From contig JAHBYY010000038.1 of the NCBI GenBank assembly GCA_019635715.1, positions 1-40,756 of the forward strand: DNA of 40,756 nucleotides, written 5' to 3'. A program made the position numbers and the translations under genes. This DNA is from Rhizobiaceae bacterium (lineage in GTDB: Bacteria; Pseudomonadota; Alphaproteobacteria; Rhizobiales; Rhizobiaceae). This document shows positions 1 to 40,756 of this stretch, piece after piece; positions within the stretch are counted from its first letter, which is position 1; each line of letters begins with the position of its first letter. The notes beneath the pieces were generated by a model, which did no database searches, was not told the DNA's origin, and worked only from the letters and a program-made list of their open reading frames with translations.

Positions 1-68
1 CGCGACCCGAGGATCCATGCCGCAACCTCCCCGCGCCAACAACGGTCAATCATTCAGGCCGTTGATGG

Positions 69-85
69 TGTGGAACGGCCCCTTC
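69..85 (+). repeat. Left subterminal inverted repeat of the IS
   Basis: This 17-bp sequence, tgtggaacggccccttc, is the exact reverse complement of 1455-1471. The pair frames the transposase gene and its non-coding ends. Confidence 0.85.
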
Positions 86-145
86 TCCGCGGCATCATGT
101 GCCAGGGGAGGGGCGAGTCGCCTCTCGATAGGAAAGGACCGTTCC

Positions 146-1192
146 ATGAAAGAGATTAGCACGATCGGGCTGGACTTGGCGAAGTCGCTCTTCCAGGTCC
201 ACGGTATCGCGAGCGAGGGTCATGTCGTCGTGCGCCGCCAGTTGCGACGCGGCGAGGTGCTGAGTTTCTTTGGCAAGCTCGCTCCATGCCTGGTCGGCAT
301 GGAGGCATGCGGCGGGGCGCATTACTGGGCGCGTGAGATCGCCGCTCTCGGCCATGAGGTTCGGCTGATCCCGCCGGCCTACGTGAAGCCCTATGTGAAG
401 CGTGGCAAGACGGATGCGGCAGATGCCGAGGCCATCTGCGAGGCTGTGACGCGGCCGACGATGCGGTTCGCTCCGGTCAAGAGTGCCGGGCAGCAGGCCA
501 GCGCGATGGTGTTGAAGACGCGCGACCTGCTGGTGCGTCAGCGCTCCCAAACCATCAACGCGCTTCGCGCCCATCTCGGCGAACTGGGGGTCGTTGCCGG
601 GACGGGCGTGGCGAAGGTTGCCGGCCTCGTCGCGATCGTGCGCGACGCGGAAGATGATCGGCTGCCGGCGGCGGCCAGGCTTGCGCTCACCCCCCTGGCC
701 GACCAGATCGACAGGCTGACGGCAGAGGTCGAGATGCTGGAGCGCCAACTCGTCGCCGCAGTCCGGCGCGACGATGAGATGCGCCGGTTGACCACCATCC
801 CCGGCGTCGGGCCGATCACGGCGGCCGCCGTCAAGGCGCTCGTGCCCGACATTGCCTTCTTTGCGTCCGCGCGGCACTTCGCCGCCTGGCTGGGGCTGAC
901 GCCGAAGCCGCACTCGAGCGGTGGCAAGGAGCGGGTCGGCGCGATCTCGAAGATGGGCAACGCCACCTTGCGAACCCTGCTTGTCGTCGGCGCCACATCG
1001 GTCCTGCGCCATTTGCGCGAGGGCGCCAACGGACCGACATGGCTGACCGGGCTGCTGGCGAGGCGCCCGGCCAAGGTCGTGGCGGTGGCGCTGGCCAACA
1101 AGATGGCCAGGATCATCTTCGCGCTTCTGACCAAGGGCGGTGAATATAGAAAGCCAGAATGGACCAAAGGAATGGAGCCGGCCGCCGCTTGA
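146..1192 (+). CDS. IS110/IS1111-family transposase (DEDD recombinase)
   Basis: A 348-aa transposase of normal family length. The N-terminal RuvC-like DEDD domain shows Asp10 (GLDLAK), Glu53 (GMEAC) and the KTDAADAEA block with Asp90 and Asp93. The C-terminal transposase-20 domain contains the helix-hairpin-helix-like TIPGVGP motif followed by the WLGLTPKPHSSGGKE block, where the family's catalytic serine lies. The frame is open from position 17, but the start was placed at ATG 146 because family members begin at a MKxxxxGLDLAK-like sequence and an AAAGGA lies just upstream. The gene looks intact and possibly active. IS110 enzymes move DNA under guidance of a structured RNA from the element's own non-coding end. 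Confidence 0.93.
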   Translation: MKEISTIGLDLAKSLFQVHGIASEGHVVVRRQLRRGEVLSFFGKLAPCLVGMEACGGAHYWAREIAALGHEVRLIPPAYVKPYVKRGKTDAADAEAICEAVTRPTMRFAPVKSAGQQASAMVLKTRDLLVRQRSQTINALRAHLGELGVVAGTGVAKVAGLVAIVRDAEDDRLPAAARLALTPLADQIDRLTAEVEMLERQLVAAVRRDDEMRRLTTIPGVGPITAAAVKALVPDIAFFASARHFAAWLGLTPKPHSSGGKERVGAISKMGNATLRTLLVVGATSVLRHLREGANGPTWLTGLLARRPAKVVAVALANKMARIIFALLTKGGEYRKPEWTKGMEPAAA

Positions 1193-1471
1193 AACGACAA
1201 AGGAAGCTTCCGGCGCGGTCAACCGCAGCGCGCCGAAAGGACCAAGGTGCAGAATGATGACGATGACCCTACGGGACGAAATCCCGACGCAGGACAAGCC
1301 GATTATACCAACGCACCCTCAAGTGCGCGCCGTTGTTTGGCTACCCGCGACGCGGACTTCATCGAGGCCAGCGGCCACATGTGCCGCACCGAAAGGCCGG
1401 ACATATGGGCGCACCGCCTCCCGCAGGACAAAGTCTCAACCATATCCTTGGCCTGAAGGGGCCGTTCCACA
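1193..1471 (+). ncRNA. Candidate bridge RNA region in the IS right end
   Basis: About 280 bp lie between the transposase stop and the right inverted repeat without a convincing gene. In IS1111-type elements the RNA guiding target and donor choice is reported from this end. Hairpins are visible: CGGGA-cgaaa-TCCCG at 1272-1286, and a near-palindrome at 1371-1387 around CACATGTG. The limits of any RNA are not visible; the whole non-coding interval is given. This is inference from element type plus local structure. Confidence 0.4.
1455..1471 (-). repeat. Right subterminal inverted repeat of the IS
   Basis: Exact reverse complement of 69-85 (17 of 17 bases). It lies about 265 bp beyond the transposase stop codon. 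Confidence 0.85.
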
Positions 1472-1501
1472 TATGGTATGACACCGGAAGAGCGTGGCAG
1501 G

Positions 1502-1543
1502 GGACAGTTTTAACCCGACTACCCGATAAACCGAAAACTGTCC
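1502..1543. repeat. Small palindrome, ggacagtttt arms
   Basis: Perfect 10-bp inverted repeat (1502-1511 and 1534-1543) around a 22-nt loop. The arms share the GGGACAGTTT core with the palindrome at 1575-1652 and the single arm at 1715-1735. From 1193 to 1803 there is no protein gene: only the IS end and this palindrome cluster. Confidence 0.7.
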
Positions 1544-1574
1544 GCATGAGGTCGAGGGCCGAACGGGAAACGCA

Positions 1575-1652
1575 GGGGACGGTTTACTTTCTTTCGGCAG
1601 AAAAGCTGCAACGCCCGGAAGTCACGCGGTCCGAAAAAAGTAAACTGTCCCC
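1575..1652. repeat. 78-bp imperfect palindrome with GGGGAC(A/G)GTTTACTTT ends
   Basis: The terminal 16-nt arms at 1575-1590 and 1637-1652 match at 15 of 16 positions when one is reverse-complemented. Similarity continues inward through a ctttcgg / ccgaaaa stretch. The result is a MITE-like or REP-like cruciform. The right arm continues as aactgtccccggcactt (1643-1659), repeated exactly at 1719-1735. Confidence 0.7.
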
Positions 1653-1714
1653 GGCACTTACGTCCTCTCCGCCGCAAACGTCATGAGCCGGTTTCGGGTT
1701 GTCCGGTCGTCGGA

Positions 1715-1735
1715 GTAAAACTGTCCCCGGCACTT
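1715..1735. repeat. Third copy of the gtaaaactgtcccc arm
   Basis: A 17-nt exact repeat (1719-1735) of 1643-1659, without a matching opposite arm close by. It is probably a half or decayed copy of the palindrome family next to it. Confidence 0.6.
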
Positions 1736-1803
1736 GCGCCGTGCCCTTCCGGTGTCGACCTCGCACCGACGCTTTTCGGATCTTCAGGTAGACCGGGTAA
1801 GGC

Positions 1804-2739
1804 TCACGCGAACGGCACGGCCGGTGTGCCGGGCGGCAGTTTCGCCTCGTCGTCCGGCTCGACATGGATGATGACGCGCACCGAGGGGATCTCGGCGCGC
1901 AGCGCAGCCTCGATGCGGTCGCAGATCTCATGGCTCTCGCCGACCGTCATGTTCGCGTCGACCACCATATGGAACTCGATGAAGGTGGCGCGCCCGGCGA
2001 TGCGGGTCTTGAGATCGTGAACCTCGAGTGCACCCTTCGAGTTGGCCGAGATCAGGTCGCGGATGTGCAGATGCTCGTCGACGTCGACCGAGCGGTCCAT
2101 CAAACCGTCGAGCGACGAACCGATGACCTTCCAGCCCTGCCACAGGATGTTGAGCGCCACGAGGAAGGCGAGCAGCGGGTCGAGGATGGCCCAGCCGGTG
2201 GCGAGGGCGGCAGCCAGTCCGACCAGCACGCCAACCGAGGTGACGACGTCCGTCATGATGTGGTGTCCGTCGGCAACCAGCGCCGGCGACCTCGCCTTGC
2301 GCCCGGATCGGATCAGCAGTAGGGCCCACACGGCGTTGATTGCCGAGGCGGCGCCGTTGATCGCCAGGCCGACGCCCGGCTGTTCGATCGCCTTCGGATG
2401 CTGGATCGCGCTCCACACCTCGCTCATGATGAGCAGGGCGGCCAGCACGATGAGCACGCCTTCGAGCACGGCGGAGAAGTACTCGGCCTTGTGGTGGCCG
2501 TGCTGATGGTCGCGATCGGCGGGCTTGTGGCTGACCTGGATCGCCCAGAACGCCGCCATCGCGGCGATCACGTTGACGATCGATTCCAGCGCGTCCGAAT
2601 AGAGCGCGACGGAGCCGGTCAGCCACCAGGCGAGCGTCTTCAGCGCGAGAACGGCAAAGGCGACGACGATCGACCAGAAGGCGAGCTGCGCTACCCTCCG
2701 CTTCGACGACGTCATCTTGTCCATGCCCGTCGCCGCCAT
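1804..2739 (-). CDS. Cation diffusion facilitator (CDF) family metal transporter
   Basis: A 311-aa inner-membrane protein of the CDF family, which exports divalent metals (Zn, Mn, Fe or Co) in exchange for protons. It has about six membrane helices in residues 15-215 and a cytoplasmic C-terminal domain ending in HVEPDDE. Transport-site residues visible are Asp49 in TM2 (YSDALES) and His160/Asp164 in TM5 (HHIMTDV). The second TM2 acidic position is Ser53, so the site is not the classic Asp-x3-Asp/His-x3-Asp zinc arrangement; the metal is uncertain. A His-rich loop (DRDHQHGHHK) follows TM2. The ATG at 2739 starts 2 bp after the trpE(G) stop, so the gene is probably co-transcribed with it. The frame is open far upstream, but that is antisense-frame noise inside trpE(G). 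Confidence 0.88.
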   Translation of the reverse strand: MAATGMDKMTSSKRRVAQLAFWSIVVAFAVLALKTLAWWLTGSVALYSDALESIVNVIAAMAAFWAIQVSHKPADRDHQHGHHKAEYFSAVLEGVLIVLAALLIMSEVWSAIQHPKAIEQPGVGLAINGAASAINAVWALLLIRSGRKARSPALVADGHHIMTDVVTSVGVLVGLAAALATGWAILDPLLAFLVALNILWQGWKVIGSSLDGLMDRSVDVDEHLHIRDLISANSKGALEVHDLKTRIAGRATFIEFHMVVDANMTVGESHEICDRIEAALRAEIPSVRVIIHVEPDDEAKLPPGTPAVPFA

Positions 2740-2741
2740 GG

Positions 2742-4943
2742 TCAAGCGGCCTTCTCCCTGGCCTTGCGCGGCAGGTGGGCGACGACGTTCTCGATCATCC
2801 GCATGCCGGCGTTCTGGCCGAGCGTCATGATCGATTCGGGATGGAACTGCACGGCGGCGATCGGCTCCTTGCGGTGCTCGAACGCCATGATGACGCCGTC
2901 CTCGGTCTCCGCCGTAACGATGAAGTCGTCCGGCAGACGGACCGGATCGGCGAAGATCGAATGATAGCGCCCGACGGTCACCTCCTTGGGCAGCCCGGAG
3001 AAGATGACGCCCGGCTTCGACACCCGGATGCGCGACGGCTTGCCGTGCATGGGGATGTGCAACTGGCGCAGTTCGCCGCCATAGGCCTCGGCGAGCGCCT
3101 GCAGGCCGAGGCAGACGCCGAAGATCGGCAGGTCGCGATCGCGCGCCTTGCGGATCGTCGCGGCGCAGTCGAAATCCTTCGGTGTGCCCGGTCCCGGCGA
3201 CAGCACGACGAGATCCGGCTTCAGCCGGTCGAACACTTCCTCCGGAACCGGCGTGCGCACAGTCGAGACCGCCGCTCCGGTCTGGCGGAAGTAGTTGGCG
3301 AGCGTGTGGACGAAGGAGTCCTCGTGATCGACCAGCAGGATGCTGACCCCGTCGCCGACGCGCGACGTGGCGCGGTCGCTGCTCGCTGAATTGCCGGCCT
3401 TGGCGTCTCTGATCGCGGAAATCATGGCGGATGCCTTCAGTTCGGTTTCGGCCTCTTCCTCTTCGGGGATGCTGTCGAAGAGCAGCGTCGCGCCGGCACG
3501 CACCTCGGCGATGCCGTCCTTGATGCGGATGGTGCGCAGCGTCAGGCCGGTGTTCAGGTCGCCGTTGAAATGCACCATGCCGATGGCGCCGCCGTACCAG
3601 GCGCGCGGGCTCTTCTCGTGTTTCTCGATGAAGCGCATGGCCCACAGTTTCGGCGCGCCGGTGACGGTGACCGCCCAGGCGTGGCTGAGGAAGGCGTCGA
3701 AGGCGTCCATGCCCTCGCGCAGGCGTCCCTCGATGTGATCGACGGTATGGATCAGGCGCGAATACATCTCGATCTGCCGCCGGCCGATGACGCGCACCGA
3801 GCCGGGCTCGCAGACCCGGCTCTTGTCGTTGCGGTCGACGTCCGAGCACATGGTGAGTTCGCTCTCGTCCTTCTTGGAGTTGAGCAGCTTGAGGATCTGC
3901 TCGCTGTCGGAAATGGCGTCGTCGCCGCGCTTGATGGTGCCGGAGATCGGGCAGGTCTCGACGCGGCGGCCGTTGACCCGGACGAACATTTCCGGCGAGG
4001 CACCGATCAGGAACTCGTTGTCGCCGAGATTGATGAAGAAGGAATAGGGCGACGGATTGATCGTCTTCAGGCGGCGCGAGATCTCCGAGGGCTTGGTTTC
4101 GCAGCGCTCATAGAACATCTGGCCGGGTACGACCTCGAACAGGTCGCCGCGCCGAAAGCTCTCCATGGCCTGTCGCACGAGTTCCGCATATTCGCCGGGT
4201 TCGTGGTCGCCGCGCGGCGGAATGCGGCCCGCCGGCCGGAACGGCTCGGCCTCGCTGTCGCGCGGCAGGCCCGTGGTGTCGAAGCCGGCGCCGGAATAGT
4301 CGTAGCGGTCGTGCCAGGCCTTGGCGGAATGATGGTCGACGACCAGGATCTCGTCGGGCAGGTAGAGCACGAGATCGCGCTGGGTGTCGTCGCGCTCACG
4401 GCTCAGTTCGACCGGGTCGAACTGGAAGGCCAGGTCGTAGCCGAAGGCGCCGTAGAGGCCGAGATTGGCATCCTGGTCGCTGTGGAACAGCGCGGTGATC
4501 GCGCGCAGCACGGTGAAGACGGACGGCACGCGCGACCGCTCCTCCTCGGTGAACACCCGGCCCGGCTCGGCCACCACGAGGGCGAGGCGCCGCTTCGTCG
4601 TCTGGGTGAAAGTCACGTCCTTTTCACCCAGCAGCGTGCGGGCGATCGCCGGCAGCATCGCCTCGCCGCGGCTGTTCAGCGCCTCGATGCGCATGGCGCG
4701 GCCGCGCGCCGAGACGACGATCGGCGGATCGATGATCGCGGTGTCCCAGCGCGTATAGCGTCCGGGGAACTCATAGTTCGACGAGAATACGGCACCGCGC
4801 CGCGTATTGAGCCCGTCGACATAGGCCTCGATGGCGCCCTGGTAGGGCGTCTCGTGGCGCTCGCGCCGGATCGTCACGCCCCCGCCCGTGACAAACCGCT
4901 CCGCGCCGTTCTCAAGCACTTCGACCGACATCTGCGTCTCCAT
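2742..4943 (-). CDS. trpE(G): Anthranilate synthase, fused TrpE-TrpG
   Basis: A 733-aa single-chain anthranilate synthase that makes anthranilate from chorismate and glutamine, the first step of tryptophan synthesis. Residues about 1-510 are the chorismate-binding TrpE part, with ISGTIKRG and an [16 protein letters not shown] block. After a linker, residues about 530-725 form the class I glutamine amidotransferase, with [12 protein letters not shown], nucleophile Cys611 (GVCLGLQ) and His701/Glu703 (FHPES). This fusion is characteristic of rhizobia. The start was chosen at ATG 4943, with AGGGGA 4 nt upstream; a second ATG five codons later is possible. A Trp-codon leader and attenuator precede it, and a CDF gene follows 2 bp after the stop. 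Confidence 0.96.
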
Positions 4944-4974
4944 CCGTTCCCCTGTGCAGGGTCCGGGAGGGCTC

Positions 4975-5012
4975 AAGAAAAACAAAAGGCCGCCCGGATT
5001 GATCCTGCGGCC
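4975..5012 (-). terminator. trp attenuator terminator hairpin
   Basis: On the minus strand, GGCCGC (5012-5007) pairs with GCGGCC (4993-4988), with an inner GGA-tcaa-TCC stem, followed by TTTTGTTTTTCTT (4987-4975). It is a strong intrinsic terminator between the leader peptide and trpE(G), 31 bp before the structural gene. Confidence 0.9.
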
Positions 5013-5048
5013 ACCAACTTTTCAACGCGCACGCGCTTCGAAGGCCGC
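5007..5048 (-). promoter_or_regulatory. trp antiterminator pairing
   Basis: The minus-strand segment GCGGCC at 5048-5043, just after the leader stop codon, is complementary to GGCCGC at 5012-5007, the 5' arm of the terminator. The two pairings exclude each other. A ribosome stalled at the Trp codons should allow this antiterminator; one reaching the stop codon should cover the upstream arm and let the terminator form. Confidence 0.75.
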
Positions 5049-5050
5049 TG

Positions 5051-5095
5051 TCAGCAGGCCCACCACCAGACGGTCTTGATCGACGTCATGCACAT
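5051..5095 (-). CDS. trpL: trp leader peptide with three consecutive Trp codons
   Basis: A 14-codon reading frame, MCMTSIKTVWWWAC, with TGG TGG TGG at 5068-5060 and stop TGA at 5053-5051, directly upstream of the attenuator. GGAGG lies 5 nt before the first ATG; a second in-frame ATG (5089) would give 12 residues but with poorer spacing. In Sinorhizobium the equivalent leader is also 14 aa with WWW near the end, and both its RNA and its peptide are reported to act in trans. Here the sequence outside WWWA differs, with Cys at positions 2 and 14. Its role in attenuation is well supported; any trans role here is inference. Confidence 0.9.
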   Translation of the reverse strand: MCMTSIKTVWWWAC

Positions 5096-5103
5096 ATCGT
5101 CCT

Positions 5104-5132
5104 CCATACCGATGAACCCGGGACCGAGCAAG
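5104..5132 (-). promoter_or_regulatory. Candidate trpL promoter
   Basis: On the minus strand: TTGCTC (5132-5127), a 17-bp spacer, then TATGGA (5109-5104). A start 7-9 nt downstream falls at or next to the A of the leader ATG (5095), which would make the leader mRNA (nearly) leaderless, as described for Sinorhizobium trpL. Pattern match only. Confidence 0.5.
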
Positions 5133-5182
5133 AAGAGAATCGCGCGGCAAGGGCCTGCCGTTCGGCTGCACGGTCGCGGCGC

Positions 5183-6235
5183 TCAATCCTCCAGCGCGCC
5201 CTCGCGGGCATTGGCGCTCGGCGCGTCGCCGACCAGCTTCAGCAGGTCGTCGCCGGCATAGAGCGAACGGCGCGACACGCGGGTCAGCACATAGCCGGAT
5301 TGCGGCGCCAGCACCTCGATGGAGCCGTCGGCGCGGCCGGCATTGTGGACGATGGTCGCGACACGCTGGCCCTTGGCGACCCGGTCGCCCGGCTCGACAT
5401 CGAAGAGGATCGCGCCGGCGCGCGGCGAGGTCACGACATCGACGTGGTCGATCGGCGCGACCAGGCCGGCAAAGGGCGCCGGCGCTGCCTCGTTGCGATC
5501 CTCGATGACGCCGCGGGCGACCAGCAGCCGGTAGAGGCCGGCGGCATCCGACTGCGCGTAGGCCGGCGTCACGTCGCGCAGGCCGCGAAGTTCGACCGTG
5601 GTGACGACCTTCCGGTCGAGCCCGGCTTCTTCGGCCGGAAGTCGCAGCCAGGGATGCAGCGAGGCCTCGTCGAAGGATGCGCCCGACGAGCCGCTCCAGG
5701 TGACGACGGCCGCCACGCCCATCGCCGCAGCGCAATCCTGCATGGCAGGCCAGAGCTCGGCGGGCACGTAGAGATAGGCGACGCCCTCGTCGTCGCAATG
5801 CAGGTCGAGGACGATGTCGTGTCCGACCGAGAGCGACAGAAGCCGTTGCTTCAGGCGCTGGTCCGCCGTGCCGGCTTCCGGGCCGGCAAGCGACGGGTCC
5901 GGCTTCGCCAGCAGCGGAAAGTCCCGATTGAAGTTGGTGCGGGTGCCGAGATGGAAACGCCCCTGCAGCTCGCCGAAGTGATATTGCAGCCGGCCCACCG
6001 GATTGGCGCCCGGCACGATGGTCAGCGCGCCGCGGATGCGGCCCTCCGCATGCGCCCTGGCAAGCTTCGGCACCAGCGCGTCGATGGCGACCGTGCCCGG
6101 AAGCTCGCCCGCATGCAGCGCCGCCTGGATATAGGCCGTCGGGGCGCTCCCGTCCGTGCCGGCAAAGCGCAGCACGGGAAGGCTGTAGGTGACACCTTCC
6201 GTGTCGCCGGCGAGCGTCTCGGTGGTCCACTGCAT
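5183..6235 (-). CDS. Succinylglutamate desuccinylase / aspartoacylase family zinc hydrolase
   Basis: A 350-aa M14-like metallohydrolase. Zinc ligands are visible as His41/Glu44 (LHAGELPG) and His146 (DLHCDDE), with a likely catalytic Glu215 (TVELRG). The C-terminal 70 residues (VAPIDHVDVVTSPRAG onwards) are the beta-barrel domain of AspA/AstE-like proteins. The family removes acyl groups from N-acyl amino acids and related compounds; ectoine-degradation DoeB-type enzymes also belong here, and the substrate cannot be read from sequence. The start is ATG 6235, with AAGGAG upstream. The gene stands alone, and its 3' end lies about 50 bp upstream of the trpL promoter on the same strand. Confidence 0.85.
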   Translation of the reverse strand: MQWTTETLAGDTEGVTYSLPVLRFAGTDGSAPTAYIQAALHAGELPGTVAIDALVPKLARAHAEGRIRGALTIVPGANPVGRLQYHFGELQGRFHLGTRTNFNRDFPLLAKPDPSLAGPEAGTADQRLKQRLLSLSVGHDIVLDLHCDDEGVAYLYVPAELWPAMQDCAAAMGVAAVVTWSGSSGASFDEASLHPWLRLPAEEAGLDRKVVTTVELRGLRDVTPAYAQSDAAGLYRLLVARGVIEDRNEAAPAPFAGLVAPIDHVDVVTSPRAGAILFDVEPGDRVAKGQRVATIVHNAGRADGSIEVLAPQSGYVLTRVSRRSLYAGDDLLKLVGDAPSANAREGALED

Positions 6236-6333
6236 GCGCGTCTCCTTCTGGCGGCGCGGCGAGCATAGCCGGCGACGGGGCTGCCGCAACGGTCAGTTGG
6301 CCGGTATCGCTTTACCCAGCGGCGCCGGCCTCG

Positions 6334-6366
6334 TAGAGCGATTCAGTATTCGCCTGAACTGCTCTA
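6334..6366. repeat. Intergenic palindrome TAGAGCGATTCAG / CTGAACTGCTCTA
   Basis: Arms 6334-6346 and 6354-6366 match at 11 of 13 positions around a 7-nt loop. It lies between two divergent genes, 24 bp before the SDR start codon. It may be a dispersed rhizobial palindrome or an operator; the position would allow it to affect SDR expression. Confidence 0.6.
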
Positions 6367-6390
6367 GGCTCGGCGCAACGGAGGATTTTC

Positions 6391-7173
6391 ATGACGCCCA
6401 TCAACCAGATCAGGATTCCCGACCTTGCCGGCAAGGTCGTTCTCGTCACCGGCGGCTCGACCGGCATCGGTGCCGCGCTGGCCGCCGCCTATGTCGCGCA
6501 GGGCTGCAAGGTCGGGCTGCACTACAATGAAAACAAGGAGAAGGCCGAGGCGCTGGCAGCCTCGCTGATGGAAGAGGGAGGCGACGTGTTCACCGTCGGC
6601 GGCGACTTCTTCAAGTCGGCGGAGGTGACGCGCGTCGTCGAGGCGACGGCCTCGCATTTCGGCCGCCTCGACGGGCTGGTGAACAATGCCGGCGGCATGC
6701 TCGGCCGCGTGCCCTACGACCAGCTCACCGACGCGCATTACGACCGCGTGATGGACCTCAACTGCCGTTCGGTGATCACCGCGACCCGCGCGGCAGTCCC
6801 CTGGCTGAAGAAGCAGGGCGGCTTCATCATCAGCACCTCCTCGGTGGCGGCGCGCAACGGCGCCGGCAACGGCGCCGGGCTCTACGGCTCGGCGAAGGCC
6901 TTCGTCTCGAACGTGACGCGCGGCCTGTCGAAGGAGCTGGTCGGCTACGGCATCCGCGTCAACGCGGTCGCGCCGGGCGTCATCCTGACGCCGTTCCACG
7001 ACCGCTATTCGACCGCCGAGCAGATGGCGAGCATGGTCGCGGGCATCCCGATGGGCCGCGCCGCGAGCCCCGAGGAATGCGTCGGAGCCTATCTGTTCCT
7101 GTCGTCGGAAGCGATGAGCAGCTTCGTCACCGGCCAGATCCTGGAGGTCAACGGCGGACAATTGATGGTCTAG
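6391..7173 (+). CDS. SDR-family NAD(P)-dependent oxidoreductase
   Basis: A 260-aa classical short-chain dehydrogenase/reductase. It shows the cofactor motif TGGSTGIG (20-27), NNAG (98-101), catalytic Ser about 151 and the YxxxK pair Tyr165/Lys169, and ends in the usual GGQLMV. No acidic residue clearly follows the second strand (VGLHYNENKEK), so NADP(H) is slightly favoured. The start is ATG 6391 with GGAGG 7 nt upstream. Its last 26 bp overlap the 3' end of the convergent DUF2254 gene. FabG-like and sugar-acid dehydrogenases share these motifs; the substrate is unknown. Confidence 0.92.
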   Translation: MTPINQIRIPDLAGKVVLVTGGSTGIGAALAAAYVAQGCKVGLHYNENKEKAEALAASLMEEGGDVFTVGGDFFKSAEVTRVVEATASHFGRLDGLVNNAGGMLGRVPYDQLTDAHYDRVMDLNCRSVITATRAAVPWLKKQGGFIISTSSVAARNGAGNGAGLYGSAKAFVSNVTRGLSKELVGYGIRVNAVAPGVILTPFHDRYSTAEQMASMVAGIPMGRAASPEECVGAYLFLSSEAMSSFVTGQILEVNGGQLMV

Positions 7174-8425
7174 CCGCCTCTTCGACCGTCGCCGCCGCCG
7201 CGCGCACGCGCTCGACGTCCAGGTCCGTCGTCATCGCCGTTTCGGCGCGCCGCAGTGCCGCCCTCGAATGGCGCAGCGACTGCACCCGGAAGCGTTCGTC
7301 TCCGCTTCCCGCCAGCGCGGCGAAGGCCTTCTGAAGGCGTATCTGCACCTCCGCGATCGCCGCGCCGTCCCGTGCGATCGGATGGAAGAAGTCGTCGAAC
7401 AGATCGCCCGGCAGGATCGGGGGGACATGGATGCGCGGATGGCGAGGGGAAATGTCGGGCGACGGTTCGGTCCAAAGCCACAGGACGCGGACGGCGCGTC
7501 CGATCACGTCGATTGCGGTGCCCGGGTCGTTGACTGCCGGAGAGAGAGCCCGCGAGGCGATTTCCGACATCACGCTCAGGCCGAAGCGCGGGTCCTGATC
7601 GAAGGTCCGGGTGTCGGAGATGGTGAATGCCCCGCGGATCCGATCGGCAAGCGCATCGTCGGCCGCGGCAGCCAGCAGGGCGAGCGGCCTGCGATGGTCG
7701 ACGAACGTTCCGGGGGTGGCCATGAGGTAGACCTCGGCGGCCGCGGATTCGGCCGCGTCCTGCAAGGCACCCATGTCGACGTGCTGTACATAGCCGATGG
7801 CGTTCGCGGCTACCGGCGATCCGGCGGGGACCTGCGATGCCGGGTCAATCAGCGGCAGGCCGCCGAGAAACGGGTTCTCCTGCCGAAACCTCATCGCCTG
7901 TTCGGTCGCCTTTTCGACCTGGCGAGTGGTTTCGCCGACGCGGCCGAAGCGCAGGAGGTAGTCGATCCAGCGCAGCAGCGTCACCACGATAAGCAACACG
8001 ACAAGGATGGTCACCGCAAAGAGGACGACGCGGCCGCGTTCGCCATAGGCCCCCATCGAGAGGGTGATTATCGCCACGAGACTGAACAGAAACGAGCCTA
8101 CGAACGTCGCCAGGACGTTCTGGGTGGTGGTGTCCTCAATCAGAAGCTTGGTGGCACGGGGTGTCACGTTGGAGGTTGCCGCCGAATAGGCCGAGACCAT
8201 CGTGGATAAGGAGAAGGTGGTGACGGTAAGCATGCTCGACGCGATGATGGTGAGAATTGTCTCGACCGAGTCGGCGCCTATCGACTTGGCGAGGCCGGCG
8301 GGCACGTAGGGCGCTATGGCGAATGCCAGCAATGCCGACGCGAAGGCGAGCAGCGAGATGACGGTGGCCCGGAACCACAACCGTCGCGTGGTCAGCAACA
8401 ACAGCCATCGCCAGCGTGAAGTCAT
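7148..8425 (-). CDS. DUF2254 family membrane protein
   Basis: A 425-aa protein with membrane helices around residues 16-40, 55-80, 108-128 and 133-155, followed by a soluble domain of about 260 residues with the family's VDHRRPLALLA and AVNDPGTAIDVI stretches. DUF2254 proteins are inner-membrane proteins of unknown function. The gene is monocistronic and its stop region overlaps the SDR gene on the opposite strand by 26 bp. Confidence 0.88.
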   Translation of the reverse strand: MTSRWRWLLLLTTRRLWFRATVISLLAFASALLAFAIAPYVPAGLAKSIGADSVETILTIIASSMLTVTTFSLSTMVSAYSAATSNVTPRATKLLIEDTTTQNVLATFVGSFLFSLVAIITLSMGAYGERGRVVLFAVTILVVLLIVVTLLRWIDYLLRFGRVGETTRQVEKATEQAMRFRQENPFLGGLPLIDPASQVPAGSPVAANAIGYVQHVDMGALQDAAESAAAEVYLMATPGTFVDHRRPLALLAAAADDALADRIRGAFTISDTRTFDQDPRFGLSVMSEIASRALSPAVNDPGTAIDVIGRAVRVLWLWTEPSPDISPRHPRIHVPPILPGDLFDDFFHPIARDGAAIAEVQIRLQKAFAALAGSGDERFRVQSLRHSRAALRRAETAMTTDLDVERVRAAAATVEEAARPSIVRR

Positions 8426-8533
8426 ATCTCGTTATGCCGTCTGGGCGCCAAACCGCAAGCGCACCCGTATCGGCCCGATTGACAAATTTCCTTCCGCACC
8501 GACCAATCGGCAGGCCCGATACGGAGGTGAGCG

Positions 8534-9382
8534 ATGAGATCCTTGCTGAGACTGTTTGCCGTAATTGTGCCGATGGCGCTGGCGATGCCTGTCCTTGCCG
8601 AGGAGCGCTGGCAGACGCTGCCGGAGCCCGCGCCGATGCCGAAGCCGGAGCAGAGCGGCTACGCGCCGGTCAACGGCATCGACATGTACTATCAGGTGTT
8701 CGGGAAGGGGGAGCCGGTGCTGCTCATCCATGGCGGGCTGGGGCACGGCGACGTCTGGTCGTCGCAGGTCGCCGACCTGTCGAAGGACCACATGGTGATC
8801 GTCGGCGACAGCCGAGGCCATGGCCGATCGACGCGAAATGCCGAGCCTTTCGGCTATGACCTGATGGCGTCGGACTATCTGGCGCTGCTCGACTATCTGA
8901 AGATCGACAGGACCGCGCTGGTCGGCTGGAGCGATGGCGGCATCATCGGCCTCGATATCGCGATGAGCCATCCGGAGCGGCTGACGCGGCTGTTCGCGCA
9001 GGCCGCGAACGTCACCACCGACGGCGTCGATCCCGGCGTGCTGACCGACAAGACGTTCGGAGCCTATATCGAACGCTCCGGACGCGATTACGCCAGGCTG
9101 TCGAAGACGCCGGGCGAATACGATGCCTTCGTCGCGCAGATCAGCCATATGTGGGAGAGCCAGCCGTCCTGGACCAAGGAACAGCTCGGCAGCATCACCG
9201 TGCCGACGGCGATCGTCGCCGGCGACCATGACGAGGCGATCAAGCGCGAGCACACCGACTACATGGCCTCGGCAATTCCGGGCGCCAGGCTCGTCATCCT
9301 GCCGAACGCCAGCCATTTCGCCATGCTTCAGGACCCGGAAGGCTACGACAAGGCGGTGCGCGACTTCATCGACGCGAAGTAG
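8534..9382 (+). CDS. Secreted alpha/beta hydrolase
   Basis: A 282-aa protein with a Sec signal peptide (cleavage likely after LA at residue 22), so periplasmic. The alpha/beta hydrolase fold shows HGG (oxyanion region, about 66-68), nucleophile Ser133 in GWSDG, an acid near the AGDHDE segment and a late histidine in NASHFAML. The nucleophile elbow is G-W-S-D-G, which fits GxSxG. Substrate unknown; relatives include esterases and lactonases. It starts at ATG 8534, with GGAGGTGAG upstream. Confidence 0.9.
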   Translation: MRSLLRLFAVIVPMALAMPVLAEERWQTLPEPAPMPKPEQSGYAPVNGIDMYYQVFGKGEPVLLIHGGLGHGDVWSSQVADLSKDHMVIVGDSRGHGRSTRNAEPFGYDLMASDYLALLDYLKIDRTALVGWSDGGIIGLDIAMSHPERLTRLFAQAANVTTDGVDPGVLTDKTFGAYIERSGRDYARLSKTPGEYDAFVAQISHMWESQPSWTKEQLGSITVPTAIVAGDHDEAIKREHTDYMASAIPGARLVILPNASHFAMLQDPEGYDKAVRDFIDAK

Positions 9383-9391
9383 CGCCGCGGC

Positions 9392-10072
9392 CTACGCGGT
9401 CAGGCTGTAGACGCCGGCCCGGCGGCCAGGCGCATCCGTCCGGTCGCCGACATCGGCGGCGGCGTAGTCGGCCAGTTTTTCGAGGCGCGCCAGCGGCAGC
9501 CAGGCGCGGCCGATATCGCCGACGAGGATGTCGATGCCCGCGCAGCGGCATCGGGAAAGATGGAGGGTCATCGTCTCGGCGAGGGAGGCTTCATAGAAGA
9601 CGTCGCCGGCGAGGATCACGTCGATGTTTTCCGGCGCCGGACCGGTGAGGTCCGAGGCCACCAGGGCGACGCGCACTCCGTTCGACGCGGCGTTGTAGGC
9701 GGTGGCGGCGGCGGCGAACGGATCGACGTCGGCGGCCGATACCTGCGCGGCTCCGGCCAGCGCCGCCGCGACGGCGACGACGCCGCAGCCTGCGCCGAGA
9801 TCGAGCACGCGGCGGCCCCTGACGGTCTCGGGAAAATCGAGGACATGGCGGGCCAGGGCCGTGCCGCCCGGCCACGCATAGGCCCAGTAGGGTGCGCCGG
9901 CGACGGAGAGGCCGGTCTCGCCGAGCCGGCCGAGCCGGCTTCCGGCATGGGCGAGATTGAGACGAAGCTCCGGCAGCGCGGGAATCGGCGTCGGGCGCAG
10001 CGCCTGGCGGACGAAGCCGTGCGGGTCGGCCGGGGGCGACCCGCGGCGCGGGCCGGTCGGAAGCCTATGCAT
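9392..10072 (-). CDS. Class I SAM-dependent methyltransferase (ETFB lysine methyltransferase-like)
   Basis: A 226-aa enzyme with PYWAYAWPGG (61-70), SAM motif I VLDLGAGCGVV (89-99), a DVDP motif II and GDVFYE (156-161). The PYWAxAWPGG plus DVFYE combination is typical of the group that methylates lysines of the electron-transfer flavoprotein beta subunit, so a protein lysine is the likely target; this is inference from family. It starts at ATG 10072, with GAGGAA 9 nt upstream. The stop is 9 bp from the convergent hydrolase gene. Confidence 0.85.
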   Translation of the reverse strand: MHRLPTGPRRGSPPADPHGFVRQALRPTPIPALPELRLNLAHAGSRLGRLGETGLSVAGAPYWAYAWPGGTALARHVLDFPETVRGRRVLDLGAGCGVVAVAAALAGAAQVSAADVDPFAAAATAYNAASNGVRVALVASDLTGPAPENIDVILAGDVFYEASLAETMTLHLSRCRCAGIDILVGDIGRAWLPLARLEKLADYAAADVGDRTDAPGRRAGVYSLTA

Positions 10073-10180
10073 GGATTAAATTCCTCGCAGATCTTGGCGA
10101 GCGTCACAACAGGCGAACGTTGACCTTTGTGTCGAAGCAATTTTCATGTATTGTTCGGACGTAGACTGCGGAGCGGGCGC

Positions 10181-12424
10181 GTGGGGCAGAAATCCGGCCA
10201 GTCTCCCGATGTTGTCGCAGGTGCGGCCGATGCAACGGCCCGCGCCGAAGCGTTGGCGCGCCAGGCCGACGACATACCGGCGGCGCGCAAGGCCCTTGAA
10301 GACGCGACGAGCCTGTCGCGCGGACTGTGGATCACCTTCATCTCCTTCTCGGCCTATCTGGCGATCGCGGCGGGCTCCGTCACCCATGTCGACCTCTTTC
10401 TCGAATATCCGGTCAAGCTGCCGCTTCTGAACATCGACCTGCCGCTGATCGCGTTCTTCTGGATCGCGCCGGTGCTGCTGCTGATCGTCCACACCTATCT
10501 GCTGCTCAATCTCAAGTTCCTTGCCGACAACGTCAGGGCCTGGGACGGGCTGGTAAACCAGGTTCTGATGCCGATCACCGATCAGGTCGAGCGCAGACGC
10601 ATCTCGGATGGACTGAGATACCAGCTTCCCAACTTCATCGTCGTGCAAATGCTCGCGGCACCCAGCGAGAATCGCAGCGGCGTCGTCGGCTCGGTGCTTG
10701 TCGCGACGGTTCTCGTCACCGTCATCGTCGCGCCGATCGCTCTCCTGCTTTTGCTGCAGGCTCAGTTCCTGCCCTATCACAGCGAGGCCGTCACACGGCT
10801 GCATCGCCTGGTGGTGATCGCGGATCTGGTGCTGATCTGGTTCTTCTGGCCGCGGATCGACCAGATCGTTCGCGTCCGGGACGGCGTTGCCGTCAAGGAA
10901 AAGCGCATCAAGCGCGGACGGGCGTTCAAGGCGCTGTCGATGTCGAGCGCCGCCGTCACCTTCGTGGTCTCGGTGTTCGTAGCGACCTTTCCGGGCGAGC
11001 CCCTGCACGGCAACGGGATCGCCGCGCTGATCGACAAGGTCGTACCGCGTATCCGCGTCGCCTGCGACGGCGGCCGGTCGACGCTGGGGCAATCGTGCGA
11101 GCGGCTGTCGTTCAGCGGCGCTCTGTTCGACGGCCCGGTGAACGAGGTGACCGGCTATCCGATCAGCCTGTTTTCCAACCGGCTGGTGCTGACCAACCGC
11201 GACTTCGTCGACCTGGACGAAACCAAGCTGGCCGAGATCGAAACCACCCGCTCGCTGCGCGGGCGCAACCTGGAGCGGGCGATTCTGGTGAACACCGACC
11301 TGCGCAAGGCGGACTTCACCAGCGCCAGGATGATCGGCGCCGATCTCAGCCGCGCCAGGCTGCAGGGCGCCCGCTTCGGCTGCGACGTCGTCAAGACCGA
11401 GCGCGAGGAGGATCCCAACAGCACCACCTATGAACAGTGCGTCGACCTGACGAAGGCCAGGTTCGCATCGGCAAAGCTCCAGGGCGCCTCGCTGGTCGGC
11501 GCGACGCTGGACGGCAGTTCGTTCGAAAACGCCGAGGCGCAGGGCGCCTCTTTCCGCGGCGCCCAGATGAATGGCGCCAATCTGGAAAATGCCTCCTTGA
11601 CGCTCGCCGATCTTTCCAGTTCGCGGCTGGTCGGAGCTTCGCTTGTCGGCACCGATCTGCGCGGGGCGAGATTGTTCTTCTCAAATCTCCGCGGGGCGAC
11701 CTTTGTGCAGGCCGATCTCAGGGGTGCCGACATGGGCACTCCCCTCTTCCTCCGCTTCGGCATCAGACTGGACCTGGCCATGTTCCTTGCGGCCGACCTG
11801 CGCCAGGCGAACGCGTCACCTCCACGCAACCTGAACCGGCGGCACGTCGTCATCGACGACGTCAATACCGATGGCCCGGCGTTTGCGAGCCCGGACGAGT
11901 TCAATGCCTTTTCGGTTCAGACACTCGCCACGATCCCCGACTGGGCCGAGAACGCGCTGATAAAGTCACGATTGGACAGGCTGAGCCCGCAAGCCCCCTT
12001 CTCCCGCGAGGCGCTGGACGAATGGGCGCGCGGGGCCCGGTCGGCGATCAAGATTCCAACCTTTGAAAAGGGATGGGCGGTCTCGGTCTGGACGGACCGG
12101 CTCGTCGCCCTGGTGAAGCTGGCGTGTTCCGTAGACAGTTCTCCGCACGTCGCGGAGCGGCTGATACTGGCGTCCGGCTCCTCGTCGGAATTCGAGACGA
12201 TCGGTCCGTTCGAGAGCAGCGGACCCTACCAACAGAGCCTTGCCCGCATCCTGCTCGACGAGACGAGGTGTGTCGGAGCGGCCCGCATCGGATGGCGGGC
12301 CGAGCAGCAGTTGCTGCGATGGGCGGAGCCGGGCGACTGCGAGCTGCAGCTTCCCGGCGAGACGGCGAAGCGGCCGATCGAACCGTACTGCTTCAAGGGC
12401 AGGAAGATGTACGAGTACGAATGA
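10181..12424 (+). CDS. Pentapeptide-repeat membrane protein
   Basis: A 747-aa protein if GTG 10181 is the start; GGAG lies 7 nt upstream and no in-frame ATG precedes the conserved part. There are about five hydrophobic segments (49-67, 88-108, 168-192, 207-224, 255-271). Residues about 359-520 form two runs of A(D/N)LxxA-type pentapeptide repeats, split by a charged insert containing two cysteines. The rest, 520-747, is unlike anything I recognise and carries several Cys. Pentapeptide repeats fold as a right-handed quadrilateral helix and act as a scaffold or DNA mimic. The function of this membrane-anchored architecture is unknown. Confidence 0.85.
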   Translation: MGQKSGQSPDVVAGAADATARAEALARQADDIPAARKALEDATSLSRGLWITFISFSAYLAIAAGSVTHVDLFLEYPVKLPLLNIDLPLIAFFWIAPVLLLIVHTYLLLNLKFLADNVRAWDGLVNQVLMPITDQVERRRISDGLRYQLPNFIVVQMLAAPSENRSGVVGSVLVATVLVTVIVAPIALLLLLQAQFLPYHSEAVTRLHRLVVIADLVLIWFFWPRIDQIVRVRDGVAVKEKRIKRGRAFKALSMSSAAVTFVVSVFVATFPGEPLHGNGIAALIDKVVPRIRVACDGGRSTLGQSCERLSFSGALFDGPVNEVTGYPISLFSNRLVLTNRDFVDLDETKLAEIETTRSLRGRNLERAILVNTDLRKADFTSARMIGADLSRARLQGARFGCDVVKTEREEDPNSTTYEQCVDLTKARFASAKLQGASLVGATLDGSSFENAEAQGASFRGAQMNGANLENASLTLADLSSSRLVGASLVGTDLRGARLFFSNLRGATFVQADLRGADMGTPLFLRFGIRLDLAMFLAADLRQANASPPRNLNRRHVVIDDVNTDGPAFASPDEFNAFSVQTLATIPDWAENALIKSRLDRLSPQAPFSREALDEWARGARSAIKIPTFEKGWAVSVWTDRLVALVKLACSVDSSPHVAERLILASGSSSEFETIGPFESSGPYQQSLARILLDETRCVGAARIGWRAEQQLLRWAEPGDCELQLPGETAKRPIEPYCFKGRKMYEYE

Positions 12425-12450
12425 ACGGCAGCCTGACGCGCAATCGCGCC

Positions 12451-12502
12451 TAATGCATGTCGCTGTCTCGAAACCGGTTCCCACTTTCGGGCGACATGCG
12501 TT
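12451..12502 (-). repeat. Rhizobial palindromic repeat (partial RIME1-like copy)
   Basis: This is a diverged reverse-complement copy of 15173-15224, sharing the gcatgtcg ends and the cgaaaccggttcccacttt core. Only the first of the two palindromes of the longer copy is present. It lies 27 bp after the pentapeptide gene. Confidence 0.75.
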
Positions 12503-12566
12503 GGGGCTGCCCGCCATCCTCGGTGCCGAAAAACGGCCAGCCGGCGCTCAGCGACGGCTTGGAAAT

Positions 12567-12611
12567 GCGTCAGGGCGTCGCGAAATCGCCATTTGCAGGC
12601 CGCCCTGACGC
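12567..12611. terminator. 11-bp perfect inverted repeat, possible terminator of fhs
   Basis: The arms gcgtcagggcg (12567-12577) and cgccctgacgc (12601-12611) are exact complements around 23 nt. The arms are flanked by A/T bases on both sides (gaaat / caattt). It lies 18 bp past the fhs stop codon, so it could end transcription there, but there is no long T tract and it might be another intergenic palindrome. Confidence 0.5.
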
Positions 12612-12628
12612 AATTTCCGAACAGTCGC

Positions 12629-14308
12629 TCAGAACAGGCCTTCGATCTGGCCCTGGTCGTTGAGGAAGATCTTCTCCGACGATGGCGCTTTGGGCAGGCC
12701 GGGCATCGTCATGATCTCGCCGCAGATCGCCACGACGAAGCCGGCGCCGGCCGACAGGCGCACTTCGCGCACCGGCACGACATGGCCGGTCGGCGCGCCG
12801 CGCAGGCCGGGGTCGGTCGAGAAGGAGTACTGCGTCTTGGCCATGCAGACCGGCAGGTGGCCGTAGCCGGCGGCCTCCCACTGATGCAACTGGTCGCGCA
12901 CGCTCTTGTCGGCGATCGCCTCCGAGCCGCGGTAGATGCGCTTGACGATGGTGTCGATCTTGTCGAACAGCTTCATCTCGTCCGGATAGAGCGGCGAGAA
13001 CTGCGAGGCGCCGCTTTCGGCGAGTTCCACCACCTTGTGGGCGAGGTCCTCGATGCCGGCCGAGCCCTTGGCCCAGTGCTTGCAGAGGATCGCCTCGGCG
13101 CCCATCGACGCGACATAGGCCTTCATCGCCTCGATCTCCGCATCGGTGTCGGAGACGAAGTGGTTCATCGCCACGACCACCGGAACGCCGAACTGCTTGA
13201 CGTTCTCGATGTGGCGGCCAAGGTTGGCGCAGCCCTTCCTGACGGCCTCGACGTTCTCCTTGCCGAGATCTTCCTTCTTGATGCCGCCGTTCATCTTCAT
13301 GGCGCGCACGGTGGCGACGATCACCGCCGCGGCAGGCTTGAGGCCGGCCTTGCGGCACTTGATGTCGAAGAATTTTTCGGCGCCGAGGTCGGCGCCGAAG
13401 CCCGCCTCGGTGACGACGTAGTCGGCGAGCTTGAGCGCCGTGGTGGTCGCGACCACCGAGTTGCAGCCATGCGCGATGTTGGCGAACGGGCCGCCGTGCA
13501 CGAAGGCCGGATTGTTCTCCAGCGTCTGCACCAGATTGGGCTGGATGGCGTCCTTGAGCAGCACCGCCATGGCGCCGTCGGCCTTGAGATCGCGGGCGTA
13601 GACGGGAGTCTTGTCGCGGCGATAGGCGACGATGATGTCGCCGAGGCGCTTCTCCAGGTCCTTCAGGTCGGTGGCCAGGCAGAGGATCGCCATCACCTCG
13701 GAGGCGACGGTGATGTCGAAGCCGGCTTCGCGCGGAAAGCCGTTGGCGACGCCGCCGAGCGAGCAGATGATCTCGCGCAGCGCCCGGTCGTTCATGTCCA
13801 TGACGCGGCGCCAGGCGACGCGGCGGATGTCGATGCCCTGCTCGTTGCCCCAGTAGATGTGGTTGTCGATCAGCGCCGAAAGCAGATTGTGCGCCGTCGT
13901 GATGGCGTGGAAATCACCGGTGAAGTGGAGGTTCATGTCCTCCATCGGCACGACCTGCGCGTAGCCGCCGCCGGCCGCGCCGCCCTTGACGCCGAAGTTC
14001 GGGCCGAGCGACGCCTCGCGGATGCAGACGATGGCCTTCTTGCCGATGCGGTTCAGGCCGTCGCCGAGGCCGACAGTGGTGGTCGTCTTGCCTTCGCCGG
14101 CCGGCGTCGGGTTGATCGCCGTGACGAGGATCAGCTTGCCGTCCTTGCCGCCGCGCTTCGACTTGATGAACTCGGCCGAGATCTTCGCCTTGTCGTGACC
14201 GTAGGGCAGGAGGTGCTCGCTCGGAATGCCGATCTTGGCGCCGATCTCCTGGATCTGCTTCTTCTTCGCCGCGCGCGCGATCTCGATGTCGGATTTGAAC
14301 TCGGCCAT
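12629..14308 (-). CDS. fhs: Formate--tetrahydrofolate ligase
   Basis: A 559-aa enzyme of full family length. It joins formate to tetrahydrofolate with ATP, giving 10-formyl-THF for one-carbon metabolism and purine and fMet synthesis, in the cytoplasm. The ATP-binding loop [10 protein letters not shown] is at 68-77, followed by the conserved [27 protein letters not shown] region and FTGDFHAI. The start is ATG 14308; the seven extra codons possible upstream are not conserved. The gene stands alone, without folD beside it. Confidence 0.97.
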
Positions 14309-14440
14309 GCTGTTTCCCCGGAGGCTCATGTGACGATTGCGCGGCGTTCATAGCACGCTGGTGGCGGCGAATAGAGCCCGAACGCGGGATTTCGCGCCGT
14401 CTCAAAACAGCCGGAGAATGCACGGATTGCGACAGGGTGC

Positions 14441-14468
14441 TTGCGCAAAAGGTGGAGGGCCATAGACT
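14441..14468 (+). promoter_or_regulatory. Candidate promoter of the DUF6883/DUF4926 pair
   Basis: TTGCGC (14441-14446), a 16-bp spacer and TAGACT (14463-14468), 36 bp before the ATG at 14504. It is a pattern match without supporting data. Confidence 0.3.
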
Positions 14469-14503
14469 GACGGAAGTGCTGCGCGGTGGCGCGGGGACGG
14501 CCG

Positions 14504-14836
14504 ATGCGATTGCCGAATGCGGCCTGCGCCGAATTGGACATCAGGAAGCTCGATGCGTATTGCCTGAGCGAAACCCATCCACGCGGGCGTAACAAGGCGC
14601 GCGTCTTCAAAGCCGCGCTCGGCATTTCGGCCGTCGATGCGCAATGGCTGCGCCAGACCATACTTGACGCGGTTTCCGCTGCCGTCGCGCAGCCTGTTGG
14701 GTCGGATCGCTTTGGCGACCGATATCGGATCGACGTCCCTATCTTGAGACAGCAACGGCAATGTGTGGTAAGGACCGTGTGGATTGTCGTGGCCGGTGAT
14801 GATGTGCCGCGTTTCGTTACCTGTTGGGTGCTCTGA
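14504..14836 (+). CDS. DUF6883 domain protein
   Basis: A 110-aa protein. It has the family pattern: MRLPNA start, LDAYCLSETHPRGRNKARVFKA (the L-x3-HPxGRxKAxxF block), and a C-terminal VRTVWIVVAGDDVPRFVT strand pair. Some DUF6883 domains occur at the ends of larger toxins or beside small partner genes, so it could be the toxic half of a pair, but no catalytic residues are known to me. Its stop overlaps the next start by one base (TGATG), implying coupled translation. The start is ATG 14504; upstream GTG 14486 is less likely. Confidence 0.75.
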   Translation: MRLPNAACAELDIRKLDAYCLSETHPRGRNKARVFKAALGISAVDAQWLRQTILDAVSAAVAQPVGSDRFGDRYRIDVPILRQQRQCVVRTVWIVVAGDDVPRFVTCWVL

Positions 14837-15057
14837 TGGGCAGAAGCGAAAGAATTCAGGTCGAGGCGGCACCGAAGCTGTTCGACGTGGTCGAACTGCT
14901 TGAAACACTCCCCGCTGCCGGTCTTGCGGCGGGAAGCCTCGGCTCGATCGTGGAGCAACTGGCGTCCGACGCCTTCATCGTCGAATTCGTGGATGAGGAC
15001 GGCAATACGCTGGCGCTGGAAACCCTTGCGTCGCAGGATTTTGCGGTTCGGCGATAG
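14836..15057 (+). CDS. DUF4926 domain protein
   Basis: A 73-aa protein with the DUF4926 pattern: LFDVVELLETLP, GLAAGSLGSIVEQL and a VEFVDEDGNTLAL strand pair, predicted as a small SH3-like beta barrel. It is coupled to the DUF6883 gene by the TGATG overlap at 14834-14838. DUF4926 proteins often sit next to small toxin-like genes, so it is a candidate antitoxin or immunity protein; this is inference from layout. Confidence 0.75.
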   Translation: MGRSERIQVEAAPKLFDVVELLETLPAAGLAAGSLGSIVEQLASDAFIVEFVDEDGNTLALETLASQDFAVRR

Positions 15058-15172
15058 TTGATTTCCTATCGATACCGGAATTCAGAACCGGCTTGAAGCG
15101 TGTCGCGTCGTGGCGGATTCATTTCGGCGCCAGTCAGCATCGTCGCACGCGATTGATTTTTACTCGAATACC

Positions 15173-15280
15173 AATGCATGTCGCCCGAAAGTGGGAACCG
15201 GTTTCGGGACAACGACATGCATCAAACCAAGAACTTAATGCGCTGCGCCTGAGTCCAATTGGACGCGACGCGCTTTAATG
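15173..15280 (+). repeat. RIME1-like intergenic mosaic element, two palindromes
   Basis: The first palindrome is 15173-15224 (gcatgtcg...cgacatgc ends). The second, about 15236-15280, is centred on the perfect 12-bp palindrome gtccaattggac (15253-15264) with ttaa ends. Together they span about 108 bp, the size and two-palindrome design I recall for the rhizobial RIME1 element. It sits between the convergent DUF4926 and DUF2333 genes. A partial reverse copy is at 12451-12502. Confidence 0.7.
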
Positions 15281-15304
15281 GTCGCGACAGGCTCTCACGG
15301 ATCC

Positions 15305-16426
15305 CTACTGCGCCAGCACGTTGCTGATCTCGACCATGTTGGAGCGGACGCGCAGGATGTAGAAGCCCATCGCCGTCAGATGGCTGGCAAACAGACCCGC
15401 CTCGCTGCTGTTGGCGATGATCCAGGGCTGCAGGCGCAGGGCCGAGACGAACTGGGCATCCATGGTCTGCCAGAGGCTGGTCAGGTTGCGCTGCTTGATC
15501 ACGTCCTCGAAGTCGGCTTCGGCCGCCTTCATCAGCCCGTAATAGGCGTAGAGCTGCCCATAGGCGAACCAGAAGCGGTCGTCGGCGCGCGGATCGAAGA
15601 AGCCGTAATTGTAGTTCTCGGCGCGGTCCTTGAGCAGCGCGGTGGTCGACCCGATGTCGCTGGCGATGCGGTCGAGATAGATCTTGAGATTGTCGGAGCG
15701 CGCATCGAACACCGCCTGGCAGGCTTCGAGGCGCGTGTTGAACGAGCGCAGCTTGGTGATGGCGTCGCGATAGTAGCTCGGCGTCGGCGTCTTCGGACCG
15801 AAGGGCTGCAGGCCGAAATACCAGGTCTCCTCGTCGAACTGCATGTTGCCGCGCGCATCCTGCAGGTCGTTGTCGATCTGCGAGGTGGTGCGGACGCGGC
15901 CGAGATTGTCGGCGAGCTCCGTGGTGGTGCGCCGCACCGCCTGGTTGATGCCGCGCTGGAACGAGGCCTTGTTGTCGAGCCACGGCGTGTGGTCCCAGTC
16001 GACGCCGAACAGGCCGAGCTTGTAGAGGATCATCGACGAGATCCACGGGTTCTCGTTGACGTTGTAGTTGATGAGATCGGCGGTCACGTCGGCGATCGCC
16101 GAGCGGCCGCAGGTGCGCGACGTGTCGGTTCCCGAACCGGCATTGACCTGCTCGCCGGCCGAGATGTTGCGCTTCTCGAAGGCGTAGGCGTCGATGTAGT
16201 TCGGATTGAAGTTCGTCCACACCTGGGTGACGTAGACGAAGTAGCCGTAGAGCGCGACCAGGACGACGAGGCCCGCCCCGACCACCGCTTTCAGGATCCA
16301 GCCGCGCTGCACGTACCAGCGCCCCGCCCACATGAACGGCCACAGGAGGATGCCGATGACGAAGCCGATGGCCCGCCCGATCAACTGGAAGATCCAGGTG
16401 AAGAAATTCACGATTGGATCGAGCAT
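15305..16426 (-). CDS. DUF2333 family protein
   Basis: A 373-aa protein. Two hydrophobic N-terminal segments (about 5-32 and 42-66) anchor it in the inner membrane, and the remaining 300 residues should be periplasmic. Features of DUF2333 include NPWxSSMILYKLGLFGVDWDHTPW, the ETWYFG and the FFDPRADDRFWFAYGQLYAYYGL region. The function is unknown. It is the last gene of a minus-strand series starting at 23502, 39 bp after the DUF6638 gene. Confidence 0.85.
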   Translation of the reverse strand: MLDPIVNFFTWIFQLIGRAIGFVIGILLWPFMWAGRWYVQRGWILKAVVGAGLVVLVALYGYFVYVTQVWTNFNPNYIDAYAFEKRNISAGEQVNAGSGTDTSRTCGRSAIADVTADLINYNVNENPWISSMILYKLGLFGVDWDHTPWLDNKASFQRGINQAVRRTTTELADNLGRVRTTSQIDNDLQDARGNMQFDEETWYFGLQPFGPKTPTPSYYRDAITKLRSFNTRLEACQAVFDARSDNLKIYLDRIASDIGSTTALLKDRAENYNYGFFDPRADDRFWFAYGQLYAYYGLMKAAEADFEDVIKQRNLTSLWQTMDAQFVSALRLQPWIIANSSEAGLFASHLTAMGFYILRVRSNMVEISNVLAQ

Positions 16427-16465
16427 TCAGTCCACTCCCCCGGCGGCCGTGCGGCTTGCCGCAAT

Positions 16466-17752
16466 TCAGTCGGTCAGGCCGTAGAGACGCGTCCGCAGCG
16501 CCTGCTTGTCCTTCAGATATGAGGTTTTCAGCGTGTTCACAACATGGCGCCGGAAGCTTTCGCCATAGGCCTCATAGTCCTTGTAGAAGGCCTGCTTGTT
16601 GAAGACATAGCGCGACAGGAAGTCGAAAGGCACGAACTCGCTGATCAGCCGGTTGGTCAGCCAGGCATCCGGATGGTCCGGTCTGGCGCGGGTGACGAGG
16701 AAGCGGTGGCGCGGGAAGACGTCGGCTATTCTGAGCTGCCCGAGCTGCGCGATCTCGCGCTTGGCGGCGTTCAGGAACGGGAAATTTCCGTCGCGCTGGA
16801 CCAGCTCGGCATTCGCGTGAATCCAGGTCTGCAGCCAGACCTTGTCGAGACGCTCGAAGTCCGCTTCCGGCTGCTGGCCACGGACCAGCGACGAGACGAG
16901 CATCTCCGCGCGGTGTTCGAGATAGCCCGACGGCTCGATCCACGAGGCGCGCGGCAGCTCGATGCGGCCGGTCTCGGCGAGGAAAGCAAAAACCTTGTCG
17001 GCGTCGTCGATCGACAGGTAGCTGACCTGCCAGGGGCGCGAGCGGCGGAAGCCGGGCGCCGAGGGCGAGGTGATTACCGTCGTCATGCCCGGGTCGACGA
17101 AGATGTAGAGCCCGCCGAAATGGCTGGTCCAGAACGCATTGTGGCGGAAGATCACCTGGTCGGGGACCAGCGCGTTCTCGCGGATGTCGCCGCACACCTT
17201 GGCCAGATCGACCATGCGGTTGAGCAGTTCGTCGTCGCGCCAGGCGTCCGGCTCATGCTTCAGCCGGTCGACCAGCTTGCCGAGTTCGGCCGCCTTGCCG
17301 AGCACGTCCTCGGCCGAGAGAACGCGGAACTCGACCTGGTTGATCGACAGCAGGTCCTCGACATCCTCGACCCTGCTCACCGAATCCTCGATCTCGCCGT
17401 AGATCACGTCCTTGATCGTCAGCGCGTTGATCGCCCGCTGGTTGGCGGTCATGAACTCGAAGATCAGTTGCGAGGTGTTCGAGAAGGCGGTGTGGACGAC
17501 CGGCAGGTCGATCTGCGCGGGGGTGAGGATGATGAAGCGGCGGTTCACCTCGTTCGGGTCGAGGTAGAGCGGGTCGCCGAATTCCTCGGCCACCTGCGGC
17601 GAGAAGCCGGTACGGTCGATCTCGAAGGAGGAACGCTGCGTCGCCGGCAGCCCGAAGGCTTTCAGCGCCTTGTTGTAGCGCTCGACCAGATGCGGCTCCT
17701 CGATCGGCAGGAGCCGGCCGTAGATCAGCTCGTTGTCACGCAGGAGGTCCAT
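16466..17752 (-). CDS. DUF6638 family protein
   Basis: A 428-aa soluble protein without signal or membrane segments, resembling the DUF6638 family found beside AAA ATPase and DUF2333 genes. It starts MDLLRDNELIYGRLL and ends in a basic helix. The start is ATG 17752 with GGAGG close upstream (ATG-ccTCC on the plus strand); the 59-codon upstream extension is out-of-frame VapC sequence. Only 5 bp separate it from the VapC stop, so the toxin-antitoxin promoter may also feed it. Function unknown. Confidence 0.75.
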   Translation of the reverse strand: MDLLRDNELIYGRLLPIEEPHLVERYNKALKAFGLPATQRSSFEIDRTGFSPQVAEEFGDPLYLDPNEVNRRFIILTPAQIDLPVVHTAFSNTSQLIFEFMTANQRAINALTIKDVIYGEIEDSVSRVEDVEDLLSINQVEFRVLSAEDVLGKAAELGKLVDRLKHEPDAWRDDELLNRMVDLAKVCGDIRENALVPDQVIFRHNAFWTSHFGGLYIFVDPGMTTVITSPSAPGFRRSRPWQVSYLSIDDADKVFAFLAETGRIELPRASWIEPSGYLEHRAEMLVSSLVRGQQPEADFERLDKVWLQTWIHANAELVQRDGNFPFLNAAKREIAQLGQLRIADVFPRHRFLVTRARPDHPDAWLTNRLISEFVPFDFLSRYVFNKQAFYKDYEAYGESFRRHVVNTLKTSYLKDKQALRTRLYGLTD

Positions 17753-17757
17753 CGCGG

Positions 17758-18183
17758 TCAGTTCCTCGTTGCCGACCACGGGGATGAAACGCCGGCAATT
17801 TTCGCCGCACGCGCCAATCTCGCATCGAGTGTCGCCAGCGGCAATTCGAGCCGAAGCGCCGACTCGAGATATGTGGCGTCGTACAGGGTTAGGCCGTAGG
17901 CGGCCGCGATCTCGATCGTGGTGCTCCACACATGATCGGCGCTGGCGTTGTCGACGCTGAGTGGCAGTCGTCCGACCAAATCCAGCGCCTGGGAAACGTA
18001 GTCGGCGGAAATTCGCCTTCTCCTGACACCGACCAGCAGCGAATTGCCCATCTCCACATGGAAAAGCGGCGGCACCGTAGCGCCGTTCACCGAAACGCTG
18101 TCCATGAGCGCTTCCGTATGGCTGCTATCTTCGTCGGGCATCACCCAGTTCAATGCAATGGAACTGTCGATCACGACGCTCAA
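17758..18183 (-). CDS. vapC: VapC-type PIN-domain toxin
   Basis: A 141-aa PIN-domain ribonuclease, toxin of a type II toxin-antitoxin pair. Acidic active-site residues are visible: Asp6 (VVIDSS), Glu44 (HVEMGN), Asp102 (LYDATYLE) and Asp120 (ATLDARL), so it looks intact. The start overlaps the antitoxin stop by 4 bp. It is inserted inside a series of uncharacterised genes, 5 bp ahead of DUF6638. Confidence 0.9.
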   Translation of the reverse strand: MSVVIDSSIALNWVMPDEDSSHTEALMDSVSVNGATVPPLFHVEMGNSLLVGVRRRRISADYVSQALDLVGRLPLSVDNASADHVWSTTIEIAAAYGLTLYDATYLESALRLELPLATLDARLARAAKIAGVSSPWSATRN

Positions 18184-18431
18184 CCGCGCCGTCCCATCTC
18201 GATATAGTCGAGATTCGTCAGGCCATCCGGATCGGGCTTCACAGACTTTCGAAGCTCGCGGATTGCCTCAATGGCGGCGCGCGCCTTCTCGACGTCCCGA
18301 GGTGCAGGCACAGGCACCAGCCGCGCGACCGGCTTGCCATGCCTCGTTATCGTGATCTCCCTGCCCTGCTCGACCTCTTCGAGCAGGGCGCTGAACGAAT
18401 TGCGTGCTTCCAGCGTACCGACTTCGCGCAT
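18180..18431 (-). CDS. vapB: Phd/YefM-family antitoxin
   Basis: An 83-aa antitoxin with the Phd/YefM DNA-binding N-terminus (REVGTLEARNSFSALLEEVEQGREITITRHGKPVARLVP) and a helical C-terminal tail (IREL to IEMGRRG) that should bind the PIN toxin. It should neutralise VapC and repress the shared promoter. It overlaps vapC by 4 bp. The vapB name is by partner; the fold is Phd-like rather than AbrB-like. Confidence 0.88.
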   Translation of the reverse strand: MREVGTLEARNSFSALLEEVEQGREITITRHGKPVARLVPVPAPRDVEKARAAIEAIRELRKSVKPDPDGLTNLDYIEMGRRG

Positions 18432-18443
18432 GGCAAACCTCTT

Positions 18444-18489
18444 CTAGCCAGCCTAGCCAGAATCTAGTCTTCTAGGTGTGCTGCTGCAA
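18444..18489 (-). promoter_or_regulatory. Promoter and operator of the toxin-antitoxin pair
   Basis: On the minus strand: TTGCAG (18489-18484), a 17-bp spacer and TAGATT (18466-18461). Immediately downstream, over the predicted start site, ctagccag occurs twice (18444-18451 and 18453-18460, plus-strand reading), and cttctag occurs at 18441 and 18469. Repeats across the start region fit autoregulation by the antitoxin. Confidence 0.5.
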
Positions 18490-18532
18490 GGTGGCCGAAA
18501 CCCGTCCGTGACCTGATCGAAAGTGTTGCGTT

Positions 18533-20443
18533 TCAAGCATTCCACAGTCCCTTCGCCTTCAGTGCCTCCATCTCCTTCGCCGCGCGCTCGCGCAGCTTGG
18601 CGTCACGCAGCAGCTTGGAGACGGCCACGTCGTCGGACTTGTCGGAGTAGCGGAATTCGGAATCGGCGTAGCGGTTGATCTCCTGCATGACCATCTCCAT
18701 CGAGAAGGGGCCGCGCAGCTCTTCGATCATCGCCTTTTTCTCGTCGTAGCCCTTGTGCATGAAGGCCTCAGGCGTGGCGAACCAGTCGTCGGGCAGTTCG
18801 AAATCCATGGCCCGCATCTTGATCGCGTCGGTGACGTTCTTGATGGCGCGGCCGGTGAAGCGCGGCTCGGCCTCCTTGATCATGTGGAGATAGGTGCCGA
18901 CATCCTCGAGCGTCCGCGGCTCGCCGTTCTCCTTGATGAAACGCTCGTAGACCTTCATCAGCCCGTCTTCCTGGGGCCTGGCGTGATCCTCATAGGCCTC
19001 TGCCACGGCGCGCTGGATCTGCTGCGCCGCATAGAGGTCGTGCGCGCCGAGCGGGATCTCGTGGTTCTTGCCGGCGAGCAGCACGAAGATGTCGATGTAG
19101 TCGTCGCGGGTCTGCGGGCCGTCGACCAGCCAGCGGGCGCCGGCCCTCTGGCGCAGCGCATCGTCGACATTTTCCGGATAGTTGGAGAACATGCCGAAGG
19201 CGCAATTGCCGCGCACCACCGTGCCGGCGCCGGCAAAGGCGTCCATCAGCACGCCGGTGATCTCCTGCTGGCCGGCCGAGGCGCGGTCGTCGGAGCGCTT
19301 GGCGGCCACCTGGTCGATGTCGTCGATCGTGCCGAAGCCGATGGCGCGTGGGTTCAGCACATTGTTGATGAACTGCCGGCAGTTCTGGCCCGATTTGCCC
19401 TGGTAGGAGGAGATCTGGTCGACGCCGAAATTCTCGTAGACGAAGGAATAGCCGGCGACCTGGCAATAGCCGTTGACCAGCCCGGCGATCATCTGGATCA
19501 GCGTCGTCTTGCCGGTGCCCGGCGCGCCGTCGCCGATGAAGGTGAACAGGAAGCCGCCGAGCTCGACGAACGGGTTCTTTTCCCGGTCGAAATCGTAGGC
19601 CATCAGCATCTTGGCGAGCTTCAGCGACTGGTATTTGGCGATGTGGTTGCCGACAACCTCCTCCGGCTTGCGGAAGGTCATGACCAGCGGTTTTGATTTC
19701 TTGCCCGGTGCGACGTCGAAGCCGTCGAGGGTGAAATCGTCGGCGTCGATGCGGACATGGGCGTCCTCGAAGGCGCCGAGCCCGTCGAAGCGGCCCTTTC
19801 GCGACAGCAGCCCGTCGATGGCGACGCGCGCGAAGGCTTTGGCGCGGGTCGACAGGTCGGCCTCGTCCTTGGCGCCCTTGAGTGCCGTATCGAGCCCGGC
19901 GATCAGCGACTTCACCGCATCCTGCGGCGTGTCGAACAGGAAACTCGGCTCGGCGACATCGTTCGGCGCCTCGCCGTCGGCGCCGATCAACTGCCAGAGA
20001 TAGGAAGCGAGCGAGAAGGCGGCGACATAGGCGGAGGCCGCGAGCAGCTTCTTGAAGTGGGCTGCATCCTCGCCCTGCAGGGGGGCCTGCGCGTTGCGCG
20101 CCTGCAGGGCCTCGAGATCGGTGCCGCGGCCGAACACCTCGCCGACGGCCAGCGCGATGGCGATGCCGCGCCGCGCCCGGAAGAGCAGGGCATGCTGGCC
20201 GATGCCCATCAGCGTGTCGTCCGGGCGGATCGCCTGGACGGTCTTGGCGAGCTCGACCTCCCGGGTGCGCCGCACCGAACCGGTGGAGACGGTCGAGACG
20301 AAGCGGCGGTTGGTGCCGGCCAAGGCCGTTCCCGATTGACCGCCGGCATCTTCCAGCACGACGACGCGGGTGATGAAGGACTGCGCGATGGCGCGATGCT
20401 TCTCGATGTCGGCTTCCGGGATCGTGGTCAGCCCGGCGTCCAT
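18533..20443 (-). CDS. AAA-family ATPase
   Basis: A 636-aa protein. The N-terminal 290 residues are specific to this group, with one hydrophobic stretch near 134-152. An AAA ATPase core follows: Walker A GDGAPGTGKTT (304-314), Walker B region AIGFGTIDDIDQ (368-378), sensor-like MFSNYPENVDD, and a helical lid to about 560. It is one of a set of co-oriented genes with the 382-aa, coiled-coil, DUF6638 and DUF2333 genes, so it may power remodelling of a shared complex at the inner membrane. The start codon region overlaps the end of the DUF559 gene by 16 bp. Substrate unknown. Confidence 0.85.
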   Translation of the reverse strand: MDAGLTTIPEADIEKHRAIAQSFITRVVVLEDAGGQSGTALAGTNRRFVSTVSTGSVRRTREVELAKTVQAIRPDDTLMGIGQHALLFRARRGIAIALAVGEVFGRGTDLEALQARNAQAPLQGEDAAHFKKLLAASAYVAAFSLASYLWQLIGADGEAPNDVAEPSFLFDTPQDAVKSLIAGLDTALKGAKDEADLSTRAKAFARVAIDGLLSRKGRFDGLGAFEDAHVRIDADDFTLDGFDVAPGKKSKPLVMTFRKPEEVVGNHIAKYQSLKLAKMLMAYDFDREKNPFVELGGFLFTFIGDGAPGTGKTTLIQMIAGLVNGYCQVAGYSFVYENFGVDQISSYQGKSGQNCRQFINNVLNPRAIGFGTIDDIDQVAAKRSDDRASAGQQEITGVLMDAFAGAGTVVRGNCAFGMFSNYPENVDDALRQRAGARWLVDGPQTRDDYIDIFVLLAGKNHEIPLGAHDLYAAQQIQRAVAEAYEDHARPQEDGLMKVYERFIKENGEPRTLEDVGTYLHMIKEAEPRFTGRAIKNVTDAIKMRAMDFELPDDWFATPEAFMHKGYDEKKAMIEELRGPFSMEMVMQEINRYADSEFRYSDKSDDVAVSKLLRDAKLRERAAKEMEALKAKGLWNA

Positions 20444-20991
20444 GGCGACTCTCCTTGTTCTGGGCCCGACGAGATTTCGCCCCCTCCGGCCCTTCGGGCC
20501 ACCTCCCCCGCTTCGCAGGGGAGGATTGCCGGCCGCACCGCCGATCCTCCCCCGTTTACGGGGGAGGTGGCCCGAAGGGCCGGAGGGGGCGCGGCAGTCT
20601 TGCTGCCCTCACCCTCGACGGATTCCGCCAGCCGGCGCAGTCTCTCACGGGCTGACCATTCGATCTCCCTCAGCGCCCCGTCAAAGGCATTGCGATCCAG
20701 AATGTCGGTGGCCGGAATGCGAAGCACCTCGATGCCGCGTGTCCCGAGCCAATCGTCCCGGATGCGATCCTGCGCCAAACCGCTCTCCACGAAATGATGG
20801 GCGCCATCGACTTCGACGGCCAAGCGCGCGCAAGCGCAGTAGAAGTCCAGCACGTACTGTCCTGCGGGGGGCTGGCGGCGGAAGCCCGCCAATCGCAACT
20901 TGCGCAGTTGGTCCCATAGCAGCACTTCCGGAAGCGACATGTCAGCCCGGAGTTCCTTCGCACGCCGGATCGTGCGGTCAGGTCCGCGCAT
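20428..20991 (-). CDS. DUF559 endonuclease-like protein with repeat-encoded tail
   Basis: A 187-aa protein. Residues about 10-115 are a complete DUF559 domain, a Vsr-like PD-(D/E)xK fold with Asp49 (YVLDF), Glu60, Asp62 and His65 (VEVDGAHH). From about residue 134 to 171 the frame runs through the inverted repeat at 20479-20590, giving a Pro/Gly/Ala-rich tail unlikely to fold. It ends 16 bp inside the AAA gene. The start is ATG 20991, 33 bp after the 382-aa gene. DUF559 proteins are small solitary nuclease-like proteins of unknown role; catalytic residues look intact. Confidence 0.85.
   Translation of the reverse strand: MRGPDRTIRRAKELRADMSLPEVLLWDQLRKLRLAGFRRQPPAGQYVLDFYCACARLAVEVDGAHHFVESGLAQDRIRDDWLGTRGIEVLRIPATDILDRNAFDGALREIEWSARERLRRLAESVEGEGSKTAAPPPALRATSPVNGGGSAVRPAILPCEAGEVARRAGGGEISSGPEQGESPWTPG
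20479..20590. repeat. Long inverted repeat, subfamily C
   Basis: The arms 20479-20526 and 20544-20590 are near-perfect reverse complements around about 17 nt. Each arm holds two hairpins: GGCCC-ttc-GGGCC and CCTCCCC...GGGGAGG. It is read in frame by the 3' end of the DUF559 gene. Architecture matches the elements at 22206, 24755, 29858, 32191 and 35207. Confidence 0.9.
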
Positions 20992-21023
20992 CGCCGGCCC
21001 ATCTCCCGGTGGAATCTGGAACG

Positions 21024-22172
21024 CTACACATCGCTCACCACCTGTCCGTTCGACAGGATGTGAACCTTGTAGCCGTCGAAGATCTTCTGCGTTTCGCCCG
21101 CCGCGTAGAGCGCCTGGTAGGCCTCGTGCGGCACCAGCGCGTGCTTCTCGTAGGACGACACGCCCTGACGCGCCGCCTCGAGGTCGTCCGTTTCGATGTG
21201 AAATTCCTGCGTCGTCTTTTCGCTCGACCACAGCCCCTTGCGGCCGGCCCGCTCGCCCTTCGAGAACACTTCCTGGATCGTCCAGGTCAGCAGCCAGGCA
21301 TTGGCGGGCTTGCGGACCTTCGACAGGACTTCCGTGACCACCGAATTGTTCTCGGTGATGCCGGCCGAATAGAAGGGTCCGAGCACGACGCGGCGCAACT
21401 GCTTCGGATGCAGCGTCTCGAAATCCTTGTCGAGATTGGTGGCGATGGTCACCGGCGACAGCGTGTAGGCCGAGTTCTTCTCGGTGAAGTCGTCGAACCG
21501 GTGCGCCAGCTCGGGATTGAGCAGCCCGTCGACCGGCAGCGGAATCTCGACCTTGGTCTTTAGCTTGCCGTTGTCGTCGACCAACTGCTGGATCATGGCG
21601 GGCGAGGAATCCTCGATCGTCGCCATATAGATCAGCGGCAGGTTGGCGCTTCCGTCGAACGTCGCCCAATGCACCAGATAGTAGGGCCGCATCGTCTTGG
21701 GATTGACCGAGACCTTGACCGTCTGCGCCAGGTTGAACGGGGAAAAAACCTGTCCGGAGCTGACGTCCTCGAGGTAGAGGCGCTCCGCCATCGACCGCTG
21801 CAGGTCTTCCGGAAAGGCCTTGTGGCGCAGGATGAAGTCCGCCATCTCGCTCCGCAGCTCCTCCGGCTCGGGGATGGCGGCGATGCGCTTCTCGGCGGTG
21901 CGGCGGTCGTTCTCCAGCTCGAGCAGGTTCTGGTAGACGGGAAAACCGCTCTCGGCGCGGGAGATGCGGAACCTGTCCATGAAGCCCAGCCGGTTGTTCC
22001 AGCAGGCGAACGAGATTTCCAGCCGGGCGATGTAGTCCGCCACCACCTTGGCGACGATGCCGTGGCGATAGAGCGGCGAGCGATCGTCGCGCATGAAGAT
22101 GTTGAGGCCGTCGAGCGCGGCGGAGATCGCCGAGAAATAGCGGATTGCGGGGTCGTCGGCGGCAGGAGTCAT
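21024..22172 (-). CDS. Conserved protein of unknown function in the AAA ATPase module
   Basis: A 382-aa soluble protein, not recognised. It has no signal peptide or membrane segment; the N-terminal 120 residues are mostly helical (EISFACWNNRLGFMDRF, RRTAEKRIAA), and the rest is mixed alpha/beta with a ending HILSNGQVVSDV. It lies between the coiled-coil gene and the DUF559/AAA genes on the same strand, so it probably works with the ATPase. The start is ATG 22172. Confidence 0.7.
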   Translation of the reverse strand: MTPAADDPAIRYFSAISAALDGLNIFMRDDRSPLYRHGIVAKVVADYIARLEISFACWNNRLGFMDRFRISRAESGFPVYQNLLELENDRRTAEKRIAAIPEPEELRSEMADFILRHKAFPEDLQRSMAERLYLEDVSSGQVFSPFNLAQTVKVSVNPKTMRPYYLVHWATFDGSANLPLIYMATIEDSSPAMIQQLVDDNGKLKTKVEIPLPVDGLLNPELAHRFDDFTEKNSAYTLSPVTIATNLDKDFETLHPKQLRRVVLGPFYSAGITENNSVVTEVLSKVRKPANAWLLTWTIQEVFSKGERAGRKGLWSSEKTTQEFHIETDDLEAARQGVSSYEKHALVPHEAYQALYAAGETQKIFDGYKVHILSNGQVVSDV

Positions 22173-22205
22173 GCGAGGCTTCCCGGCGAACCCGAGACCC
22201 TACGT

Positions 22206-22361
22206 ACCCCCCTCTGTCCTGCCGGACATCTCCCCCTCAAGGGGGGAGATCGGCTGGCTGGGCCGGCCTGGCCAATCGTGGGGATCGCAGGTGGAACTTC
22301 GAAGTCAAAGCTGCCGATCTCCCCCCTTGAGGGGGAGATGTCCGGCAGGACAGAGGGGGGT
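22206..22361. repeat. Long inverted repeat, subfamily A, copy 1
   Basis: The 49-nt arms 22206-22254 and 22313-22361 are perfect reverse complements, with a 58-nt spacer. Each arm has hairpin 1, TGTCC-tgcc-GGACA, and hairpin 2, ATCTCCCCC...GGGGGAGAT. It fills the gap between the coiled-coil gene and the 382-aa gene. Confidence 0.95.
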
Positions 22362-22410
22362 GAGAAAGAGCGCAATGCTTTCTTCTGAAGGCGGCTGAGC
22401 GCGTCGAATA

Positions 22411-23502
22411 TTAAGATTGCTGCACGTAGTCGGAGGCGTTGTGCTTTCTCAGCACCTCCTCGAAGCGCCGCGCAAAAGCGTCGTCGGCGAGCTTCTTGCG
22501 GCGCTGGATGTCGGCCGAGGCGACCATGTTCTTCTCGTGCAGTTCCAGGAGATCGCCGATATGCTTCTGCGAGGCGGCGCCGATGCCGGCCATCGTCTCC
22601 TCGGCGGTGGTGTCGACCTTGGAGCCCAGCGTGTTGATCTTGTGCGCCACTTCCTGCTGGGCCGCCGTCTTCAGCGAGTCCTCCAGGGCCTTGTAGAGAA
22701 CGATGCGCTGCTCGGTGTCGATGGTCAGCTTGTTGATCAGCGTGTTCTGCGCGGCGATCTGGTTGTTGAGCGAATCCACGAAGGTCTGGAACATCGAGGT
22801 GTAGCGTTCCAGCGTCTGGCTTTCGGCGAGCAGTTCCTGCTCCTTCGCCTGCTTCTCATTGTACTCGGTCGCCAGCTTGGAGCGGTCGCCTTCGAGCTGC
22901 GTGCGCTCCGTCTGGTTGGTCGAGGCGGCGATCCTGTTCTCGATGTCGAGGAGCAGCGGATTCAACTCCTCGATGCGCTTCTGCACGCCGGTGAGGTTTT
23001 CGATCGTCGCCTTGCGGCGCTCGATGACCGTGCCGAGGCTGAGTTCCGAGGTCTTGTAGCGTTCGGCCAGAACCTGCTTCTGCGCCTTGAGGATGCCGAC
23101 GATGGTGTCGGACTTCGACAGAAGCTCCTGGAGGTTGCCGGCCAGCGACATGTTGCGCACGCGGTCGGTGCGCATGCGCTGCTTGGATTCCTCGGAGAAG
23201 ATGCCGACGAAGCTCTCCCAGCCGGTGAAGCTCTTCATGTTCTCGAATTCGGAGCCGAAGGCGTTGGTCGCATCCTCGAGGCCGATGATCAGGTCGGCGA
23301 TGTTGCTCTCCATCACCTTCTGCTGGTTGATGACATCCGAGATGCGCGCATTCTCGATGTCGAATTCGGCGGCGCCGATCTTGGCATCCGTCGTCGCGAT
23401 CTTGTCGAGAACCGTGCCGGACTGCTCGATCTTCGAGCGCATCTCCTCGACCACCTTCTGGGTCTTGGCAATCTCGGCATCGAAATTCTGCAATGTCGCC
23501 AT
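22411..23502 (-). CDS. Long coiled-coil protein
   Basis: A 363-aa protein, almost entirely predicted coiled coil: heptad-like Glu/Lys/Gln-rich sequence from residue 5 to 350, with short breaks near SFTGWESFVGIF (about 95-106). It has no signal peptide or membrane helix and no cysteines. It resembles proteins labelled cell-surface or TelA-like in related genomes, but no TelA hallmark could be confirmed. It heads the minus-strand series with the 382-aa and AAA proteins, as a possible structural partner. The start is ATG 23502 with GGGAGAG upstream; the longer open frame is antisense to choX. Confidence 0.75.
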   Translation of the reverse strand: MATLQNFDAEIAKTQKVVEEMRSKIEQSGTVLDKIATTDAKIGAAEFDIENARISDVINQQKVMESNIADLIIGLEDATNAFGSEFENMKSFTGWESFVGIFSEESKQRMRTDRVRNMSLAGNLQELLSKSDTIVGILKAQKQVLAERYKTSELSLGTVIERRKATIENLTGVQKRIEELNPLLLDIENRIAASTNQTERTQLEGDRSKLATEYNEKQAKEQELLAESQTLERYTSMFQTFVDSLNNQIAAQNTLINKLTIDTEQRIVLYKALEDSLKTAAQQEVAHKINTLGSKVDTTAEETMAGIGAASQKHIGDLLELHEKNMVASADIQRRKKLADDAFARRFEEVLRKHNASDYVQQS

Positions 23503-23790
23503 GATGTCTCTCCCGCAACCGGCATCGGTGCGGGCGAATATAGGGGCCTGCCATGGCGAATGAAAGACGCCATCTCCCTCGCGCGCGGCCCGCGGCAAGT
23601 CCCCTTGCCGCATACGGAATCCGGCAGTTCCCGGGATCGGCTCCTGTCGCCATCTGACTGAATCTTGCCGCGTCTTGGAACGGCATTCCGCTTGAAACGG
23701 CTTCAGAATGATGTTTGGCTTGGAAGACAGGCCTGCCGCGGTATGGGCGCGGCGCCGTGACGAACACAAAACAACAATCGGGAGAACTTC

Positions 23791-24726
23791 ATGTCGTTCA
23801 CCAAACTGCTCGCCGCATCGGTCGGCGCCGCCACGCTGCTCGCGTCGAGCGCCGCCTTCGCCGGGGATGCGGATAGCTGCAAGAAGGTCCGCCTGTCCGA
23901 CGTCGGCTGGACCGACATCCAGGCGACCACCGGCGTCGCCTCGGTGCTGCTGACCGCTCTGGGCTACCAGCCCGAGGTCATCCAGCTCTCCGTCCCCGTG
24001 ACCATGGCCTCGCTGAAGAACAACGATCTCGACGTCTTCCTCGGCAACTGGATGCCGTCGATGACGGCCGACATCAAGGAATATACCGACGAGGGCTCGG
24101 TCGAGACGATCAGCGAGAACCTGTCGGGCGCCGGCTACGGCATCGTCGTGCCGGACTACGTCGCTGCCGGCGGCGTCAAGACGCTCACCGACCTCGGCAA
24201 GTTCAAGGACAAGTTCAGCGGCAAGATCTACGGCATCGAGGCCGGCAACGACGGCAATCGCATCATCCTCGACATGATCTCCAAGCCGGAGAACAATCTC
24301 GAAGGCTTCGAGCTCGTCGAAAGCTCCGAGGCGGGCATGCTCACCCAGGCGGAGCAGTCGATCAAGGACCAGCAGTGGATCGCCTTCCTCGGCTGGACGC
24401 CGCATCCGGTCATGGGCGCGATGAACCTCGCCTATCTCGACGGGATGGGCGACTCCGGCTTCGGCGCCGCGACCGTGCACACCAATGTGCGCAAGGGCTA
24501 TCTGACCGAGTGCCCGAATGTCGGCGGCTTCATCAAGAACCTGTCCTTCTCGCTCGACATGGAAGGCGAGATCATGGACGCCATCCTCCAGGGGGCCGAC
24601 GCCAACACGGCGGCGACCGACTGGCTGAAGAAGAACCCCGATGCGGCCACCCCGTGGATCGCCGGCGTGACCACCTTCGACGGCGGCGATGCGGCGGCTG
24701 CGGTCAAGACGGCGCTGGGGGGCTAG
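23791..24726 (+). CDS. choX: Choline ABC transporter substrate-binding protein
   Basis: A 311-aa periplasmic binding protein. The signal peptide is residues 1-24 (AFA|GDA). The OpuAC-type domain contains DVGWTDIQATTG near the N-terminus, FLGNWMPSM and FLGWTPHPVMG; the tryptophans in these segments form the aromatic cage for the quaternary ammonium in rhizobial ChoX. It is first in the operon with choW and choV, whose type confirms a choline (or betaine) importer feeding osmoprotection and catabolism. GGGAGAA precedes ATG 23791. A long inverted repeat separates it from choW. Confidence 0.93.
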   Translation: MSFTKLLAASVGAATLLASSAAFAGDADSCKKVRLSDVGWTDIQATTGVASVLLTALGYQPEVIQLSVPVTMASLKNNDLDVFLGNWMPSMTADIKEYTDEGSVETISENLSGAGYGIVVPDYVAAGGVKTLTDLGKFKDKFSGKIYGIEAGNDGNRIILDMISKPENNLEGFELVESSEAGMLTQAEQSIKDQQWIAFLGWTPHPVMGAMNLAYLDGMGDSGFGAATVHTNVRKGYLTECPNVGGFIKNLSFSLDMEGEIMDAILQGADANTAATDWLKKNPDAATPWIAGVTTFDGGDAAAAVKTALGG

Positions 24727-24754
24727 TACCGAGGCAAGTAACGAGAGCGTGACG

Positions 24755-24873
24755 CTGCCCCTCATTCCCCTGCCGGGACTTTCTCCCCGCAAGGACGGTG
24801 AGAAAGGGCAAGCGGCGACGTTGGCGACCCCTCTCCCCGTTCTTCACGGGGAGAGGGTAAGGGTGAGGGGCGG
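24755..24873. repeat. Long inverted repeat, subfamily B, copy 1 (choX-choW spacer)
   Basis: Outer arms gcccctca (24757-24764) and tgaggggc (24864-24871) close two inward units. The left unit has CCCC-tgcc-GGG, and the right has CTCTCCCCG...CGGGGAGAG. Bases 24828-24873 are identical over 46 nt to 35282-35327. It nearly fills the choX-choW gap. Confidence 0.9.
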
Positions 24874-24907
24874 CATTTTGCCCTTAGAACCAGCCTGAGG
24901 GGGCACG

Positions 24908-25762
24908 ATGGATCCGATCTCGAAATTCCTCGCCGCCTACAAGATTCCGGTCGGGCCCTGGGGGAAGGCGTTCTTCACCTTCCTGACCGACAATTTCAAC
25001 GCGATCTTCCGCGGCTTCTCCAGCGGCCTGAACTTCCTGCTCGACGGCATCGTCGACGGGCTCCTCTACCTGCCGCCGATCGTCGTGGTGCTGGCGGTCG
25101 CGGCGCTCGCCTGGTGGTTGCAGAAGTCGCGCGGCCTGGCGCTCGGCGTGGCGCTCGGCCTGCTGTTCATCATCAACCAGGGCCTGTGGAAACAGACCGT
25201 CGAGACCCTCGTGCTGGTGGCGGCCGCGGCGGCCGCGTCGATGGCGATCGGCGTGCCGCTCGGCATCTGGGCGGCACACAAGCCGAAGGTCTACCGGGTC
25301 ATGCTGCCGGTGCTCGACCTGATGCAGACGCTGCCGACCTTCGTCTACCTCATCCCGGTCCTGACGCTGTTCGGCCTCGGCAACGCGCCGGGCCTCATCG
25401 TCACCATCATCTTCGTCATCCCGACGGCCGTCCGTCTGACCCATCTCGGCATGACCAGCATTCCGAGGGCGATCGTCGAGGCCGGCGAATCCTTCGGAGC
25501 CACCAGGAGCCAGCTCCTCTGGAAGGTGGAACTGCCGGCGGCGCTGCCGACCATCATGGCCGGACTGACGCAGTGCATCATGCTGTCGCTGTCCATGGTG
25601 GTGTTCGCGGCGCTCATCGGGGCGGGCGGGCTCGGCACCGAGATCAACCGGGCGCTCGGCTCGCGCAAGATCGACCTCGGCCTTGAGGCCGGACTGGCGA
25701 TCGTCGTGCTCGCCATCGTTCTCGATCGGATGACGCGCATCGGCGTCGGAGGCAAGAAATGA
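24908..25762 (+). CDS. choW: Choline ABC transporter permease
   Basis: A 284-aa inner-membrane permease of the OpuAB/ProW type with about six helices in residues 50-275. The coupling-loop EAA motif region is IVEAGESFGATRSQLLWKVELP. The 3' end overlaps choV by 4 bp (ATGA). With ChoX and ChoV it imports choline. It starts at ATG 24908 just after the repeat element, with TGAGGGGG upstream. Confidence 0.93.
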   Translation: MDPISKFLAAYKIPVGPWGKAFFTFLTDNFNAIFRGFSSGLNFLLDGIVDGLLYLPPIVVVLAVAALAWWLQKSRGLALGVALGLLFIINQGLWKQTVETLVLVAAAAAASMAIGVPLGIWAAHKPKVYRVMLPVLDLMQTLPTFVYLIPVLTLFGLGNAPGLIVTIIFVIPTAVRLTHLGMTSIPRAIVEAGESFGATRSQLLWKVELPAALPTIMAGLTQCIMLSLSMVVFAALIGAGGLGTEINRALGSRKIDLGLEAGLAIVVLAIVLDRMTRIGVGGKK

Positions 25763-26940
25763 CCGTCGCCGTCGATTTCCGCAACGTCGATATCGTCTTC
25801 GGCGCCGATCAGCCGCGGGCGCTGGCGATGATCGACACCGGCGCGACGCGCGCCGAGATCCTGGCGCAGACCGGCAGCGTGCTCGGCTGCGCCGGCGCCA
25901 ACCTGACCGTCAACGAGGGCGAGATCTCCGTCCTGATGGGCCTGTCCGGCTCAGGCAAATCCACGCTGCTCAGGGCGGTGAACAAGCTCAACGTGGTGTC
26001 GCGCGGCCAGGTCCTGGTCAAGGACGGCGACCGGCAGGTCGACGTCGTCTCCTGCGACGAGGCGACGCTGCGCCGCCTGCGCCAGAAGCAGGTGGCGATG
26101 GTCTTCCAGCAGTTCGGGCTGCTGCCCTGGCGCACCGTCGAGGAAAATGTCGGCTTCGGGCTGGAGCTTGCCGGCGTGCCGGAGGCCGAGCGCAAGGAGC
26201 GGGTCAGGAAGCAGTTGGAACTGGTGCATCTCGACCAGTGGGCGAAGAAATACGCCCATGAGCTGTCGGGCGGCATGCAGCAGCGCGTCGGCCTGGCGCG
26301 CGCCTTCGCCACCGAGGCGCCGATCCTGCTCATGGACGAGCCGTTCTCGGCGCTCGACCCGCTGATCCGCACCAAGCTGCAGGACGAGTTGCTGCAGCTC
26401 CAGGCGACGCTGAAGAAGACCATCATCTTCGTCAGCCACGACCTGGAGGAGGCGCTGAAGATCGGCAGCACGATCACCATCATGGAGGGCGGCCGCATCG
26501 TTCAGTCGGGCGCGCCGGAGGACATCGTGCTCAGGCCGGCCAACGCCTATGTCCGCGACTTCATCGCCAATGTGAACCCGCTGTCGGTGCTGACCGCCTG
26601 GAACGTCATGCGCGGCATCCACGAGCTGGAGAAGAGCGACGCCGGCTGGATCTGGCTCGACCGGCGCAAGACGACGAAGTTCAAGGTCGATGCCGACGGT
26701 CTGGTCGCCAAGGCGGAGCGCGACGGCAAGCCGGCCGTCTGGGTGTCCTGCGCCGACGTGGAGAATCAGCCGGACGAGGCGGGCCAGGTGTTCTGGGCGA
26801 CGCCCGGCACCTCGCTGAAGACGGTCATGCTCGCCATGCACCGGTCGCAGACCGCGCCGGTGGCGCTGTTCGACGAGGCCTCGCGCTTCGTCGGCGCCAT
26901 CGGCATCCGCGACGTGCTGAGCGCGGTGCTGAGACGGTAG
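25759..26940 (+). CDS. choV: Choline ABC transporter ATP-binding protein
   Basis: A 393-aa ATPase of the ProV/OpuAA class. Walker A GLSGSGKST is at 61-69, the Q-loop at FQQFGLLPWR, the signature LSGGMQQR at 169-176 and Walker B ILLMDEP at 189-195. The C-terminal 100 residues form the regulatory (CBS-like) extension. It overlaps choW by 4 bp and ends 10 bp from the convergent peroxiredoxin gene, so it closes the operon. Confidence 0.95.
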   Translation: MTVAVDFRNVDIVFGADQPRALAMIDTGATRAEILAQTGSVLGCAGANLTVNEGEISVLMGLSGSGKSTLLRAVNKLNVVSRGQVLVKDGDRQVDVVSCDEATLRRLRQKQVAMVFQQFGLLPWRTVEENVGFGLELAGVPEAERKERVRKQLELVHLDQWAKKYAHELSGGMQQRVGLARAFATEAPILLMDEPFSALDPLIRTKLQDELLQLQATLKKTIIFVSHDLEEALKIGSTITIMEGGRIVQSGAPEDIVLRPANAYVRDFIANVNPLSVLTAWNVMRGIHELEKSDAGWIWLDRRKTTKFKVDADGLVAKAERDGKPAVWVSCADVENQPDEAGQVFWATPGTSLKTVMLAMHRSQTAPVALFDEASRFVGAIGIRDVLSAVLRR

Positions 26941-26950
26941 CGGCCGGCGG

Positions 26951-27610
26951 CTATGCCCCCGGCTGCCTGGTCTTGCGCAGATAGGGCAGGATCGTCTCGT
27001 AGGCGCCGAAGCGCTTGAGCGCGTCCTCGTTCGACACCGCGGCGGTGATGATCACGTCGTCGCCCTGCTTCCAGTTGGCCGGCGTCGCCACCTGGTGCTT
27101 CGCCGTTAGCTGGATGGAGTCGATGGCGCGCAGGATCTCGTCGAAGTTGCGGCCCGTGGTCATCGGATAGGTCAGGATCAGCTTGATCTTCTTGTCCGGC
27201 CCGATGACGTAGACCGAGCGGACGGTCGCGTTGTCGGCCGGCGTGCGGCCCTCGGACGTGTCGCCGGCGCTGGCCGGCAGCATGTCGTAGAGTTTGGCGA
27301 CTTCGAGCTTCTTGTCGCCGATCAGCGGGTATTCGACCGAGAAGCCGGTGGCGGTGGCGATGTCGCCCTTCCATTTGGCGTGGCTTTCGACCGGATCGAC
27401 CGAGATGCCGATGATCTTGACGCCGCGCTTGTGGAACTCGCCCTGCAGCCCGGCCATGGTGCCGAGCTCGGTGGTGCAGACGGGCGTGAAGTTCTTGGGG
27501 TGCGAGAACAGCACCGCCCAGCCGTCGCCGATCCAGTCGTGGAAGCCGATGGTGCCCTGCGTCGTCTCGGCGGTGAAGTCGGGGGCGATATCGTTGATGC
27601 GCAGGCTCAT
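26951..27610 (-). CDS. 1-Cys peroxiredoxin (Prx6 family)
   Basis: A 219-aa peroxidase that reduces hydrogen peroxide and organic peroxides. The peroxidatic Cys45 lies in PVCTTE, with upstream HPKNFTP; no other cysteine is present, so it is of the 1-Cys type. The C-terminal Prx6 extension (TPANWKQGDDVII, PYLRKTRQPGA) is complete. The start is ATG 27610 with GGGAGGA upstream. It is a single gene, convergent with choV. Confidence 0.94.
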   Translation of the reverse strand: MSLRINDIAPDFTAETTQGTIGFHDWIGDGWAVLFSHPKNFTPVCTTELGTMAGLQGEFHKRGVKIIGISVDPVESHAKWKGDIATATGFSVEYPLIGDKKLEVAKLYDMLPASAGDTSEGRTPADNATVRSVYVIGPDKKIKLILTYPMTTGRNFDEILRAIDSIQLTAKHQVATPANWKQGDDVIITAAVSNEDALKRFGAYETILPYLRKTRQPGA

Positions 27611-27846
27611 GTGGGTCCTCCCGAGGCCGGTGGTGAACTGGCCCCTTGATACCACTGTCACGCGCCCGCCGAAAAGGCATGGCGTTTGCCGTGGTCCCTG
27701 CGGTGACGGTCGTCGATTTCCCGGCGTGGCCCGGTCGCGAAACGGAACGGCCGCGGGGCGCCGCCACCGTGGCGGTTGCCCGGACACCGGCGATGGACGG
27801 GTCGGCTCCGGCATGGCAAAACGCGGCATCGAAATGTTGCAGGCCG

Positions 27847-28155
27847 ATGCCGGAACACACCGTCCTCAATCCCAAGGCGCAGGTGAAGCCCAAGGTGGAG
27901 CGGCCCAGGCTCCACAAGGTCATCCTGATCAATGACGACTTCACGCCGCGCGACTTCGTCGTCACCGTGCTGAAGGGCGAGTTCCGGCTGAGCGAGGACC
28001 AGGCCTATCGCGTGATGATCACCGCGCATCGAAAGGGAGTCTGCGTCGTCGCCGTGTTCCCGAAGGACGTCGCCGAGACCAAGGCGGCGCGCGCCACCGA
28101 GATGGGCGTGCGGAAGGGCTATCCGCTGATGTTCACCACCGAACCGGAGACGTGA
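27847..28155 (+). CDS. clpS: ATP-dependent Clp protease adaptor ClpS (ClpS2 type)
   Basis: A 102-aa adaptor that delivers N-end-rule substrates to ClpAP. The ClpS core LHKVILINDDFTPRDFVVTVL, the M-x-AH-x-G block (MITAHRKGVC) and KAARATEMGV are present, ending LMFTTEPE. No clpA follows; in many alphaproteobacteria clpA is beside ClpS1, while the second, ClpS2, stands alone, so this is probably the second paralog. The start is ATG 27847; the in-frame region upstream is not conserved. Confidence 0.9.
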   Translation: MPEHTVLNPKAQVKPKVERPRLHKVILINDDFTPRDFVVTVLKGEFRLSEDQAYRVMITAHRKGVCVVAVFPKDVAETKAARATEMGVRKGYPLMFTTEPET

Positions 28156-28355
28156 GCGGCATCCGGCCGCCTTCATACACTTCACGACAACTCCCGCGTG
28201 TCTGCCGGAGGTTCGTGCAAGAACAGTCGCGAATGACCGGCAAGTATTTCCCCTGCCTCGCAATTGATCTGGCAAGCAGCCGGATTCGCGAATAGTCTCG
28301 CTTCTGGGCGCATGGGCCGAAGCACCGCTTCGGGTTCCGCTTCCGGAGTGTTGCG

Positions 28356-29369
28356 ATGGGCAAGAAGGTCTGGGCGTCCTCCTCCAATGTCGGGCTGGCG
28401 ATCTGCGCCGGGGGCGCGGAGGACGAGACCGATCCCAGCCGCGGCGATCTCTTCTGGGACACCGGCATCATGTTCGGCTCGCTCAAGGAACTCGCCGACA
28501 GGCTGACGACGATGGGCGAGAAGGTCAGCAGCCTCGCCATCTGCGCGCATGGCGACCCGGGAATCGTCGACATCGACAGCGTGTTTCCGTCCAACAGCTC
28601 GCTGACCGGCGCGATGACCTCGGACAAGGAGATGGAACTGAAGGCCAAGTGCCTGTCCAACGACACTTTCACCAGATACGCCAACGATCTCGGCCGCATC
28701 GGCTCGGCGATGGAGGACGGCGGCGGTATCCGCTTCATGTCCTGCAACATGGGCTCCGGCGAGCCGGGCGCCAAGCTGCTCAACCGGCTGAGTTCCGGTC
28801 CATGGAGCAAGCAATATGTCACCGGCTTCACACGGATCGGCTCGATCACCTCCAAGATCTATATGGGCAAGTGCATGCTGCCCGGCCTCAAATTCGGCAT
28901 CGACAACACGGCGCCGTCGAGCAGCCAGCAGCAGTTCGATGCGCGTGTGCAGGCTCTCGTCAAGGAGCCGTGGGCCGACGTCGGCAGTCCGGTCGCCAAG
29001 ATTTCGAGGAACGGCGCGCTGATCAAGAACCCCGACCAGGCCGATTACGGCAACACCTTTTACGGCTCATGGGTGTTCGAGGTCGGCGGCAAGTCGACGG
29101 TGATCTTCTTCGAGAAGAACGAATACAACAGCGACTACGGCCCGTGCGCCTGGGCCGACAACAGCAGCCCCGCGGTGAAGCGGCACAAGGGTCAGTGGCT
29201 CAGGCTCGGCGGCCTCAACTATTCCTTCTCGTTCGCCAAGGGCGAGGAGCCGAAGCCCGAATATGCCGGGGCGGACTACATCTTCAAGCTCGACACCGCC
29301 GGTCCGACCGGGCGCATCATGATCAACCGGGCCGAAAAGGGCCAGTTCAAGATCTGGAACAGCCGCTGA
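28356..29369 (+). CDS. Protein of unknown function, possible clan CD (caspase-like) fold
   Basis: A 337-aa protein, not assigned to a named family. The first 150 residues show a hydrophobic strand ending in His65-Gly (LAICAHGDPG) and a second strand ending in Cys130 (IRFMSCNMGSGEPG), the layout of the catalytic dyad of caspase-like peptidases and of DUF4347-type domains. The C-terminal 130 residues are beta-rich and aromatic. No signal peptide is visible. It stands alone, convergent with the cupin gene. A peptidase role is inference; the fold could be inactive. Confidence 0.7.
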   Translation: MGKKVWASSSNVGLAICAGGAEDETDPSRGDLFWDTGIMFGSLKELADRLTTMGEKVSSLAICAHGDPGIVDIDSVFPSNSSLTGAMTSDKEMELKAKCLSNDTFTRYANDLGRIGSAMEDGGGIRFMSCNMGSGEPGAKLLNRLSSGPWSKQYVTGFTRIGSITSKIYMGKCMLPGLKFGIDNTAPSSSQQQFDARVQALVKEPWADVGSPVAKISRNGALIKNPDQADYGNTFYGSWVFEVGGKSTVIFFEKNEYNSDYGPCAWADNSSPAVKRHKGQWLRLGGLNYSFSFAKGEEPKPEYAGADYIFKLDTAGPTGRIMINRAEKGQFKIWNSR

Positions 29370-29381
29370 CCGTGCGCGGTC
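29368..29381. terminator. Short hairpin between convergent genes
   Basis: GACCG-tgcg-CGGTC lies between the stop codons at 29369 and 29389. It could act in both directions, but there is no T tract. Confidence 0.3.
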
Positions 29382-29388
29382 GCCGCTG

Positions 29389-29748
29389 CTATTCTCGCGA
29401 AGATGTCTTGCCGCCGATGACGCCCGAGGTCAGCCCGCCGCGATAATCCTCGCGGACCGGCGCGAAGGCGTCGAGGATGCGGCAGTCGGTGATCGCGCGG
29501 CCGGAGTGCAGCGCGTTCGACGGCACCGTGGCGACGCTGCCAGGGCCGCAGATGCGGGTAACTCCGTCGACCGTCAGCTCGAACGTGCCCTCATAGATAT
29601 GCGCGACCTGCTCATGGACATGTCTGTGGGCCGGCAGCAGCGCCCCGGCGTCGATGCGCCAGAGCACGAAGCTCATCGCGTCGGAGTGCTGCACCTTGCC
29701 GTGGAAGCCGGGGATGGGGGTCTGTTCCTCGATCGCGTCCCACTGCAT
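29389..29748 (-). CDS. Cupin domain protein
   Basis: A 119-aa single-domain cupin. Metal-binding motif 1 is G-x5-HxH in GALLPAHRHVHEQ (His41, His43, His45/Glu46), and motif 2 is PGSVATVPSNALHS with His81. Such small proteins may be sugar or dioxygenase-type enzymes or binding proteins; no substrate can be read. The start is ATG 29748 with GGAGGG upstream. From 29749 to 30060 there is no gene, only the inverted repeat at 29858-29992. Confidence 0.85.
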   Translation of the reverse strand: MQWDAIEEQTPIPGFHGKVQHSDAMSFVLWRIDAGALLPAHRHVHEQVAHIYEGTFELTVDGVTRICGPGSVATVPSNALHSGRAITDCRILDAFAPVREDYRGGLTSGVIGGKTSSRE

Positions 29749-29857
29749 CCTGTGCCCTCCGTCTTCGTTGCGAGAAGCAGAATGCATCCCGAGGTCGGAA
29801 ACGCAAGGCCGGGGGAGTGGGAGCGAAACGAACGGCCACCAGCCTTAATCTAGGGTG

Positions 29858-29992
29858 CTGCCCCTCATCGCCCTGCCGGGCACCCCTCCCCGTGAACGGG
29901 GAGAAGAGGGCTGGCCGCCACGACAGCGCTTGAAAGAGAGCGTCTCTCTCCCCGCTTGCGGGGAGAGATGCCCGGCAGGGCAGTGAGGGGCA
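29858..29992. repeat. Long inverted repeat, subfamily B, copy 2
   Basis: Two inward units: the left one starts tgcccctca and holds GCCC-tgcc-GGGC plus CTCCCCG-tgaa-CGGGGAG; the right one, reverse-complemented, has the same plan with CTCCCCG-caag-CGGGGAG. The spacer is about 30 nt. It lies between the cupin gene and the minus-strand cluster ending at 30061. Confidence 0.9.
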
Positions 29993-30060
29993 ACACCCGC
30001 CCATCCAAGCGCCATGCAGCCGGTGTCAGCCAAGATGTGGCCAAGCGTTCGCGCCAGGCG

Positions 30061-32127
30061 TCACCGCCCCTCGCGGTACCACATGGTCCCCATCGCCAGC
30101 AGCAGCAGGGCGAGGCCGAAGAAGCCGCCGAACAGCGGAACCCGGTCGACCGACTTCAACACCGTGTCGCCGGTGGTGCGCAGGCCGATCCAGTCGCGTC
30201 CGGCCGCCGGTGCGGTGCCGCGCACCGGCACGATGGACGGCAGCGAGACGCCGCCCGCCGCCGCGATGCGCCGCACGCTGCCGCCGGTCGCCTCGGCCGC
30301 CGGGTCGAGGATGGCTTGCGTCGACACGGTATCGGCGAACTCCGGCGCATTGACCGGACCGATATGCGCCAGCGCGGTCAGGTCGCCATTGGCGATCTGG
30401 TAGAGTCCGATCTCGGTCGTCTCCAGGCTGCCGTTGAAGATGCCCGGTTCGGTCGGCGTCAGCGCGACGGTCAGCGACTTGCCCGACGGCGTGATCACCT
30501 GGGCCGCGCCCGGATCGTCGCTCATGGTCTGGCGGCGGATGTCGAGCACCATGCCGCGGCCGTCGGCGGTCAGGCGTTCCTCCTCCAGTTCCGGCTCCTT
30601 CATCAGCCAGTGGGCGATGCGCCGGTAGAGCGCGACATGCGGCCCGCCGCCCTCAAAACCGCGCGCCCAGAGCCAGCCCTGGTCGGACAGGAACATGCCG
30701 ACGCGGCCTTCGCCCTTGCGGTTGAGCAGCAGCAGCGGACGGTCGTCCGGCCCCTTCATCACCGCCATGCCCTCGGGCCGGTCGATGCCGATCAGGCGGA
30801 ACCAGCGGCTCCAGTGCGGCGGCTCGGAGGCCGAGCCTTCGAGCCCGCGCGTCACCGGGTGGCGCCTCCCGAGGTCGGTGAGGCGCGGATAGAAGGCTCG
30901 TTCGAGGATGTCGCCCGTCGGAAGGCCGGGGAGGGTGGACATCAGCGGGGTGCGGGCGATGGAGGCCGCGCCGGCATATTCCGGTCCGGCGGCGATCAGC
31001 AGCGCGCCGCCCTTTTCGACATATTCGGCGATGTAGTCGTAGTAGAGGATCGGCAGCACGTCGCGGTGCTGGTAGCGGTCGAAGATGATCAGGTCGAAGT
31101 CCTGGATCTTCTCGACGAACAGCTCGCGCGTCGGGAAGGCGATCAGCGACAGTTCGTTGATCGGTGTCCCGTCCTGCTTCTCCGGCGGTCTCAGGATGGT
31201 GAAGTGGACGAGGTCGACCGAGGCGTCGGACTTCAGCAAATTGCGCCATGTGCGCTCGCCGGCATGCGGCTCGCCGGACACCAGCAGCACGCGCAGATTC
31301 TCGCGGATGCCATCCAGTACCGCGATGGCGCGGTTGTTGGTGTCGGTCAGTTCGCCCGGCAGGGGATCGATGGCGAGTTCGACGATGTTGCGCCCGGCCG
31401 TCGGGATGGTTAGCTGGAGGCGCATTTCGCGGCCGGTCGCTGCCTGTTCGACGCCGATCTGCTGGCCGTTCACCGAGACGCGCACCGCCACAGTGCCGTC
31501 GGCGCCGCCGGTGGCGATCACCCGGTAGCTCATGTCGACCGGCTTGCCGACGATGCCGAAGCGCGGCGCGTTCTCGAAGCGGATGCGCCGGTCCATCTCG
31601 TCTTCCTGGCCGGTCACCAGCGCATGGAGCGGCGCGCCGAGCGCGGCGGCGTCCTTGGGCACGTCGTGGACCTGACCGTCGGTGATCATGATCGCACCGC
31701 CGACGCGCGACGGCGGGACGTCGCGGAAGGCGCTTTCGAGACCTCCGAACAGGCGCGTCTGCGTCCGGTCGTCGGCGGCGTCGGCCTGACCCGCCTCGAC
31801 GACGCGCACGTCGAACTGTGGGAAGCGGGCCAGCCGCTCGCGCATGCCTTCGAGCGCGGCATCCGTCTCGGCGCGGCGGTCGCCGATGTCCTGGCTCTGG
31901 CTGCGGTCGACCACCAGCGCCACGACGCTCTTCAAAGGTTCGCGATCCTCGTCGAGGAACACCGGATTTATCAGGGCGGCAGCCAGGGCGACCAGGGCGG
32001 CGAGCCTGAACAGCGCGCCGCGCTGGCGCAGCCACAGGCCGGCAAGCACGAGCAACGCCACTGGGGCGAGGATGACGGCCAGCCATGTCCACGACAGCAG
32101 CGGTTCGAAGGCGAGGGACCAGTTCAT
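30061..32127 (-). CDS. Membrane protein with glutamine-amidotransferase-like domain
   Basis: A 688-aa protein. N-terminal helices are at about 12-32 and 40-58 and one C-terminal helix at about 663-682; the region between is periplasmic or cytoplasmic, with an initial von Willebrand-like part (SVVALVVDRSQSQ, MITDGQVHD) lacking a full MIDAS triad, then a class I amidotransferase-like fold (DLIIFDRYQHRD, GGALLIAAGPEY). No nucleophilic cysteine is evident, so it is probably non-catalytic. This is the usual partner of BatA/DUF4159 and DUF58 genes in MoxR clusters. It is the last gene of the cluster. Confidence 0.8.
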   Translation of the reverse strand: MNWSLAFEPLLSWTWLAVILAPVALLVLAGLWLRQRGALFRLAALVALAAALINPVFLDEDREPLKSVVALVVDRSQSQDIGDRRAETDAALEGMRERLARFPQFDVRVVEAGQADAADDRTQTRLFGGLESAFRDVPPSRVGGAIMITDGQVHDVPKDAAALGAPLHALVTGQEDEMDRRIRFENAPRFGIVGKPVDMSYRVIATGGADGTVAVRVSVNGQQIGVEQAATGREMRLQLTIPTAGRNIVELAIDPLPGELTDTNNRAIAVLDGIRENLRVLLVSGEPHAGERTWRNLLKSDASVDLVHFTILRPPEKQDGTPINELSLIAFPTRELFVEKIQDFDLIIFDRYQHRDVLPILYYDYIAEYVEKGGALLIAAGPEYAGAASIARTPLMSTLPGLPTGDILERAFYPRLTDLGRRHPVTRGLEGSASEPPHWSRWFRLIGIDRPEGMAVMKGPDDRPLLLLNRKGEGRVGMFLSDQGWLWARGFEGGGPHVALYRRIAHWLMKEPELEEERLTADGRGMVLDIRRQTMSDDPGAAQVITPSGKSLTVALTPTEPGIFNGSLETTEIGLYQIANGDLTALAHIGPVNAPEFADTVSTQAILDPAAEATGGSVRRIAAAGGVSLPSIVPVRGTAPAAGRDWIGLRTTGDTVLKSVDRVPLFGGFFGLALLLLAMGTMWYREGR

Positions 32128-32190
32128 CGGTCGCGCCCCCGGTCCGTTCGCAACCAGTGGAAGCTGCTGGACGATTTGCGCTCTTCGTTG

Positions 32191-32344
32191 CCCCCCTCTG
32201 GCCTGCCGGCCATCTCCCCCTCAAGGGGGGAGATCGGCAGCTTAGGTCTTGTTGCACTTCCGACGATGTTGCCGATGGGCGAGATTGGCGCGGCCAGCCG
32301 ATCTCCCCCCTTGAGGGGGAGATGGCCGGCAGGCCAGAGGGGGG
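32191..32344. repeat. Long inverted repeat, subfamily A, copy 2
   Basis: The 48-nt arms 32191-32238 and 32297-32344 are perfect reverse complements with a 58-nt spacer, as in the copy at 22206. Hairpin 1 is TGGCC-tgcc-GGCCA where copy 1 has TGTCC-tgcc-GGACA: a paired, structure-preserving change. It separates the amidotransferase-like gene from the DUF4159 gene. Confidence 0.95.
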
Positions 32345-32365
32345 TGTGGCCGAAGTCGAGGAACC

Positions 32366-35179
32366 TCACTGCCCGAGCCTCTCCAGCAGCACCGGCACAT
32401 GCACCTGGTCGGACTTGTAGTTGCCGGTCAGCATGTACATCACGATGTTGACGCCGGCGCGCAGCGCGTAGGTGCGCTGCAGCGGGTCGTTGGGCACGGT
32501 CGGCAGCATCGGATCGCCATGTTCGTCGACGGCCCAGGCGCCGGCCATGTCGTTGGCGGTGATCATGATCGGCGACACGCCGTCACCTGTTCGAACGGGG
32601 CGGTTCTCCGTGTTGCTGGCTTCGAGCGACGCCTCGACCCACAGGGGCCCGCCGCCGTAGCGGCCGGGAAACTCCGGCATGATGAAGAACGACTTGGTCA
32701 GGACGTGGTCTTCCGGCACGGGCTCGAGCGGCGGGACGTTCAGGCTGGAGAGGATGTCGCGCAGGCGCTGTGTCGCCGGGCTGGTCGAGCCTTCATTGAG
32801 GCCGCTGGCATATTCGTCGCGCGTGTCGAAAAGCACGGTGCCGCCCTGCTGCATATAGGCGTCGACGCGGGCGATGGCGGCTTCGGTCGGCATCGGAGCG
32901 CCGGGGTCGATCGGCCAGTAGATGATCGGGTAGAAGGAGAGCTCGTCCTTCGAGATGTCGACGCCGGCCGGCTGGCCGGGCTCGAGCGCCGTCTTCTCGA
33001 TGAGGAAGCGCGTCAGTCCGGTCAAACCGGCGCGGCTGATCGAATCGACGCTGGAATTGCCGGTGATCACATAGGCGAGGCGGGTGGTGGAGATCGCCTC
33101 GATCGCCTCCTGGTCGCCGGGTTTCGAATCATCGGCCATTGCGGGTGCGACGACGGCGCCCGCCAGGCAAAGCACGGCGATCATCGCGGCGGCGCGCGCC
33201 GCCGCCCGACCGCGCCGCCGGGCGAAGACGCCGCCCATCCAGAAGACGGCAAGGGTGTCGAGCACCATCAAGGCGAGTGCTGCAGCCACGAGCGGCCCCT
33301 TCAGATCCCGCGATTCGTCCGCAGCATAGCTGATTTCGCTCACCGGCACCGGAATCTGCGGGCGGGCCAGCGGCGCGAGCGTCGCGCCGGGCGCCAGCAG
33401 ATTGTGGGCGAAGACGCCTTCCTCGCCGCCGTAGAGGCCCGGCGGGTTCTCGATCGTCACCGGCAGCGCGGCATTCGCCGCCACGATCGGCCGGGCATCC
33501 GGCGTCGCAGGCACCAGCATGCCGTCGGCGGAAATCAACCGGTAGGGCGCCAGCGCGCCGGCGCGTCCGTCGGTGCCGGCGACGGCGCCCTGGTTGCGCG
33601 ACAGTTGGACGAGGCGGCGCAGCATCTCGACGAAGGTGCCGGAGATCGGCAGGTTCGACCAGGTCGCCTGCGGCGTGATGTGGAACAGCACGACCGTGCC
33701 CTTTTGGCGCGTCGCACCGGTCACCAGCGGAGTGCCGTCGGCAAGGCTCGCCCAGGTGCGTTCGGCGATGTCGGGCGTCGGCTCGGCGAGGATCTGGCGC
33801 GTCACCGTCACGCCTTCCGGCGCCGGCAGGTCGGCGAAGGGTCCACCGTCCGGGAAGTCGCTCACCGGCTGCGGCTCGGTCCACGACAGGGTGCCGCCGA
33901 GCGCGCGCTCGCCGGTGCGCAGGCGCACCGGCAGCAGGTCCTCGTCGGGCTCAGCCGCCGCGAGGCGGGAGCCGGCGAAACGCACCAGCGTGCCGCCGCC
34001 GCGGACCCAGGCGAGCAGTTGTGCGTGCGCCTCGGCCGGAATGGTGCCGACGTCGGCCATGACGATCATCGCCGGCTTCTGCCTGATGATCTCGGGGATC
34101 GAGACCGCCAGGTCGGGGTCGGGGGATTCGATGAGGTCGGCGAACGGCCGCAGCGCGGCGCGGATGTAGTAGACCGGCGACAGCAGCGGCTGCGCCTGGT
34201 CCGCCTCGGATTGCGAGATCAGCGCGACGCGCCGCCGCTTGGCGTTCTCGTCGAGGACGCGCAGGGCGGATGCCTGCGGCTCGCCGTCGACCGACACGCT
34301 GGCGAAATCGTTGCGCAGTTCGAACGGCACGCTGATCACGCCGGTCGTCGCGGGATCGCCCGGGCCGAAGGAGAGGGTCGCGTCGGCGATGCGGCGGCCC
34401 TTGTCGTCGAAGGCGCCGACCGTCACCTGTCGCGCCGACGGGTCGCCGCTCGGCCGCACCGCCGTGACCTTGAAGCCGTCCACCGCGTTTTCCGTTGCGG
34501 TCAGGCCGACCAGGCCGGGGCGGTTGGCCGAGGCCCAGATGACGCGGTTGATACGGGTGCCGAACAGCGTCGCGAATGCGCTCTCGTCGCTGCCGGCGGC
34601 GAGGCCGTCGGCCAGAACCGCGACATCCGCGCCCGGCATCTGCGCCAGCGCCTGCGATACGCGCTGGTAGACCGCCTGCCGGTCGACCGGAACCGGCCGC
34701 GGCTTGGCCGCCTCGAGATGCGCCAGGGCGCCGCGCGCATCGAACGCGCCGATGTCGGCATTCGGCTTCTCGGCGGTGAAGGCCAGCAGGATCGGCACGC
34801 CGCCGGCGTCCGCGTCGGAGATCAGGCGCTGCGCCGTCGCGACGCGGCGGTCCCAGTCGGGCGCGCTGGCCCAGCCATTGTCCATGACGACGGCCAGGCC
34901 GCTGCCGCTCGATTCCACCCGCTCGCGCGGATTGAACACCGGATCGGCCAAGGCGAAGATGACGAGCGCCGCCATGACCAGCCGCAGCAAGGTCAGCCAC
35001 CAGGGGCTCTTGTTCGGCGTTTCCTCGCGTTTCAGCACCTGCGCGAGGATGCGCAGCGGCGGAAAGATCTCGGTCTGCGGCCTTGGCGGGGTCAGCCGCA
35101 GCAGCCACCAGATCACCGGCAGCGCCACCAGGCCCCAGAGAATGGCGGGAAGGCCGAAGGAGAGCGGCAGCCAGGTCAT
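32366..35179 (-). CDS. BatA/DUF4159 domain membrane protein
   Basis: A 937-aa protein. The N-terminal BatA domain (1-90) has two helices around 8-27 and 60-80. A von Willebrand-like part follows (LAVVMDNGWASAPDW), then a large region, a helix near 630-650, and a second hydrophobic stretch ending AVVAPAMADD. The last 220 residues are DUF4159 (RLAYVITGNSSVDSISRAGL, PIIYWPIDPGAP, GTVLFDTRDEY). The C-terminal half is presumably periplasmic. Function unknown; it works in a MoxR/DUF58 context. The start is ATG 35179. Confidence 0.85.
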   Translation of the reverse strand: MTWLPLSFGLPAILWGLVALPVIWWLLRLTPPRPQTEIFPPLRILAQVLKREETPNKSPWWLTLLRLVMAALVIFALADPVFNPRERVESSGSGLAVVMDNGWASAPDWDRRVATAQRLISDADAGGVPILLAFTAEKPNADIGAFDARGALAHLEAAKPRPVPVDRQAVYQRVSQALAQMPGADVAVLADGLAAGSDESAFATLFGTRINRVIWASANRPGLVGLTATENAVDGFKVTAVRPSGDPSARQVTVGAFDDKGRRIADATLSFGPGDPATTGVISVPFELRNDFASVSVDGEPQASALRVLDENAKRRRVALISQSEADQAQPLLSPVYYIRAALRPFADLIESPDPDLAVSIPEIIRQKPAMIVMADVGTIPAEAHAQLLAWVRGGGTLVRFAGSRLAAAEPDEDLLPVRLRTGERALGGTLSWTEPQPVSDFPDGGPFADLPAPEGVTVTRQILAEPTPDIAERTWASLADGTPLVTGATRQKGTVVLFHITPQATWSNLPISGTFVEMLRRLVQLSRNQGAVAGTDGRAGALAPYRLISADGMLVPATPDARPIVAANAALPVTIENPPGLYGGEEGVFAHNLLAPGATLAPLARPQIPVPVSEISYAADESRDLKGPLVAAALALMVLDTLAVFWMGGVFARRRGRAAARAAAMIAVLCLAGAVVAPAMADDSKPGDQEAIEAISTTRLAYVITGNSSVDSISRAGLTGLTRFLIEKTALEPGQPAGVDISKDELSFYPIIYWPIDPGAPMPTEAAIARVDAYMQQGGTVLFDTRDEYASGLNEGSTSPATQRLRDILSSLNVPPLEPVPEDHVLTKSFFIMPEFPGRYGGGPLWVEASLEASNTENRPVRTGDGVSPIMITANDMAGAWAVDEHGDPMLPTVPNDPLQRTYALRAGVNIVMYMLTGNYKSDQVHVPVLLERLGQ

Positions 35180-35206
35180 CGAGACGACCTTTCAGCGGTT
35201 CCGGCT

Positions 35207-35327
35207 CTGCCCCTCATCCCCCTGCCGGGACCTTCTCCCCGTCTTGACGGGGAAAAGGGGGCCAGCCGCGGCGCTGGTGCCCCCCTCTCCCCGTTCTTCA
35301 CGGGGAGAGGGTAAGGGTGAGGGGCGG
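35207..35327. repeat. Long inverted repeat, subfamily B, copy 3
   Basis: The left unit holds CCCC-tgcc-GGG and CTCCCCG-tcttga-CGGGG; the right unit 35282-35327 is identical over 46 nt to 24828-24873. It ends 10 bp past the DUF559 stop codon and begins 27 bp before the DUF4159 start. Confidence 0.9.
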
Positions 35328-35336
35328 GACGGGAGG

Positions 35337-35753
35337 TCACGAGCGCGCCTCCCGATAGTCGCGCGCCGCAACGAAGCGAAGGTCGGGTGCTGAGATGTCG
35401 CAGTCCAGACGGCCTTCGATGGCTGCCAAAATCGTTTCCAAGGCGCTTGACCGCGCCCGAAGCACGTCCACGTTCCACAGTCTCAGCACGGACCAGCCTT
35501 CAGACAGCATGAAAATGTCGCGCAGCCGGTCGCTGTGGCTGCCGGCATGCTGGCTGCCGTCTATCTCCACGACAAGCCACGATTGGCGACACGCAAAATC
35601 GGCGAAATAGTGCCCGATCGGCAACTGCCTGACGAATTTGTGGCCGTTGAGGCGTCGGTCTCGGAGCTCCGTCCACAACGCCGACTCAGCGTCGTTGTCC
35701 ACCTTGCGCAAGGATCGCGCCCGGTTCGTCCTGGCGGTCTGTGGGCCTCGCAT
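35337..35753 (-). CDS. DUF559 endonuclease-like protein
   Basis: A 138-aa protein, second DUF559 member of the window. It keeps the putative active-site pattern: Asp52 (YFADF), Glu63, Asp65 and His69 (VEIDGSQH). Its sequence is clearly diverged from the copy at 20428, so this is not a recent duplication. It is placed between the DUF58 gene (11 bp upstream) and an inverted repeat (10 bp downstream), splitting the MoxR cluster. The start is ATG 35753; the upstream frame is antisense-frame noise. Confidence 0.85.
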   Translation of the reverse strand: MRGPQTARTNRARSLRKVDNDAESALWTELRDRRLNGHKFVRQLPIGHYFADFACRQSWLVVEIDGSQHAGSHSDRLRDIFMLSEGWSVLRLWNVDVLRARSSALETILAAIEGRLDCDISAPDLRFVAARDYREARS

Positions 35754-35764
35754 CAGGTCGCCTC

Positions 35765-36682
35765 TCACACCCGCACCCCCGCTGCGTAGCCGCCTTCGGC
35801 GGTCATGGCCATGTGGACGCGCACCAGCGCTTCGGAGGCGAGCCTGTCGGTGTGGTTGGTGGTGAAGCTCCAGCCGAGCCTGCGGCACCAGGCGCCGAGT
35901 TCCTCGCGTCGCGCGGCGTAGAGCCGGCGATAGTCGTCGGCGAGCTGTTCGGCGCGGCCCGCGGTCAGTTTTTCACCCGTCTCCGGATCGGTGAACTCGG
36001 TGCGTCCCGCATAGGGGAAGCTCTCCTCCGCGGGATCCGCCACCTCGATCAGGTGGGCGCGGACGCCATGCCGTGCCAGCACGTCGAGCCACTCGATCGT
36101 CTCGTCGACCGGATCGAGGAAATCGCCGACCAGCACGATGTCGGAGAAGCGGCGGATGGCGGAGAGATCGGGCCTGCCGACGGCCGGCGGCGCGTGGGCG
36201 ATCTGCGTCGCCAGCCGCTCGGCGCCGTTGCGCGAGGCGATCGGATCGGTCAGCGCCGGCCAGGCGATGCGTTCGCCGCTGCGCGACAGGAGCTCGGCCA
36301 GCGCCAGCACCAGGACGAGCGCCCGCGACTCCTTCGATACGGTCGCGGTGGTCGATTTGTAGAGCATGGACGGCGACGGGTCCGCCCACAGCCACACCGT
36401 ATGGGCCGCCTCCCATTCGAGATCGCGCACATAGGTGTGGTCGTCGCGGGCGGATCGGCGCCAGTCGATGCGCGCCAGCGCCTCGCCCTCGACATAGGGG
36501 CGGAACTGCCAGAAATTCTCGCCGATGCCGCGCCGGCGCCGGCCGTGCCAGCCGCTGATCACGGTATTGACCACCCGGCGTGCCTCGACCAGCAGGTCCG
36601 GCACGAGCGCTGCCCGCTGCCGGGCGCGGACGAGGGCGTCGCGGGCGGCGACCGGAGCGGCCGCTTCGCCGATGCGCGCCAT
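35765..36682 (-). CDS. DUF58 domain protein
   Basis: A 305-aa cytoplasmic protein. The DUF58 signature is GRRRRGIGENFWQFRPYVEGEALARIDWRRSARDDHTYVRDLEWE at about 47-92, followed by a von Willebrand-like fold (VWLWADPSPSM). DUF58 proteins accompany MoxR ATPases and are thought to be chaperone partners. The start codon overlaps the moxR stop (TGATG at 36684-36680), giving translational coupling. Confidence 0.9.
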   Translation of the reverse strand: MARIGEAAAPVAARDALVRARQRAALVPDLLVEARRVVNTVISGWHGRRRRGIGENFWQFRPYVEGEALARIDWRRSARDDHTYVRDLEWEAAHTVWLWADPSPSMLYKSTTATVSKESRALVLVLALAELLSRSGERIAWPALTDPIASRNGAERLATQIAHAPPAVGRPDLSAIRRFSDIVLVGDFLDPVDETIEWLDVLARHGVRAHLIEVADPAEESFPYAGRTEFTDPETGEKLTAGRAEQLADDYRRLYAARREELGAWCRRLGWSFTTNHTDRLASEALVRVHMAMTAEGGYAAGVRV

Positions 36683-37686
36683 CAGAGCGCCTTCACCAGC
36701 CGCGCCACCGCGTCCCGCACCGTCATGCCCTCGGCGCGCGCCGCGAAGGTCAGCGCCATGCGATGCTGCAGCACCGGCTCGGCCAGCGCCTTCACGTCGT
36801 CCACCGATGGCGCCAGGCGGCCCTCGTAGAGGGCGCGGGCGCGGGCGCACAGCGTCAGCGCCTGGCTGGCGCGCGGGCCCGGACCCCAGGCGACATGCTT
36901 GTCGGTGTCGCCATTGCCCTGGCCGGGACGCGCCGAGCGCACCAGCTTGAGGATCGTCTCGACCACGCTTTCCGGCACCGGCATGCGCCGGATCAGAAGC
37001 TGGATCTCCTTCAGCCGCTGCGGGGTCAGCACGTTTGCGGCGCGCGCGTCTTCCGTGCCGGTGGTTTCAAGCAGGATGCGCCGCTCGGCCTCCAGCTCAG
37101 GATAGAGAATGTCGATCTGCATCAGGAAGCGGTCGAGCTGTGCCTCCGGCAAAGGATAGGTGCCTTCCTGCTCCAGCGGGTTCTGGGTGGCCAGGACATG
37201 GAAGGGGGAGGGCAGGTCATGCCGCTGTCCGGCGACGGTGACGTGATATTCCTGCATGGACTGCAGCAGCGCCGACTGGGTGCGCGGGCTGGCGCGGTTG
37301 ATCTCGTCGGCCATCAGAAGCTGCGCGAAGATCGGCCCGGGGATGAAGCGGAAGGAGCGCCGGCCGGCCTCCGACTGTTCCAGCACTTCCGAGCCGAGGA
37401 TGTCGGAGGGCATCAGGTCCGGCGTGAACTGGATGCGCCGCGCATCGAGGCCGAGCACGATGCCGAGCGTCTCGACCAGCTTGGTCTTGGCCAGGCCGGG
37501 CACGCCGACCAGCAGCGCGTGGCCGCCGGCGAGCAGCGCGACGAGGCTGCGCTCGATGACGCTTTCCTGGCCGAAGATGACGCGTCCGACGCCGTCGCGG
37601 ATGCGCGAGATGTCGGCCAGCGCCCGTTCGGCCTCGGCCACCATGTCGGCTTCGCTCGGCGCGGCGTCCTTGATGATTGCCGTCAT
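36682..37686 (-). CDS. MoxR-family AAA+ ATPase
   Basis: A 334-aa AAA+ ATPase. Walker A GVPGLAKT is at 61-68, Walker B LLMADEIN at 123-130, then the sensor 1 ATQNP and the arginine-finger segment EAQLDRF. MoxR ATPases act with von Willebrand proteins in maturation or stress tolerance of membrane and periplasmic complexes. It is first in the cluster MoxR-DUF58-(DUF559)-DUF4159-amidotransferase-like. The start is ATG 37686; upstream codons are not conserved. Confidence 0.94.
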   Translation of the reverse strand: MTAIIKDAAPSEADMVAEAERALADISRIRDGVGRVIFGQESVIERSLVALLAGGHALLVGVPGLAKTKLVETLGIVLGLDARRIQFTPDLMPSDILGSEVLEQSEAGRRSFRFIPGPIFAQLLMADEINRASPRTQSALLQSMQEYHVTVAGQRHDLPSPFHVLATQNPLEQEGTYPLPEAQLDRFLMQIDILYPELEAERRILLETTGTEDARAANVLTPQRLKEIQLLIRRMPVPESVVETILKLVRSARPGQGNGDTDKHVAWGPGPRASQALTLCARARALYEGRLAPSVDDVKALAEPVLQHRMALTFAARAEGMTVRDAVARLVKAL

Positions 37687-37829
37687 GGCCGTTCGGTCCC
37701 TTTCAAGACTGGACCGCCGGGCAGCGCCCCAGTATCGCGATTCTGAGGCACACATGTTGCAGTGCCGAAGGAAAACATAAAAGCCTTCACCTGGCTGACA
37801 AGCGAGAGAACAGTGACTATTTCGTGACC

Positions 37830-38459
37830 ATGACAGACCCGAAAGAGGATAGTCCGCAAGGCTTGGGCGAGGCTCGCGACACTGCCGGGCTCTCGGCGCT
37901 GATTTCGCGCGCCACGCGGGCCGGCAAGGGCCTGCCGCCGGTCGAGCGCTGGAATCCGCCGTTCTGCGGCGATCTCGACATGGAGATCCGGGCCGACGGA
38001 ACCTGGTTCTATCTCGGCACCCCGATCGGCCGGATGCCGCTCGTGCAGCTCTTTTCCACGGTGCTGCGCAAGGACGCGGACGGCAGGACCTATCTGGTGA
38101 CGCCGGTCGAGAAGGTCGGCATCCGCGTGGTCGACGCGCCGTTCCTGGCGGTGGAGATGAATGTTTCGGGTCACGGCGACGATCGGGTCATCACCTTCCG
38201 CACCAATGTCGGCGACGTGGTCGAGGTCGACGACAGCCATCCGTTGCGCTTCGTCGACGAGGCCGACACCGGCGGCCTGAAGCCGTATGTTCTGGTGCGC
38301 GGGAGGTTGGAAGCCCTCGTGGCGCGGCCGGTCATGTACGAACTGGTGAGCCACGGCGAGGAGATCGACATCGACGGCGTCGCGATGTTCGCCGTCCGCT
38401 CCAAAGGCCGCGTCTATCCGGTCATGCCGGCCGAAACGCTGAGGCGCCTCGGTGGCTGA
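37830..38459 (+). CDS. DUF1285 domain protein
   Basis: A 209-aa protein of the DUF1285 family, with PPVERWNPPFCGDLDMEI, DGTWFYLGTPIGRMPLVQLFSTVLR and the DDSHPLRF block. The function is unknown. It begins a tight operon: 8-bp overlap with the Nudix gene, which itself overlaps the CCA-transferase gene by 4 bp. It is divergent from moxR across a 143-bp gap, which should hold both promoters. The start is ATG 37830. Confidence 0.9.
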   Translation: MTDPKEDSPQGLGEARDTAGLSALISRATRAGKGLPPVERWNPPFCGDLDMEIRADGTWFYLGTPIGRMPLVQLFSTVLRKDADGRTYLVTPVEKVGIRVVDAPFLAVEMNVSGHGDDRVITFRTNVGDVVEVDDSHPLRFVDEADTGGLKPYVLVRGRLEALVARPVMYELVSHGEEIDIDGVAMFAVRSKGRVYPVMPAETLRRLGG

Positions 38460-39099
38460 TCGCGCCGGCCTCCGCGATGTGCCCGCCTACTCGGCCGCCG
38501 AATTCCGGCGCCGGGTCGCGCAGGGCCATCTGCTGGTGGCGCGTGACCACGAGGATGGCGACCATCGCTTCAATCCGGGTCATGCCCGGCTGATCCACGA
38601 CAATCCGCTGCGCGAGGCCGCCGTGCTGGTTCCGGTCGTCGACCATGGCCCTGAGGCGACGGTGATCCTGACCAAGCGGGCCGAGACGCTGCGTGCCCAC
38701 ACCGGGCAGGTGGCGTTTCCCGGCGGCCGCATCGATCCCGAGGACGGGACGCCGGAACAGGCCGCCCTGCGCGAGGCGGCCGAGGAAATCGGCCTGTCGG
38801 CGGACCATGTCGACCTGGTCGGCCGCATGCCCAACTACGTCTCGGGCAGCGGCTACCGCATCGCGCCGGTGCTCGCCGTGGTGCGTCCGGGTTTTCGCCT
38901 CACCATCAACCACGATGAGGTCGACGCCGCCTTCGAGGTGCCGCTGCGCTTCCTGATGGATCCGGCCAACCATGCGCGCGAGAGCCGGTTCTGGGGCGAT
39001 CGCGAATGGTACTACTATGACATGCCGTATGACGGACGCAGGATCTGGGGCGTGACGGCCGGGATCATCCGCACGCTTTACGAAAGGCTCTACGCATGA
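38452..39099 (+). CDS. CoA pyrophosphatase (Nudix hydrolase)
   Basis: A 215-aa enzyme that should hydrolyse CoA to phosphopantetheine and 3',5'-ADP. The CoA-specific motif around LTKRAETLRAHTGQVAFPGG (73-92) precedes a complete Nudix box, GRIDPEDGTPEQAALREAAEEIGL (92-115), with REAAEE metal ligands. It uses a GTG start at 38452, inside the end of DUF1285. Confidence 0.92.
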   Translation: MADRAGLRDVPAYSAAEFRRRVAQGHLLVARDHEDGDHRFNPGHARLIHDNPLREAAVLVPVVDHGPEATVILTKRAETLRAHTGQVAFPGGRIDPEDGTPEQAALREAAEEIGLSADHVDLVGRMPNYVSGSGYRIAPVLAVVRPGFRLTINHDEVDAAFEVPLRFLMDPANHARESRFWGDREWYYYDMPYDGRRIWGVTAGIIRTLYERLYA

Positions 39100-40394
39100 C
39101 CGCCGTATCGCTGGACGGCCGTGCCGACTGGCTGCGGGACGAGGCTCTGGGTCGCGTCCTCTCCGTGCTTTGCGAAGGCGGCGAGGAGGCGCGCATCGCC
39201 GGCGGCGCGGTGCGCAACGCGCTGCTCGGCGAGCCCGTCGCCGACATCGACATCGCAACGACGACCCTTCCGGACGAGACGGCGCGGCGCGGCGCGGCGG
39301 CCGGCTTCAAGGTCGTGCCGACCGGTGCGGCGCACGGCACGATCACGCTGGTCGTGGACGGGCACCCCTACGAGGTCACGACGCTGCGCGCCGACATCGA
39401 GACCGACGGCCGCCGCGCCACCGTGCATTTCGGCCGCGACTGGAAGGCGGACGCCGAACGGCGCGACTTCACCATCAACGGCCTCTACGCCCGGGCCGAC
39501 GGCAGCGTGGTGGACCTGGTCGGCGGGGTCGCCGACATCGAGAGCCGCACGATCCGCTTCATTGGCGATGCCGAGACGCGCATCCGCGAGGACTATCTGC
39601 GAATCCTCAGGTTTTTCCGCTTCTTCGCCTGGTACGGCTCGGGCCGGCCCGATGCGGACGGGCTGCGTGCGTCGGCCCGGCTGAAGGAAGGACTCGACGG
39701 CCTGTCCGCCGAGCGCGTCTGGTCGGAACTCCGCAAGCTTCTCGCCGCACCCGATCCGGCCCGCGCGCTGCTCTGGATGCGGCAGGCCGGGGTGCTGACG
39801 CGCGTGCTGCCGGAAAGCGAGAAATGGGGCATCGATGCCATCCATGCGCTGGTCGCCGCGGAGCGTGATCTCGCTTGGCCGGTCGATCCGCTGCTGCGGC
39901 TGATGGCGATCGTTCCGCCGGATGCGGCGCGCCTCGAACTGATGGGCCGTCGGCTGCGGCTGGCGAAGAGCGAGACGGCGCGGCTGACAGGCTGGGCGCA
40001 GACGCCGCCGCCTGCCGCCGCAACGACCGAGCCGGCGCTGGAGCGGCTCCTGTACTATGGCGATCGGCAGGCGGTGGCGGACCGGCTGCGCCTGGCGCTT
40101 GCCGCGGCGCGCGGCCGCGCCGTCGCCGACACGGCCGCGCTGGTCGAGGCGGGCGGCCATGCGCGCCTTCTCGATCGCGCGGAAAAATGGTCCGCGCCGA
40201 GAATGCCGGTGTCGGGAAGCGACCTCAAGCAGTTGGGTGCGCACGACGGACCGGCGCTCGGCACGCTGCTGAAATCGCTGGAAGCGGCCTGGGTCGAGTC
40301 GCGTTTCGCACTGTCGCGCGAAGCGCTCGTCGGCATGGCCGCGGAGGCGATCGCCGGGGAGAGGCCCGGCGGGACCGTCGATCCGCCGGGCTGA
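39096..40394 (+). CDS. cca: CCA tRNA nucleotidyltransferase
   Basis: A 432-aa class II enzyme that adds or repairs the CCA end of tRNAs. The nucleotidyltransferase head has GGAVRN (36-41), catalytic DID (50-52) and RRDFTINGL (about 122-130), followed by the RNA-binding EDYLRILRFFRF segment. The C-terminal half is helical. The start ATG overlaps the Nudix stop by 4 bp. Poly(A) polymerase is the alternative in this family, but length and genome context favour the CCA enzyme. Confidence 0.93.
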   Translation: MTAVSLDGRADWLRDEALGRVLSVLCEGGEEARIAGGAVRNALLGEPVADIDIATTTLPDETARRGAAAGFKVVPTGAAHGTITLVVDGHPYEVTTLRADIETDGRRATVHFGRDWKADAERRDFTINGLYARADGSVVDLVGGVADIESRTIRFIGDAETRIREDYLRILRFFRFFAWYGSGRPDADGLRASARLKEGLDGLSAERVWSELRKLLAAPDPARALLWMRQAGVLTRVLPESEKWGIDAIHALVAAERDLAWPVDPLLRLMAIVPPDAARLELMGRRLRLAKSETARLTGWAQTPPPAAATTEPALERLLYYGDRQAVADRLRLALAAARGRAVADTAALVEAGGHARLLDRAEKWSAPRMPVSGSDLKQLGAHDGPALGTLLKSLEAAWVESRFALSREALVGMAAEAIAGERPGGTVDPPG

Positions 40395-40413
40395 GGCCGA
40401 GCGCGGCCGCTGG

Positions 40414-40599
40414 TCAGGCGGCGTCGCGGACCCGTTCGATGCGCGAGCGGATGGCTTCGATCATCGTCTCGCGGATCACCGTCTCGCCATGGGTCTCGCG
40501 AAGATGTTCCACCGCGCGGCGCATGATTTCGGCTTCGTCCTCATGCCGCGTATGCCACTCGCAGCCGGGCACGAGGGTTCCGCATTGGAATTCCTTCAT
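40414..40599 (-). CDS. DUF1059 family small protein
   Basis: A 61-aa protein with a CGTLVPGCEWHTRHEDEAEIMRRAVEHLRETHG pattern: two Cys and two late His that could bind a metal ion. The function is unknown. The start is ATG 40599 with AAGGAGC upstream. It is convergent with cca. The last 157 bp of the window (40600-40756) hold nothing I can support. Confidence 0.85.
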   Translation of the reverse strand: MKEFQCGTLVPGCEWHTRHEDEAEIMRRAVEHLRETHGETVIRETMIEAIRSRIERVRDAA

Positions 40600-40756
40600 G
40601 GCTGCTCCTTCCTTTCCGCTTCTTCGCCGGGATATCCGCGGCACGCAGCGCCGCGGCATTGCTCCAATGACAGGCATCCGCACCGACGGTTCTCATCGCC
40701 CGCGATCGGATGTCTTGGCTGGGGTCTGTTGAGCATCAGCACGCGGGCTGCGCCGT

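What the first reader, a model, noticed from the sequence alone, without database searches (positions are those of the whole stretch)
20428..35753. DUF559 endonuclease-like genes carry the repeat element at their 3' ends
Both DUF559 genes in the window have an element at the 3' end: 20428-20991 reads through one as codons 134-171, and the stop at 35337 is 10 bp from another. Both are codirectional insertions inside coherent operons (AAA module, MoxR cluster). Both keep the D...E-x-D-x2/3-H pattern. This parallels REP sequences and their RAYT enzymes, but with a Vsr-like nuclease fold. The idea that DUF559 mobilises or maintains these repeats is inference.
Basis: partly seen in the sequence, partly recalled or inferred. 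Interest (0 to 1): 0.75.

Follow-up and report, generated by a model that had tools for sequence, protein, structure and literature searches.

The report
DUF559 nuclease genes beside hairpin repeats
Small bacterial nuclease genes of unknown function (DUF559) nearly always sit beside, and in about half of cases between, short hairpin repeats of a kind that is also scattered through the same genomes, which suggests a hitherto unrecognised enzyme behind a common sort of bacterial repeat DNA.

Summary
Both DUF559 genes have a two-hairpin element at the 3' end. A hairpin lies within 200 bp of the domain in 58/64 DUF559 loci of the same family, 71/80 named loci and 27/28 phylum loci, against 79/600 neighbouring genes and 0/29 PIN genes. 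It is not 3'-specific: matching inverted units on both sides are found at 50/80 and 26/64 loci, against 1/600. Both window genes are missing at the same site in relatives. Similar DUF559 proteins in unrelated contexts carry similar units, and genomes with DUF559 hold more hairpins. Y1 transposases, the RAYT superfamily, are rare (6/61, none here). The fold is Vsr-like. Best explanation: a REP-RAYT-like system with an unrelated nuclease that acts on the hairpins and promotes their copying. The association is shown; cutting and mobilisation are inferred. Some hairpin-rich genomes lack DUF559. Seven paper searches (mostly listings) showed no report of the link.

The parts
20428..20991 (-). DUF559 gene 1 (187 aa); ORF runs through the repeat doublet and ends inside the start of the next gene
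20478..20591 (.). Inverted-doublet hairpin element at the 3' end of gene 1; single-strand DNA fold z = -13
20454..21039 (.). Stretch that relative G063 lacks (52 bp in its place): insertion 1, DUF559 plus element
35337..35753 (-). DUF559 gene 2 (138 aa, P0001)
35207..35327 (.). Two-hairpin element with short inverted ends, 9 bp downstream of the gene 2 stop codon; fold z = -4.5
35181..35763 (.). Stretch that all three genus relatives lack (insertion 2; coordinates from G062)
22206..22361 (.). Solo inverted doublet (type B unit), arms 49 nt, 58 nt apart, no DUF559 gene
   Evidence: I4
32191..32344 (.). Solo inverted doublet, type B
   Evidence: I5
24755..24873 (.). Solo element related to the one beside gene 2 (46-nt segment identical)
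   Evidence: (D1, D6)
29853..29998 (.). Solo inverted doublet, arms 52 nt, 85% complementary
   Evidence: I6

Best explanation
DUF559 is the partner nuclease of a large class of REP-like hairpin elements. Each unit is a GC-rich hairpin (CTCCC...GGGAG core) with an asymmetric tail. Units occur as solo inverted doublets through the genome and, at about half of the DUF559 loci, as an inverted pair around the gene with the tails mostly toward it. Shown here: the physical association, the inverted layout, the cassette as unit of presence/absence and of homology, matching of unit and protein, co-occurrence across genomes, rarity of Y1 transposases, the Vsr-like fold. Inferred: the protein recognises its own unit as hairpin or duplex and nicks or cuts there. 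Because a lone PD-(D/E)XK domain has no strand-joining chemistry that I know of, new copies would arise when host repair or replication copies the cassette or a solo unit into the break, in a homing-like way. Solo units would then be non-autonomous copies, as REPINs are taken to be for RAYTs.
For: Hairpin within 200 bp: 58/64, 71/80, 27/28 DUF559 loci vs 79/600 local genes and 0/29 PIN. Inverted arms across the gene (score >=18): 50/80 and 26/64 vs 1/600 local genes, 0/29 PIN, 9/297 mismatched DUF559 flanks. Tail on the gene side in 38 of 60 arms, distal in 8, balanced in 14. Empty sites; one genus with 7 occupied sites, 2 remnants and 1 empty site in 10 genomes. Two copies, 94.7% identical over 509 bp, at two loci of one genome, similarity ending at or in the units; cassette-only homology also between species. 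Upstream unit of one locus against downstream unit of another, context-unrelated pairs: score >=18 in 15/15 pairs above 80% protein identity, 101/141 at 65-80%, 61/450 at 55-65%, 10/487 at 45-55%, 6/496 below 45%. Copy number: median 36 in 39 DUF559+ vs 1 in 22 DUF559- genomes; net >=20 in 26/31 vs 13/119 across the phylum. Y1 transposase in 6/61 genomes, 0 in the own genome with 333 hairpins. Fold and profile: 3hrl; also I-Bth0305I and Vsr.
Against: No biochemistry. Some DUF559-negative genomes are rich in such hairpins (family: 10 of 22 with more than 1, up to 97; phylum: 13/119 with net >=20, one with 259), and 5/31 DUF559-positive genomes have few. The own genome has about 126 type B matches, but none of its 6 DUF559 proteins is of type B (85%-complete assembly). 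Copy-number tests are not corrected for phylogeny or base composition; identity-bin pairs are not independent. No target-site duplication or exact end could be fixed. Both window genes have only the 3' element, and about half of all loci lack a clear inverted pair. Direct matches across the gene are raised too (20/80 and 14/64 vs 2/600), as expected of self-complementary units but less specific. 8 of 60 arms have the tail on the other side.
Confidence: 0.62

Rival explanations
1. Passenger model: the hairpin units are mobilised by some other enzyme or by replication slippage, and DUF559 is cargo carried beside or between units.
For: DUF559-negative genomes with many hairpins exist. A lone nuclease domain lacks a joining activity (established knowledge of PD-(D/E)XK enzymes). 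An array of regularly spaced hairpins occurs (G049 C72).
Against: Other bracketed genes are rare where I looked (1 of 600 neighbouring genes, 0 of 29 PIN), though I did not search for bracketed genes of other families genome-wide. Unit and protein match, and Y1 transposases are rare.
Confidence: 0.17
2. Homing into units: solo units are the targets and DUF559 genes home into or beside them by break repair; the units themselves spread by other means.
For: The homing endonuclease I-Bth0305I is among the nearest solved relatives. In the own genome the two C120 genes are flanked by a unit that has many solo copies.
Against: Copy number of units follows DUF559 presence, which homing alone does not explain.
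Confidence: 0.12
3. Repair or genome-maintenance model: DUF559 is a Vsr-like repair nickase or hairpin processor kept by the host, and the repeats are its substrates or regulators, not its progeny.
For: Vsr-like fold. Caulobacter VsrA, a DUF559 protein, is needed for the DNA-damage response of a methyltransferase mutant and is read by its authors as a predicted Vsr-type repair enzyme (PMC12907096, passages).
Against: Patchy presence, empty sites, remnants and one copy with a changed E-x-D-G motif at one locus look like a dispensable mobile gene.
Confidence: 0.07
4. Ordinary terminators or insertion hot-spot hairpins that collect near any inserted gene.
For: Control genes have more hairpins downstream (56/600) than upstream (29/600), as terminators would. 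A strict inverted-repeat detector found 1 of 30 PIN genes with one within 150 bp and 2 of 30 within 250 bp.
Against: PIN genes of the same genomes have 0/29 in the hairpin test; upstream and downstream are similar for DUF559; arms match across the gene.
Confidence: 0.02

Closest known systems
REP elements and RAYT (TnpA-REP) tyrosine transposases; REPtrons, REPINs
   Same: Dispersed GC-rich hairpins; inverted doublets; a small gene with inverted units around it (here at about half of the loci); matching of repeat type and protein type. [quoted passage not shown]
   Different: Enzyme is a Vsr-like PD-(D/E)XK nuclease, not a HUH/Y1 transposase; no GTAG/GTGG head seen by eye in the window units; found in several phyla by record title (mostly MAGs).
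EDxHD homing endonucleases (I-Bth0305I)
   Same: Fold and detectable sequence kinship (3r3p, E 0.002; Foldseek probability 1.00 but E 0.019). PMC9403480 (two passages) assigns a DUF559 gene to this family.
   Different: No intron or intein recognised here; hairpin units beside the gene are present in many solo copies.
Vsr very-short-patch-repair endonuclease; Caulobacter VsrA
   Same: Fold (1vsr, probability 0.87, E 0.24). PMC1189080 (passages) reports that a YcjD profile detected Vsr; that YcjD is a DUF559 protein is recalled. VsrA holds a DUF559 domain (PMC12907096, passages).
   Different: Vsr is a T:G mismatch nickase tied to a methyltransferase (recalled); no such link was looked for here.
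CGTC-tagged palindromes and Rickettsia palindromic elements
   Same: Short palindromes that can sit inside genes; [quoted passage not shown]
   Different: CGTC tag not tested in our units; no claim that they are the same family.
Rhizobial RIME elements (recalled, no paper read)
   Same: CCTTCTCCCC...GGGGAGAAGG-type units of the family set resemble them as far as I recall.
   Different: I recall no link to a nuclease gene.

Membership tests
REP-RAYT (REPtron) | High-copy dispersed short palindromes | tested here: met
   65 copies (up to 2 mismatches) of one unit in own genome, reversed control 0; 333 hairpins, control 0
REP-RAYT (REPtron) | Gene always flanked by two inverted units | tested here: inconclusive
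   Inverted arms at 50/80 and 26/64 loci; hairpins on both sides at 29/64, 43/80 and 15/28; the two window genes have only the 3' element
REP-RAYT (REPtron) | HUH/Y1 tyrosine transposase as the partner | tested here: not met
   Partner is PF04480; Y1_Tnp not found in own genome, found in 6/61
REP-RAYT (REPtron) | GT(A/G)G head next to the palindrome | tested here: not met
   By eye in the window-genome units printed; not counted across all loci
REP-RAYT (REPtron) | Enzyme cuts its REP | not testable with these tools
   needs biochemistry
EDxHD homing endonuclease | Fold and sequence kinship with I-Bth0305I | tested here: met
   profile E 0.002; Foldseek probability 1.00, E 0.019, rank 6
EDxHD homing endonuclease | Gene lies in a self-splicing intron or intein | tested here: not met
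   No Rfam match in the window at gathering score; the window copies lie between genes that are adjacent in relatives. Inteins were not searched for
EDxHD homing endonuclease | Cuts the empty allele | not testable with these tools
   needs biochemistry
Insertion sequence / transposon | Terminal inverted repeats | tested here: inconclusive
   Present at 76 of 144 loci by the arm test, not at the window genes; homology between L098 and L103 ends at inverted sequences
Insertion sequence / transposon | Target-site duplication | tested here: inconclusive
   relatives 76-86% identical at the sites, too diverged to read ends
Insertion sequence / transposon | Strand-transfer transposase domain | tested here: not met
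   Only PF04480 and sub-threshold PF18741 matches
DUF559 (PF04480) | Profile match over the curated cut-off | tested here: met

The most novel reading that the evidence does not exclude
DUF559 proteins and their hairpin units form a new class of mobile DNA, spread over several bacterial phyla, in which a single Vsr-like nuclease without any transposase chemistry spreads hairpin elements by cutting and letting host repair copy them. They would then account for many of the CTCCC...GGGAG palindromes of bacterial genomes, including copies inserted in frame in host genes.
Probability: 0.45. Interest if true: 0.93.

Novelty: new variant of a known kind. Interest (0 to 1): 0.83.

Why it matters
In the papers whose passages I saw, only RAYTs are tied to bacterial REP repeats, and PMC3733652 states that a second large REP class apparently lacks a dedicated transposase. 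A second, unrelated enzyme class tied to a common repeat type would suggest a function for an uncharacterised nuclease family, offer an enzyme for orphan repeats, and make the movement of these repeats directly testable.

Tried and rejected
A strict inverted-repeat detector (arms >=16, span within 260 bp) found an element within 150 bp at 37/65 family loci against 6.0% of 666 control genes, 28/80 named loci against 7.1% of 408, and 1/30 PIN genes (2/30 within 250 bp). It misses single units, so I added the cross-gene arm test and the hairpin test. The 9 named and 6 family loci without a hairpin were not all bare: printed flanks of several (L117, L126, L128, L131) show units with imperfect stems.

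Matching of unit and protein: the first context filter (at most 2 shared 6-mers) left 3 pairs above 65% identity; one search used background-level thresholds (84% of 141 and 15 of 15 at score >=20, 18% of 450 at 55-65%, 2-3% below). On checking I saw that these scores could include homologous coding ends next to the domain, so one search compares only upstream of one locus with downstream of another; the effect holds but is smaller (88 of 141 at score >=20, 101 of 141 at >=18). The Mantel figure (0.168; 0 of 500 permutations) has the same flaw and is not relied on.

The second stem of the type B unit was first measured one base short (0 of 25); with the G included 18 of 25 distinct inner sequences have a stem of at least 4 bp, against a mean of 9.7 and a maximum of 16 in 500 re-paired sets. 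Type B copy number against type B DUF559 presence: p 0.0012 over 61 genomes, but 0.034 among DUF559-positive genomes only, so this is weak.

Exact ends and target duplications were looked for in the own genus, in the genus of G051 and between cassettes without a secure answer. Phages: 2 of 50,697 records; plasmids: 40 of 72,556 records, not followed. Enterotoxin chains at E 0.04-0.19 are taken as chance. In one search Toxoplasma mitoribosome chains and PvuRts1I rank above I-Bth0305I; only 3hrl passes E 0.001. Rfam: no match in the window. PADLOC and NCBIfam gave only weak or general matches.

Rows dropped: of 91 rows listed I used 65 (those for which 20-kb stretches were fetched, taken mostly by rank; the own-genome rows had already been seen with flanks); 26, mostly fragments, low scores or contig ends, were left out, and one of the 65 has too little flank. 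One search returned the best 80 of 569 confirmed candidates, found by one motif. One search gave loci for 30 of 46 genomes with a match; the 28 new ones were tested, where L268 is a fragment whose strand was misread. L107 duplicates a G051 locus; it is counted in the 80, and left out. L202 was left out of PIN counts; PIN loci are the best match of 30 of 49 genomes. Control genes are 600 drawn at random (1057 available); they are measured from ORF ends, DUF559 and PIN from domain ends. In one search, 15 genomes with only weak PF04480 matches were counted as DUF559-negative, G042 with a 22-bit match was counted as positive (counting it as negative changes p from 1.3e-5 to 4.4e-6).
Full report
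What is in the window. Gene 1 (20428-20991, minus strand) and gene 2 (35337-35753, minus strand) encode DUF559 proteins (PF04480, E 2.5e-21 and 6e-32). The ORF of gene 1 runs through a perfect inverted doublet at 20478-20591; gene 2 stops 9 bp from a two-hairpin element with short inverted ends at 35207-35327. Four related elements without a DUF559 gene lie at 22206-22361, 24755-24873, 29853-29998 and 32191-32344. Folded as single-stranded DNA, the two gene-side elements are more stable than shuffles (z -13.2 and -4.5).

Insertions. For gene 1, relative G063 has both neighbours with 52 bp between them and no DUF559; G061 has another gene there, which I read as Fic-like from its HPFxDGNGR motif (recalled); the site was not found in G062. 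For gene 2, all three genus relatives lack the stretch; in G062 the two neighbouring genes overlap by ATGA there.

The rest of the genome. Six PF04480 matches are found. Five have an element within about 100 bp by eye; the sixth is at a contig end. The unit beside the two C120 genes has 65 copies (up to 2 mismatches; reversed control 0), often as inverted doublets spaced about 68 or 116 bp; four of its eight exact copies flank those two genes. The genome has 333 CTCCCC-N2-10-GGGGAG hairpins, control 0.

Enrichment. I took 65 of the 91 rows of PF04480 in 61 same-family genomes and 80 named loci from a scan of genome contigs (found by the motif L[IV][VI]E[VLI]DGx[QS]H, so its conservation there is partly selected). 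A GC hairpin (stem >=7) lies within 200 bp of the domain in 58 of 64 and 71 of 80, against 79 of 600 other genes of the same stretches and 0 of 29 PIN-domain genes from the same set of 61 genomes. In a third sample drawn by profile across the phylum it is 27 of 28. Upstream and downstream are similar (45 and 42 of 64; 62 and 52 of 80), so the feature is not 3'-specific.

Layout. The best inverted match between upstream and downstream flanks scores 18 or more in 50 of 80 and 26 of 64 DUF559 loci, 1 of 600 control genes, 0 of 29 PIN genes and 9 of 297 mismatched DUF559 flank pairs; direct matches are raised as well (20 of 80, 14 of 64, against 2 of 600), which I put down to the units being self-complementary. 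The non-hairpin part of the arm points to the gene in 38 of 60 such arms, away in 8, and is balanced in 14. Solo doublets of the C120 unit in the own genome have the reverse arrangement, tails outward, where both members are found.

The cassette behaves as a unit. In G028 two copies, 94.7% identical over 509 bp, lie on two contigs and their similarity ends at or in the units; Mesorhizobium L098 and L103 share only the cassette, from AACTGCCRATCTCCCCC to GGGGGAGATTGGCAG; a deltaproteobacterial MAG and a Thiobacillus MAG (L126, L134) share mainly the cassette (423 bp, 78%). In 10 genomes of the genus of G051 (Aminobacter, inferred from the identity of its locus with L107) one site is occupied in seven (one with E-L-Y-G for E-x-D-G), reduced to a 3' remnant in two and empty in one. 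A cassette also sits in frame inside a class I tRNA synthetase, which I read as valyl, of a Rickettsiales record (L117).

Gene and unit match. Comparing the upstream flank of one locus with the downstream flank of another, among pairs whose outer flanks share no more words than background, an inverted match of 18 or more is found in 15 of 15 pairs above 80% protein identity, 101 of 141 at 65-80%, 61 of 450 at 55-65%, 10 of 487 at 45-55% and 6 of 496 below 45% (the two lowest bins are samples of 3702 and 2207 pairs; 65 loci stand behind the pairs above 65%, and pairs are not independent). The inner stem of the type B unit covaries (18 of 25 distinct forms paired; re-paired sets mean 9.7, maximum 16), so structure may be under selection.

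Genome level. In 61 family genomes the hairpin count has median 36 with DUF559 and 1 without (39 and 22 genomes; Mann-Whitney 1.3e-5). In 150 phylum genomes net counts of 20 or more occur in 26 of 31 with a strong DUF559 match and in 13 of 119 others (Fisher 8.5e-15). Neither test is corrected for phylogeny or base composition. Y1 transposases, the RAYT superfamily, were found in 6 of 61 and not in the own genome. Against the model: hairpin-rich genomes without DUF559 exist (up to 97 in the family, net 259 in the phylum), and the own genome has some 126 type B matches without a type B DUF559.

The protein. The AlphaFold model (pLDDT 79.6, pTM 0.72) matches 3hrl, a putative endonuclease-like protein (E 2e-7). 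No other PDB chain passes E 0.001; among the next are mitoribosomal proteins of Toxoplasma, PvuRts1I, I-Bth0305I (probability 1.00, E 0.019) and, further down, Vsr (0.87, E 0.24). The sequence profile finds 3hrl at E 1e-38 and 3r3p, I-Bth0305I, at E 0.002. Invariant residues across 63 sequences include E23, E63, D65, H69 and R91 (E63, D65 and H69 lie in the search motif). In Caulobacter a DUF559 protein, VsrA, is required for the DNA-damage response of a methyltransferase mutant (PMC12907096, passages); that is the only experimental hint of activity that I saw.

How it probably works. The anatomy is like that of a REP-RAYT system (PMC2817692, abstract and passages) with another enzyme. I think the nuclease recognises its own unit and cuts or nicks there, and that host repair copies the cassette or solo units. 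Recognition, cutting and copying are inferred. A passenger role is the main rival; I did not take a census of other genes that may lie between such units.

Novelty. Searches for DUF559 (14 papers, all listed), for endonuclease names with REP terms (none, 15 of 19 listed), for COG2852/YcjD/PF04480/RAYT (40 of 121 listed), for rhizobial palindromes (15 of 1,071 listed), for Vsr-like and EDxHD (15 of 28 listed) and for RAYT-free REPINs (10 of 10 listed) showed no paper on this link. I judged by titles and starts of abstracts, and saw passages of five papers only (PMC3733652, PMC1189080, PMC2817692, PMC9403480, PMC12907096); subscription papers are mostly not held, bioRxiv not at all apart from copies in PubMed Central.

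Noticed in passing
L117:5281-8490: A class I tRNA synthetase (read as valyl) of a Rickettsiales record holds a DUF559 cassette in frame and, by eye, a second solo doublet in frame further on.
   Followed up: partly
L123, L133, L165, L169: Open frames continue from DUF559 through the unit into what look like host genes (carboxypeptidase-like by eye in L123 and L133; no family search made).
   Followed up: partly
G061:C9:182148-182991 (in L207): A gene read as Fic-like by its motif occupies the site where the window genome has DUF559 gene 1: a shared insertion spot.
   Followed up: no
12453-12504 and 15171-15222: A different repeat, 52-nt arms 94% complementary (CCGGTTCCCACTTTCGGG core), not near DUF559.
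   Followed up: no
1497-1536 and 1692-1731: Another inverted pair, 40 nt, 83% complementary, 155 nt apart, unlike the CTCCC units.
   Followed up: no
G049:C72:41127-41741: Seven CTCCCC hairpins at spacings of about 84-107 bp, like a BIME array.
   Followed up: no
G070 in L226: DUF559 copy with E-L-Y-G in place of E-x-D-G, a probably decayed active site in a still occupied cassette.
   Followed up: partly
G211: A 2.6-Mb genome (87% complete) with net 259 hairpins and no DUF559 match: which enzyme, if any, serves it is open.
   Followed up: no
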